From the NCBI GenBank assembly GCA_902784675.1, contig CACZVR010000028.1:1-46856 (forward strand): a stretch of 46,856 nucleotides of DNA, read 5' to 3'. Shown one piece after another: positions 1 through 46,856 of this stretch. Source of the stretch: an uncultured Bacteroidales bacterium. Lineage in GTDB: Bacteria > Bacteroidota > Bacteroidia > Bacteroidales > Muribaculaceae. Within the stretch, counting starts at the first letter, position 1. Every line of letters begins with the position of its first letter. Made by a program: the position numbers and the translations under genes. The notes under the pieces are model-generated. The model searched no databases. It was not told where the DNA came from and was given only the letters and a program-made list of their open reading frames with translations.

Positions 1-58
1 CGACAAAATGCGATTGTGAACATTTATAGATGATTTTTAGGAATATTTTAGATGTTAG

Positions 59-92
59 TTGGCCATGGATTGGCAATTTATGGCTACATTTG
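59..92 (+). promoter_or_regulatory. Putative promoter of the TPR gene
   Basis: TACATTTG at 85-92 fits the Bacteroidota -7 consensus TAnnTTTG. A TTG at 59-61 could be the -33 box, but the 23-nt gap is longer than the usual 19-20. The start codon lies 88 nt downstream, leaving a long 5' leader. Confidence 0.45.
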
Positions 93-179
93 CAGTTAAT
101 AATAATGTGAAGCAAAAGTCATGCCCCGTTGACCTGGGCAATGATATCAAGAAGAATAATAACAAAGTAACAGCAAGAT

Positions 180-3100
180 ATGATTAAGATCAAGAAAGTC
201 ATGCTGTCAGCGCTTGTGGTAGCCCCTGCATTGGCCATGGGTCAGCCTGGCGTGATGAACAGTGAAGCCGCCGGCTACCTTGAGCGTGGCAGGCAGATGT
301 ATGAATCTCACAACTATGTGGGCGCCATCGATCAACTGGAGCACATGCGGCAACTTCCCAGTGACGCATCGATGCGTGAGCAAACGGACTACTACATCGC
401 CTTGAGCCGATTTGAACAAGGTGATGAGAGCAGTTTAGCGCTGCTGAACCGTTTCATCGAGCAATACCCCGCGTCTCCGCTGGCCATTGAGGCCCAGATG
501 AAGGTGGGCAACTTCTATTTCTACCGCGGACAATGGGAAAGCGCCCTGCTGAGCTATTCGCTCGTGCGCAACCGCGCGCTCGACCTGAACAGCGACGAGG
601 ACCTGGACTACCGCCGCGCGTACTGTAACTTGAGGTTGGGCAACTACCGCGAGGCCGAGCACCAGTACTATGAGCTGGAGCGCAGTCCCCGCTACCGCGG
701 CGCCATCGAGTTCTACAAAGCCTATATCGACTATGCCCAAGGCGATTACGCCACGGCACGCGAGAAATTCTCGAACATCCCGCAAAATTCCGAGCTGGGC
801 TATCAATCACAGTACTATATCACTCAAATTGACTTCAACAGGGCCAAATACCGTCAAGTCATCGAACAAGGCAAGGAGTTGCTTGCCGCCGAGCAGAACG
901 ACTACTTTGACGCTGAGCTCAACCGCCTGGTGGGCGAAAGTTACTACCATCTGGGTAATGACGTGGAGGCCAAGGCCTATCTGCGTCGCTACATGAACAA
1001 TCCCGAAGGCGATCCTTATCGCACAGCAGCCTACACGATGGGTGTGCTTGACTTCCGCGACGGCAACTATAATGCCGTGATTAACGACATGTTGCACGTC
1101 ATCGACGGCAGCGACGCTCTGGCACAAAGCGCCTACCTGTACATGGGTCAGGCCAAGCGCCAGAACAATGACATCAACGGCGCCAACATGGCATTCCAAC
1201 AGGCCGCCATGATGGACTGTGACCGCAACGTCAAGGAGACCGCCTTCTATAACTATGCCGTGGGCGTGAGCAAGGGCGCTCGCACACCGTTTGACAAGAG
1301 CATCGACCTGTTTGAGGACTTCCTGAACGAATATCCCAATTCGCGTTATAAAGACAACGTGGAAGGTTATCTGGTCGACGCTTACATGAACACGACCGAC
1401 TACCAGCGTGCACTGACGAGCATCAACCGCATCAAGAAACCCGGCGCCAAGGTTCTCAAGGCCAAACAGAATGTGCTTTACAACCTGGGTGTGCAGGCAC
1501 TGGCCAACAACCGCAACAAGGAGGCCGACAACTACTTCAAGCAGGCGATTGCGGTGGGCAACTACGACAACACGGCCCTCAACGAGAGCCGACTGTGGCT
1601 CGCCGAAACGCAGTATCGCGAGGGTAATTACAAGGAGGCTGCCAAGCAGCAGCAGGAGTATGTCAAGAGCATCAAGAAAACTGATGAGAATTATGGCCTG
1701 GCACAATATAACCTGGGTTACAGCTTGTTGAACCAGAATCGCTATACCGAAGCCAAGTCGGCATTCCAGAACGCGATTGCCAGCAAGCAGCTTTCAAGCG
1801 ATCTGGCTGCAAGCGCCTATCAGGGCATCGGTCAGGCACAGTACTATTTGAAGGACTTCAGTGGCGCCCAGGCATCCTACGACCAGGCATTGCGACTCGA
1901 TAAGAACACCAGCGGCGACTACTCGATGTATCAAAAGGGCATTATGATGGGACTGAGCCATCAGTATGCCGACGAGATTGCCCAGATGGACGCCCTCGTG
2001 GCTGCCTATCCCAAGAGCGATCTTGCTCCCCAGGCGTTGCTCGAAAAGGGTAATGCCCAGGCTCAGTTGGGCAAGAACAACGATGCGCTCGACACTTATG
2101 CCACGTTGCTCAAGAACTATCCTAAGAGCGTTGAGGCGCGCAAGGGTCTGTTGCAGACAGCACTCATCAATAAGGGTCTAGGCAAGGAGGATGACGCCAT
2201 CGAGGCCTACAAGAAGATCATCCGCCAGTATCCCACCAGCGATGAAGCTCAAGCTGCCGCCGAGGACCTGAAACTCATCTATGCCGACAACGGTCAGCTG
2301 GCAGAATTCAGCAAGTTCCTCGCCAGCGTTCCCAATGCGCCGAAGATTGACGTGAACGAGATGGAGCGCCTGAACTTTGAAGCCGCCGAGAAAGCCATCA
2401 TCGACACCAAACCCAACGCCGACAAGATGCGTCAATACCTCAAGAACTATCCCAAGGGCGCCTATACCGCCAAGGCACATTATCATATCGCGCGTTACCA
2501 CTACGGCAGGGGCGAGTATAATGACGCGATGGCAGCCATCGACGAGGCCCTCAAGGGGGGCGGAGATGCCTCCTACGCCCAGGACGCACTTGCCATGCGC
2601 AGCGACATTTATTCGCGCCAGGGCAACCACGAGGCAGCATTGAACAGCTACAAGGAGCTTGCGAGCCGCGCCACCAGTGACGACAACCGCACCCTGGCTC
2701 AGCTGGGCGCCCTGCGCGTCGCCAAGCAGATGGGAGACTGGAAGCAGGTTCAAGAAATCGCTACCACCCTGCTCGACCGCGGCGGTCTCACCGCCAAGGA
2801 AGAGAAAGAAGTGACCCTGGACCGCGGCTTGTCATACGCCCAGATGGGCAAGACCAAAGAAGCCGAGGCCGCATTCAGGGCCTTGGCACGCGATGCGAAC
2901 AGCGAGTACGGGGCTCAGGCCTCCTATGAGTTATCACGCATGCAATATGAGATGGGCAACTACAAGGGCGCCGAGCAGACCGTCAACGAGCTGATCAATG
3001 CCGGCACGCCCCACACCTACTGGCTTGCCAAGAGTTTCATCACCCTTGCCGACGCAAGCTACAAGCAAGGAGATGTGGCCCAGGCACGCGACTACCTGAA

Positions 3101-3251
3101 GAGTCTCAAAGACAGCTATCCCGGCAAGGAGAAGGAAATCTTTAACGAGATTGAGAGCCGCCTGAACAAGTGGAAGACCGACAAGTCCTCCTCGACGGGC
3201 AACTCCAGCACGGACAACAGCAAGAAGAAGAGCACCAAGAAAGGCAAGTAA
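180..3251 (+). CDS. Large periplasmic tetratricopeptide-repeat protein
   Basis: The 1023-residue protein has an N-terminal signal peptide (residues 1-22, hydrophobic core LSALVVAPALA, likely cleavage near AMG-Q). Degenerate TPR helical pairs then fill almost the whole chain, with recurring patterns such as YxxGxxxYxxGNYxEA and AxxAYQxIGQAQYYLKDF. The C-terminus is a low-complexity Lys/Ser/Asn tail. TPR solenoids are protein-docking scaffolds, so this is probably a periplasmic assembly or trafficking scaffold; no enzymatic motif is visible. An outer-membrane barrel gene follows after 39 nt with no terminator between, so the two are probably co-transcribed and may act together. Such giant TPR proteins are common in Bacteroidales, but their partner is mostly not established. 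Family call is secure; role is inference. Confidence 0.9.
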   Translation: MIKIKKVMLSALVVAPALAMGQPGVMNSEAAGYLERGRQMYESHNYVGAIDQLEHMRQLPSDASMREQTDYYIALSRFEQGDESSLALLNRFIEQYPASPLAIEAQMKVGNFYFYRGQWESALLSYSLVRNRALDLNSDEDLDYRRAYCNLRLGNYREAEHQYYELERSPRYRGAIEFYKAYIDYAQGDYATAREKFSNIPQNSELGYQSQYYITQIDFNRAKYRQVIEQGKELLAAEQNDYFDAELNRLVGESYYHLGNDVEAKAYLRRYMNNPEGDPYRTAAYTMGVLDFRDGNYNAVINDMLHVIDGSDALAQSAYLYMGQAKRQNNDINGANMAFQQAAMMDCDRNVKETAFYNYAVGVSKGARTPFDKSIDLFEDFLNEYPNSRYKDNVEGYLVDAYMNTTDYQRALTSINRIKKPGAKVLKAKQNVLYNLGVQALANNRNKEADNYFKQAIAVGNYDNTALNESRLWLAETQYREGNYKEAAKQQQEYVKSIKKTDENYGLAQYNLGYSLLNQNRYTEAKSAFQNAIASKQLSSDLAASAYQGIGQAQYYLKDFSGAQASYDQALRLDKNTSGDYSMYQKGIMMGLSHQYADEIAQMDALVAAYPKSDLAPQALLEKGNAQAQLGKNNDALDTYATLLKNYPKSVEARKGLLQTALINKGLGKEDDAIEAYKKIIRQYPTSDEAQAAAEDLKLIYADNGQLAEFSKFLASVPNAPKIDVNEMERLNFEAAEKAIIDTKPNADKMRQYLKNYPKGAYTAKAHYHIARYHYGRGEYNDAMAAIDEALKGGGDASYAQDALAMRSDIYSRQGNHEAALNSYKELASRATSDDNRTLAQLGALRVAKQMGDWKQVQEIATTLLDRGGLTAKEEKEVTLDRGLSYAQMGKTKEAEAAFRALARDANSEYGAQASYELSRMQYEMGNYKGAEQTVNELINAGTPHTYWLAKSFITLADASYKQGDVAQARDYLKSLKDSYPGKEKEIFNEIESRLNKWKTDKSSSTGNSSTDNSKKKSTKKGK

Positions 3252-3290
3252 CATCCCATCATCAACCTAGCATTACACATTTATATAATT

Positions 3291-5129
3291 ATGAAGAAGA
3301 GATATATAGTAGCCCTGTTGTTGACGGCGATGGCCATCAACGGGGTTCACGCTCAAGACAACACCAACCTGAACAAGGAAATCACGCTCGAGAAGGACAT
3401 CGCTCCGCTCGAGAAAAAGGCCGTCAAGAAGAACGAGCTGCCCAAGGTCAAGAAGCCGACGACAACGGGAGGAAAGACCCAATTGGGCTACAGCGACCTG
3501 ACATCGCCCATTGATGTGCAAACCACGATTCCCACGTTGCTCCCCTACGGCTACCGCACGGCGCACAACTTCAGCACCAAGCGCGGCTATCTGGACGTGG
3601 GTGCAGGCACGCAAGCCAACTTCAGGGTAGATTTTGGTTACCGCATCTTGAACGAGGAGCGCGAGAAACTGGGTGTATGGCTCAACCACAACAGCACATG
3701 GAACGGCAAGAACTCCAGCAAGGTCATCACCCTGGACGAGAACCGCAACAAGCAGAAGTTCAACGACAATGTCCTGGGTGTGGACTACAGCCGCGTCCTG
3801 GGCAAGGGCACCCTCTCGCTGGGCGCACAGGCTCACGTTGACATCTACAACTACTACGGCGGGTGGAACGTGCCCATCACAGAAACTCTTGATAACGACC
3901 AGATTGGCTATACCGTTAGACCCTATTGCGACTGGAACAGCGAGAAGCAGACCTTCTTTGACTTCAACCTGAACGCTGGTTGGAAGAGCCGTCTCATGTT
4001 GCGTGACAACCTGTTGAACTACAACGTGGGCTTACAGTATGGTCACGCTGCCTATGACAAGTCGTTCACCGACCTGTACAATCATGGTGCCCATGACAAC
4101 TGGGGTGTGCTCACCCTGGGCGGCAGCTATGACATCAATGAGCTCAACACGGCTGCAATGGTCATTAAGGGCGAATATCTGAGACGCGGCGCCAAGTCGA
4201 AGACCAACAGCGAACTTGACCTGTTTGACGAGGTGGGCCATATCGTCCTCTCCCCCACCTACACCATCCGTGGTGACATGTTCCGCCTGCAACTGGGTGT
4301 GAACGCGCACTTGAGTTTCAGCGACGGGGCATTCTTCCGCCTCTCGCCCAATGTGCGTTTCAACCTGGCACTGGTTGACGGTTTCTCATTCTATGCCAAC
4401 GCCCTGGGCGGCAAATCACTGGGTTATCGCGTACCCACCCACTATTACAACCATCGCTATGACTACCCGTTGCTCATGTACGGCAGCATCTTCACACCAC
4501 TGGATGCCGAAGCCGGTTTCAAAGTGGGTCCTTTCCAGGGTTTGAGCGGCAAACTGTCCTTTGGCTATGCTATTGTCAAGGATCAGCCCGGCATCTGCTA
4601 CAGGCCAATCAACAATGACATGGGACGTCTTGCCCTGATGACTGGCATGATGACCACCTATACCGTCATTGACGGCCGCGGCTATTGGCTGGGCGCCGAG
4701 TTGAACTACAAATACCGCTCGCTCATCGAGGCTACCGCCGGTTTCAAATATGCTCCTCATGACGATGAGTTCTTTGCCAACGACAAGCACTACAACAACT
4801 ACAAGCTGGGCGTGGATCGCGCTTCCACCGTGGGTAACCTGGACATCAAGGTGCATCCCTGGCATCCTCTGACCTTTGACGTGGGTCTGGAATACCGTGG
4901 CGGTCGCATGGCCTTGATCAGCAATATCGATGATGACCTCGGCGTGAGATACCACTTTGTTGACATGGATGATGTCATCAATCTGCATGCCGGCGCCAAC
5001 TACCGCCTGAACAATAGCACCAACTTGTGGCTGCAAGCTCACAACCTGCTGAACCGCCGCTATGACTTGCTGTACGGTCAAGGTGCACAACGCATCGGCG
5101 TCATGGCTGGTGTGTCGCTCACATTTTGA
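3291..5129 (+). CDS. Outer-membrane beta-barrel protein, TonB-receptor-like without plug
   Basis: This 612-residue protein has a signal peptide (residues 1-21, ending VHA-Q). A charged, Lys-rich stretch follows at about 24-60. The rest has the alternating aromatic/polar pattern of transmembrane beta strands and ends in GVSLTF, with the terminal Phe typical of outer-membrane barrels. I see no TonB-dependent receptor plug and no carboxypeptidase-like N-terminal domain, so it is shorter than ordinary TonB-dependent receptors. It lies 39 nt downstream of the large TPR gene and is followed by a strong terminator, giving a two-gene unit. It could be a TonB-receptor-like porin or an assembly factor working with the TPR scaffold. 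No substrate can be read from the sequence. Confidence 0.8.
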   Translation: MKKRYIVALLLTAMAINGVHAQDNTNLNKEITLEKDIAPLEKKAVKKNELPKVKKPTTTGGKTQLGYSDLTSPIDVQTTIPTLLPYGYRTAHNFSTKRGYLDVGAGTQANFRVDFGYRILNEEREKLGVWLNHNSTWNGKNSSKVITLDENRNKQKFNDNVLGVDYSRVLGKGTLSLGAQAHVDIYNYYGGWNVPITETLDNDQIGYTVRPYCDWNSEKQTFFDFNLNAGWKSRLMLRDNLLNYNVGLQYGHAAYDKSFTDLYNHGAHDNWGVLTLGGSYDINELNTAAMVIKGEYLRRGAKSKTNSELDLFDEVGHIVLSPTYTIRGDMFRLQLGVNAHLSFSDGAFFRLSPNVRFNLALVDGFSFYANALGGKSLGYRVPTHYYNHRYDYPLLMYGSIFTPLDAEAGFKVGPFQGLSGKLSFGYAIVKDQPGICYRPINNDMGRLALMTGMMTTYTVIDGRGYWLGAELNYKYRSLIEATAGFKYAPHDDEFFANDKHYNNYKLGVDRASTVGNLDIKVHPWHPLTFDVGLEYRGGRMALISNIDDDLGVRYHFVDMDDVINLHAGANYRLNNSTNLWLQAHNLLNRRYDLLYGQGAQRIGVMAGVSLTF

Positions 5130-5159
5130 CGAACGATAGTTAGAGAAATAATGAAACGA

Positions 5160-5192
5160 GTGCCGAGGGGATTTATCCTTCGGCACTTTTTT
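5160..5192 (+). terminator. Rho-independent terminator after the barrel gene
   Basis: GTGCCGAGGG pairs with CCTTCGGCAC (10 bp, one G-T wobble) and is followed by six T residues. It begins 30 nt after the stop codon at 5129. Confidence 0.85.
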
Positions 5193-5214
5193 ACGAGCAG
5201 CTGGCTCGTAAAAC
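5188..5214 (+). terminator. Second hairpin directly after the terminator
   Basis: TTTACGAGC and GCTCGTAAA form a 9-bp inverted repeat that starts in the T-tract of the previous terminator. It may be a backup terminator or an RNA-stabilising stem. There is no strong T-tract of its own. Confidence 0.35.
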
Positions 5215-5350
5215 TTTAACAATGGGCAGGCGGGCTGCGAAACGTGCTCAACACAATAAACTGTGCTTTGCACGGGAAATTAAAACAAATTATTGAATTA
5301 AGATTGTGGCCATGCTTGTGACCTGGTCGCTCCTGGGACATGGAAAAGAA

Positions 5351-5383
5351 AATATAGGCAGGAGTTGAAGTCCTGCCTATATT
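5351..5383 (-). terminator. Terminator of the C10 protease gene
   Basis: AATATAGGCAGGA and TCCTGCCTATATT form a perfect 13-bp stem with a 7-nt loop. On the minus strand it is followed by a T-rich tail (TTCTTTTCC), and it lies about 63 nt past the stop codon of the minus-strand protease gene. Confidence 0.7.
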
Positions 5384-5445
5384 TTAGCGCTCGGAATGGA
5401 AACTATTGCTATCGTCAATAGTTCTTTTTCGGCCAGATGACGGGA

Positions 5446-7824
5446 TTACCAAACATTGGTCAACAGATAATTGATCATCGCCGTCAGGTCATCCATCGAG
5501 ACAACATCATCGTTCATCTCGTTGCATGCAGCAGCAGCGGCATAGTTGATGGGCGAGCTACTGTCAAGCAAGTAGTTGATCAGAGCGGTCAAGTCATCCA
5601 TGTCAACATTGCCGTTACCATCCACGTCACCACGCTTGAAGGCAGGTACCTCGGGGAAGACGATGGTGTGGAACGAGATGTTCACAAGGTTGGTCTCGGC
5701 ACCGGCACTGTAATAGTAGGCCCTGGCAAAGTAGCGCCATCCGTCGACCACATTGTCCATATCGAACTGCACCGTGGTTGTAGCGCCAGGAGCCAATTCA
5801 ATGTATTGAACCTTGGACTGAACCGCGTTACCGTAGTTGGCATAGGTGTTCTTGAAAATTGTGAATGAGATGTCCTCGCGATAGGTCTGTGAGCCGTTGT
5901 TCGTGATGTTCAACAGCACGCTGAATTTATCGCTGTTGATGACACTGCCAGTTTCATTCAGCACCTGAGCCGTTCCCGACAGATTGGCAGCGGGCATCTC
6001 GGTGATGGTGAGTGTGCGCGTAGCGATGGGATTGCTGCCGTCCTCGTTGAACGAGAACTTGATGGTGTAGTTTCCTGCAGCAGTGGGCACGTAGCGGAAG
6101 TGGACATCACCTGTCTCACCGTTGCCGAGGCTCACTACTCCCGCCATTGTTGGAGTGGAAGTGGAACCAACGAACATGTAGAGCATGTTGCTGACCGACT
6201 CGCTATTATTGGTCATGTTGAGCGTGATATTCATCGGGCGATTCGGGTGCTTGTTGCCTTCCATCGTGATGCTGTTGACCGTGTAGTTGGGGGTGGCGGC
6301 TGAGCCATAGGCTGTGAACGTGCAGTTATAATTGTTAATTACGACCTCGATGTAATTATTCTCAGCGCCTGCACAGGGGTGCCAGGCGGCACCGACGCCA
6401 CGTTGTCTACAGATGGGCACAATGCGATAGGTGCCGCTGGTCATGCCAGCTCCGAAGCTAAGGGTTATATTTGAAAGCGTGTAGTAACGGCTTGGGGTAG
6501 AGGAATTGGAATAGGTGGTGTAGAGATTCTCGACACGATTACCGTTTTCATCATACAGTCCCCATCCAAAGTCCACGGCCATCACTGATGATGTGAGGTT
6601 ATAGAAACGGGCAGTCACAACAGCCGAGAAATCCTGGTTTGTAGTACTACGCGTACGAGTGAAAGAATCCAGCGTCTGATTCATCACAGTCATCATCACC
6701 TCGGAGGATGTACTATTTCCAGGTCTGATTCCCACGATGGCTGCATTATCAAAGATGTAACCATGGGCACCAGCGGCGCTTCCCGTACCTTGAAGTTGAG
6801 GGTTGAGGACATTGAGCAAGAAGTAACCGTTGCTCTGTGAGTTCCATCCCCAGTTGATGTGAAACAGGCCATCATTATCGCAACCGTCGCACACAAAGGC
6901 ATGGCCACCCGGAGATTTGCTGCCGCTGAAGATCACGGGGCGCGCCGCTTGAAGTTCGGCATAGATGGCGTCTTCCCATTCCTGGGTCGTGTAATTGCTG
7001 CGCTTGATCGCGTGCACACTGGGTTCATATCCAAAGTAGCTAGCAAAAGCAAGAGGAGTATAGGTCGTAGATGCACCAGACGAAGACTCCTTGAAATCCA
7101 TTTCCACCGACTGTGCGCAGTACAACATCAAGGTTGCCACAGCATTTGCGGCTTCGCTCAGGGTGTCATTGGTATAGTAATTGTTCTGCATCTTGTCCCA
7201 GCTAAAGTTCACTGGTGCCAATGCAGGCATGTTAATGTTCAAGCTCTCACTTGTGTAGGCCGGTATGGTCATTGTGGGAGCTGCGGGCCATTTCCAGTAA
7301 TACATCACCTGAGCCATCGCCGTGGCCACACATCCTGTCGAGGCATGCTTGGTGCCGACAAAGGGGAGTTTGATATTGTAGGGGTTACCTTGTGCCCAAT
7401 TCGAGGGGACCATCGGAGCGATGGCCGGGCGTGACATCACACCCTGACGGGGAGCAACACCCAGGTCCAAAGCTGCAATCTGCTCGACATAGCTATCCAG
7501 CATCTCGGCGAGTGCAGCGGGCACGTCATTAGCGTCAAAGGTGCCACAGTCACTGTAACCCAGGACGGCAGGTGCGCGGTCATCACCGGCAACGATGATG
7601 AAGCCACTGTCGGCACGCTTAACGTTAAACACATAGTAAGCCGGCTGTGAGGCATTCATCCTGGTGGTCTTCTTCACCATCTCCAAGCCAGCTGTCGACA
7701 TGGAATGCTTTGCGACGAATTCCCTAGCGACAGAAAGTGCCTGGCCCTCGCTGACCGGTCCTGCCCAAACAGCAGCGACAACGGTCAAACAGGCCATCAA
7801 AAATAAAGACAGTCTTTTTTGCAT
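5446..7824 (-). CDS. Secreted C10 (streptopain-like) cysteine protease with C-terminal dockerin-like repeats
   Basis: The 792-residue protein starts with a signal peptide (residues 1-21, VVAAVWA-G). A Spi/propeptide-like region follows at about 22-125 (AYYVFNVKRADSGFIIVAGDD). The peptidase C10 domain spans about 135-360, with the catalytic Cys165 in ASTGCVATAMAQVMYYWKWP and His308 in GGHAFVCDG, followed by FHINWGW at 321-327. The next ~370 residues look like Ig/CARDB-type beta domains. The C-terminus carries a dockerin-like F-hand pair: GDVDGNGNVDMDDLTALINYLL is well formed, while the second loop (CNEMNDDVVSMDD) has lost the canonical first Asp. The family degrades extracellular proteins and matures by propeptide removal. 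It is a single-gene unit between its own promoter and terminator. Confidence 0.92.
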   Translation of the reverse strand: MQKRLSLFLMACLTVVAAVWAGPVSEGQALSVAREFVAKHSMSTAGLEMVKKTTRMNASQPAYYVFNVKRADSGFIIVAGDDRAPAVLGYSDCGTFDANDVPAALAEMLDSYVEQIAALDLGVAPRQGVMSRPAIAPMVPSNWAQGNPYNIKLPFVGTKHASTGCVATAMAQVMYYWKWPAAPTMTIPAYTSESLNINMPALAPVNFSWDKMQNNYYTNDTLSEAANAVATLMLYCAQSVEMDFKESSSGASTTYTPLAFASYFGYEPSVHAIKRSNYTTQEWEDAIYAELQAARPVIFSGSKSPGGHAFVCDGCDNDGLFHINWGWNSQSNGYFLLNVLNPQLQGTGSAAGAHGYIFDNAAIVGIRPGNSTSSEVMMTVMNQTLDSFTRTRSTTNQDFSAVVTARFYNLTSSVMAVDFGWGLYDENGNRVENLYTTYSNSSTPSRYYTLSNITLSFGAGMTSGTYRIVPICRQRGVGAAWHPCAGAENNYIEVVINNYNCTFTAYGSAATPNYTVNSITMEGNKHPNRPMNITLNMTNNSESVSNMLYMFVGSTSTPTMAGVVSLGNGETGDVHFRYVPTAAGNYTIKFSFNEDGSNPIATRTLTITEMPAANLSGTAQVLNETGSVINSDKFSVLLNITNNGSQTYREDISFTIFKNTYANYGNAVQSKVQYIELAPGATTTVQFDMDNVVDGWRYFARAYYYSAGAETNLVNISFHTIVFPEVPAFKRGDVDGNGNVDMDDLTALINYLLDSSSPINYAAAAACNEMNDDVVSMDDLTAMINYLLTNVW

Positions 7825-7857
7825 GATTGTAATGATTTTAGGTTAAACAATTTTTTG

Positions 7858-7865
7858 CAAAGATA
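7858..7865 (-). promoter_or_regulatory. Putative -7 box of the C10 protease gene
   Basis: TATCTTTG on the minus strand matches TAnnTTTG 34 nt upstream of the protease start codon. No convincing -33 TTG was found at the usual distance. Confidence 0.5.
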
Positions 7866-7884
7866 ATGCTTTTCAAACAAAAAA

Positions 7885-7920
7885 ACGCTTTTCACGGCCA
7901 CATTCAACCATGAAAAGCGT
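7885..7920 (-). terminator. Terminator of the 136-residue unknown gene
   Basis: ACGCTTTTCA and TGAAAAGCGT form a perfect 10-bp stem with a 16-nt loop. On the minus strand it is followed by TTTTTTGTTT. It lies 27 nt past the stop of the gene ending at 7947. Confidence 0.75.
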
Positions 7921-7946
7921 AAAAGAATGAATCGGTGCAGATAGTG

Positions 7947-8357
7947 TCACGGGCGGGAGAGCAGGAGCAGGACGCGTGCACGGTTCATGCGCCAAGCCGT
8001 GCCATAGATGCTGTCCTCGTCGCCATAGAGAGACATGAGCGTGTAGTTGGCCAGGGTGGCAATGATAGCACTCTTGAGCTGGGCAGCGAGGGTGAGCAAC
8101 GGGCGATGCTCAACGGCGACGACAAGTGCAATGTTGCCGCTCGGGACGTTGAAATTGATGTTCTGCTCCTGCAGATAGCCGCTCATGCGCGCAAGCAGAT
8201 CATCCAGACCCTCGCGCACGCGACGGTCCAAAATGGGTTCATTACTCGGGTTCACGCCCCATGCGGTGGCGTTCTCGGCGGGATGCCAGACGCCCTCGGT
8301 GTAGATGGCTTGCTGGATCTCGTCCAAATCGATGGTGATTTCAAAACGGTAATTCAT
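7947..8357 (-). CDS. Conserved-looking protein of unknown function (136 aa)
   Basis: I do not recognise a named family. The protein is soluble, with no signal peptide or membrane helix. Its N-terminal part (MNYRFEITIDLDEIQQAIYT) looks like a beta strand and helix. A central region has the motif GVWHPAENATAWGVNPSNEP, and the C-terminal half is helical (LKSAIIATLANYTLMSLY, then GTAWRMNRARVLLLL). It follows the gene at 8404-8886 on the same strand; the 46-nt gap holds a heptamer array. A strong terminator closes the unit, so the two are probably co-transcribed. Small paired unknown genes like these often belong to prophage-like or mobile Bacteroidales regions, but no phage gene is adjacent, so that remains a guess. 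Confidence 0.7.
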   Translation of the reverse strand: MNYRFEITIDLDEIQQAIYTEGVWHPAENATAWGVNPSNEPILDRRVREGLDDLLARMSGYLQEQNINFNVPSGNIALVVAVEHRPLLTLAAQLKSAIIATLANYTLMSLYGDEDSIYGTAWRMNRARVLLLLSRP

Positions 8358-8361
8358 GGCT

Positions 8362-8403
8362 TTTTCAGTTTTCAGTTTTCGGTTTTCGGTTGGCAGTTGG
8401 GGG
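8362..8403. repeat. Heptamer-phased array, TTTTCAG type
   Basis: Six units in register: TTTTCAG, TTTTCAG, TTTTCGG, TTTTCGG, TTGGCAG, TTGGGGG. They fill the gap between two minus-strand genes. A core-like GCGAATGCG occurs at 8416-8424, inside the 3' end of the next gene, but I see no inverted second arm. Confidence 0.7.
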
Positions 8404-8886
8404 CTAGCGCAGGGAGCGAATGCGGGAGCGGGATTTGGGGCAGATCTTGGTCAATGCTGTGGCGGGCGAGATGAAAAAACGCGAGGCACGGCAATGCTCC
8501 AGCACATGCTCCAACGCTTGCTCAACACTCATTCCCTTGTCTTGCAGCCGGGCCACATGCGATGTGATCTCGTACCACATCTGCCGGCGCAAGCGTCGCT
8601 TGGGCAATGCTGCGTCATCGCCAGAGCGGAAGGTGCGCGCATTGGCGGCTTTCTTTTTCTCGGCTGCTAGCAGATGACACACGCAGCGATAGGCGCGATC
8701 CATGTCCACATGATAGTGTGGATGACCGTTGGCGATGGTGAATTCGGCCGCTTCACGACGGGCTTTGCTCATGGGCATGCCTTGCCCGAGGAACGCATCG
8801 AGCGTGGGGTTGAACAATGCCAGGAACTCTTTATCCCGTTGTTCGCAAAGGGCACGATGGCGGATTTCAGATTTAATGTTTTTCAT
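8404..8886 (-). CDS. Unknown protein with an internally duplicated motif (160 aa)
   Basis: I chose the start at 8886 (MKNIKSEIRHRALCEQ) rather than the upstream ATG at 8934. A well-formed promoter at 8932-8962 would otherwise overlap the coding region, and its transcript would begin near 8926. The product is a basic, soluble, mostly helical protein. Two segments resemble each other: HPHYHVDMDRAYRCVCHLL (about residues 71-89) and ASRFFISPATALTKI (about 135-150). Each has an aromatic-rich strand, then four or five residues, then an Ala-led helix. Similar repeat patterns occur in uncharacterised Bacteroidales proteins as I remember them; no function is known to me. The last residues (KSRSRIRSLR) are encoded next to a heptamer array and may have been added by it. 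Confidence 0.7.
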   Translation of the reverse strand: MKNIKSEIRHRALCEQRDKEFLALFNPTLDAFLGQGMPMSKARREAAEFTIANGHPHYHVDMDRAYRCVCHLLAAEKKKAANARTFRSGDDAALPKRRLRRQMWYEITSHVARLQDKGMSVEQALEHVLEHCRASRFFISPATALTKICPKSRSRIRSLR

Positions 8887-8931
8887 GGTAAAAAAATGGG
8901 ACAAAATGGTAAAACAATATTTTTGACGTTG

Positions 8932-8962
8932 CAAAATTACAACTTTCTTGGTGTTTTGTCAA
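8932..8962 (-). promoter_or_regulatory. Promoter of the 160-aa unknown gene
   Basis: On the minus strand, TATTGACA carries the -33 TTG (8962-8960) and TAATTTTG (8939-8932) is the -7 box. The gap is 20 nt, a close match to the Bacteroidota consensus. The predicted transcript starts about 40 nt before the ATG at 8886. Confidence 0.8.
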
Positions 8963-9054
8963 TACTTTTGCCCGTTTTTTTTCAAAAAAAATCATAAAGG
9001 AGATTCCTAATTCCTAGCGTTTCAAATAAAAATTCAAGAAAAAAAAGCAACTTT

Positions 9055-9085
9055 TTTGCTAATATGCGAAAAATAACTACCTTTG
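9055..9085 (+). promoter_or_regulatory. Promoter of the PpiD-like gene
   Basis: TTTG at 9055-9058 and TACCTTTG at 9078-9085 are separated by 19 nt, an excellent Bacteroidota promoter. It is back-to-back with the promoter at 8932-8962. Confidence 0.8.
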
Positions 9086-9146
9086 CGTGTTTATTTGGCG
9101 AAAAGCCCTAAAAAAGAGAGAAATAACGTAATAAAAATAATTGTAA

Positions 9147-11228
9147 ATGGCTACATTAGAGAAAATTAGACAAAGAAAGAAGATTCTGGCCATCGTAATT
9201 GGTGCGGCATTGCTCGCATTCATTATTGAGGTAGGTATCGAAGCTATTGGCCGCTCGGGTGGTAATAGCGCAGCTGCAAAAGTAGGAAATGAGAAAATTG
9301 ACATCATGGCATTCCAACGCCGAGTTGAGAAGGAGGCCGCTCAAGACCAGCAGAACAACTCTCAGATGGACGCTGCCGAGCGTCAGCAGAAAGTGCTGGA
9401 TGATATGATCAACGAGGTGCTCCTGAACCAGGAGTACGACAAGCTGGGTATCACAGTCAGTGACTGGGAGATCAGCCAGTTGATGATCGGCAAGAACCCC
9501 GCCCCCGCTGTGACTGAATTTGCTCAGCAGGCCGGTGCCAAGTCGCCCGCCGATTTGTATGACTTCATCATGAACCCTGGCAAGCAGGGCGTGTCTGAAG
9601 CTCAGGTAGCAGAGTTGCGCAACAAGTGGGACGAGCTCACCCAAGATATCGTTAATCAGTTCAAGTTTGCGAAGCTCCAGAACCTGCTGGCCGGCTGTTT
9701 GGTCGCCAACGATCTGGACCTTGCACAATTGAAGGAAGACGAGGCTGTCACCAACGTGGTAACCTTTGCCAAGAAGGACTATGCTTCGATTCCCGACGAC
9801 AAATATCCCGTGACCGACGAGGAGCTGAAGGCCGAATGGGAGAAGCTGAAACCCATGTTCAAGATCGATGAGGAAGTGCGCCGCATTCACTACATCGCTG
9901 TGAACATCGAGCCCAACGCCGAGGACATCGCTGCTGCCAACAAGGTGGCTGACGCAGCCTATCTGGCTCTGCAGAAGGGTCGTGGTGTTGATTCGGTCCG
10001 CCTGCTCGGCACCGTGAAGATCGACACCGCCAAGATGTTGAAGAATGAACTGCCCATGCCCGTGCGCGACTTCTTTGCCAATGCCGAGGTGGGTAGCACC
10101 CGCCGCGACACCGTGGTTAACAACCACCACCAGATGTACAAGCTCATCAACAAGGAAACAAGCCTTGACTCGGTAGACCTGGGTTATGTTGTTGTGCAAG
10201 GTGATGCCAAGATGCAGAAGGCCGTTCTTGACCAGCTCAACAGCGGCAAGTCGCTGGACGACGTGAAGAAGGCTTATCCGCAGAAGGTTGACGGCAAGCT
10301 CACCGAGTGGCAGCGCATCTTCAATGCCCCCGACTCCATGAAGACCAAGATCGCCAACGCTACCATCGGCAATTTCTTTGTATTCAACAGCGGTGAGCAG
10401 GGCGCTACCCTGTTGAAGGTTAACGACCGCAAGGCTGCCAAGTTGTTCTACACCCTGGCAACAATCACCTATGACGCATACGCCAGCACCAAGACCAGCG
10501 AGCAACTGCGCGACAAACTCCAGGAATTCCTGAACAAGAACAAGACCGTGAAGGAGTTTGAAGAGAATGCCGCTAAATCTGGTTTCAATGCCGAAGAGAT
10601 GCTTATCACCCCCAGCATTCCGCAGTTGGGTCTGAGCCAGTTCGGCCGTGGTGGCATCAAGGACACCCGCAAGGCCATCAAGTGGGCGTTCGACAGCAAG
10701 AAGGGCGAAGTTTCGCCTATCTTCAGCGACAACAACGACGTTCTGGTTGCTGTAGCTCTTGACGACATCTATGACAAGGAATATCTCCCCTACGACTACG
10801 ATTACGCTAGGAACCTCCTGAGCACTCGTGTTCGCAACAGCAAGAAGGGTGATGACCTGATGAAGCAATACAGCGGCAAGGCTAATGACCTGAACGCCTA
10901 TGCCGCATTGATGGGCGAGAAGGTTGACACTGTCAACATCGTGTTCACCTCGAACGGTGATCCCAAGATCGGCAACGAGCCCGCTCTGGTTGGTCGCATG
11001 GCCATCGCAAAGCCCGGCAAGCTGCAGGGTCCCTGGAAGGGCGACAACGCTATCTTTGTTTACCAAGTTGTTAAGCAGGAGAAAGAGCAGCGCGAACCCA
11101 CCAAGGAAGAGTTGAGCAACCGTTATGCACAGATGCGTGGTGCAGGCATGTTTGCCAACACGCGCGTTATCAATAACATTCTGAAGAAGGCAACCAAGGT
11201 GAAGAAACACCTCATTGACTTCTATTAA
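9147..11228 (+). CDS. Membrane-anchored periplasmic peptidyl-prolyl isomerase/foldase (PpiD/SurA-like)
   Basis: The 693-residue protein has a short cytoplasmic N-terminus (MATLEKIRQRKK), one transmembrane helix at about 13-33 (ILAIVIGAALLAFIIEVGI) and a long periplasmic region. Residues ~40-180 match the SurA_N/PpiD chaperone region (VGNEKIDIMAFQRRVEKEA, then VLDDMINEVLLNQEYDKLGI). The centre (about 235-360) has a parvulin-like segment, and helical chaperone-like sequence continues to the end. PpiD-type proteins help newly exported proteins fold at the Sec translocon exit. The length is normal for Bacteroidota. It has its own promoter and a strong terminator, so it is a single-gene unit. Whether the parvulin domain is catalytically active cannot be judged here. 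Confidence 0.9.
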   Translation: MATLEKIRQRKKILAIVIGAALLAFIIEVGIEAIGRSGGNSAAAKVGNEKIDIMAFQRRVEKEAAQDQQNNSQMDAAERQQKVLDDMINEVLLNQEYDKLGITVSDWEISQLMIGKNPAPAVTEFAQQAGAKSPADLYDFIMNPGKQGVSEAQVAELRNKWDELTQDIVNQFKFAKLQNLLAGCLVANDLDLAQLKEDEAVTNVVTFAKKDYASIPDDKYPVTDEELKAEWEKLKPMFKIDEEVRRIHYIAVNIEPNAEDIAAANKVADAAYLALQKGRGVDSVRLLGTVKIDTAKMLKNELPMPVRDFFANAEVGSTRRDTVVNNHHQMYKLINKETSLDSVDLGYVVVQGDAKMQKAVLDQLNSGKSLDDVKKAYPQKVDGKLTEWQRIFNAPDSMKTKIANATIGNFFVFNSGEQGATLLKVNDRKAAKLFYTLATITYDAYASTKTSEQLRDKLQEFLNKNKTVKEFEENAAKSGFNAEEMLITPSIPQLGLSQFGRGGIKDTRKAIKWAFDSKKGEVSPIFSDNNDVLVAVALDDIYDKEYLPYDYDYARNLLSTRVRNSKKGDDLMKQYSGKANDLNAYAALMGEKVDTVNIVFTSNGDPKIGNEPALVGRMAIAKPGKLQGPWKGDNAIFVYQVVKQEKEQREPTKEELSNRYAQMRGAGMFANTRVINNILKKATKVKKHLIDFY

Positions 11229-11250
11229 TCATCATCAGAGATAACGATTA

Positions 11251-11290
11251 AGCCCCGCCCGATTCAATTCAGGCGGGGCTTGATTTTTAA
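11251..11290 (+). terminator. Terminator of the PpiD-like gene
   Basis: AAGCCCCGCC and GGCGGGGCTT form a perfect 10-bp GC-rich stem with a 12-nt loop, followed by GATTTTTA. It starts 23 nt after the stop codon. Confidence 0.88.
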
Positions 11291-11342
11291 CGGTGAGCGC
11301 AATTTTATCGGCACAAATGCCGCCTATTCAAAAAAAATGCGC

Positions 11343-11350
11343 TACCTTTG
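11343..11350 (+). promoter_or_regulatory. Putative -7 box of sufE
   Basis: TACCTTTG matches TAnnTTTG and lies 29 nt before the SufE start codon. No clear -33 TTG lies at the right distance. Confidence 0.55.
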
Positions 11351-11379
11351 GAGGTTAAACCAAAACATCACCTACTTAC

Positions 11380-11814
11380 ATGTCAACTGTCAACGAACGA
11401 CAAGACGAAATCATTGAAGAGTTTGAGGGTCTGGACGACTGGATGGACCGTTACAGCGTCATCATCGACATGGGCAACGCGATGCCCGCGCTCGACGAAC
11501 AATACAAGACGGCCGACAACCTGATTGACGGTTGCCAGAGCCGCGTGTGGCTTCAAGCCGACTGCATCGACGGCAAGATGCGCTTGCAGGCCGACAGCGA
11601 CGCCATCATCGTCAAGGGCATCATCTCGATGCTCGTGCGCGTGCTTGACGGCTCAACGCCCCAAGAAGTGCTGGATGCCGATCTCTACTTCATTGAGCGC
11701 ATCGGATTGCGCGACCACCTCTCCCCCACCCGCAGCAACGGCCTGTTGGCAATGATCAAGCAGATTCGCGCTTACGCCATCGCCTATCAGGCACGAGAGC
11801 ACTCCGGCTGTTGA
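11380..11814 (+). CDS. sufE: SufE-family sulfur acceptor for Fe-S cluster assembly
   Basis: The 144-residue cytoplasmic protein matches SufE across its length. The N-terminus has RQDEIIEEFEGLDDWMDRY, and the sulfur-accepting Cys52 lies in the conserved motif DGCQSRVWL. The C-terminal part has GLRDHLSPTRSNGLLAMIK, also typical. SufE takes persulfide sulfur from the cysteine desulfurase SufS and passes it to the SufBCD scaffold; no other suf gene is in the window. Length and motif are complete, so it looks functional. The downstream POT transporter begins only about 30-60 nt later and lacks its own visible promoter and 5' end, so a deletion may have brought it under this transcript. Confidence 0.92.
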   Translation: MSTVNERQDEIIEEFEGLDDWMDRYSVIIDMGNAMPALDEQYKTADNLIDGCQSRVWLQADCIDGKMRLQADSDAIIVKGIISMLVRVLDGSTPQEVLDADLYFIERIGLRDHLSPTRSNGLLAMIKQIRAYAIAYQAREHSGC

Positions 11815-11872
11815 AACGACAACAACACATTATTAATATATTAACCAATGCGAGCGTTTCGGCTACTACATC

Positions 11873-13363
11873 ATGGCCGCTGTTCTGTCGCTGTTCCTGT
11901 GCTCGAAGTTCGGTTTGGCCGATGACAAAGCGGCCTTGATCTACTCGATTTTCCTGGCTGCCATCTACATCCTGAGCCTCGTGGGCGGTATCATTGCTGA
12001 CCGCACTCAGAATTACAAGGGCACCATCATGACGGGTATCATCATCATGGCACTCGGCTATGCCGCCCTGGCTATTCCCATCACCGCCACATCGGGCACC
12101 ATGACTATGCTGCTCGTTCTCACCTGCGTGGCACTGGTGATGATTGCCTTTGGTAACGGTCTGTTCAAGGGCAACCTGCAGGCCATTGTGGGCCAGATGT
12201 ATGATGACATGGAAGCTGACGCTGTCGCCGCCGGCAAGCCTGAAGAGGAAATCAAGGCCATGAAGGGCCGCCGCGATGCCGGTTTCCAGATTTTCTACGT
12301 GTTCATCAACATCGGTGGCTTGGTAGCCCCGTTCATCGCACCGTTCCTGCGCAAGTGGTGGTTGGGGCACCACGGCTTTACCTATGTAGCCGAGTTGCCC
12401 GCATTGTGCCACAAGTTTATCGACGGTACAATTCCCGCCGACCAGATGGCCAACCTGCAGACCTATCTTGCACAGGCAGGTGTTGCTGGCGAAGCTTCCG
12501 TAGAGGGTTGCCAGCGTTACCTTGAAGTGTTCAACCAGGGTGTGCATTTCGCTTTCATCGCATCGGTGCTTGCCATGTTGATTTCACTGAGCATCTTCAT
12601 CGCCAAGCGCGGTCTCTTCCCCACCCCTGGCAAGAAGACTGCCATGGCATCGGTAGAACTCACCCCCGAGGAAAAGAAAAGCATGGCCAAGGAGTTGCGT
12701 CAACGTCTGGGTGCGCTGTTGGCAGTGCTGGGTGTCGTTATCTTCTTCTGGTTCTCCTTCCACCAGAATGGCGTAACGCTGTCGTTCTTTGCCCGTGACT
12801 TTGTCAAGAGTGACCAGTTACCCGCCGAATTGTGGCAGGCCGTGAACCCGTTCTTCGTAATCGTCCTCACCCCGATTATCATGTTGATTTTCGGTGCCTT
12901 GAGCAAGCGCGGTAAGGAGATCTCCACTCCCCGCAAGATTGCTTACGGTATGTGCATCGCCGGTTTGGCTTACCTCTTCCTGGCCTTGTATTCATTCACT
13001 GCTGGCTATCCCTCGGGTGACGAATTCAAGGTGGTTGATGCTTCGACCAAGATGGGCATGAAGGCCGGATGGTGGGTTATGATTGTCACCTACTTCCTGC
13101 TGACTGTCGCCGAGTTGTTCATCTCGCCGCTTGGTCTGTCGTTTGTATCGAAGGTGGCTCCCAAGACCATGCTCGGTCTGTGCCAGGGTCTGTGGCTCGG
13201 CACGACTGCTGTGGGCAACATTCTGCTGCCCATCGGCACCATCATGTACAACAAGATGTCGTTGTGGCAGTGCTGGGGGGTCTTCATCATCGTCTGCTTC
13301 ATCTCTGCTGGTGTGATGCTCGCTATGGTGAAGTGGCTGGAGCGTGTCACCAGTGACAAATAA
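11873..13363 (+). CDS. POT-family peptide transporter, 5' end missing
   Basis: The 496-residue membrane protein belongs to the proton-dependent oligopeptide transporter (POT/PTR2) family: multiple membrane helices, GGIIADRTQNYKG after helix 2, GNGLFKGNLQAIVGQMY, and FWFSFHQNGVTLSFFARDF in the middle. The ATG at 11873 corresponds to residue 26 of the paralogue at 13453. The ten codons before it (11843-11872) still encode NQCERFGYYI in frame, aligning with NTGERFGYYT, and include the ERFxYY motif important for proton coupling. Further upstream there is no in-frame ATG before a stop at 11834, so about 15 codons plus the start are missing. Translation could begin at ATT 11840 or at 11873, or the gene may be dead, or the assembly may have lost bases here. 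Confidence 0.75.
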   Translation: MAAVLSLFLCSKFGLADDKAALIYSIFLAAIYILSLVGGIIADRTQNYKGTIMTGIIIMALGYAALAIPITATSGTMTMLLVLTCVALVMIAFGNGLFKGNLQAIVGQMYDDMEADAVAAGKPEEEIKAMKGRRDAGFQIFYVFINIGGLVAPFIAPFLRKWWLGHHGFTYVAELPALCHKFIDGTIPADQMANLQTYLAQAGVAGEASVEGCQRYLEVFNQGVHFAFIASVLAMLISLSIFIAKRGLFPTPGKKTAMASVELTPEEKKSMAKELRQRLGALLAVLGVVIFFWFSFHQNGVTLSFFARDFVKSDQLPAELWQAVNPFFVIVLTPIIMLIFGALSKRGKEISTPRKIAYGMCIAGLAYLFLALYSFTAGYPSGDEFKVVDASTKMGMKAGWWVMIVTYFLLTVAELFISPLGLSFVSKVAPKTMLGLCQGLWLGTTAVGNILLPIGTIMYNKMSLWQCWGVFIIVCFISAGVMLAMVKWLERVTSDK

Positions 13364-13388
13364 TTGTTTATTCATCATTAATCTATAG

Positions 13389-13433
13389 GAGAATCTAGAG
13401 AATCTAGAGTGACTAGATTTTCTAGATTCTCTA
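13389..13433. repeat. Nonamer-phased inverted repeat between the POT genes
   Basis: Five 9-nt units in register: GAGAATCTA, GAGAATCTA, GAGTGACTA, GATTTTCTA, GATTCTCTA. The second half is the reverse complement of the first, giving a perfect 13-bp stem (13396-13408 with 13421-13433) and a 12-nt loop. There is no T-tract after the hairpin, so it is not a standard terminator. It resembles the heptamer elements elsewhere in the window but has a 9-nt period. Confidence 0.75.
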
Positions 13434-13452
13434 ATTAAAAAGACAATTTATC

Positions 13453-14997
13453 ATGTTTGAAGGACAACCAAAAGGACTTTTCGCGTTGGCACTGGCCAAC
13501 ACAGGCGAGCGCTTTGGCTACTACACGATGATTGCCGTGTTTGCGCTCTTCCTCCGCGCCAACTATGGCCTGTCACCCCCCGCTGTTGCGGGAACCATCT
13601 ACAGTTCGTTCCTGATGGTCGTGTATTTCCTCCCGCTCATCGGCGGTTGGATGGCCGATAAATTCGGTTTCGGCAAGATGGTGACCATCGGTATCATCAT
13701 CATGTTCTTGGGCTATCTGCTGCTGGCCGTTCCATTGGGCGGCAACACCTTTGCGCTAATTGTGATGATTGGTGCGCTATTGCTCATCGGCCTGGGCACC
13801 GGCCTGTTCAAGGGCAACCTGCAGGTGATGGTGGGCAATCTGTATGACGACACGCGCTATGCCGCCAAGCGTGACGCCGGTTTCTCGATTTTCTACATGG
13901 CCATCAACATCGGCGCCCTGTTCGCACCGACGGCAGCCGTGAAGATCAAGGAGTATGCCGAGACCGCTTGGGGTTTCTCATCGAATGATGCTTACCACTT
14001 CTCGTTTGCCGTGGCATGCGTTTCGCTGATTCTGTCGATTGCTATCTACTATGCCTTCCGCAGCACGTTCCGCCACTGTGAGGGTGGCAAGAAAGTTGCC
14101 GTGAAGGCCGAAGACAACACCGTCAAGGAGCCCGAGTTGAGCAAAGAAGACACCAAGGCCCGCATTATCGCTCTGTGCCTCGTGTTTGCCGTGGTCGTGT
14201 TCTTCTGGATGGCCTTCCACCAGAACGGACTGTCGCTCACATTCTTTGCCGACGAGTTCACCGCCAACACATCGAGCGGCCTGGAGAGCATGGCCTTTGA
14301 CGTATGGAATCTTGTACTGATTATCTTCATCGTCTATGCCGGCTTCTCACTGTTCCAGAGCAAGACCGCCAAAGCCAAGGGAATCTCGGGCGCCATTATT
14401 GTGGCTGCGTTGGGCATCCTGTACTACAAGTACACCCGCACGACCGGCAGCATCGACATCGCTGCACCCATTTTCCAGCAGTTCAACCCGTTCTATGTCG
14501 TTGCATTGACCCCCGTGTCGATGGCCATCTTCAGTTGGCTGGCCAGCAGGGGCAAGGAGCCCTCGGCTCCCAGGAAGATCGCCTACGGTATGGTGGTGGC
14601 CGCCATCGCCTATGCCATCATGGCGTTCGCCTCGGTGGGTCTACCCATGCCCGAGCAGACACTTGATGCCAGCGGTAACCTCGTGGGCAAGCATGTCGCC
14701 GACGTGACGCCCAACCTGTTGATCAGCGTCTATCTGGTGCTGACCTTCGGCGAGCTGTTGCTGTCGCCCATGGGCATCTCGTTTGTCAGCAAGGTGGCTC
14801 CTCCCAAGTACAAGGGTGCCATGATGGGTGGCTGGTTCGTATCGACCGCCCTGGGCAACCAACTCGTGCTTGTGGGTGGTGCCCTGTGGGGAAAGGTTCC
14901 CTTGTGGGCATGCTGGTGCGTCTTCCTGGGCGTGTGCCTCGTTGCCGCCATCTTCATGTTCGCGATGATGAAACGCCTGGAAAAAGTGGCGAAGTAA
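13453..14997 (+). CDS. POT-family proton-coupled peptide transporter
   Basis: This 514-residue paralogue of the upstream gene is intact. It starts MFEGQPKGLFALALANTGERFGYY, which includes the family ERFxYY motif in helix 1. GGWMADKFGFGK follows helix 2, then GLFKGNLQVMVGNLY, then FWMAFHQNGLSLTFFADEF, and the C-terminal helices end MKRLEKVAK. POT transporters bring di- and tripeptides across the inner membrane with protons. The tandem pair probably arose by duplication and then diverged. With the C10 protease and peptidase T nearby, a peptide-feeding role is plausible, but substrate range cannot be read here. A strong terminator follows. Confidence 0.93.
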   Translation: MFEGQPKGLFALALANTGERFGYYTMIAVFALFLRANYGLSPPAVAGTIYSSFLMVVYFLPLIGGWMADKFGFGKMVTIGIIIMFLGYLLLAVPLGGNTFALIVMIGALLLIGLGTGLFKGNLQVMVGNLYDDTRYAAKRDAGFSIFYMAINIGALFAPTAAVKIKEYAETAWGFSSNDAYHFSFAVACVSLILSIAIYYAFRSTFRHCEGGKKVAVKAEDNTVKEPELSKEDTKARIIALCLVFAVVVFFWMAFHQNGLSLTFFADEFTANTSSGLESMAFDVWNLVLIIFIVYAGFSLFQSKTAKAKGISGAIIVAALGILYYKYTRTTGSIDIAAPIFQQFNPFYVVALTPVSMAIFSWLASRGKEPSAPRKIAYGMVVAAIAYAIMAFASVGLPMPEQTLDASGNLVGKHVADVTPNLLISVYLVLTFGELLLSPMGISFVSKVAPPKYKGAMMGGWFVSTALGNQLVLVGGALWGKVPLWACWCVFLGVCLVAAIFMFAMMKRLEKVAK

Positions 14998-15016
14998 CTC
15001 CTGACTGCATCTACTA

Positions 15017-15060
15017 ACAGACGAGGGCACGCTGATCAAGGCGTGCCCTCGTCTGTTTTG
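15017..15060 (+). terminator. Terminator of the POT transporter genes
   Basis: ACAGACGAGGGCACGC and GCGTGCCCTCGTCTGT form a perfect 16-bp stem with an 8-nt loop, followed by TTTG. It begins 20 nt after the stop codon. Confidence 0.88.
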
Positions 15061-15127
15061 TCACAATATCAACAAAAGAAAAAAGAAAAAACCGCACTGT
15101 GGAAAGGGAAAAGTGAAAAGTTCTTTG

Positions 15128-15135
15128 TAACTTTG
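15128..15135 (+). promoter_or_regulatory. Putative -7 box of hpt
   Basis: TAACTTTG fits TAnnTTTG and lies 20 nt before the hpt start codon. No clear -33 TTG is present. Confidence 0.55.
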
Positions 15136-15155
15136 TGGTTTAATTCTTATAGCTC

Positions 15156-15701
15156 ATGGAAGAAGTAACGTATCAGGGCATGACGTTTGAGCCCTATATC
15201 AAACGTGAAGAGATTGCCAAGCAAGTGGAGAGGCTTGCTCAAGAGATTAAGCGCGACTATGACGGCACTAACCCCTTGTTCCTGTGTGTTCTTAACGGCG
15301 CATTCATCTTTGCCGCCGATCTGTTTCGCGCCTGCGACCTGCATGATGCTGAGATCACTTTCATCCGCTTCAAATCCTACCAGGGTATGGCATCGACGGG
15401 TGAAGTGAAGGAAATTATGGGACTGAGCGAAGACATCACAGACCGCCATGTGATCATCGTGGAGGACATCATCGACAGCGGTATCACTGCAGCACAATTG
15501 CGCAAGGAGCTTGAAAAGCACAATCCCAAGAGCGTGAAGATGGTCTCGCTGCTGTTCAAACCCGACGCACTCAAAATGGGTCAAGCACCCGAGTATGTCG
15601 GCTTTGAGATTCCCAGCAAGTTCATCTTGGGCTACGGACTTGACCTCGACGGACTGGCACGCAATCTGCCTGATATCTATGTACTGAAGGAGCAGAAGTA
15701 A
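15156..15701 (+). CDS. hpt: Hypoxanthine phosphoribosyltransferase
   Basis: The 181-residue cytoplasmic enzyme joins hypoxanthine (often also guanine) to PRPP for purine salvage. The PRPP-binding loop VIIVEDIIDSGITA is at residues 99-112, with the paired acidic residues expected for the family. The substrate loop region RFKSYQGMASTGEV is at 71-84, and KFILGYGLDLDGLARNLP near the C-terminus is the usual purine-binding segment. Length is normal. adk follows in the same direction, separated by a heptamer array and no terminator, so hpt, adk and the BrkB gene may form one unit. Confidence 0.94.
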   Translation: MEEVTYQGMTFEPYIKREEIAKQVERLAQEIKRDYDGTNPLFLCVLNGAFIFAADLFRACDLHDAEITFIRFKSYQGMASTGEVKEIMGLSEDITDRHVIIVEDIIDSGITAAQLRKELEKHNPKSVKMVSLLFKPDALKMGQAPEYVGFEIPSKFILGYGLDLDGLARNLPDIYVLKEQK

Positions 15702-15703
15702 CC

Positions 15704-15732
15704 GTGATTACTGATTAGAGATTAGTGACTTA
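15704..15732. repeat. Heptamer-phased array, NNGATTA type
   Basis: GTGATTA, CTGATTA and GAGATTA follow in register, then a looser GTGACTTA. It begins two bases after the hpt stop codon. No inverted second arm is seen. Confidence 0.55.
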
Positions 15733-15770
15733 ATTAATATATAGAACGATTTACTGTCAAATTCAAGATT

Positions 15771-16346
15771 ATGTTGAACATTGTCATTTTTGGTGCGCCC
15801 GGTTCGGGTAAAGGCACTCAGAGCGATAAACTGATTGAACATTACAACCTGTTCCACATCTCGACTGGTGATGTGCTGCGCGACAACATCCGCCGTGGCA
15901 CCGACCTGGGCAAGACCGCCAAGGGTTACATCGACCAGGGTCAGCTTGTTCCCGATGAACTGATTATCGACATCCTGGCTCAGGTGCTTGACGACAACAA
16001 GGACAAGGCGGGCGAGGGCGTGATCTTTGACGGATTTCCCCGCACGATTCCGCAGGCCGAAGCGCTGGAGCAGCTGCTTGCCGACCGCGGCACTCAGATT
16101 GATGCCGTCGTGGGCTTGGAGGTCCCCGAGGAAGAGCTCATCAAGCGCATCCTGCTGCGCGGACAGATGAGCGGCCGATCGGACGATAACGAGGATACCG
16201 CCCGCAAACGTCTGGAAACATACCACAACCAGACATCTCCCCTCAAGGCTTACTATGAGGAGCAGGGCAAGTACCGCGCGATCAACGGTTTGGGAAGCAT
16301 TGACGGCATCTTTGAGTTGATCAAAGAGGCACTGGACAACAACTGA
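15771..16346 (+). CDS. adk: Adenylate kinase
   Basis: The 191-residue enzyme interconverts AMP + ATP and 2 ADP in the cytoplasm. The Walker A loop GAPGSGKGTQ is at residues 8-17 (Lys14). The AMP-binding regions HISTGDVLRDNIRRGTDLG and FDGFPRTIPQAEAL are both present, and GRSDDNEDTARKRLETY carries the catalytic arginines. The LID is the short form without the zinc-type insertion, normal for Bacteroidota. It lies between hpt and the BrkB-like gene on the same strand. Confidence 0.96.
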   Translation: MLNIVIFGAPGSGKGTQSDKLIEHYNLFHISTGDVLRDNIRRGTDLGKTAKGYIDQGQLVPDELIIDILAQVLDDNKDKAGEGVIFDGFPRTIPQAEALEQLLADRGTQIDAVVGLEVPEEELIKRILLRGQMSGRSDDNEDTARKRLETYHNQTSPLKAYYEEQGKYRAINGLGSIDGIFELIKEALDNN

Positions 16347-16386
16347 GCATAAAGAAACCGTCCCCTTGAATCAACAGTGAGAGAGG

Positions 16387-17709
16387 ATGAGCGAGAATAA
16401 AAGCCTGTGGCAACGCATCGGAGATAACGTGCGCTACTGCGTCAGTGGCGTGTGGGATGACACGCGCTCGCTGTGGTCGGTAAAGACTGTGAAAGTCATC
16501 AATCTGAGCGTCCGTTCCTTCTTGGACCGGGACCTTCAGTCACAGGCGTGCGCCTTGACCTACAGGACCGTGTTAGCTGTTGTTCCAGCATTGGCCATGC
16601 TGTTTGCCATCGCGCGCGGCTTCGGTTTCCAGAATCTGATGCAGAGCGAGCTGTTCAAGTATTTCCCCGCACAACGCCAGGCTCTGGAGTCGGCACTGCA
16701 ATATGTTGACAACTACCTGTCTCAAGCCTCGCAGGGCGTGTTCATCGGCATCGGTCTCATCTTCTTGCTGTGGACGCTGTGGTCATTGATGAGCAGCGTG
16801 GAGGATTCTTTCAATCATGTGTGGGGGGTGTTCACCACCCGTTCGCTGCCACGCAAGTTCACCGACTACACGGCGCTGTTCCTGCTGTTACCAGTGCTGA
16901 TGGTGTGCTCGGCCGGCATTTCCATCTTCATGAGCGACACCGTGCAACGTGTGCTTGACGGCCATGCGCTGTCCCCCGTGTTGCATAAGCTGCTCTCCTT
17001 CATGCCCACGGTGATTTCGTGGATCATCTTCACCGCCGCTTACTATCTGATCCCGAACACCAAGGTGCGCTTCAAAGGCGCACTGTTCGCCGGTGTGCTG
17101 TGCGGCACGTTGTTCCAGTGCGTCCAGTGGCTGTTCGTGACCGGTCAGGTTTATGTGTCCAAGTACAACGCCATCTACGGCAGCTTCGCATTCCTGCCGT
17201 TGGTGCTGGTGTGGATGCAGCTGTCGTGGCTCATTACACTGGCGGGTGTTGGGCTGACCTATGCCTGGCAAAACTTCGACAGCTTTGCCTACCGTGATAA
17301 GGCCGAAGGCGTTTCCAGCACTTATTCTAAAAACATTGCGCTGGCTGTGCTCACACTGGCCGTGAAACGCTTCAAACAGCGCGAGGGCGCCATCAAACTC
17401 AGTGAACTTGTTCACGACTATGACATTCCAGGGCCGTTGGCCGATCAGATACTGTCTAAATTGCAACAGGCAGGACTCCTGAACACGGTCAGTGCAGGCA
17501 AGGAAGAAGACGACCGTGCCTACCAGCCCACCTTCGATCCCGACGATTACACCGTGAACGGGGTTGTCAAGACGTTGTCGGACATGGGCAACAGCGACTT
17601 CATCCCCAAAGCCGACAACCACTTTGCCGAACTGATATCGCAAATCGAAGAACTGCGAGCACGCCAGCAGGAAGCGGTGCCCGACATCCGTTTGCTGGAC
17701 CTGCCCTGA
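16387..17709 (+). CDS. YihY/BrkB-family inner-membrane protein
   Basis: The 440-residue protein has the YihY/BrkB domain (formerly mis-assigned as ribonuclease BN) in residues ~35-310, with about six membrane helices. Family signatures include QACALTYRTVLAVVPALAML, the GLIFLLWTLWSLMSSVEDSFNHVWG region, and YNAIYGSFAFLPLVLVWMQL. The last ~130 residues are soluble and look like a winged helix (REGAIKLSELVHDYDIPGPL), a common Bacteroidota extension. The role is unsettled; a transport or export function has been proposed for relatives. The start lies 40 nt after adk. Confidence 0.88.
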   Translation: MSENKSLWQRIGDNVRYCVSGVWDDTRSLWSVKTVKVINLSVRSFLDRDLQSQACALTYRTVLAVVPALAMLFAIARGFGFQNLMQSELFKYFPAQRQALESALQYVDNYLSQASQGVFIGIGLIFLLWTLWSLMSSVEDSFNHVWGVFTTRSLPRKFTDYTALFLLLPVLMVCSAGISIFMSDTVQRVLDGHALSPVLHKLLSFMPTVISWIIFTAAYYLIPNTKVRFKGALFAGVLCGTLFQCVQWLFVTGQVYVSKYNAIYGSFAFLPLVLVWMQLSWLITLAGVGLTYAWQNFDSFAYRDKAEGVSSTYSKNIALAVLTLAVKRFKQREGAIKLSELVHDYDIPGPLADQILSKLQQAGLLNTVSAGKEEDDRAYQPTFDPDDYTVNGVVKTLSDMGNSDFIPKADNHFAELISQIEELRARQQEAVPDIRLLDLP

Positions 17710-17772
17710 GCTGCCAACTCACAGAAAAAAGAAAAAAACGACTGCAGTAGCATTCTTTTCGCCAAAAAGTTG

Positions 17773-17780
17773 TATCTTTG
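17773..17780 (+). promoter_or_regulatory. Putative -7 box of tRNA-Leu
   Basis: TATCTTTG matches TAnnTTTG and ends 20 nt before the tRNA 5' end. The -33 region is only T-rich, without a clean TTG. Confidence 0.55.
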
Positions 17781-17800
17781 CGGCCGAATCACTGCCACAA

Positions 17801-17885
17801 GCCTGAATGGTGGAATCGGTAGACACGAGGGACTTAAAATCCCTTGGCCATTGCGGCCGTGTGGGTTCAAGTCCCACTTCAGGTA
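17801..17885 (+). tRNA. tRNA-Leu (anticodon UAA)
   Basis: The acceptor stem GCCTGAA pairs with TTCAGGT (one G-U at the end), with discriminator A. The anticodon arm is AGGGA-CTTAAAA-TCCCT, giving anticodon TAA. A variable arm (TGGCCATTGCGGCC) is long, as expected for tRNA-Leu, and the T arm GTGGG-TTCAAGT-CCCAC is intact. CCA is not encoded. Confidence 0.95.
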
Positions 17886-17890
17886 CAAGA

Positions 17891-17928
17891 AACGGTTGAC
17901 GACATCAGTGTCGCCAACCGTTATTTTA
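17891..17928 (+). terminator. Terminator of tRNA-Leu
   Basis: AACGGTTGACGAC pairs with GTCGCCAACCGTT (13 bp, one mismatch), followed by ATTTTATTG. It may also serve the convergent minus-strand gene ending at 17948. Confidence 0.7.
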
Positions 17929-17947
17929 TTGATTTGCAGCAATCTGC

Positions 17948-19468
17948 CTACTTCATCACCTCGACAATGGCTTTGCCCAGATTGTCAACGATGTCGCTAG
18001 CCACCATGCCGTAGGTGCCATGCTCCTGTGCAGCCAGGTCGCCGGCCAAGCCATGCAGATAGACACCCAGCACAACAGACCAATCGGCAGGATAATTCTG
18101 GGCGATGAGCGCCGAGATTACACCCGTGAGCACATCACCGCTGCCCGGTGTGGCCATGCCGGGATTGCCGCTGCTATTGACATAGACCTTGCTGTCGGGA
18201 CGCACCGTCATGGTGTGATGTCCCTTGAGTACGATGGTGATATTGTGCAGCTTGGAAACGTTGATTGCCTTTTTGAGACGTTCCTCGTCGGTGTTGTGTT
18301 CGCCGAACAAGCGGTCAAACTCCATGGCGTGGGGAGTGATGATGCTGCGATGAGGAATGCTCCTGATCAACATCGGACGGCGTGCGATGCAGTTGAGCGC
18401 ATCGGCGTCAAGCAGGCAGGGACGCTTGAAATTCATGATGAAATGGTGGACGGCCTCGAGTGTCTCATCACTAACGCCCATGCCAGGACCGAGGGCCACG
18501 ACGCTGTAGGTGTGCTTGAGGTCAATAGCCGACGTCATCAATTCCTTGCGATCGGGCTCGAAGAGTGCCTCGGGGACTGCCGTCTGCAACACCTGATAGC
18601 CACACCGCGGGGCATGAACCGTCACCAATCCGGCACCGGTGCGCAACGCACCGCGCGCGGCAAGCACCGCTGCGCCCATCATGCCATAGCTGCCGGCAAC
18701 GAGCAGCAATGTGCCATTGTCATACTTGTTGGTGAAGGGCTTGCGGGGGTGCATTACTTCATGCACATCGTCACGTTCAATCAAGTAATAGTCGGTCGCG
18801 GTGCGCGCAATGCTCTCGCGATCCAAGTCGATATCCAGCACCTTGCACTCACCAACACACTCGGCATTCTCGGCAAAATAGAACGCCAAGCGCTTGCTCT
18901 GATAGGTCAGGGTGAGGTCCGCACGGATGATGTTGCGGCGGTCATTGCCCATGTTCCATTCACCGAACATGCCCGACGGGATGTCAATCGACACGACGTA
19001 GGCCTCGCTGGAGTTGATGTACTGCACCAGCGCGGTATATCCACCCTTGAGCTGGGTGCGCAGGCCGTTGCCGAACAAGCCATCGACCACGACGTCATTC
19101 TTGCCGAGGGCAGGAGGCGTGAAGTTCTGGATGACCTCGATGAAATCCAGGTCCTCGCCCGCCACCTCAAGCAGGCGGTCGCGGTTAGCCAGACAACAGG
19201 GTGAGAGCTGTGCCGACTTGATGTTGAACAGGTACACCTCGGGGCGGTAACCCTGCTCATACATCATCCTTGCCACTGCAAGCGTGTCCGCGCCGTTGTC
19301 ACCAGGGCCGGCGAAGAAGACGAAACGCTTGGATGTTCTCCAGCGTGATATGAGTTCATAGGACACCGCCGAAGCCGCCCTCTCAATGAGGTCGAGCATC
19401 TCAATGCCCTCATTTTCTACCGTATGATCGCCAATGCGGCGTAATCCGTCGTTGGTAAATATTTTCAT
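17948..19468 (-). CDS. nnr: Bifunctional NAD(P)H-hydrate epimerase / ADP-dependent NAD(P)H-hydrate dehydratase
   Basis: The 506-residue cytoplasmic enzyme repairs damaged, hydrated NAD(P)H. The N-terminal YjeF_N epimerase domain covers about 1-220, with GPGDNGADTLAVARMM at 54-69 as the nucleotide-binding loop and VVVDGLFGNGLRTQL further on. The C-terminal kinase-like dehydratase domain (about 225-500) has LVAGSYGMMGAAVLAARGALRTGAG, ALGPGMGVSD, TPHAMEFDRLFGE and the catalytic anion-hole segment TPGSGDVLTGVISALIAQN. Both halves look complete. The gene stands alone, divergent from the CotH-type gene. Confidence 0.94.
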   Translation of the reverse strand: MKIFTNDGLRRIGDHTVENEGIEMLDLIERAASAVSYELISRWRTSKRFVFFAGPGDNGADTLAVARMMYEQGYRPEVYLFNIKSAQLSPCCLANRDRLLEVAGEDLDFIEVIQNFTPPALGKNDVVVDGLFGNGLRTQLKGGYTALVQYINSSEAYVVSIDIPSGMFGEWNMGNDRRNIIRADLTLTYQSKRLAFYFAENAECVGECKVLDIDLDRESIARTATDYYLIERDDVHEVMHPRKPFTNKYDNGTLLLVAGSYGMMGAAVLAARGALRTGAGLVTVHAPRCGYQVLQTAVPEALFEPDRKELMTSAIDLKHTYSVVALGPGMGVSDETLEAVHHFIMNFKRPCLLDADALNCIARRPMLIRSIPHRSIITPHAMEFDRLFGEHNTDEERLKKAINVSKLHNITIVLKGHHTMTVRPDSKVYVNSSGNPGMATPGSGDVLTGVISALIAQNYPADWSVVLGVYLHGLAGDLAAQEHGTYGMVASDIVDNLGKAIVEVMK

Positions 19469-19509
19469 TGCTATCGAGTGATTTTCAAGTTTTTGTTTAA
19501 TTGAGCCAA

Positions 19510-19517
19510 CAAAATTA
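19510..19517 (-). promoter_or_regulatory. Putative -7 box of nnr
   Basis: TAATTTTG on the minus strand fits TAnnTTTG, 42 nt upstream of the ATG at 19468. No -33 TTG at 19-20 nt. Confidence 0.45.
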
Positions 19518-19707
19518 CTTCTTTTTTAGCTTTAATCGGACATAAAGTCAAAAGAAAATCCAAGTTTTATTTCTTAAAAAAATGTAACGGCTCTGCACCA
19601 CACATTACCGCGTGACGAACAATCGCAGTTTTTACCACAAATTGTATGCTCATGCAAAAAATGGCGCAAATTATCTTCGTCTAATTATCTGCATCAAAAC
19701 TTTTTAC

Positions 19708-19715
19708 TATCTTTG
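19708..19715 (+). promoter_or_regulatory. Putative -7 box of the first CotH-type gene
   Basis: TATCTTTG fits TAnnTTTG, about 42 nt upstream of the ATG at 19757. The -33 box is not convincing. Confidence 0.55.
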
Positions 19716-19756
19716 CGGCCAAATTAACGCATCAACATAATTTATAAATTGAAGAA

Positions 19757-21511
19757 ATGAAAAAACAACTACTCATGTCTTTGGCTTTTGCGCTGGTGGC
19801 TGTGACCTCTTGGGCACAAGCATTCAACATCGGTGGACACCGCGCGCCAATTGACACACTCAACCACATCTGGCTTTGCAGTGTACCGCAAGAGCTGTTC
19901 GGCAATGACTATGAAGCAACGATTAGCTTCGGTGAGGAGATGAGCAATCTCACTATCGAGGATGTCGCCATCGCCAACGGAGACACTTTCAATTTCCAGG
20001 GAATTGAGGGCGGTAAGCTCTATAACGTATCTGTCATGATCAATGACAGTCTTTACACCGGTGGCATCACGTTCACCTGGCTGCCCGTCGTGGAACTCGA
20101 AGGCTTGTTCGGTACCGAATACAGATACGGCACGTTGACCATCAGCGAACCCGATTCGGCTTATGCCGAGCCCATGTTCGCCAAGCTCAGATGGCGCGGA
20201 ACCGCCACCAATACCTATGGCAAACACAAACGCAACTTCCGCGTCAAGTTCCTGGACGAGGACACCACCAAGATGGACAGGCGTTTCTTTGGTCTTCGCA
20301 AAGACAACAACTGGATTCTTGATGCCGGACAGATGGACTTCCTGCGCGTGCGCAACCGCGTGAGCACCGACTTGTGGCTTGATATGGCACGCCGTCCCTG
20401 GTATGCAGACAGTCTGCCCAATGCGCGCAACGGCTCGCGTGGCCAGATGGTCGAGATGATTAAGAATGGCGCCTATATGGGAATCTACAACATGTGCGAG
20501 CCCCTTGACCGCAAGCAGTTGAAACTCAAGAAATATGAGAAGCTCTCGGGCTACAACAACTACCTCATTCACGGCCAACTGTGGGACACTGATGATTGGA
20601 CCCGCACCGTCACCATGATCGATCCTGCACCACGCGAATATGGCGCTACTTATTGGGATGGCTTTGAACTCAACTATCCCGAATATGACGATGTCCACAC
20701 CGTCAGCTGGAAGACTCTTGAAGATGCCGTATGGTTCGCCAACCGCGCCGGTAAGGATGAGTACAATCATCAACTGCGCATCGACAGTCTGGGCTACTAC
20801 TTTGATGTACCCGTCATGGAGGATTATCTCATTTTCATTGCTACAATTCAGGCATTGGACAATGGGGGCAAGAACATCTACTATGGTGTGTATGACCGCA
20901 GGGAACATCCGCGCCTGACGATTGCACCTTGGGACTTGGACATCAGCTTAGGCCAGAATTTCGCACCAGGTGTTGACCTGCCCGAGATGGTAAAGCCCGA
21001 TCAGGACTTGGGCTGGATTTCACACCTTCCCATGGCCATGATGCTTGAAACCGAGTATTTCGGCAGACAGATCGTTAATCGCTATTTTGAATTGCGAGAG
21101 ACCGTGCTGGAGACCGAGAGCCTCGTGAACCGTTACCGCTCGGCCATCAACGAGCTCATAGGCTGTGGTGCTGCTGCACGCGAGGAAAGCCGCTGGAGCG
21201 GTGACACCGACTTGGCAGGGAAGCCGCTGAACCTGAGCGCCGAGATGGACTATGTTGAGAACTGGATCAGACAGCGCATGCCCTATCTGGACAATTACTT
21301 CGCCAATCTGGACTTCATCATTCCTCCCATCGAAATTCCCGGTGATGTCAACCTTGACGGCGAGGTCAACATCGGTGATCTTAACATCGTCATCGGCATC
21401 ATTTTGGGCCAGCAGTATGACGAAGGCACCATGAGGCGTGCCGACGTGAACAAGGACGGCGAGGTCAACATTGCCGATGTGAACGCCCTCATTGCAATCA
21501 TCCTGGGTTAA
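19757..21511 (+). CDS. Secreted CotH-family kinase-like protein with C-terminal dockerin-like repeats
   Basis: The 584-residue protein has a signal peptide (1-20, VTSWA-Q). A beta-rich domain follows (about 25-125), then a CotH-type atypical kinase domain (about 130-500): LRWRGTATNTYGKHKRNFRV at 144-163, NGAYMGIYNMCEPLD at 237-251, GGKNIYYGVYD at 370-380 and the metal-binding APWDLDISLG at 390-399. CotH proteins are secretory-pathway protein kinases in Bacillus spore coats; the bacterial gut homologues are not characterised. The C-terminus (about 527-584) is a dockerin-like pair, GDVNLDGEVNIGDLNIVIGI and ADVNKDGEVNIADVNALIAI, both with intact calcium-loop Asp/Asn residues. It is a single-gene unit with promoter and hairpin. 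Confidence 0.88.
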   Translation: MKKQLLMSLAFALVAVTSWAQAFNIGGHRAPIDTLNHIWLCSVPQELFGNDYEATISFGEEMSNLTIEDVAIANGDTFNFQGIEGGKLYNVSVMINDSLYTGGITFTWLPVVELEGLFGTEYRYGTLTISEPDSAYAEPMFAKLRWRGTATNTYGKHKRNFRVKFLDEDTTKMDRRFFGLRKDNNWILDAGQMDFLRVRNRVSTDLWLDMARRPWYADSLPNARNGSRGQMVEMIKNGAYMGIYNMCEPLDRKQLKLKKYEKLSGYNNYLIHGQLWDTDDWTRTVTMIDPAPREYGATYWDGFELNYPEYDDVHTVSWKTLEDAVWFANRAGKDEYNHQLRIDSLGYYFDVPVMEDYLIFIATIQALDNGGKNIYYGVYDRREHPRLTIAPWDLDISLGQNFAPGVDLPEMVKPDQDLGWISHLPMAMMLETEYFGRQIVNRYFELRETVLETESLVNRYRSAINELIGCGAAAREESRWSGDTDLAGKPLNLSAEMDYVENWIRQRMPYLDNYFANLDFIIPPIEIPGDVNLDGEVNIGDLNIVIGIILGQQYDEGTMRRADVNKDGEVNIADVNALIAIILG

Positions 21512-21527
21512 TCCCACTGACATAACA

Positions 21528-21561
21528 AAAGAAACGCAGCCCGAATGGACTGCGTTTCTTT
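21528..21561 (+). terminator. Hairpin after the first CotH-type gene
   Basis: AAAGAAACGCAG and CTGCGTTTCTTT form a perfect 12-bp stem with a 10-nt loop. The T-rich part lies inside the stem and it is followed by ATCG. It separates the CotH gene from the convergent tRNA-Lys and may act in both directions. Confidence 0.7.
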
Positions 21562-21565
21562 ATCG

Positions 21566-21638
21566 TGATTCGCGTGGGGCTCGAACCCACGACCCCATCC
21601 TTAAAAGGGATGTGCTCTACCTGCTGAGCTAGCGAATC
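21566..21638 (-). tRNA. tRNA-Lys (anticodon UUU)
   Basis: Read on the minus strand, the acceptor stem GATTCGC pairs with GCGAATC, discriminator A. The D arm is GCTC-AGCAGGTA-GAGC and the anticodon arm CATCC-CTTTTAA-GGATG gives anticodon TTT. The T arm GTGGG-TTCGAGC-CCCAC is intact. CCA is not encoded. Confidence 0.95.
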
Positions 21639-21737
21639 TCCAAAAAGCGGTGCAAAGGTATAGCTTTTTTCTATACCAGCCAAATAATTTGGCAGGTTTT
21701 TGTTTTATCCCCTTTTCTTGAAGGGGCTATATTACCT

Positions 21738-22955
21738 TTACTCGGCCACGAGTTTGCAAATCTCGACGATGGTCATCATAGCTTTTTCCATCGAGGGAAT
21801 GGGCACATACTCGAAGCGTCCGTGCATGTTCATGCCTCCAGCAAAGATGTTGGGGCACGGCAGATTCTTGAACGAGAGTTGAGCGCCGTCGGTTCCGCCA
21901 CGAATGGGTTGCACCTTGGGAGTCACTCCGGCATTCTCCATGGCCTGCTTGGCAATGTCGATGATATTCATCACGGGCTCAATCTTCTCGCGCATGTTGT
22001 AGTACTGGTCCTTGATTTCGCATGTGGCGCAATCGGGGAACTCGGCATTGATCTTGTGACACAGGTGCTCAATCTCGCGCTTGCGGCTCTCGAAACGGGC
22101 ACGGTCGTGATCGCGGATGATGTAGCTCAACGTGGTCTTCTCCACTCCGCCCTGCATGCTGATGAGGTGGTAGAAACCTTCGTAGCCCTCGGTGTGCTCG
22201 GGAGTTTCCCATCTGGGCAGCATCGTTGCAAACTGCATGGCGACGCGCATCGAGTTGAGCATTTTGTGCTTGGCAGCTCCGGGGTGCACGTTCAAGCCCT
22301 TGAAAGTAATCTTGGCGCTGGCGGCATTGAAGTTCTCATACTCCAGCTCACCCACTGCACCACCGTCCATGGTGTAGGCCCAGTCACAGCCGAATTTCTC
22401 CACGTCAAAGTGGTGGGCACCCAGGCCGATCTCCTCGTCGGGGTTAAAGCCCACACGAATATTGCCATGCTTCACCTCGGGGTGCTCTTGCAACCATTCC
22501 ACAGCACTCAGAATCTCGGCGATACCAGCCTTGTCGTCTGCACCGAGCAGGGTGTCACCGCTGGTGACGATAAATTCTTGTCCCTTGTAGTCGTTCATCT
22601 CGGGGAACTGCTCAGGGTCAAGGACGATGCGAGGTTCCTCGCTCAGGACGATAGGCTCGCCCTCATACTTGACGATGCGGGGTTTCACGTCATGGCCGCT
22701 CATGTCAGGGGCGGTGTCCATGTGGGCGATGAAGCCAATGGTGGGAAGGGGCTTGTCGGTATTGGCGGGCAAGGTGGCGAACAGGTAGCCGTTGTCATCG
22801 AGCGAGATGTCGCTCAAGCCCATGGCCTGCAACTCTTTCTCCAATTCCTTGGCAAACACCATCTGGCCCGGTGTGGAGGGCGTCAGGTTGGTGAGTTCGT
22901 CACTCTGTGTATCGAACTTCACATACTTCAAAAATCTGTCAACTAACTTTGTCAT
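21738..22955 (-). CDS. pepT: Peptidase T (tripeptide aminopeptidase)
   Basis: The 405-residue cytoplasmic M20 zinc peptidase removes the N-terminal residue from tripeptides. Metal and catalytic motifs are in order: [11 protein letters not shown] (His78, Asp80), [16 protein letters not shown] (Asp140), [14 protein letters not shown] (Glu174/Glu175), [12 protein letters not shown], and the final metal-ligand His in [15 protein letters not shown] near the C-terminus. Length matches PepT. It has its own promoter. Together with the POT transporters it fits intracellular breakdown of imported peptides, although it is a separate transcription unit. Confidence 0.96.
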
Positions 22956-22992
22956 AGTGATATCTTGTTGTTAATGGTTATTATCCAATCGG

Positions 22993-23000
22993 CAAAGATA
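22993..23000 (-). promoter_or_regulatory. Putative -7 box of pepT
   Basis: TATCTTTG on the minus strand fits TAnnTTTG, 38 nt before the ATG at 22955. No clean -33 TTG; a heptamer array occupies that position. Confidence 0.5.
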
Positions 23001-23006
23001 GTAAAA

Positions 23007-23048
23007 AGACTTTAGACTTTTGTCCTTAGACTTTAGTTTTTATTTACT
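23007..23048. repeat. Heptamer-phased array, AGACTTT type
   Basis: Six units in register: AGACTTT, AGACTTT, TGTCCTT, AGACTTT, AGTTTTT, ATTTACT. It lies in the divergent gap between pepT and the SPFH gene. A loosely related stretch, AGACTAAAGATTAA, occurs at 23166-23179 beyond the SPFH promoter. Confidence 0.65.
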
Positions 23049-23105
23049 AGGGAACATCAGAAGGGGCGGAATTGTTAAATTTGTGTTAAAAAGAGAATAA
23101 ACAGG

Positions 23106-23136
23106 TTGACAGGTACAAAACTTGTATATATCTTTG
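23106..23136 (+). promoter_or_regulatory. Promoter of the SPFH operon
   Basis: TTG at 23106-23108 and TATCTTTG at 23129-23136 are spaced by 20 nt, a very good Bacteroidota promoter. The start codon is 60 nt downstream. Confidence 0.82.
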
Positions 23137-23155
23137 TGATATCAAAACGATATCA
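23137..23155 (+). promoter_or_regulatory. Inverted repeat at the SPFH transcription start, candidate operator
   Basis: TGATATC and GATATCA are separated by AAAAC and follow the -7 box without a gap, so the repeat covers the expected transcription start. The operon encodes an Arc-like ribbon-helix-helix protein, so autoregulation is a reasonable but untested idea. Confidence 0.4.
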
Positions 23156-23196
23156 TTTAATTAAGACTAAAGATTAACTTTTCAACTTTTACGATT

Positions 23197-24165
23197 ATGG
23201 AAACGAAGGAATTTGATTTCAAAGGTGTTACCCTGAATGGTTTTTTGATGCTGTTCGTCGTGATTTTGCTGCCGATTCTTGCTATTTGGGGCATTTACAG
23301 GAGCGTTGTACTGTTCGACATGCCAAATCACGGTGCCCTGCCTTCAGTATTGCTCATTGTGAGTATCCTGTTCATCATTGCCACCTTAATTATATTAGGC
23401 GGTTTCCTCATGCTTGAGCCCAACACCGCTCGCGTTACCACTTGGTTCGGCAAATACAGCGGCACATTCACCAAGACCGGCTTCTACTGGATCAACCCCT
23501 TCTACGGCAGCAAGAAAGTGTCGCTGCGTGCCCGCAACCTGGATGCCGAACCCATCAAGGTCAACGACAAGGTGGGTAACCCCGTAATGATTGGCCTGGT
23601 GATGGTGTGGAGACTGAAGGACACCTATAAGGCCCTGTTTGAGGTCGACTCGCAGACGATGGCTTCGACCGACGGCACCTTGAGCGGCAACACCAAGGGT
23701 TTGATGCACGCCCTCGAGAACTTTGTGAGCGTGCAGAGCTATGCCGCCTTGAGGCAGGTAGCCGGCCAGTATGCCTATGACGACAACGACGAGGACACCA
23801 AGGAACTGACCTTGCGTTCGGGTGGCGACGAAATCAACGAGCAACTCGAGGACAAACTCAACGAGCGCCTGTCGCTGGCTGGCATCGAGGTGGTTGAGGC
23901 CCGTATCAACTATCTGGCCTACGCTCCCGAAATTGCTGCTGTGATGCTGCGTCGCCAGCAGGCCAGTGCCATCATCACCGCCCGCGAGAAGATTGTCGAG
24001 GGCGCTGTGAGCATGGTGAAGATGGCTCTTGACAAACTCTCGAGCGAAGAGATTGTGGAGCTTGATGACGACAAGAAGGCCTCGATGGTGAGCAACCTGC
24101 TGGTTGTCCTCTGTGCCGACGAACAGGCCCAGCCAGTGGTCAATACCGGCACACTGAATATGTAA
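23197..24165 (+). CDS. SPFH/band-7 domain membrane protein
   Basis: The 322-residue protein has two N-terminal membrane helices (about 15-37 and 48-70), then an SPFH domain: [19 protein letters not shown], followed by [20 protein letters not shown] and [19 protein letters not shown]. The region [20 protein letters not shown] and [20 protein letters not shown] is the usual transition into the helical stalk, followed by a short coiled region. SPFH proteins build oligomeric membrane cages or microdomains that often control proteases. The gene leads a plus-strand run with an Arc-like gene, a polytopic membrane gene and a 58-residue membrane gene. This gene order is one I associate with Bacteroidota. 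Confidence 0.9.
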
Positions 24166-24172
24166 TTTCACA

Positions 24173-24252
24173 ATTTTCGGTTCTCAGTTGCCAGTTTTTA
24201 GCGGCATCCGCTTTCTACTGACAACTGAAGACTGAAAACTGACAACTAAAAA
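24173..24252. repeat. Heptamer-phased inverted element, TTNTCAG type
   Basis: Left arm (24174-24201): TTTTCGG, TTCTCAG, TTGCCAG, TTTTTAG. The core, CGGCATCCG at 24202-24210, reads GCGGATGCCGC on the other strand with its flanks. Right arm (24218-24252): CTGACAA, CTGAAGA, CTGAAAA, CTGACAA, CTAAAAA, the reverse complement of the left-arm unit. Both arms keep an exact 7-nt step. It lies between the SPFH and Arc-like genes. Confidence 0.85.
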
Positions 24253-24261
24253 AAGCAGACC

Positions 24262-24486
24262 ATGGCAAAGAAAGCCACAAAGAGTTTCATCCTGCGTGTC
24301 GACAGCGACACGATGGATGCCATTGAGAAATGGGCAGCCGACGAGTTCCGTTCCACCAACGGCCAGTTGCAGTGGATCATTACCGAGGCGCTGCGCAAGG
24401 CCCGCCGTCTGCCCAAAAAGAAACGCGAGCCCGAAGAGGGAACTCAAAAAGACACTCCCAACTCAACTGAAAACTCAGCATCATGA
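24262..24486 (+). CDS. Arc-like ribbon-helix-helix DNA-binding protein (74 aa)
   Basis: The N-terminal half fits the ribbon-helix-helix fold: strand KSFILRVDSD (about 7-16), helix TMDAIEKWAADEFRS, and helix NGQLQWIITEALRKA. The C-terminal ~25 residues are a charged, probably disordered tail (PKKKREPEEGTQKDTPN). Arc-family proteins bind operator DNA as dimers or tetramers through the strand. The stop codon overlaps the next gene's ATG (ATGA at 24483-24486), so the two are translationally coupled. The candidate target is the inverted repeat at 23137-23155; this is inference. Confidence 0.85.
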   Translation: MAKKATKSFILRVDSDTMDAIEKWAADEFRSTNGQLQWIITEALRKARRLPKKKREPEEGTQKDTPNSTENSAS

Positions 24487-25088
24487 ATCTCAGTAAAAAA
24501 ACAAAAAGTCGCCTGATTACCTACGGCACCATGCTGCCGCTGTTGGGCATTCTGTGCTATCTGCTCTACACTGGCGCCATCAGCAAAGTGGTGTTTTGGG
24601 GTGTCATCATTGTCTGGATGATCCTCAACGCGTTTATCCAGTACAAGTTGAATCCCGAGCAGTTTCAGCAGGCATATGATGAGAGCAAGAAAGCCGAAGA
24701 AAACGAAATGAAGGTGAAAGTTCCCCCGAGCTGGGCCACAATTGCCTGTGATGTCATCATTGCGCTCATGTACATTGCCTCATGGGTGCTGGTGATTCAT
24801 CAAGGCACACTTGTCAGCAACCTTGTGAGCCTTCTCGTTCTCACGTTTGTGCTTGTCGTCTTTGTAGGGCTCAACTACATTCCGCAAAAAGTCGAAGTCA
24901 TTGACGGTGTGGCCAACTGGAAGCGTCTCATCGTGGAAATGTGGCGCAACCGCATTGTTGCATTCCTGTTCGCACTGGCGTTCTTCGGCATCACTATTGA
25001 CGCTCACTCATTGCTGGCTAAAATCTCTTTGGCAGCATTTGTCCTGATCCTGTTTTTCTCGGGCTATTTCATCCGACGAATCAAGTAA
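24483..25088 (+). CDS. Polytopic membrane protein of unknown function (201 aa)
   Basis: I do not recognise a named family. About six hydrophobic segments are visible: ~12-30, 34-53, 84-103, 107-131, 156-172 and 178-196. A charged loop (residues 55-80, YKLNPEQFQQAYDESKKAEE) lies between the second and third. It overlaps the Arc-like gene by 4 nt and precedes the 58-residue membrane protein by 28 nt, so it is part of the SPFH operon. It may be a partner of the SPFH oligomer. Confidence 0.75.
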   Translation: MNLSKKTKSRLITYGTMLPLLGILCYLLYTGAISKVVFWGVIIVWMILNAFIQYKLNPEQFQQAYDESKKAEENEMKVKVPPSWATIACDVIIALMYIASWVLVIHQGTLVSNLVSLLVLTFVLVVFVGLNYIPQKVEVIDGVANWKRLIVEMWRNRIVAFLFALAFFGITIDAHSLLAKISLAAFVLILFFSGYFIRRIK

Positions 25089-25116
25089 TTATCCAACATA
25101 TAAGATCTTTACCGCT

Positions 25117-25293
25117 ATGGACCGCAAGAAAGCAATTTACATTTTCGCTATCGTCGACACTTTGGTCAACTTTCTCATCATCGTCTTGTTTTTGTTAGGC
25201 AAGTTGAGTCTGACGGGTTTTGCCATCACGCTGGGCGTCGCCATGCTCATTGCGTTGGGCGCGGCTGCCATCATCATCCGCAAGACCGAGTGA
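25117..25293 (+). CDS. Small two-helix membrane protein (58 aa)
   Basis: The ATG at 25117 opens a 58-codon frame ending with TGA at 25291-25293. The product starts MDRKKAIYIFAIVDTLVNFL, has a first hydrophobic segment at about 7-27, a short polar turn (GKLSLTG) and a second at about 34-54, and ends in the basic RKTE. It fits the gap between the polytopic membrane gene and the nuclease gene with 28 nt before and 7 nt after. That spacing and the coding-like composition support it. Function unknown. Confidence 0.7.
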   Translation: MDRKKAIYIFAIVDTLVNFLIIVLFLLGKLSLTGFAITLGVAMLIALGAAAIIIRKTE

Positions 25294-25300
25294 AGGTACT

Positions 25301-26136
25301 ATGAAAAAGCACATGGAGCGGGTTTGGCAACGGTGGGGCGACGCCGTCAGGTTCCTTGGTTGGGGCCTAGCGGTGGCGTTGGTATGCTTTTTGCTGTATC
25401 GCGTGTTCGTGAACGGTAACGCTACACATCTGGTGCCCTTGAGCGAGGCTGGGCGCGACAGCCTGATGATGGTTGCCGTGCCTTGTGGCATGAGCGACAC
25501 GCTGGTGCGCTATGACGCCTTCATCGTGCATTTCAACAGCGAGCGGGGCATCGCCAACTGTGCTGCCTATGAGCTCACCCGCAACGAGTTGAACGGAAGC
25601 GTTGAACGCAGTGACGAGTTCATGGCCGACCCCAGCGTGAAGGGTTGCCCCTCGCCAGCCGACTATGCAGGCAGCGGGATGGACCGCGGCCACCTGGTGC
25701 CGGCTGCCGACCTCAAGTGGAGCCCCGACGCCATGCAGCAGTCGTTCCTGCTGACCAACGTGTGCCCGATGCACAAGACGCTCAACGAGGGCGGCTGGGC
25801 CAAGCTCGAGGAGAAAGTGCGCGAATGGACCCGTCGCGACAGCGCCCTGCTGGTGTTCAGCGGGCCCGTGGTGAGCGGCGAGACACGACAATGGCCGACG
25901 GGCATGTGACGGTGCCCGGTGCCTTCTACAAGGTCGTCGTGGCGCCCTGCGTGAGGCCGATGCGGGCCGTCGCGTTCATCTATCCCAACGGGCACAGCGG
26001 GGGACGGTTGCGGCAGTATGCTGTGAGCATCGACGAGGTGGAACGCCGCACGGGGCTGGATTTCCTCCCCACTCTGCCCCTTGAGGAGCAGCAGCGGCTG
26101 GAATCCAGGATCCACCTCGAGGCGTTCATGAATTAG
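25301..26136 (+). pseudogene. Membrane-anchored DNA/RNA non-specific endonuclease, frameshifted
   Basis: From ATG 25301 the product begins MKKHMERVWQRWGDAVRFLG with one membrane anchor at about 19-36. The NUC1/EndA-type nuclease domain follows, with the catalytic motif GMDRGHLVPAADLKW and NVCPMHKTLNEGGWAKLEEKV. The frame runs into a stop at 25907-25909 (…SGETRQWPTGM). In the -1 frame the missing end continues at once: MADGHVTVPGAFYKVVVAPC, then RAVAFIYPNG and VERRTGLDFLP to a stop at 26134. The intact paralogue at 26177 aligns across the joint, placing a one-base loss near 25883-25892. No slippery heptamer is visible, so programmed frameshifting is unlikely. It could be a recent mutation or an assembly error. 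Confidence 0.8.
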
Positions 26137-26174
26137 GAGTTAGATAATTAGGCTTTAGGTTTTAGGTTTTAAGG
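26131..26174. repeat. Heptamer-phased array, NNTTAGG type
   Basis: Units AATTAGG, AGTTAGA, TAATTAGG (8 nt), CTTTAGG, TTTTAGG, TTTTAAG run from the 3' end of the nuclease pseudogene to just before the next ATG. The pseudogene's stop codon is inside the first unit. No inverted arm is visible. Confidence 0.7.
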
Positions 26175-26176
26175 AT

Positions 26177-27157
26177 ATGAAACAAGTTGTGAAGATTTGG
26201 GTGTTGGTTGTGGCGATGGTGATGGGCGGTGCCCTGCCACCGCAAGTCATTGGAGACGGTGACATCACTATGCAGTGGTGCGCCCAGGCCAAGAACAAGC
26301 ACAAGAAAAACAAGAAGTCCAAGAAGAAAGACAAGGTCAAGAAAGACAAGAAACAGGCTACAGCTCACAAGAAATCAAAAAAAGCCGACAAGAAGCATCA
26401 GGCAGCCACCGCTTCGCCCCTGGCCAGCCTGCCAGCCATCGGCCATGCCTCTCCAGCCACTGCCATGCCACAGCAGGGGTCCAACGCGCTACTGGCGGTC
26501 ACCATCCCCAAGGGCGTTGCCAACCAGGTGCTCAACTATCAGGCCATCCGCGTGAATTTCAACCCCTCGCTGCGCATTCCCAATTGCGTGGCCTATGAGC
26601 TCACCGCTACGATGGTCGCCATGGCCGACGCCCCCGACCACGAGGTGCGCAAGAACTACAACTATGCTAAGGATTCCAGTGTCAAGTCCTGCCCCGACAA
26701 CTGGGAATACCGCGACAGCGGCTACAGCCGTGGCCACATGGCGCCCGCCATGGACATGCGATGGGACAAAACCGCGATGAAGCAGTGTTTCTACATGACC
26801 AACATGTGTCCGCAGAACACCAAACTCAACAACGACCACTGGCGTGTGCTCGAGGAAAAGGTACATCGCTGGGCCAAGCGCGACAAGCGCATCCTCATCT
26901 TCACGGGACCTATCATGGGCAAGAGCCCCAAAATGATTGGCAAGGACAAAGCCAACATCGCTGTCCCCGATGCCTTCTTCAAGGTACTCTACGCTCCCGA
27001 ACAGGGCCGTTCCATCGCCTTCATCTACGAGAACCGCCCCAGCCCCGGCGGCATCAGCAAATATGCCGTCACGGTCGCCGAGGTCGAGCGCCGCACGGGC
27101 CTCACCTTCTCCAGCGCCATCCCCAAGCGCCAATGTAAAATCGAGGACTGGCAATAA
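26177..27157 (+). CDS. Secreted DNA/RNA non-specific endonuclease with a lysine-rich linker
   Basis: The 326-residue protein has a signal-like hydrophobic N-terminus (about 5-20). Residues ~39-74 are extremely Lys-rich (KNKHKKNKKSKKKDKVKKDK) and an Ala/Pro-rich spacer follows to about 105. The nuclease domain covers ~105-315: the DRGH motif appears as SRGH at 184-187 (catalytic His187), then NMCPQNTKLNNDHWRVLEEK with the metal-ligand Asn and the conserved Glu, and SIAFIYENRPSPGG and EVERRTGLTF near the end. The family cuts DNA and RNA without sequence preference, using Mg2+. The basic linker may hold nucleic acid or the cell surface. It is a tandem paralogue of the frameshifted gene upstream. 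Confidence 0.9.
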   Translation: MKQVVKIWVLVVAMVMGGALPPQVIGDGDITMQWCAQAKNKHKKNKKSKKKDKVKKDKKQATAHKKSKKADKKHQAATASPLASLPAIGHASPATAMPQQGSNALLAVTIPKGVANQVLNYQAIRVNFNPSLRIPNCVAYELTATMVAMADAPDHEVRKNYNYAKDSSVKSCPDNWEYRDSGYSRGHMAPAMDMRWDKTAMKQCFYMTNMCPQNTKLNNDHWRVLEEKVHRWAKRDKRILIFTGPIMGKSPKMIGKDKANIAVPDAFFKVLYAPEQGRSIAFIYENRPSPGGISKYAVTVAEVERRTGLTFSSAIPKRQCKIEDWQ

Positions 27158-27162
27158 CAGCG

Positions 27163-27254
27163 AGGAGGGAGGAGAGAGGAGAGAGGAGAGAGGAGAGAAG
27201 AGTGAACGCGGACGTCCCCCTACTCGCTCCCCGCTACTCCCTCCTCTCTACTCT
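27163..27254. repeat. Heptamer-phased inverted element, AGGAGAG type
   Basis: Left arm (27163-27204): AGGAGGG, four AGGAGAG units, AAGAGTG. Core (27205-27219) contains GCGGACGTCC at 27208-27217. Right arm (27220-27254): CTACTCG, CTCCCCG, CTACTCC, CTCCTCT, CTACTCT, complementary in character to the left arm and also in exact 7-nt register. It lies between two convergent genes and could form a long imperfect hairpin. A small GCTCGC/GCGAGC hairpin follows at 27255-27269. Confidence 0.85.
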
Positions 27255-27270
27255 GCTCGCAAAGCGAGCA

Positions 27271-27942
27271 CTAACCCAGGATGATGGCGATCACCGCATT
27301 GATGTCCTGCACGTTGACCTCGCCGTCGCGATTCACGTCGGCTCTTTCCATCGTGTCGGGATCCACCTGCCCGAAAATCGCTGCGATAATGGCATTGATG
27401 TCGGCAATGTTGATCTCACCGTCCACTACCACATCGGCATTCAGCGCCGAACTCATCACAATCTGTCGCACGGCACCGCTGCTGTTCACGTCGCCTTTCC
27501 AGGCGGCAAAGCGCAAGCGTGCCTTGCTCATGGTGCGGGGCACGGTGATAGACAGCGGTATCTGGTTGACGCGCCCCACACTGGTCGGCACAAAGGTGAC
27601 CGAATCCACTGTCACCCCGTTCTCGTCCAGCAGGGCGGCTGTCAAGGCCACCTTGCTCACCACAAAGTCGGGCTCCTGCCATTGGGTAGTGACCCACGTC
27701 ACGTCCATGTCGATCACCTCGCCCTTGCGACACACGAACTGGGGCGACGTGAGCGTCAGATGCAGACCTGTGCTCGTGGTGTAGAGAAAGATTTTGTTTC
27801 CCAGAATATTGTCACTGTTGAGCGCGGTAGCCGGATTGGTGTAAATCCAGTCATCAAAACTTTTGTTGGAAAACTGCGGCAGCTGCGCCCAGGCGCCACA
27901 TGCCAACAACATCACACAGGCAAGAAGAAGTAATCGTTTCAT
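27271..27942 (-). CDS. Small secreted dockerin-containing protein of unknown function
   Basis: I place the start at 27942 (MKRLLLLACVMLLACGAWAQ, a good signal peptide) rather than the ATG at 27978, which overlaps the promoter. The 223-residue product has a central beta-sandwich-like domain (~25-150). The C-terminus has dockerin-like F-hands: DVVVDGEINIADINAIIAAI and ADVNRDGEVNVQDINAVIAIIL. A third, weaker loop-like sequence, GDVNSSGAVRQIV, precedes them. LLAC could be read as a lipobox, but cleavage at AWA-Q is more likely. The dockerin type matches the CotH-type protein at 19757. The binding partner is unknown; no cohesin-like domain is recognised in the window. Confidence 0.8.
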   Translation of the reverse strand: MKRLLLLACVMLLACGAWAQLPQFSNKSFDDWIYTNPATALNSDNILGNKIFLYTTSTGLHLTLTSPQFVCRKGEVIDMDVTWVTTQWQEPDFVVSKVALTAALLDENGVTVDSVTFVPTSVGRVNQIPLSITVPRTMSKARLRFAAWKGDVNSSGAVRQIVMSSALNADVVVDGEINIADINAIIAAIFGQVDPDTMERADVNRDGEVNVQDINAVIAIILG

Positions 27943-27964
27943 AACAATAAATGGTTTGATTGCA

Positions 27965-27972
27965 CAAAGGTA
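27965..27972 (-). promoter_or_regulatory. Putative -7 box of the small dockerin gene
   Basis: TACCTTTG on the minus strand fits TAnnTTTG and ends 22 nt before the ATG at 27942. It supports that start over the one at 27978. No clean -33 box. Confidence 0.55.
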
Positions 27973-28016
27973 GCACAATCAAACCATTCAGCGAAAAGAA
28001 ATCAGGTGTTATTGTT

Positions 28017-30074
28017 TTACTTGAGCATGCCGATGGAGCGCTTGAGGAAACGTTCCAAGCCCTCGCCCTTGAGCATGTTGTTGCTCAACAGGGCGATGTC
28101 GATGAGCTGATGCACGCGACTCTCGCCGGCGCCATAGGCGGTGATGAGGTTCTCGCGCTGCTTTCGCAGCTCGTCGAGGTGCTTGCGGTTGTCCTCAAGT
28201 TCCTTTTTCTTGTCCTCGGGGAGTCCCTTGCCGTCCTTGTCAAGGTCGCGGATGGCATCGACCACATGCTGGGTGGCGTTGATCTGCTCGTTGACGAGCT
28301 TGAGGTCGGCATCGAGGGCTTTCTCGGCCAGGTCGACAATCTTCTGCACCAGCGGATGCTTGGTGTTGAGCACGAGGCTGTACATGTCGGGCATCTCGCC
28401 ATAGAAGCTCATGCCGGGCTGGAAGCGCGCCATATCCTTCATGCGGCGCATATACTCGGCCTGGGTGATGACAAGGGGCTTGTCGTCGGGGCTCATGGCG
28501 GCAAAGCTGACCATGAACTCGGCCTTCTCGACGGGCGGGATCTGGGACTGGAACAGGCTGCGGGCGATGTCCTGCTGCTCGGGTGTGAACTGCGGGGTGT
28601 TGTCATCCTGCTTGGGGATGAGATTCTCGAGCACGTCGCTGTCGACGCGCAGGAAACGCATTTTGGCATCCTGCTGCTTCTGCTCGAGCATGTCCATGAA
28701 GGGCACGTCCAGCTCGCCGTTCATCATCAGTACGTCATAGCCATGGTCGGTGGCCGCCTTGATGTAGGCATACTGCGCCTCCTTGTCGGTGGCATAGAGG
28801 CAGATGAGGTTGCCGTCCTTATCGGTCTGCTCACCCTTGATGAGGTTGCGGTAGTCCTCGAGCTTGAAGAACTTGCCGTCGGTGTTCTCGAGCAGGGCGA
28901 ACTTGAGGCCCGACTCGCAGAACTTGTCGTCGCTCAACATGCCATACTCGATGAAGATCTTGATGTCGTTCCACTTCTTCTCGAACTCCTCGGGCTGGTT
29001 CTTGGCGATTTCCTCAAGGCGGGCGGCGACCTTCTTGGTGATATAGGTCGAGATCTTCTTGACGGCACGGTCGCTCTGCAGATAGCTGCGCGACACGTTC
29101 AGAGGGATGTCGGGGCTGTCGATGACACCCTGCAGGAGCATCAGCCAGTCGGGGACAACGCCCTCGACACTATCGGTGACATAGACCTGGTTGCAATAGA
29201 GCTGGATGCGGTCCTTGCGGATGTCGAGGTTGTTCTTGATCTTGGGGAAATAGAGGATACCCGTGAGGGTGAAGGGATAGTCCACGTTGAGGTGAATCCA
29301 GAACAAGGGATCGTCCTGACCCGGTTCGATGGCATGGTAGAACTTGAGGTAGTCCTCGTCCTTGAGGTCGGCAGGCATGCGCGACCACAGCGGCTCGATG
29401 TCGTTGATGACCTTGTCGCGGTCGGTGTCCACATACTTACCGTCCTTCCACTCCTGTTCCTTGCCGAAGACGATGGGCACGGGCAGGAAGCGGCAATACT
29501 TGCGCAGCAGGCCCTCGATGCGTGCAGGCTCGAGGAACTCCTTCTCGTCCTCGTCGAGGGTGAGGATGATGTCGGTGCCGCGCTCGGACTTGTCACAGTC
29601 GCCCATCTCGAACTCGGGCGAGCCGTCGCAGGTCCACTGCACCGCCTGGGCACCGTCCTGCCAGCTCAGGGTGCGGATTTCCACCTTCTTGGCCACCATG
29701 AAGGCCGAGTAGAAGCCCAAACCGAAGTGGCCAATGATGGCGTTGGCCGTGTCCTTGTATTTAGCAAGGAACTCCTCGGCCCCCGAAAAGGCGATCTGGT
29801 TGATGTACTTGTCGATTTCCTCGGCAGTCATGCCGATGCCGCTGTCGCTCACGGTGAGCGTGCCAGCCTCTTTATCGACACTGATGTTGACACACAGGCC
29901 CTCGGTCGAGCCCTTGAACTCGCCAGCACCGGCAAGGGTCTTGAGCTTCTGCGTGGCATCGACAGCGTTGCTCACCAGCTCGCGCAGGAAAATCTCGTGG
30001 TCACTGTAAAGAAATTTCTTGATTACGGGGAAGATGTTGTTAGTCGTTACCCCAATAGTTCCTTTTGTTGGCAT
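28017..30074 (-). CDS. htpG: HtpG, Hsp90-family chaperone
   Basis: The 685-residue cytoplasmic ATP-dependent chaperone has the full N-terminal GHKL ATPase: FLRELVSNAVDATQKL (Glu32, Asn36), DSGIGMT at 77-83 and GHFGLGFYSAFMV at 115-127. The middle domain includes PLFWIHLNVDYPFTLTGILY and DIPLNVSRSYLQSD, the latter holding the Arg that contacts ATP. The C-terminal dimerisation domain follows. Length is usual for Bacteroidota and longer than E. coli HtpG. I see no TAnnTTTG promoter upstream; the leader holds two TTTTAGT repeats at 30084-30097. Heat-shock control is expected from the family but not visible here. Confidence 0.97.
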   Translation of the reverse strand: MPTKGTIGVTTNNIFPVIKKFLYSDHEIFLRELVSNAVDATQKLKTLAGAGEFKGSTEGLCVNISVDKEAGTLTVSDSGIGMTAEEIDKYINQIAFSGAEEFLAKYKDTANAIIGHFGLGFYSAFMVAKKVEIRTLSWQDGAQAVQWTCDGSPEFEMGDCDKSERGTDIILTLDEDEKEFLEPARIEGLLRKYCRFLPVPIVFGKEQEWKDGKYVDTDRDKVINDIEPLWSRMPADLKDEDYLKFYHAIEPGQDDPLFWIHLNVDYPFTLTGILYFPKIKNNLDIRKDRIQLYCNQVYVTDSVEGVVPDWLMLLQGVIDSPDIPLNVSRSYLQSDRAVKKISTYITKKVAARLEEIAKNQPEEFEKKWNDIKIFIEYGMLSDDKFCESGLKFALLENTDGKFFKLEDYRNLIKGEQTDKDGNLICLYATDKEAQYAYIKAATDHGYDVLMMNGELDVPFMDMLEQKQQDAKMRFLRVDSDVLENLIPKQDDNTPQFTPEQQDIARSLFQSQIPPVEKAEFMVSFAAMSPDDKPLVITQAEYMRRMKDMARFQPGMSFYGEMPDMYSLVLNTKHPLVQKIVDLAEKALDADLKLVNEQINATQHVVDAIRDLDKDGKGLPEDKKKELEDNRKHLDELRKQRENLITAYGAGESRVHQLIDIALLSNNMLKGEGLERFLKRSIGMLK

Positions 30075-30083
30075 TTTATTATG

Positions 30084-30097
30084 TTTTAGTTTTTAGT
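30084..30097. repeat. Two TTTTAGT heptamers upstream of htpG
   Basis: TTTTAGT occurs twice in tandem, followed by TACTGAT. Only two clean units, so this may be a remnant of the heptamer arrays seen elsewhere or chance. Confidence 0.35.
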
Positions 30098-30204
30098 TAC
30101 TGATTGATGGAGGCATAATGGTCTCTGTCCACTGTACATCAAATAACATGCCATTGCCGTGCAAAGTGACAAATCGTCACCCCAGTCTGCCAATACTTAA
30201 CCAG

Positions 30205-30238
30205 TCGCGCCGCGGCCCTCATCAGAGCCACGGCGCGA
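30205..30238 (-). terminator. GC-rich hairpin after the second CotH-type gene
   Basis: TCGCGCCGCGGC pairs with GCCACGGCGCGA (12 bp, one mismatch), 34 nt past the stop of the minus-strand gene. There is no T-tract on either side, so its action as an intrinsic terminator is doubtful. Confidence 0.4.
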
Positions 30239-30271
30239 AGCGTTCTTTACATGTTCCCTCAAATGGGGGTA

Positions 30272-32203
30272 TCAATCCAGACTTGCCGACCCAGTGAGCA
30301 AATAATTGATCAGGTCGGTCAAATCGTCCATGGTCACATGGCCGTCACCACTCACATCGGCAGCTAACAGGTCCATGCCGGTGCTGTCGTTGGTGAGCAG
30401 GTAGTTGATCAGCAGCGTCAAGTCGTCCATGTCCACCTCACAATTACCATTCACATCCCCCGCGACACAGTAGAGTGCCGCCAGCTGTAACAATAGCTTC
30501 TGGGCACGGCTGCGCAACCACTGAGGGGCCTCCGTGTAGGCCTGGTAGCTATAGTTGAAGGTTTCATCGCTCCACACCTCGGCATTATGCTCAAACGACG
30601 GAGCCGCATACTCGTAGTAATCCTGACAGAATTCACACAACTCATCAAGCTTCTCGCCCATGAATGCTTTGAAGGCTTTATAGACTTGCCGTCCCACATC
30701 GGTGCGGTTGTGAATGTCGGTGAAGAAACGCTTGCCCGAAGAGTTTATCGATGTCTGATAAAAGTCTTCGGATGTAGAGACAGCAAAATAATTGCCTCCC
30801 GTGCCAAAACCGAAGCCATAATCCATATCCCAGGCAGGACCAAAGACAAAACGGCCCGTGTCGGACAACATGTCGGTGTGATAAAAGTAAGTGCTCTTGG
30901 GCCACAGGATCTCGCGATTCAGGATATACTCGTTCATGAGCATATAACGCGCCAGCGACTCCACATCGACATGTGGAGCAAGATCACCGCCATTCTTGAC
31001 CGCGCTTTCAAAGGCGTTGAAGCGCTGCTTGACAATGTCCAGCGTGACAAAGCTCTCATCCACACCGAATTCTGGCTCCTGGACCATAATCGGCAGATAA
31101 TAGCCCGGACTGGGATACATCTGAGTTATCGCCTCGTCAAAGTTGCGTTCCATCTCGATGAGGGCGGCAACTTCCTCGTGCTCCAAATCAATGCTGTTGT
31201 TCGAGAAACCCACTTTCTCGGTGAACGTGTAGCTGCCCTTGCAAACGCCATTGACATACAAGTCCACAGGAATCATGTGGTTGGGGAAAGGCAGATCCAG
31301 CAGATAGGCAATCAGCATGCCGATGGGGTTGGTCATCATCGAGCCCCTGGATTTATTGGCCAACAGGACCCAACTCTTAGCGTTTTTCAATCCCAGCGGC
31401 TTGCGCTTGCTGGCGAACTTCAGGCGATAGGGATTCTTGGCATCGGGATTTGATGACCAAGTGCTGTTGCCACGGCCCTTGACTTTCACCGAGTCGGTCA
31501 TTGATGGGAAAATGCCAGCGCCATCGATGATGATTTCGGCATCCAGGTAATACTCCTTGCTGCTGATGGGCTCACCATTCACTGTGTTGATGTCGATGCG
31601 AGGCACAGCGGTTGCCTGGTCGGTGAGGAAAAGAACCTTCACTATGTAGGAACGCCCAAACTGTTCCATCCCAAAGGTGTTGTTCACCCTGGGGGCAAGG
31701 ATTTTGTCACCAGAATAACCCACAAGATAGGTCACATCGCCATCGAAACGCAGGCGGCTTTCCTTGCTCACCTGCTTCACACCGTTGACCCATGCCTCAG
31801 GCACCAACCCCTCGGCACCGCCACCGATACTGAACGAGGGCGTGAGACGCTTTCCAATGCCCAAGACCTGAACCGTGATGACATCGCCATCGATGGTAGC
31901 CGTGGCATCGGTGATGACCTGATAGTTGTACTTGTTATTGATTTTGAAAGAAGTAATTACAGGCAACTCACGAGGGGACTCTTCACCGCAGAAAACAACA
32001 TCAGCCATTGGATAGCAGTATTGAGAACCGTCAAGCGCTGTGAACACCAGTTTGTCATCCTGGCTTTCCCATTGCTGGAGGCAACTATCTGGGAAAACGC
32101 GTAAATTCCCGCTATTGAGCAACACATAGTGAGTGGCCGCCGCAACTCTTGATTGAAGTAACGAAGCTACAACGACCAGGCAAAAGATAAAATACTTTTT
32201 CAT
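30272..32203 (-). CDS. Secreted CotH-family kinase-like protein with C-terminal dockerin-like repeats
   Basis: The 643-residue protein has a signal peptide (1-23). Residues ~24-85 form a short beta domain, ~85-210 an Ig-like region, and ~215-560 the CotH domain: SVKVKGRGNSTWSSNPDAKN with GRGNSTW at 243-249, KSWVLLANKSRGSMMTN, VNGVCKGSYTFTEKV, and the metal-binding GPAWDMDYGFG. The dockerin pair at the C-terminus is GDVNGNCEVDMDDLTLLINY and ADVSGDGHVTMDDLTDLINY, the MDDLT-type also seen in the C10 protease. The target of the kinase-like domain is unknown. The gene follows DUF3332 by 57 nt, and no separate promoter is visible. Confidence 0.9.
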   Translation of the reverse strand: MKKYFIFCLVVVASLLQSRVAAATHYVLLNSGNLRVFPDSCLQQWESQDDKLVFTALDGSQYCYPMADVVFCGEESPRELPVITSFKINNKYNYQVITDATATIDGDVITVQVLGIGKRLTPSFSIGGGAEGLVPEAWVNGVKQVSKESRLRFDGDVTYLVGYSGDKILAPRVNNTFGMEQFGRSYIVKVLFLTDQATAVPRIDINTVNGEPISSKEYYLDAEIIIDGAGIFPSMTDSVKVKGRGNSTWSSNPDAKNPYRLKFASKRKPLGLKNAKSWVLLANKSRGSMMTNPIGMLIAYLLDLPFPNHMIPVDLYVNGVCKGSYTFTEKVGFSNNSIDLEHEEVAALIEMERNFDEAITQMYPSPGYYLPIMVQEPEFGVDESFVTLDIVKQRFNAFESAVKNGGDLAPHVDVESLARYMLMNEYILNREILWPKSTYFYHTDMLSDTGRFVFGPAWDMDYGFGFGTGGNYFAVSTSEDFYQTSINSSGKRFFTDIHNRTDVGRQVYKAFKAFMGEKLDELCEFCQDYYEYAAPSFEHNAEVWSDETFNYSYQAYTEAPQWLRSRAQKLLLQLAALYCVAGDVNGNCEVDMDDLTLLINYLLTNDSTGMDLLAADVSGDGHVTMDDLTDLINYLLTGSASLD

Positions 32204-32260
32204 GAACAGGATATCAATAAAAACAGATCATCTGGCCAGGAGGTCAGGGCTTGTAAGATA

Positions 32261-32818
32261 TCAGCGCTGGGCAAAAGCTTCGCCGTTCACGCCGATGAGT
32301 TCCTCATAGGCCAGCACACCAGCCTGTGACAATTCCACAGTGGTGTAACCGCCGTCACGGTTGAGGATGTTCACATGGGTGTCGTCAACAAAGGTGAACA
32401 GCTCTACCTCCTTGCCGTTGTTCTCGAGCGACCATGAGTTGCTCTCGGCATTGAAGTTGAAGCGAGTCACCTGGTTGGTGTTCAGGTTGGTGATGGCATA
32501 TCCCGTGGCATCGCGAGCCACCAGATAGCGGGCGTCCTTACCATCCACAATGGTGGTCTCGTTCTGAGCCAGCGCGGGGTTGGTACCCGACCAGAACTCG
32601 ATGCTGTTGAGGATGAACAAGTCGGCGACAAAGCTCAACTCATACACGGGCAAAATCCACATGGCCACGAAAACCAGCTCGTTAACGAACTTGTCACCCA
32701 CATGGTCGTTCCAATTCTTCACCTTGTTATAGAGGGCAAAGCTACCGATACAAGATTGCATCATCATGGATGCTGACAGAGCCACAACGGCGACAACGAT
32801 TAAATGTTTCTTCTTCAT
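32261..32818 (-). CDS. DUF3332 lipoprotein
   Basis: The 185-residue protein has a lipoprotein signal with the lipobox around MQSC (Cys22). It matches the DUF3332 pattern: CIGSFALYNKVKNWNDHVGD, a hydrophobic segment FVAMWILPVYELSFVADLFI, then NSIEFWSG. The rest is a small beta domain (RYLVARDATGYAITN). The family has no known function. It lies 60 nt after the MltF-like gene on the same strand and may belong to the cdsA-mltF unit. Confidence 0.85.
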   Translation of the reverse strand: MKKKHLIVVAVVALSASMMMQSCIGSFALYNKVKNWNDHVGDKFVNELVFVAMWILPVYELSFVADLFILNSIEFWSGTNPALAQNETTIVDGKDARYLVARDATGYAITNLNTNQVTRFNFNAESNSWSLENNGKEVELFTFVDDTHVNILNRDGGYTTVELSQAGVLAYEELIGVNGEAFAQR

Positions 32819-32878
32819 AATTACATGATTATATTTGGTTATACAATTTTTCTTTGAGCACTGATGCCAAACGCCTAA

Positions 32879-34261
32879 TCAGCGCTTGTAGTTCTTTTTG
32901 TACTCCTCGTAACAGTTGAGCACCTTCACCACATAGTCCACTGGCTCGGTTCCGCGGCAATAGCCGTTGGAGCAAACCGAGTCATTGTAATATTCGGGGT
33001 CCATCTTCCACAGCATCGCCTGTTCGACATTCTCTTCCCATTCGCGCGGGTTTAGCTCATACTTCGCCGCAAGGGCGATAGCATCGGTCACATGGCCCGA
33101 ACCGGCATTGTAGGCCGCCAGCACAAACTTGATTCGATTGGCGGCACTGGTGCGGCTGCGCATAATGCCGTCCAACTCCTTGAGGATCTGCGATGCCACG
33201 CGCACGCTCACCTCGGGATTGCTCAGGCTTGCCTCGTCCACGCCGAAGAGCCTTGCCGTCTTGGGCATCACCTGCATGATGCCTCGCGCGCCCATCCACG
33301 ATGTGGCATTGGGATCAAAACCTGACTCGCAGAAGGCGATGGCAGCCAACAGTCGCCAGTCCCATCCCAGTTGCTTGGCATATAACTTGAACACCGAATC
33401 ATAGGGGCAGATGCCTCCCGGTGGCGTCACGGCAAAGGTGTCCACCTTGACCGAGTCGGGCTTGGGCCCACGGTTCATCTCAAAGTAATGCTTCAACGCC
33501 TGTTTGGAATATTCCTGGGCATTGCTGCTGGCTGCCCACATGTCGATGCTGTCGGCCAGCCACTGGTTGCGGCGCGATACCGCCCACGATGACCGTTGCT
33601 CAAAGCCCACCTTGAGCTGGATGTTCAGGCTGTCATAGTAGCTGAGGTTCATCTGGGCAATGTCACTGTCCACAATCGTGAAATCAATCTCACGGCGCGA
33701 CACCCGCTGGATGAGCTCGGTGGGTAAGGCCGCCTCGCCCTCAACGGTGTGGATGACGATACCGCCCCCCACCTCGTTATCTAGGTTGCGCAGGCGGGAT
33801 TCATATTTTGAGCCCTTCTCAACAAACACGTCACGCCCAATGAGCTGGGTCACGTCATGAATGAGTCCGGCGCCACTGTGTTGCACCAGCACCTGGTGGG
33901 TAGAATTCACCGCTCCGCAATGCAACACGCGGGACTTATACTCGGCAGTAACCGGGATTTCGCAAGCCAGCAGGTCAACACTGCGCTTATCCAGCATCTT
34001 GAGCAACTCGGGCATGCTGCGGGCCACTTTGAAGCGCAAGGCGATCCCGTGTGAACGGGCGAAGTCACAAACACGGTCATAGTCATATCCCATCGTGTCA
34101 CCCTTGAGGATAAAAAAGCCGGTAGGGCTGTAAAGCGTGCCCACATTGAGGGTATCGGGCAAGGGGTGTGTAGCCTGGGCAGAAGACGGTTTGCCTCCGC
34201 AAGACTGGGAGAGAATCAACAACGCCAGCAACAGGGTCAAAAATGGAACCAGCGCGCGCAT
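32879..34261 (-). CDS. mltF: MltF-like membrane-bound lytic transglycosylase
   Basis: I use ATG 34261 (MRALVPFLTLLLALLILSQS), 5 nt after the cdsA stop, over an in-frame TTG at 34270 that overlaps that stop. The product (460 aa) has a lipobox SQSC with Cys21. Residues ~35-265 form a periplasmic substrate-binding-protein-like domain (VGTLYSPTGFFILKGDTMGY, then VDLLACEIPVTAEYKSRV). Residues ~285-440 are an SLT/GH23 transglycosylase domain with catalytic Glu312 in AFCESGFDPNATSWMGARGI and MQVMPKTARLFGV. MltF cleaves peptidoglycan strands, with the N-terminal domain regulating activity. It is translationally close to cdsA, so the two are co-transcribed. Confidence 0.92.
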   Translation of the reverse strand: MRALVPFLTLLLALLILSQSCGGKPSSAQATHPLPDTLNVGTLYSPTGFFILKGDTMGYDYDRVCDFARSHGIALRFKVARSMPELLKMLDKRSVDLLACEIPVTAEYKSRVLHCGAVNSTHQVLVQHSGAGLIHDVTQLIGRDVFVEKGSKYESRLRNLDNEVGGGIVIHTVEGEAALPTELIQRVSRREIDFTIVDSDIAQMNLSYYDSLNIQLKVGFEQRSSWAVSRRNQWLADSIDMWAASSNAQEYSKQALKHYFEMNRGPKPDSVKVDTFAVTPPGGICPYDSVFKLYAKQLGWDWRLLAAIAFCESGFDPNATSWMGARGIMQVMPKTARLFGVDEASLSNPEVSVRVASQILKELDGIMRSRTSAANRIKFVLAAYNAGSGHVTDAIALAAKYELNPREWEENVEQAMLWKMDPEYYNDSVCSNGYCRGTEPVDYVVKVLNCYEEYKKNYKR

Positions 34262-34266
34262 GAGCC

Positions 34267-35115
34267 TCAATGAATGTTGGGAACGATAAGCGTCAGGTAA
34301 AGCAGCACAGCCGGAGAAACCAGCAGCAGGCTGTCAATACGGTCAAGAATGCCGCCATGGCCCGGCAAGAGAGTGCCTGAGTCCTTGACACCGACGGTGC
34401 GCTTGATGAGCGACTCGACCAGATCGCCAAAGGTAGCAAACACCGCCACCACGACGCTCAGGCCAACCCAGGTCATCAGTTCGGGCACCTGGAAAAACTC
34501 GTCAAACCAGTAGTGGCTAGCAAAAGCGCCCGCCACACACACGGCCACGCCGCCAATCACACCTTCCCATGACTTCTTGGGCGAGATGCGCTCGAACAGG
34601 CGATGACGACCCAAGAGCATGCCCACGCAATAGGCGCCCGTGTCATAGAGCCATATGAACATGAACATCCCCAGCAGCAAGCGGGGAGCCGAGATGCTGG
34701 CGATGCTGTTGAGCAAGGCAATGGGCAAAGCCACATAGCCCAACGAGAAATAGGAGCGCTCAAAACTGTGAACGGCATTCTGGCGAGGCCTGTAAAGCTG
34801 CACAATCGTCCTCAACAAGATGTAGCAGACCAACGGCAGCAGCCACATGGCGCGCGACTGCATCGTCGTGCCGTAATAATGGAGATAAAACCCCACGAAC
34901 AAACCGACTCCGCCAAACATGTCAATGACGTTCACCAACCACGATTGGGTGGCATCGTCCTTGGCCATGGTGATCATCTCGCCAATGCCCAAGACAATGA
35001 ACAGCGAGAACACCAGCAGATACATCACCGGCGAGTTGTCGAGCAGCAGAATAGCCAACACGATCAATGCTATATAAATGGCACCCGTGAGGATGCGTTT
35101 AATCAAGTTCATCAT
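34267..35115 (-). CDS. cdsA: Phosphatidate cytidylyltransferase
   Basis: The start at 35115 (MMNLIKRILTG) is chosen because a good promoter at 35137-35168 overlaps the longer frame that begins at 35184; 35112 is also possible. The ~282-residue integral membrane enzyme makes CDP-diacylglycerol from phosphatidic acid and CTP, the first committed step to phospholipids. About eight membrane helices are visible. The C-terminal signature SLIKRTVGVKDSGTLLPGHG followed by GILDRIDSL is complete, and GRHRLFERISPKKSWEG precedes it. The gene leads an operon with mltF and probably DUF3332. Confidence 0.94.
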   Translation of the reverse strand: MMNLIKRILTGAIYIALIVLAILLLDNSPVMYLLVFSLFIVLGIGEMITMAKDDATQSWLVNVIDMFGGVGLFVGFYLHYYGTTMQSRAMWLLPLVCYILLRTIVQLYRPRQNAVHSFERSYFSLGYVALPIALLNSIASISAPRLLLGMFMFIWLYDTGAYCVGMLLGRHRLFERISPKKSWEGVIGGVAVCVAGAFASHYWFDEFFQVPELMTWVGLSVVVAVFATFGDLVESLIKRTVGVKDSGTLLPGHGGILDRIDSLLLVSPAVLLYLTLIVPNIH

Positions 35116-35136
35116 AATGATTCCTTTATTATTGTG

Positions 35137-35168
35137 CAAAGATACACTTTTATCGCGACATGGACAAA
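35137..35168 (-). promoter_or_regulatory. Promoter of the cdsA operon
   Basis: On the minus strand TTTG (35168-35165) and TATCTTTG (35144-35137) are 20 nt apart, a near-perfect Bacteroidota promoter 22 nt before the ATG at 35115. Confidence 0.82.
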
Positions 35169-35186
35169 CCGAGGCTAAAAACAATG

Positions 35187-35226
35187 ACGAAGCCTTCCGC
35201 GATAGTGCCGGAAGGCTTCGTTTTTC
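35187..35226. terminator. Terminator after the 51-residue gene
   Basis: ACGAAGCCTTCCG and CGGAAGGCTTCGT form a perfect 13-bp stem with a 9-nt loop. The plus-strand tail is TTTTT; the minus-strand tail is CATTGTTTTT. The only nearby gene transcribed toward it is the minus-strand 51-residue frame ending 35 nt away, which supports that gene. Confidence 0.75.
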
Positions 35227-35255
35227 CCTTGAGAGAGGATCATCGCCATGATGAG

Positions 35256-35411
35256 TTAATTCATGATCATCGATTCTAATCCTCGGGGCAACTCGACGTT
35301 GTACTCACAGGCCCTCGCAAATTGCTTGAGGAACTCAATGGTTGCCTTTTTCGGGCCACATACTTTTGTCATTACGTCATTTTCTTTTTTAGAAGTAGTC
35401 GTTTTGTGCAT
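35256..35411 (-). CDS. Small conserved-looking protein (51 aa)
   Basis: The minus-strand frame from ATG 35411 to TAA at 35258-35256 encodes 51 residues: a polar start (MHKTTTSKKENDVMTK), then VCGPKKATIEFLKQFARACE, then NVELPRGLESMIMN. The pattern VCxPKxxTIxFLxQFAR followed by a short tail ending in MN/LN resembles small Bacteroidales proteins I recall. A second possible start is the internal Met at residue 14. It has its own terminator 35 nt downstream. No promoter match was found upstream. The plus-strand frame over the same bases looks non-coding. Function unknown; it is probably a single helix with a Cys pair. Confidence 0.65.
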   Translation of the reverse strand: MHKTTTSKKENDVMTKVCGPKKATIEFLKQFARACEYNVELPRGLESMIMN

Positions 35412-35545
35412 AGGCAATCCGTTTTTTAATAATTACATCTTTATAACGCAACACCATTACACAATATTATGCGAGAGCGTCGTTTTAAGATTTTTTTTCA
35501 TCTCATTGACTTACACATCGCACACTACAGCATCATGGCAGTTAA

Positions 35546-35563
35546 AAAACAGCATGCTGTTTT
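35546..35563. promoter_or_regulatory. 18-bp perfect palindrome overlapping a -33 box, candidate operator
   Basis: AAAACAGCATGCTGTTTT is fully self-complementary and its right end covers the -33 TTTG at 35561-35564 of the next gene's promoter. A dimeric repressor bound here would block transcription. The cognate regulator is unknown. Confidence 0.5.
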
Positions 35564-35592
35564 GGGGTTTCATTGAAATTTTCGTACTTTTG
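35561..35592 (+). promoter_or_regulatory. Promoter of the 240-aa secreted protein
   Basis: TTTG at 35561-35564 and TACTTTTG at 35585-35592 are spaced by 20 nt. The start codon lies 27 nt downstream. Confidence 0.8.
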
Positions 35593-35618
35593 CCGTTGTT
35601 CAAAAACTCAAGAAAGCG

Positions 35619-36341
35619 ATGAAGGGATTAGACTTGAAAACCGTTTTGGCGGCAGTTGCTCTGCTCGGCACGGTTTGTAATGCCGCCAGCCAGGAGAAAG
35701 CCGACGGACGAGGCGCACTAGCAGCGCCCCAGGTGGAAGTGGACGCAAACGGACTGTTCACAGTGGAGGATTGCCCCACAGTTTACGACAGGTTCAACAT
35801 AGTGTTCCACGTAAGCGACTATGTAATCTCATCGGCCGACATTCTGTGGGATGGCGTGGAATGCCAAACCGTCAGCTTTGACAACGACAATGATTGCGTG
35901 ACCCGCATGGCCGTGCATTACCTGGACGCCAACTTTGACGGCTACCTGGATATCCTCTTGGGCACGGGCACCAACCGCGAGTACAGCGCCCTGTTGCTGT
36001 GGAATGAAGACGAGAACCGATTCGTGCGCGCCACCAACGACGGCTTTGTCATTTTCAACGGCGACTTTTTCTATGAGCCCGAAAGGAAGGCAATTTATCG
36101 CAGGACCTCAAGCAGCTATGCCGAGACCACCTACACGATGATGGTGTGGCAGGGCAGCGACCTGCAAAGTGAGGAAACGTTCCTCATCATCGGCGACAAA
36201 TCCCGTTATGATGACTATCACGTCACCCACCGCTACACCGTGCGCGGCTACTATTCAGACGAAGAAATCATCAGCACCGACGACCCTGCCAGCTTTGAAG
36301 GCCTCTGGAACGAATGGGCCATCAAAAAACTTCTGGATTAA
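35619..36341 (+). CDS. Secreted protein of unknown function (240 aa)
   Basis: The protein has a signal peptide (about 1-24, AVALLGTVCNAAS-Q). The rest appears beta-rich. A calcium-loop-like segment, YLDANFDGYLDILLGTGTNR (about residues 102-121), resembles FG-GAP/VCBS-type loops and the DxNxDGxxD pattern. Downstream are FYEPERKAIYRRTSSSYAET and a C-terminal FEGLWNEWAIKKLLD. I do not recognise a named family. It stands alone with a strong promoter, a palindromic candidate operator and a terminator shared with the convergent PUL. Calcium binding is inference. Confidence 0.75.
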   Translation: MKGLDLKTVLAAVALLGTVCNAASQEKADGRGALAAPQVEVDANGLFTVEDCPTVYDRFNIVFHVSDYVISSADILWDGVECQTVSFDNDNDCVTRMAVHYLDANFDGYLDILLGTGTNREYSALLLWNEDENRFVRATNDGFVIFNGDFFYEPERKAIYRRTSSSYAETTYTMMVWQGSDLQSEETFLIIGDKSRYDDYHVTHRYTVRGYYSDEEIISTDDPASFEGLWNEWAIKKLLD

Positions 36342-36343
36342 GG

Positions 36344-36421
36344 CGTTAGGTTTTAGGCGTTAGGCATTAGGTTTTAGGCATCAGTTGGCGGATGCCCACT
36401 CCTAACCCCTAACTTCTAACT
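36344..36421. repeat. Heptamer-phased inverted element, NNTTAGG type
   Basis: Left arm (36344-36378): CGTTAGG, TTTTAGG, CGTTAGG, CATTAGG, TTTTAGG. Spacer with core GCGGATGCC at 36389-36397. Right arm (36401-36421): CCTAACC, CCTAACT, TCTAACT, the reverse complement of the left unit, in register. It lies just after the stop of the 240-aa gene and before the bidirectional terminator. Confidence 0.85.
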
Positions 36422-36462
36422 TCAAGCATGTGCGGACGAAACGGAGGGTGGGATGCGAAAAC

Positions 36463-36500
36463 AATAAGGCAGGGAGCGGTGATGCTCTCTGCCTTATTTT
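36463..36500. terminator. Bidirectional terminator between convergent genes
   Basis: AATAAGGCAGGGAGC pairs with GCTCTCTGCCTTATT (15 bp, one G-T), 6-nt loop. The plus tail is TTGTTATT and the minus tail GTTTTCGC. It ends the 240-aa gene and the PUL transcript from opposite sides. Confidence 0.8.
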
Positions 36501-36517
36501 GTTATTGTCGTTACCTT

Positions 36518-39500
36518 TTAGCGGACGGTGAAGTCGGCCTTGAGGGGGAGGTTGTCGCTGGCGGTGCCCACGAGCATCGTGCGCTTGCCCAGCGAGGTGG
36601 CCCAGCCGCCTTTACCCTCGTCCCAGTACTGGAAAGCGCGGCCACCGATGGAGATGGTAACGTCACGGCTCTCACCGGGTTGAAGGGTGACCTTCTGGAA
36701 TCCGCGCAACTCCTTGACGGGCATCTCGACATTTGCGTTCTTGTCGCTGACGTAGAGCTGGACGACCTCGGCGCCGGCACGGTTGCCGGTGTTCTTGACG
36801 GTCACTGTGGCAGTCACTGTGCCGTCGGCCGCTACCTCACGCTTGTCGAGGCGCAGGTTGCTCACTGCGAAGGTCGTGTAGCTCAAGCCATGGCCGAATG
36901 CAAAAGCAGGCTTCTTATTCTGCTTGTCGGCCCAACGGTAACCCACATAGATGCCTTCCTTGTACTCCTCGTCGATGATCTTGTGGTCATCACGCCAGGT
37001 GCCGGGATAGGCACCCAGGGCATGTGCACCCACATCGTTGAGGGTCTGATACCAGGTGAAAGGCAGTTTACCCGAGGGATTCACGTCGCCCACGAGTATG
37101 CTGGCGAACGCTTTTCCCGTCTCACTGCCGATAAACCAGCCCTGCACAATTGCAGCGATCTTGTCACGCCAGGGCATCGCCACAGCGTCACCCGAGATGT
37201 TGACAAAAACCACGTTCTTGTTCACGCGAGCCAGTGCCTCAACGAGTTCATCCTGACCGTAGGGCATATCCATGTGCTTGCGGTCATGACCCTCGGCATC
37301 CTGATAGTCGCTCTTGTTGAGACCACCAAAGATGATGACATAGTCGGCACCCTGAGCCTTGGCAACAGCTTCGGCAATCAATTCACTGGCCGAGCGGTTG
37401 TCGGCCAGCGATTGCTTGGCCACCACACCATTGTACTCACCTGTGGTGTCACCCACATAGCCGCGAGCATAGTCCACCTCGATGCCGGTGCCCGCCAAGC
37501 GAGCCTTGAGACCTTCAAGGGGCAGAATCTCGTGCTGTGCCTTGAGTGAACTGCTGCCGCCACCCACAGTCATCATCTTGATGGCGTTCTCGCCGACAAC
37601 GAGGATGCGCTTGGCATTGTTCACATCGATGGGCAGGACGTTGCGCTTGTTCTGCAACAGCACGATGCCGTCCTGAGCAATCTTGAGCGCAGCGTCATAG
37701 TGCGCCTCGCTGCACAGGAAACCCTGGGTACGATTCTTGCTCATCGTCGTGCGGAAGAACAGGCGCAACACGCGGCGCACCTTATCATCGAGTTCACGCG
37801 TCGTGAACTTGCCTTCTTGAATGAGTTTCTTGTAAGGTTGGGCCATGTAGTAGGCATCATAGGCGTTGCTCGCGCCCCATGCCAGGCCGTCGGTCCAGCT
37901 GCCGAACTCCATGTCCAGGCCGTTTTTGACAGCCATTTCGGTATCATGAGCACCGCCCCAGTCACTGACCACCACGCCGTCATACTGCCAGTCACCCTTC
38001 AGAATCTGATTGAGGGTGTAGTCGTTTTGGCAGCAATGCTGGTTCTTGTAAAGGTTATAGGAGCCCATCATGCCCCATGCATGGCCGTCCTTGACGGCAG
38101 CCTCGAAGGCGGGCAGATAAATCTCGCGCAAGGCGCGGTCGTTGACGATGACATTGACCTGATGGCGGTATTCCTCGTCGTTGTTGAGGCAGAAGTGCTT
38201 GACACACGCTGCCGTGCCCGTGCTTTGCAGGCCCTGGACATAGGGCACCACCATGCGCGATGCCAGCAGAGGATCCTCGCCCATGTACTCAAAGTTGCGA
38301 CCGTTCAACGGGGTGCGGTTGATGTTCACGCCCGGGCCCAGAATCATGTCCTTGCCACGGTAGCGGGCTTCTTCACCCAGACTGCGGCCATAGAGGTTGG
38401 CCAGCGCAGGGTTCCACGAGGCAGCAAGACACGTCAACGCGGGAAATGCCACGCACGAGTCGTTGGTCTGCCCTGCCTGCACCCACTCGTCCCACAGGAC
38501 GTCGGGGCGCACGCCGTGAGGACCGTCATCGGTCCAGAAGTCAGGCATACCCAATCGTTTCACACCTGGTGACGAGAACTTGCTCTGAGCATGGATAACG
38601 GCGATTTTCTCGTCAAGCGTCATGCGCGACAAGGCATCCTCGACACGCGACTCGATGGGCAAACTCTCGTCAAGATAGAGAGGCAGTTGCGGGGTCATCC
38701 CCAGCGACTGGATGTAATCCATTTGCGGAGTGCAGTGCTCATAGCGGCTATTCTCCACATACTGCATCAGCAACTGGCGGAATGTGGCCTGGTCAGGACG
38801 TGCCTCGCGCAATTCCTTGTAGGTGCCACGGGGTGACTCGGAGTATTTCACGACGATGCTGTCCCACATCTCGGGGCGGGTGATACCCATCATGCACGAG
38901 CCGTCAATCTTCTTGTAGGGCCAGAAGGTGTAGCCGATGTTGGCTTTCTTCATCACATCCACCAACTGCGCTTGCCACTCGTTGTTGTTGTGGCCTGTCT
39001 CACCCATATACATGGGCAAACCCGTCTTATCGCGGAAGTCGATGTAGTCCTTAATGGCCTCGGCTGTGGCATCACCGCCATAGCGATGACAGGTGTACAT
39101 GATGTTGTCATCAAATTTCCAGTCGCTGAACATGTAGAAATCGGAGTTCCAACGAGCGCCGCCCAAGAGGATAACGTGATTGGGGTCCACTTGGCGGATG
39201 GCCTTGACAGCCTGCTTGTAGAGCGGTTCCAATTGCTTGTTCAGTTCGTCCTTGTTCTCGAAATAGTGGGCAATCGGCTCATTCATCAGTTCATAGCCCA
39301 GAATCACTGGCTCGTCCTTGTAACGAGCCGCGATGCGTTGCCAGATGTCGCAGAACAGCTGCTGGCTGGGTTCGCTCTCAAAGAGCCAGGGATAACCATG
39401 ACCATCGTCGATATTATCGCCAGTCTGACCGCCCGGACAATCGTGCATGTCGAGAATGAGATACAGGCCATAGGCACGGCACCAGTTCACCACCGAGTCA

Positions 39501-39913
39501 ATGCGAGCGAAGCCATCTTGCTCCTTGGAACGCCCCATATAGTCCTCATCGGTGAAGAGCCTGTAGTTAAAAGGCAAGCGAATGGTGTTAGCGCCTTGTC
39601 GTGCAATGAAACCGATGTCGGCACGCGTGATGTAATTGTCCTTGAACTGACGCCAGAACTCGGCTGCGAAGTCGGGTCCGACAGCCTCCTTGATCATCAG
39701 GTCAATCATCCACGGCGAGTTGGTCTTGCTCAAGCCAAACATATAGCCCTCGGGGTTGAGCCAGTTACCCAGGTTGGTGCCCTGGATATACAGTTTCTCA
39801 CCGTCAGGCTTCACCAGATTGGTGCCCTCGACGCGGACGAACTTGTCTTGGGGCTTAGCTTGAAGCCCCAAGGCAAGGACTAGAGAGAGTATGATAACTA
39901 AGAATCCTCTCAT
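36518..39913 (-). CDS. Bimodular glycoside hydrolase: GH5-like N-terminus fused to GH3 beta-glucosidase
   Basis: The 1131-residue protein has a signal peptide (1-19, LALGLQA-K). Residues ~22-385 form a GH5 (clan GH-A) barrel: LYIQGTNLGNWLNPEGYMFG at 41-60, LDMHDCPGGQ, acid/base Glu212 in ELMNEPIA and nucleophile Glu305 in YMGETGH. Residues ~415-1010 form GH3: TDDGPHGVRPD, ILGPGVNINRTPLNGRNFEY, TAACVKHFCLNNDEEYRH, and nucleophile Asp651 in GVVVSDWGGAHD. A C-terminal fibronectin-III-like domain ends the chain, as in many GH3 enzymes. One protein can thus make both an internal or exo cut and final glucose release from beta-glucan oligosaccharides. It is the last gene of the PUL, 21 nt after GH16. 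Exact GH5 subfamily not determined. Confidence 0.9.
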   Translation of the reverse strand: MRGFLVIILSLVLALGLQAKPQDKFVRVEGTNLVKPDGEKLYIQGTNLGNWLNPEGYMFGLSKTNSPWMIDLMIKEAVGPDFAAEFWRQFKDNYITRADIGFIARQGANTIRLPFNYRLFTDEDYMGRSKEQDGFARIDSVVNWCRAYGLYLILDMHDCPGGQTGDNIDDGHGYPWLFESEPSQQLFCDIWQRIAARYKDEPVILGYELMNEPIAHYFENKDELNKQLEPLYKQAVKAIRQVDPNHVILLGGARWNSDFYMFSDWKFDDNIMYTCHRYGGDATAEAIKDYIDFRDKTGLPMYMGETGHNNNEWQAQLVDVMKKANIGYTFWPYKKIDGSCMMGITRPEMWDSIVVKYSESPRGTYKELREARPDQATFRQLLMQYVENSRYEHCTPQMDYIQSLGMTPQLPLYLDESLPIESRVEDALSRMTLDEKIAVIHAQSKFSSPGVKRLGMPDFWTDDGPHGVRPDVLWDEWVQAGQTNDSCVAFPALTCLAASWNPALANLYGRSLGEEARYRGKDMILGPGVNINRTPLNGRNFEYMGEDPLLASRMVVPYVQGLQSTGTAACVKHFCLNNDEEYRHQVNVIVNDRALREIYLPAFEAAVKDGHAWGMMGSYNLYKNQHCCQNDYTLNQILKGDWQYDGVVVSDWGGAHDTEMAVKNGLDMEFGSWTDGLAWGASNAYDAYYMAQPYKKLIQEGKFTTRELDDKVRRVLRLFFRTTMSKNRTQGFLCSEAHYDAALKIAQDGIVLLQNKRNVLPIDVNNAKRILVVGENAIKMMTVGGGSSSLKAQHEILPLEGLKARLAGTGIEVDYARGYVGDTTGEYNGVVAKQSLADNRSASELIAEAVAKAQGADYVIIFGGLNKSDYQDAEGHDRKHMDMPYGQDELVEALARVNKNVVFVNISGDAVAMPWRDKIAAIVQGWFIGSETGKAFASILVGDVNPSGKLPFTWYQTLNDVGAHALGAYPGTWRDDHKIIDEEYKEGIYVGYRWADKQNKKPAFAFGHGLSYTTFAVSNLRLDKREVAADGTVTATVTVKNTGNRAGAEVVQLYVSDKNANVEMPVKELRGFQKVTLQPGESRDVTISIGGRAFQYWDEGKGGWATSLGKRTMLVGTASDNLPLKADFTVR

Positions 39914-39934
39914 TAGGTCAATTGGGTTAAACGG

Positions 39935-41035
39935 TTATTTCTTTTGGAAGACGCGCACATAGTCCACCTCCATGGTTGCAGGAAGTGCACTCTCGTCAAC
40001 GCCTTGAGCGCCACCCCAGTCACCACCCCAAGCGAGGTTGAAGATGACGTAGAACGGGTCATCATAGGGCCAGTCGTCGCGGCCCAGGCCACGGTTGTCG
40101 TAGCTCAGTTGTACCTTACCGTCAACATAGGTGGTGATGTTCTGAGCCGTCCATAAGATAGCATAGGTGTGGAACTCGCCCTCGGCGCCCTTGCAGTACA
40201 TCTCGTGGGTCACCTGGGTGCCGTTGGAATGAACATGAGCATTGGCATGCAGGCTCGACGACACAAAGTCGGGGTGGTAACCCACCTCTTCCATGATGTC
40301 GATCTCGCCGTCGGCAGGCCAGGAATGGAAGTTCACGGGCATCATCCAGAAGGCGGGCCAGGTACCCTTGCCCTTAGGCAGCTTGATGCTGGCCTCGATG
40401 TAGCCATACTTCCAACCCTCTTTCACCTTGGCATAGACGCGACCAGAGTAAACCTTGCCGTTCTCCTTGAGCGCGGTAATGCGCAGATGACCGTTGCGCA
40501 CCTCGGTGACTAACTTGCCTTCGGGTGTCTTGTGATTCACATAGTTCTGCAACTCGTGGTTCACCCAGCCACTGCTTTGAACCTCGTGCCTCCAATCATC
40601 GGCATTCAGTTCCGAGCCCTTGTCGAACTCATCGTACCAAACCAGCTTGTAGCCATCGGGGGCATAGTAAGCAGCCTCGGCCGACGCTTCCTGCTTGACA
40701 TTGATCGACTTGCGTGCAGCACCCGACTGGATGGTAACCACACCCTCACGGGCCTCGGTCAACGGGTTAGCGGCGACCGTGATCGTGATAGAGCCCGACT
40801 GCGACAACGTATTCTTGGTTTCAAATGTGATGAAATCCTTGTCGGCATAGGCTCCCCACTCCTTGCCCGTGGTGGTGACATTGACAGTGTAAGTGCCGCC
40901 ACTGGCAGGAACAGCGATATTTTCCTGTGAGACAGTGATGGTCCCTGTGGGCTCATCTTTGCCGTCCCCACCGCAGCCCCAAAGGGCCACGGTGAGACAC
41001 AGCAATAATGTGTGAAGCATGAATCGTTTCATCAT
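39935..41035 (-). CDS. GH16 beta-glucanase lipoprotein with N-terminal BACON-like domain
   Basis: The 366-residue protein has a lipobox ALWGC (Cys21), so it is probably at the cell surface. Residues ~32-118 look like a BACON domain (ITVSQENIAVPASGGTYTVN, then EWGAYADKDFITF). The GH16 domain (~125-365) has the catalytic signature GEIDIMEEVG with Glu244, Asp246 and Glu249, preceded by GTWPAFWMMPVNFHSWPADG and followed by DDPFYVIFNLAWGGDWGG. The ExDxxE form with one extra residue is typical of laminarinase-type and mixed-linkage glucanases. It would make the first cut in the glucan for SusD/SusC import. Confidence 0.95.
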   Translation of the reverse strand: MMKRFMLHTLLLCLTVALWGCGGDGKDEPTGTITVSQENIAVPASGGTYTVNVTTTGKEWGAYADKDFITFETKNTLSQSGSITITVAANPLTEAREGVVTIQSGAARKSINVKQEASAEAAYYAPDGYKLVWYDEFDKGSELNADDWRHEVQSSGWVNHELQNYVNHKTPEGKLVTEVRNGHLRITALKENGKVYSGRVYAKVKEGWKYGYIEASIKLPKGKGTWPAFWMMPVNFHSWPADGEIDIMEEVGYHPDFVSSSLHANAHVHSNGTQVTHEMYCKGAEGEFHTYAILWTAQNITTYVDGKVQLSYDNRGLGRDDWPYDDPFYVIFNLAWGGDWGGAQGVDESALPATMEVDYVRVFQKK

Positions 41036-41098
41036 TTTCAGTTTTCAGCTTTCAGTTTTCAGTTGAGAGCAGAAGCCACAGCAACTGACGACTGACTA
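41035..41098. repeat. Heptamer-phased inverted element inside the PUL, TTTTCAG type
   Basis: Left arm (41035-41062): TTTTCAG, TTTTCAG, CTTTCAG, TTTTCAG. Core-like GCAGAAGCC at 41069-41077. Right arm (41085-41098): CTGACGA, CTGACTA, the reverse complement of the left unit. It fills the gap between the glycan-binding gene and the GH16 gene. Confidence 0.75.
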
Positions 41099-41099
41099 C

Positions 41100-43031
41100 T
41101 TAATCTTTGTGCTTTTGGATGATGATGTCGCTGATCTTGGCCTCGAATCCGGCGGGACAGCCACCAAAGTCGAAGATCATCTTGCCTTGATCAAACTCAA
41201 TCTCCTCTCCAGCGTTCTTGGCTACCTCGCCAATGAACTGGATGATGTTCTCACCATCCTGGAGCACGAAGTCACCACGATAGCACAACGTGTTGGGGTC
41301 GTTGGTCACATCAGGATCCTTGTTGACCTTAACGGTAGCGCGACCCAAGTCCATGTTGGTAGTGATGGTGACACGCACGTCATACTTCTGACCCTTCTCG
41401 ATGTGCAGGGGTGCGCCGTTGATCGCGCACTGAGCCTGCCACTCCGAAACCGTTGCATCGTTAGCGGTGATGGTATAAACGCCGTTGGCATAGGAGAAGC
41501 CGGGATCGGCAATCTGTGTCCAACCTGCATCGGCCCACCAGAAGCTCATAGCGCCAATGGTATTGAAGGCAGCACCAAGGTTCTCGGGAGAATTCACATC
41601 CACCCAATCCACAGTGGGCTCGTCAGGGGTGACGGGCAGCACGGTGCCGTCATCGTTGGCATGGTCCTTGAGCACGATGTTCGAGATGTTGACGGTGGTA
41701 CCAGCCTGGCAACCGCCGAAGTCGAAGAACAGGTTCACGCGTTCCATGTCAATACCGGGCATATCGCTCTTCCAGAAGATGTAATCTTGACCAGCCTTCA
41801 GGTCAACACGGTCGGCAAAATAGAAGACATTGTCATCACCGTCCATCACGAGCTTCACAGTAACGCCGTTGATGTCCTTGTCACTGTTGAGGATGCACGA
41901 GAAGTCGTAGTTGTGAGCTGCCGAGGTAGAGATGTTAGTGGTCTTGAATGCCATCTGTGCCTGCCACTGGTCGGTGGTTGCCTCGGGCAGGAATACGGTA
42001 TAGTCATTACCATTGGCCTCAAAGGTGGGATCAGCAATCTGCGCCCAACCGGGAGCGTACCAGAAGAACATGGTGTAATCCACATTCTTCCACATGTTGA
42101 AGTCGCTGTTGGGATCGAAACCGGTGAATCCCTGCTCTTCCTCCTCGCTGGTGAAGATGAAGCGCCAAGCGATACCGCGATCAGGAGCATCGTAAACCAG
42201 GACCATCTTCTTGGCCGTCAAAGTCTCGATGCGGAAACGCGGATTCTCGTACTGGGCATCGGAGCTGATGTAGGGGAAGGCGGTGTTGGGAGCAAGCTGG
42301 ATGTAGGTCTGCTTGCTCACGTTGCCATCAACATCCTCCCAGTCATATTCCTCAAAGCTCCAAGCAGCAGTCTGGTTGCCGATGTTAGCGTCCCAGTCAG
42401 CGCTCTGGCTACCCCACTTAGTGGTACCGGCGTTGACATAGGTCAAACCATCCTCACCTGCGTTGTAGTTATAGGTACCGCCCTTGCGGTTCTCGGCAGT
42501 GAAGGTCATGCGGTCATCATACATACCGAAGTCTTTCTTCTCATCGGGCTGTGCCGACCACCATCCGGTACCTGCAGTGCCGGCGGGGCCACAAGCCAAG
42601 TGAGCAACTTCCTTGTGGTCGAAGCGCCACTCCTTCTCGGTGATGCGACGGAAGTCGTTGGTATAGTCAATCTTTGACTCGTTGAAGGTGTACTCCTTCT
42701 TGATGCCAGTCTGGCTCATACCGTTGCGATTGCCCAAGCGAAGTTCAATCGTGTGAGTGCCAGCCTCGGCATTCTTGTAACCCACCTCTTGCAGGGTGGA
42801 ATAAGATGTACCGTCAAGGATCCAGATGGGATAGATGCCAGGCTCGGGATTGTAAGTGGCAATCATCTGGTTGGTCTCCTGATCAACGCTGATCTGGAAA
42901 TCCACACCACTCATCGTGGGGATGCCATTGGGGTCTGCGCCCTTGAAATCATCGGGCGAGCAGGCCGTGAAAGCCATAGCCAATAACAAGATTGCTATTG
43001 CGCTGCTTATTTTGTTTATCTTGGTAATCAT
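41100..43031 (-). CDS. Surface glycan-binding lipoprotein of the PUL
   Basis: The 643-residue protein has a lipobox FTAC (Cys24). The N-terminal part includes a PKD/SusE-like segment (about 35-120). Two homologous carbohydrate-binding-like modules occupy the C-terminal half: one begins MWKNVDYTMFFWYAPGWAQI, with QWQAQMAFKTT and ending FDFGGCQAGTTVNISNIVLK. The other has MSFWWADAGWTQIADPGFSY, with EWQAQCAING and ending FDFGGCPAGFEAKISDIIIQ. Aromatic residues suited to sugar stacking are conserved in both. It fits the surface glycan-binding protein (SGBP-B position) of beta-glucan PULs. It lies 24 nt after susD. Not a clear SusE or SusF by sequence alone. Confidence 0.8.
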   Translation of the reverse strand: MITKINKISSAIAILLLAMAFTACSPDDFKGADPNGIPTMSGVDFQISVDQETNQMIATYNPEPGIYPIWILDGTSYSTLQEVGYKNAEAGTHTIELRLGNRNGMSQTGIKKEYTFNESKIDYTNDFRRITEKEWRFDHKEVAHLACGPAGTAGTGWWSAQPDEKKDFGMYDDRMTFTAENRKGGTYNYNAGEDGLTYVNAGTTKWGSQSADWDANIGNQTAAWSFEEYDWEDVDGNVSKQTYIQLAPNTAFPYISSDAQYENPRFRIETLTAKKMVLVYDAPDRGIAWRFIFTSEEEEQGFTGFDPNSDFNMWKNVDYTMFFWYAPGWAQIADPTFEANGNDYTVFLPEATTDQWQAQMAFKTTNISTSAAHNYDFSCILNSDKDINGVTVKLVMDGDDNVFYFADRVDLKAGQDYIFWKSDMPGIDMERVNLFFDFGGCQAGTTVNISNIVLKDHANDDGTVLPVTPDEPTVDWVDVNSPENLGAAFNTIGAMSFWWADAGWTQIADPGFSYANGVYTITANDATVSEWQAQCAINGAPLHIEKGQKYDVRVTITTNMDLGRATVKVNKDPDVTNDPNTLCYRGDFVLQDGENIIQFIGEVAKNAGEEIEFDQGKMIFDFGGCPAGFEAKISDIIIQKHKD

Positions 43032-43055
43032 AATTATTATCTAAATTACTGATTA

Positions 43056-44594
43056 TTAATAGTTATTCTGAACCAATGTGGGGTCAGCATCGAGCTCACT
43101 CTGTGCCAGAGGGATATACTTCTTGCTGGGGGTCCAGCTGTTGGTGCGGTAGCCATAGCTGTCGGGAACGAGAACGGTCGATGCCTTCTGGGTAGCGCCC
43201 GAGATACCCTCGGCGCGCACAAGGTCGAAGTAGCGCTTGCCCTCGCCGCAGAACTCAAGATGACGCTCGTTGAAGATATCGTCGATGGTGACGGTGGTGA
43301 GGTCATCAAGACCGGCGCGGTTGCGAACCTGGTTCACATAGCCAGCAGCCTCGGCTGCGCTGCCACCCGTCTGGAGCAGCAACTCAGCAGCGTTGAGCAA
43401 CGTCTCGGCATAGCGATAGATGCGCTTGTTGTTGTTATAGTTCAAGTTCTTGGAAGTCGGGCAATCCTGATTGTTGGCCGACTGCGGACGATACTTGCCG
43501 TGCCAGATGTGAGTGTCCTGATAGCGCTCGGTGTAGCTGTAACCGCGCACGTCCCAACAGGTCACGTCACGACGCAAGTCATTGGCGGCGTACATGTTAT
43601 AGGTCTCGACACGCATGGGCAGGAAGCCCCAGCCATCGTTACCGCTGTCCCAGCCTTCACCGCCGCCCCAACCGTTGGGCGAGCACAAGGTGGGGAATAT
43701 GGTACCACCGGCATTCATTGCAGCATTACCCCAGTCACGCTGGGCCTGATCGTCATTATAGTTGATCTCGAAGATGCTCTCGGCGCACCACTCGCCACTC
43801 TCCTGCCACAAGTCATAGAAGCTGGGATTGAGCGAATAGTTGGCATCGGCAATGATCTGCTTCATGTAGCCCAGAGCGGTGGCATAACGAGTAGCGTCGT
43901 TCTGGTACATGACCATCTCGGCATAGAGCATGTAGGCGAAAGCCTGGCTCACGCGTCCGCTCTCGGCGTTGGGCCAACGCATGGGAAGCACGTTGGATGC
44001 GATAATCTCCTCAAGCTCGGGAAGGAGCTTGTTGTAGATCTCGTCGGCACTGATCTGCGGAGCAGTGTAGGGAACCGAAAGATTCTCCAGGTAGAAAGGC
44101 ACGTTGCCATAGTAGTGCCACAGGATATTATAATAGTACACGCGCAACAGGCGAGCCTGCATCTCCATCGAACGACGGAACTCCTGGCTGACCTCGGTTT
44201 CCCACGAAGCATACTTGATGGCATCGTTGCAACGCTTAACGCCGCTATAGAAGTCGCCCCACAGGGTAGCAAGGGTGTTGTTGCCGTCGGCAGCAAAGTT
44301 GAACAGACGGTGCCAGTGCTGGTTGTCGGTGTTGTCCGAACCGCCTACCCAGAAGTCGTCGCCCATGATTTCACCGTCGATGGTGAGGTCATTATAGGCT
44401 GCGTTGTCCCAGTCGGGCCAGTGCAGTGGTGCATAGGCAGCAGTGAGTGCCTCGTTGAGGGTCTCCTCGTTGGTGTAGTATTCTTCAAGGGGCTCACCCG
44501 TCGGGTTCTTCACCTCAAGAAAATCGTCGCTGCAGGAGGTCAGTGCAAGAAATGCTGCACACAAGCCTGCTATGATAGAAATATACTTGTTCAT
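43056..44594 (-). CDS. susD: SusD/RagB-family glycan-binding lipoprotein
   Basis: The 512-residue protein has a lipobox LTSC (Cys21) and the SusD start SDDFLEVKNPTGEPLEEYYT. TPR-like helices follow (about 80-250), with DEIYNKLLPELEEIIASNV, and the C-terminal SusD region has RIYRYAETLLNAAELLLQTG, AAGYVNQVRNRAGL and DIFNERHLEFCGEGKRYFDL. SusD sits on top of SusC and delivers glycan into it. It lies 24 nt after susC. This is a SusD-like protein; the symbol marks the family, not starch specificity. Confidence 0.96.
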   Translation of the reverse strand: MNKYISIIAGLCAAFLALTSCSDDFLEVKNPTGEPLEEYYTNEETLNEALTAAYAPLHWPDWDNAAYNDLTIDGEIMGDDFWVGGSDNTDNQHWHRLFNFAADGNNTLATLWGDFYSGVKRCNDAIKYASWETEVSQEFRRSMEMQARLLRVYYYNILWHYYGNVPFYLENLSVPYTAPQISADEIYNKLLPELEEIIASNVLPMRWPNAESGRVSQAFAYMLYAEMVMYQNDATRYATALGYMKQIIADANYSLNPSFYDLWQESGEWCAESIFEINYNDDQAQRDWGNAAMNAGGTIFPTLCSPNGWGGGEGWDSGNDGWGFLPMRVETYNMYAANDLRRDVTCWDVRGYSYTERYQDTHIWHGKYRPQSANNQDCPTSKNLNYNNNKRIYRYAETLLNAAELLLQTGGSAAEAAGYVNQVRNRAGLDDLTTVTIDDIFNERHLEFCGEGKRYFDLVRAEGISGATQKASTVLVPDSYGYRTNSWTPSKKYIPLAQSELDADPTLVQNNY

Positions 44595-44618
44595 ATTGAT
44601 AATTCTTTAAAGGATTGC

Positions 44619-46856
44619 TTAGAATGAAACGTTAAATCCGACAGTGTAGGTGCGAGCCTGCGGATATACACCGTAGTCAACACCGAGGCTGGTGGCACCG
44701 GAACCGATCTCAGGATCGAAGCCCCAGTACTTAGTCCAGGTGAACAGGTTCTCACCGCGAGCGAAAATGCGCAGACGGCTGATGCCGATCTTGTTGGTGA
44801 GATAGGGAGAAATGGTATAACCCAAGGTGATGTATTTCAGGCGCAGGTAGCTGCCGTCCTGAATATACATGTCGCTGCAAACCCAGTTCTTGGAATCGCC
44901 CAGGGTGGGCACAGTGTTGGAAGTGCCTTCACCGGTCCAGCGCTGGAGCACCCAAGTGGGATAGTTACCTGATGCGATATCCTGGCGGTAGGTGGCGTCA
45001 AAGACGTCAGCACCCTTCACACCCTGGAAGAACACATCAAAGTCGAAACCTTTCCAGTCAACGTTAAAGTTCAAGCCGAATGTCCAATCGGGCACACCGT
45101 TACCGATGTTGGTGCGGTCGTCACTGTTGATCTTGTTGTCACCGTTGGTGTCCACAAAACGGAAGTCACCAGGATTGGACGAGGTGCCGTACATGTTATT
45201 GTAAGCCTCGGCCTCGGCTCTGGTCTGCAGGATGCCGTCGGTCTTGTAGCCATAGAAGAAGGGGAAGGGCTGGCCGTTCTCGGCACGCGTGCCACCATCG
45301 CTGAACTGGCTGATGCCATAGTTCAGGAAACCGGTGTCGTTACCCAAGTTCTTGAGCTTGTTCTTGAGATAGGAAGCGTTACCCTTCAAAGCGAAGTGAA
45401 CATCCGAGACGTTCCAACGATAGCCGAGCTCAAACTCAACACCGCTGTTCTCCATGTCACCCACGTTGGCCAGAGGACGAGCCTCGCCCACGTAGCTGGG
45501 GATGGGCATCTCGATAATCATGCCGTTGGTCTTCTTGATGAAGTAATCAACACTGAAGGTCAACTTGTTGTTCCACAAGCCCAGGTCGAGACCCACGTTG
45601 GTCTGCTCACTCTCCTCCCATTTCAGGTCTTCGTTAGCCAAGCGGTTTGCCTTTGAACCATAGACCATGGCAGCGGTCCTGCCGAAGTAGTAGTTGCTGC
45701 TGCCGCCCATTGCCGTGAGCGTGGTGTAGGCAAAGTCACCGATATTGTCGTTACCGTTCTTACCCCAGCTGAAGCGCAACTTCAAGTTGTTGAGCCAGTC
45801 GCGCTGGTCCTCCATGAACTTCTCGTTCACGATGTTCCAACCCAGAGAGAATGACGGGAAAATACCATACTTGTGGTTTGAGCCGAAGCGGCTTGAACCG
45901 TCGCGGCGGACGGTAGCCTGGAACATGTAGCGCTCATCGTAGTTGTAGCTCAAACGAGCGAACAGAGAAGCCAAGCGATGCTCGGTATAAGGACCACCCC
46001 ACACACCAACGAGGCTGGTGGCACCAGTCACCTTGCCGTCGGCATCGGTAGAGAGTTCCAGATTACCGCCGGTGGTGTAGTTGATGCTGGGCTTGTCGGG
46101 GTTAACGAGGTTCCAGTGTGAACCACCCAGTTCGTCGCCCTTGAACTTCAACGCACTCTGACCGAGCACAACACCGATGGTGTGCTTGCCGAAGGTCTTG
46201 TCATAGGTCACCGTGTTCTCGATCTGCCAAGTGCTGTTGTTGCCCTTGAAGGCCGAGGCCTCGGTGTGGTCGCTATTGTTGTTACCCGAGAGGTAGTACT
46301 GTTGCAGGATAGCGCCATTGTAGCCCCAGAACGAGAGTTCGGCGCTGTAGGTGAAGTGATACTTCAGCGCATCCCACAACTGCAGGTCAACCGAGAACTT
46401 GGGCATGAACTTGTGGCTCCAGTTCTTGTTGGGGTTGCCATGCATCATGGCGATGGGGTTGTTCTGCTCCTGATAGCTGCCGATAAAACCGGGAATAGTG
46501 TAAGGATTGCCGTTCTCATCAGTGAAGAGGTCATAGGCACTGTAGCGGTCAATCATATCCTGAGCTACAGTTCCACGAAGCGTAACAGGCAAGGTGGGAG
46601 CCAAATAGAGGGCCGAACCCAGAGGCGAGCCCCAAGTGGAGTTGGCGTCGATACCCGTGTTGTGCACACGCATGTAAGAGAGGTTAGCACCCAAGTCTAC
46701 CTTATTCAGGAAGTTGCGTTCCTTGGTAGCGTCAATGAGGTTGAACATGTTGTTGGCGCGGATGGTCAGACGGTCATAGTTCGACTGGCCATAGTTACCG
46801 CCCACAATACCGTCCTGGGTGAAGTAACCCAGCGAGAGGTAGTAGTTCACCTTCTC
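44619..46856 (-). CDS. susC: SusC-like TonB-dependent outer-membrane transporter (3' part; runs off the window)
   Basis: The C-terminal ~745 residues are present, ending YTVGFNVSF as expected for a barrel C-terminus. The frame stays open to the window edge, so the signal peptide, carboxypeptidase-like domain and plug lie outside. Visible barrel features include LSLGYFTQDGIVGGNYGQSN, NEKFMEDQRDWLNNLKLRFS, SWGKNGNDNIGDFAYTTL and GYKTDGILQTRAEAEAYNNM, all typical of SusC/RagA proteins. With SusD 24 nt downstream it forms the import pair of the PUL. It shows no frameshift within the window. Confidence 0.96.
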   Translation of the reverse strand, partial: EKVNYYLSLGYFTQDGIVGGNYGQSNYDRLTIRANNMFNLIDATKERNFLNKVDLGANLSYMRVHNTGIDANSTWGSPLGSALYLAPTLPVTLRGTVAQDMIDRYSAYDLFTDENGNPYTIPGFIGSYQEQNNPIAMMHGNPNKNWSHKFMPKFSVDLQLWDALKYHFTYSAELSFWGYNGAILQQYYLSGNNNSDHTEASAFKGNNSTWQIENTVTYDKTFGKHTIGVVLGQSALKFKGDELGGSHWNLVNPDKPSINYTTGGNLELSTDADGKVTGATSLVGVWGGPYTEHRLASLFARLSYNYDERYMFQATVRRDGSSRFGSNHKYGIFPSFSLGWNIVNEKFMEDQRDWLNNLKLRFSWGKNGNDNIGDFAYTTLTAMGGSSNYYFGRTAAMVYGSKANRLANEDLKWEESEQTNVGLDLGLWNNKLTFSVDYFIKKTNGMIIEMPIPSYVGEARPLANVGDMENSGVEFELGYRWNVSDVHFALKGNASYLKNKLKNLGNDTGFLNYGISQFSDGGTRAENGQPFPFFYGYKTDGILQTRAEAEAYNNMYGTSSNPGDFRFVDTNGDNKINSDDRTNIGNGVPDWTFGLNFNVDWKGFDFDVFFQGVKGADVFDATYRQDIASGNYPTWVLQRWTGEGTSNTVPTLGDSKNWVCSDMYIQDGSYLRLKYITLGYTISPYLTNKIGISRLRIFARGENLFTWTKYWGFDPEIGSGATSLGVDYGVYPQARTYTVGFNVSF

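Follow-up and report, generated by a model that had tools for sequence, protein, structure and literature searches.

In this Bacteroidales bacterium and its relatives, many short intergenic gaps hold fast-changing elements built of 7-nt repeat units, often arranged as two facing arms. They are a new, and unusually tractable, form of something already known: intergenic heptamer repeats, a little-understood kind of DNA that has been noted in several phyla. The reading we prefer, to which we give a probability of a little over 0.4, is that they form a superfamily of intergenic elements that spread as non-autonomous copies, then change length in unit steps, and are kept in gaps. The genus makes the question testable—it supplies many species, the same gaps in filled and empty states, distinct unit ‘dialects’, a copy family with a core, and sisters that differ—and copying, swapping and RNA folding can be traced gap by gap between related species.

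Four two-armed elements, none assigned a strand, lie in the window, by which we mean the whole 46,856-nt stretch analysed. The first (24173..24247), of the TTNTCAG or CTGA type, occupies the gap between an SPFH gene and the next ORF (ATG at 24262); its left arm (24173-24199) is followed by a core, AGCGGCATCCGC (24200-24211), and a right arm of (ACTGANA)n (24217-24247). The second (27159..27254), flanked by a nuclease gene and an opposite-strand dockerin gene, consists of a GAGGAGA array (27159-27206) and a second, imperfect arm rich in CTCC (~27216-27254). The third (36346..36423), of the TTAGG type, has its left arm at 36346-36378, the core GCGGATGCC at 36388, and a right arm of (CCTAACY)n at 36398-36423. 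In the fourth (41035..41098), a TTTTCAG array (41035-41064) abuts the start codon of a minus-strand GH16 gene, and a second arm, CAACTGACGACTGACTA (41082-41098), abuts the stop of the next minus-strand ORF. Single arrays occur as well: a one-armed TTAGGYN array on the plus strand (26148..26171) ends 5 nt upstream of the ATG at 26177, and a TTTTCAG array without a partner arm (8362..8400, no strand assigned) lies inside crude ORF calls of the stretch. A period-9 inverted element, GAGAATCTA / TAGATTCTC (13389..13433, no strand assigned), separates two POT-family transporter genes; it belongs to another class but has the same architecture as the 7-nt elements, and it was missing from the list in the initial annotation.

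That annotation had reported 7-nt phasing and two arms in four gaps, and both hold. Lag-7 self-matches number 44/73 in 24173-24252, 60/85 in 27163-27254, 45/71 in 36344-36421 and 36/57 in 41035-41098; none of 1000 dinucleotide shuffles of each gap reaches the lag-7 score, none of 400 reaches the score of the weaker arm, and lag 7 (0.60-0.71) tops lags 4-14 in all four. The annotation understates the extent, however. It had also named two results that would count against it, namely shuffled sequence yielding as many such arrays and their absence from relatives: shuffles do not produce them, and related species, in separate assemblies, do carry them. Partial period-7 arrays are real at 8362, 15704, 23007 and 26131/26148, but the one suspected at 30084 has merely 2.1 units; and the length given for the elements, 65-90 bp, fits the window, whereas elsewhere a single array may span as little as 18 bp or as much as 93 bp, and many arrays lack a partner.

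Across ~846 kb of the same genome, with genes called as crude ORF picks, the 75.5 kb of intergenic DNA contain 35 period-7 arrays and the 755 kb of predicted coding DNA 3; shuffled sequence contains none. Between the genes of this sample, periods 7 and 9 predominate, along with the multiples of 7 (14, 21); the other scanned periods yield 0-3 arrays each. The typical unit is TYAGNNN downstream of stop codons and NNNCTRA upstream of start codons, the main forms being TTAGGYD, TTAGTNN and TCAGTNN; GAGGAGA, the unit at 27163, falls outside the TYAG type. The polarity is marked: arrays near stops are TYAG in 36 cases and CTRA in 7, those near starts 5 and 23 (Fisher p 6e-8).

The preferred reading is supported by one CTGA subfamily, which has been copied into unrelated gaps. 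It is an interspersed repeat of ~78 bp, with near-identical copies: 46 of them, found in 43 Bacteroidales stretches, follow one positional consensus that spans roughly -28 to +50 relative to the core, and their flanks are unrelated. Three copies (L095, L115 and L133, the first two from one genome) are 97-99% identical over 75 bases, and their flanks are only 0.30-0.37 alike. Seven dispersed copies fall within a crude ORF call. The units of this subfamily, and of the window element, are ACTGACA, ACTGAAG and ACTGAAA. No stretch in IMG/VR contains the exact pattern and the element has no match in phages; carriage on phages or plasmids was rejected, the one plasmid match, of 31 bases, being judged chance. 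The core of some members, GGCATCCGC, occurs in exact form within 40 nt of 13 of 82 array sites versus 16 of 573 other gaps. At the other 69 array sites, including all 17 in the G025/G093 stretches, it is missing, and it was rejected as a general mark of arrays. Among the text matches to this 9-mer that were listed from the literature, all looked unrelated, judged by title and start of abstract.

Comparison of the same gap in up to 30 species shows how quickly the elements change: one close species has an element where another has none, lengths differ by whole units, and one hairpin-forming class stands in for another. The LepB gap, read in 28 of 30 cases, has an array in 18 and is empty in 10. 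The array there often supplies the stop codon of the upstream gene, which is TAG in 12 of 15 array-bearing gaps versus 0 of 10 empty ones (Fisher p 1e-4). Presence and absence are also seen at the Xth-AAT, AAT-MiaA and LpxD-LpxC slots. Between the sister species G025 and G093, most of whose collinear blocks are 90-95% identical, the differences include an array longer by four units, one exchange of centre and one of class, a gap with other units, and an Xth-AAT gap that is filled in one and empty in the other. The SPFH slot, surveyed in 30 species, holds the CTGA type in 9, a period-9 type in 13 and others in 5, and is empty or short in 3. On a two-gene tree of 21 species, class at this slot is distributed at random: it changes 10 times (mean of shuffles 9.6, with 161/200 of them as low). 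A tree built from the immediate flanks shows partial clustering, with 11 changes (mean of shuffles 15.1, with 1/200 as low), and some of the switches may therefore reflect transfer of alleles and not fresh insertions. Gain, loss and copying in these same-gap and dispersed-copy comparisons bear out the suggestion that the elements are a family spread through the genome.

Structured RNA had also been suggested, and for the SPFH slot at least this stands; a hairpin role for arrays in general does not. Folding z-scores of the four window gaps are -7.0 (24173), -0.5 (27163), -3.0 (36344) and -2.0 (41035), with 0, 115, 5 and 15 of 400 shuffles, respectively, folding as low, so the element at 27163 is no better a hairpin than its own shuffles. 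At the SPFH slot, where the window element has a z of -7.05, a long hairpin of some class is present in 27 of 30 species, and of the 28 slots of sufficient length for folding, 27 have z-scores between -3.95 and -9.35. The arms there pair better in cis than in trans, both in nine elements of the CTGA class (0/2000 permutations) and in 12 of the 13 period-9 elements (1/2000). Unrelated hairpin classes replace one another at this slot while the hairpin stays, which makes it a natural test case for structure kept in the absence of a conserved sequence. Elsewhere the picture is different. In G000, gaps that bear arrays fold no better than the rest (mean z -1.88, n=19, vs -2.08, n=259; p 0.53), and the arms of 45 dispersed copies pair no better in cis (1317/2000 permutations as low; 1768 for the outer arms). 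In 15 two-armed TTAG elements pairing in cis is worse than in trans (-17.5 vs -22.4; 1972/2000 as low), and word complementarity was rejected for them. In all, only the SPFH slot provides support for a hairpin role. Rfam matches above the gathering score in the window are two tRNAs, and none concerns the elements.

Read as copied elements, these would be short, non-coding DNAs with one or two convergent arms, TYAGNNN ... NNNCTRA, some of them built around GGCATCCGC. They might spread non-autonomously, as hairpins (perhaps single-stranded) or by gene conversion, aided by some cellular or transposon enzyme, and their arms could afterwards grow and shrink by unit-step recombination. Copies would survive almost only in gaps, TYAG arm against the stop codon and CTRA arm against the start codon, since in those positions they do no harm or provide an intercistronic hairpin, one that may serve mRNA spacing, stability or the uncoupling of translation. 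The ends of the elements are not fixed, which counts against this reading, as do the lack of the exact core at most array sites, the ordinary folding and cis pairing seen away from the SPFH slot, the partial clustering of class on the flank tree and the crudeness of the gene calls.

Alternatively, the arrays might be heptamer microsatellites. Polymerase slippage with a preferred step of 7 nt (and 9 nt) would build them in place, template-switch correction of quasi-palindromes would create the opposite arm, and selection would clear them from genes. The idea of slippage is already in print for heptamers, in the parts of two papers drawn on here (PMC4679880, PMC4692102), and the unit-step length differences between the sisters, the strong period specificity and the lack of the core at most array sites all agree with it. 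We nevertheless consider it unlikely. Unit variants within an array succeed one another as in shuffled order: adjacent units in the TTAGG arrays of G000 are the same in 14 of 79 cases at lag 1, against 18.9 in within-array shuffles and 14.7 in shuffles across all arrays. Five of the seven unit positions are nearly fixed and two vary—the TTAG letters are fixed at 96-98%, and positions 6-7 are free, with the YD form accounting for 96 of 100 words in G000. Plain slippage explains this combination poorly; the initial annotation had doubted it too, on account of the inverted second arms. Nor does it sit well with left and right arms that often differ in unit (TTAGGAA and ACTAAGG, for example), or with a positionally conserved copy family that has a fixed core. 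The random-like order of words, together with a single polarity of arms at gene ends, disfavours plain slippage and sets a sharp target for any mechanism.

Less probable again, and in our judgment doubtful, is that the arrays are selected sites, presenting one TYAG (or CTRA in RNA) every 7 nt to an RNA- or DNA-binding protein at gene ends. The five nearly fixed and two free positions favour this, as does the gene-edge polarity, which also holds when partnerless arrays are taken by themselves (p 3e-6); and a post-transcriptional regulator is what MacGregor proposes for TAACTGA repeats, in the part of that paper used here (PMC4679880). Against it, the units vary both between and within species (TTAGG, CTGA, TAGCNNN, ATTGTGC, CTCAACC), and young arrays would appear conserved without selection. 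RRM proteins, some of which bind UAG-like motifs, were the candidates, but no match to them was found in 101 genus genomes, while controls matched in Bacteroides and Synechococcus, and an RRM protein binding UAG was rejected as the explanation.

Terminal-repeat addition strikes us as very unlikely: following a break in the gap, an enzyme with a short internal template would add 7-nt units to one or both 3' ends, which would then be joined, leaving convergent arms directed from either gene into the gap. On both sides the TYAG strand does mostly run 5' to 3' away from the gene edge and into the gap; many arms stand alone, and paired ones may have unlike units; words resemble independent draws from the species dialect; and the stop codons brought by the LepB array would fit too. 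The conserved core between the arms of some members, and the copying of whole elements, do not fit, and we know of no enzyme for such addition in bacteria. A longer shot still is the broader conjecture that bacteria possess a telomere-like, internally templated activity that would add species-specific 7-nt (or 9-nt) units to 3' ends at gap breaks ahead of joining, and so produce convergent TYAG...CTRA arms directed from each gene into the gap.

Just as remote is movement of REP/BIME elements by a RAYT (Y1) transposase: Y1_Tnp matches are found in 92 of 101 genus genomes, with four in this one, and the elements are partly palindromic, intergenic and dispersed, but G015 has period-7 arrays and no Y1_Tnp match, and the Y1 genes inspected here, three of the four, are flanked by other palindromes. 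Scored period-7 arrays lie 1.2 kb from two of these genes, with none within 1.5 kb of the third; a degenerate CCTA-rich stretch, below the score limit, lies ~0.2 kb from one, and the 9-mer core occurs inside the ORF of another. No RAYT gene directly flanked by the repeat was found among the three, and the linked RAYT/TnpA_REP transposase that the initial annotation had proposed to look for is not supported as a partner.

REP/BIME, ERIC and MITE-type elements are short, palindromic, intergenic, dispersed and non-coding, as are the elements here. They have more nearly fixed ends and lengths and are not known to have 7-nt phased arms; our elements have unfixed ends and no linked transposase that we found. 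A MITE would carry fixed terminal inverted repeats and a target-site duplication; in the filled and empty gaps compared here, the empty sites have diverged. Integron attC sites, with consensus RYYYAAC on the left and GTTRRRY on the right, were rejected, since here the arms come in the reverse order, with TTAG on the left and CTAA on the right. Tandem heptamers, some of which form stem arms, are also known from cyanobacteria, as STRR heptamers and as the heptanucleotide stem of the tRNA-Leu intron. Literature searches found no paper on palindromic heptamers in Bacteroidetes, on heptamer repeats in Bacteroidales, on an interspersed repeat in Prevotella, or on the tRNA-Leu intron heptanucleotide.

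The initial annotation knew of no named family that fits. Two sets of repeats, as described in the parts of the papers drawn on here, are nonetheless of the same kind: the heptameric repeats of Xanthomonas and Nostoc (Rehm et al. 2015, PMC4692102), and the TAACTGA repeats of Beggiatoaceae (MacGregor 2015, PMC4679880). The former, (GGGANTN)n or GGGGAYT, have a 7-nt unit conserved at positions 1-4 and 6 and free at the others; in Xanthomonas they are 89-93% intergenic, with 70 and 75 convergent inverted pairs in two genomes, and two species have them mostly in the same gaps, with length and sequence differing (PMC4692102). They share with ours the period, the intergenic location, the part-fixed, part-free unit, the convergent pairs and the polarity, with the G-strand downstream of genes. 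Their GGGA unit has G runs that can form quadruplexes, whereas in our TYAG unit the G runs usually do not exceed GG; and the core, class swapping and copy family seen here are absent from the part of that account drawn on (PMC4692102). TAACTGA direct repeats occur in Beggiatoaceae, Cyanobacteria and five Bacteroidetes, with a patchy distribution, with indels that, between two Cyanothece strains, mostly come as 7-nt steps, and with related heptamers sometimes inside the arrays; the Beggiatoaceae genome has one main unit, in 2-6 copies, and a single inverted case (PMC4679880). These too have period 7 and place CTGA on the sense strand directly upstream of start codons, as ours do. The units here are ACTGACA, ACTGAAG and ACTGAAA, not exactly TAACTGA, and, unlike the repeats in that account (PMC4679880), ours form convergent two-armed elements, some of them around GGCATCCGC, in many dialects.

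The four gaps of the window at 24173-24252, 27163-27254, 36344-36421 and 41035-41098 were described in the initial annotation as 7-nt units laid out in two inverted arms, and both properties hold up: in every gap lag-7 identity lies far above all 1000 of its dinucleotide shuffles, and 0 of 400 shuffles reach the score of its weaker arm. The other partial arrays reported there are likewise listed with period 7 by Tandem Repeats Finder, the weakest being that at 30084. With genes called crudely, as longest ORFs of at least 90 codons, a self-match scan of the window together with 20 kb from the start of each of contigs C1-C20 (446,856 bases in all) found 20 period-7 arrays in intergenic and 1 in predicted coding DNA, the mean of 5 shuffles being 0.0; periods 9 (10 arrays) and 14 (13 arrays) were over-represented too. 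Over ~846 kb of the window's own genome, G000, there were 35 period-7 arrays in 75.5 kb of intergenic DNA versus 3 in 755 kb of coding DNA, and 0 in 3 shuffles, along with 13 arrays of period 9 and 17 of period 21. Intergenic counts in genomes of the same genus were 17 in 20.3 kb (G009), 9 in 25.3 kb (G015), 4 in 10.4 kb (G010), 2 in 10.0 kb (G005) and 0 in 7.6 kb (G012); 20 genomes from other families of the order gave 1 in 29.2 kb (shuffles, 0.3). Period 9, with units such as TAGATTCTC, TTAAGGTCC and ACGAACGAA, is the second over-represented period of the genome, and a period-9 inverted element lies between two POT-family transporter genes at 13389-13433.

In most arrays one strand of the unit reads TTAG or TCAG; 8 of the 49 in G000 are classed as other. 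The G000 TTAGG class comprises 31 arrays and 162 units, in which positions 1-5 are nearly fixed (T158 T155 A157 G159 G149) and the last two vary (position 6: C79 T57 A17 G9; position 7: T70 A49 G38 C5). Of 61 genomes searched, 21 have exact four-unit runs of TTAGGNN, with 156 overlapping matches in G000 itself; 18 of 36 same-genus relatives have none. The two-letter words form dialects, AG/AA/GG in some species and YN in others, and other units occur as well: TAGCNNN and CTCAACC in G015, ATTGTGC in G010.

Between the arms of some members lies a 9-mer core, GGCATCCGC, whose density (either strand) in intergenic DNA is ~15 times that in coding DNA (11 versus 7 occurrences in the 447-kb sample, one of the 11 being a LepB gene end at a contig edge). 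Array sites with the core no more than 40 nt away number 8 of 42 in G000, 5 of 23 in G009 and 0 of 17 in stretches of G025 and G093, compared with 10 of 343, 1 of 67 and 5 of 163 array-less gaps, respectively; the core is enriched at array sites, yet present at a minority of them. An exact copy is present at 4 of 20 TTAGG loci taken from other contigs and species. Composite blocks of CGCTAAGACGCAAAG, GTGGCATCCGCGTT and CGGATTATGCGGATT repeats, at 14433-14501 and 18447-18487 of stretch L014 and at 12454 of L012, contain GGCATCCGC without 7-nt arms. In another stretch, L010, units like ACACAACCTTGTGTA repeat in tandem with period 15 in one gap (6781-6841), and a different gap (8980-9027) holds a period-16 array of CCGTTTCGTCCGTTAT.

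One subfamily has been copied to unrelated gaps. The pattern AGCGGCATCCGCNNTCAACT matched 54 stretches of GTDB genomes; 11 in records not named as Bacteroidales were set aside (10 of those matches lay inside ORFs), leaving 46 copies in 43 stretches of MAGs whose names place them in Bacteroidales or one of its families; the majority sequence of the copies is AGTTTTCAGTTGTCAGTTGTCAGTTGTC-AGCGGCATCCGC-ANTCAACTGAAAACTGAAAACTGAAAACTGAAAACTGAAAA. Copies typically sit tens of bases or less from a stop codon on one side and a start codon on the other; 7 of the 46 fall inside a crude ORF call. Three copies beside unrelated genes (L095, L115, L133) are 97-99% identical over 75 bases, with flanks only 0.30-0.37 alike; pairs at 100% identity have a common flank or look-alike gene ends. 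In L115 (RUG12777 contig 26), CTGA-type elements flank a ruvB-like gene on both sides. The element was absent from the IMG/VR and phage records searched, and plasmids gave one 31-base match.

That the copies share a positional consensus favors non-autonomous elements that would be copied whole, by an inferred maker. A Y1 transposase is matched in 92 of 101 genomes, and not in array-bearing G015; three of the four G000 copies were inspected, and each is surrounded by other palindromes. The palindromes flanking Y1_Tnp (RAYT-like) genes at L021 989-1463, L157 12668-13139 and L014 11388-11853 are small (GGGTCGGAGACCC and CCTCGAAGAGG, for example) and resemble REP-type repeats of their own. RRM proteins had no match in the genomes searched.

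There is room, besides, for arms made by terminal repeat addition, for the arms have a telomere-like polarity. Read in the sense of the nearest gene, the arrays closest to stop codons comprise 36 TYAG and 7 CTRA, and those closest to start codons 5 TYAG and 23 CTRA (Fisher p 6e-8), leaving out 9 with other units, 12 lying over 60 nt away from any edge, and 6 within genes. Arrays with no partner within 90 bp obey the same rule (TYAG 18, CTRA 2 at left edges; TYAG 9, CTRA 28 at right edges; p 3e-6).

Plain slippage is disfavored, because word order is random while TTAG stays fixed. Where every TTAGG of an array is exact (21 arrays in G000), 96 of 100 words are Y followed by T, A or G, and adjacent words are identical in 14 of 79 cases (18.9 on shuffling within arrays, 14.7 across all arrays). 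The figures are 9 of 29 (8.0 and 6.2) for G009 and 38 of 125 (44.0 and 18.6) for a mixed-species set, the last value being low because dialects differ between species. Arrays, therefore, are not mainly runs of units copied from their neighbors.

Arrays also come and go, and change by whole units, at equivalent positions in different species. Beside LepB, 28 of 30 loci fetched were read: 18 have arrays of at least two units and 10 are empty. LepB ends in TAG at 12 of 15 array-bearing gaps and 0 of 10 empty ones (25 loci; Fisher p 1e-4); three further array-bearing loci (G093 TGA; G035 and G102 TAG) bring this to 14 of 18. For 9 of the 12, TAG and array are in the same 7-nt phase, so that the stop codon comes from the array. 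At LepB, G025 and G093 have the element and core in common and differ in unit number in both arms; in the Xth-AAT gap, G093 carries eleven ACTAAGG/ACTAAAG units where G025 carries none. Over 200 kb these two show 47 length differences of at least 7 in stretches under 700 bases; of the 36 printed, of at least 10, 7 involve a period-7 array, so most are of other kinds. The 7 include four extra units in one array, a gap with two different 7-nt units, and a gap whose outer arms agree around a period-9 block in one species and a near-core in the other. In the pairing of G025 C10 with G093 C32 (A1 7159), an insert of ~400 bases separates TTAGT and ACTAA arms at ~27.2 kb of the former; its counterpart in the latter is a period-9 inverted element. 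The LpxD-LpxC slot (17 of 30 loci read) has the CTGA element in G009 and G032, other units in G102 and G006, and little or nothing at further loci. Close species differ here (L306 and L310), G032 having the CTGA element and G095 TCAGTTGTTAACTGA alone, a one-unit hairpin without core that could be either seed or remnant.

At the SPFH slot (window 24166-24261), whole classes are exchanged. Among 30 species, 9 have the CTGA element, 13 (counting variant G026) a period-9 element, GCGAATTTCGCGAATT ... AATTCGCGAAATTCGC, and 5 other inverted elements; one slot is short and two have only 18-20 nt. The hairpin itself is retained: all 27 elements, with z from -3.95 to -9.35, fold far better than shuffles, unlike the short slot (-1.65), and arms pair better in cis than in trans in both classes (9 CTGA; 12 of 13 period-9). 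The middle triplet of the period-9 stem covaries with its partner (TTT/AAA, TTA/TAA, TTC/GAA, TTG/CAA). Classes are random on a two-gene tree (AAT + SPFH, 21 species; 10 changes, shuffled mean 9.6) and partly clustered on a tree of the gap's flanks (11 versus 15.1), where a starred branch has on one side the three species that lack a long hairpin, and well-supported sisters of differing class remain, such as G006 and G009 (100/99). Our reading is that one clade has kept a hairpin through several exchanges of class, in part by whole-allele transfer. A general role as RNA hairpins finds no support: array gaps of G000 fold no better than others (19 versus 259, p 0.53), the arms of dispersed copies are unmatched to each other, and two-armed TTAG elements pair worse in cis.

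Heptamer repeats are known from other bacteria. In MacGregor 2015 (PMC4679880), TAACTGA arrays are for the most part forward-oriented ahead of start codons, differ between two Cyanothece strains mostly by 7-nt indels, and are absent from some relatives. Our elements resemble these, and those of Rehm et al. (PMC4692102), in period, place, polarity and convergent pairs, but do not fit the sequence definitions: GGGA runs for Rehm et al., exactly TAACTGA for MacGregor. As far as literature searches show, what is new is that Bacteroidales have a TYAG superfamily, some of whose members contain a core, together with the copied ~78-bp member, the hairpin classes that replace one another at a single slot, and the random order of words within arrays.
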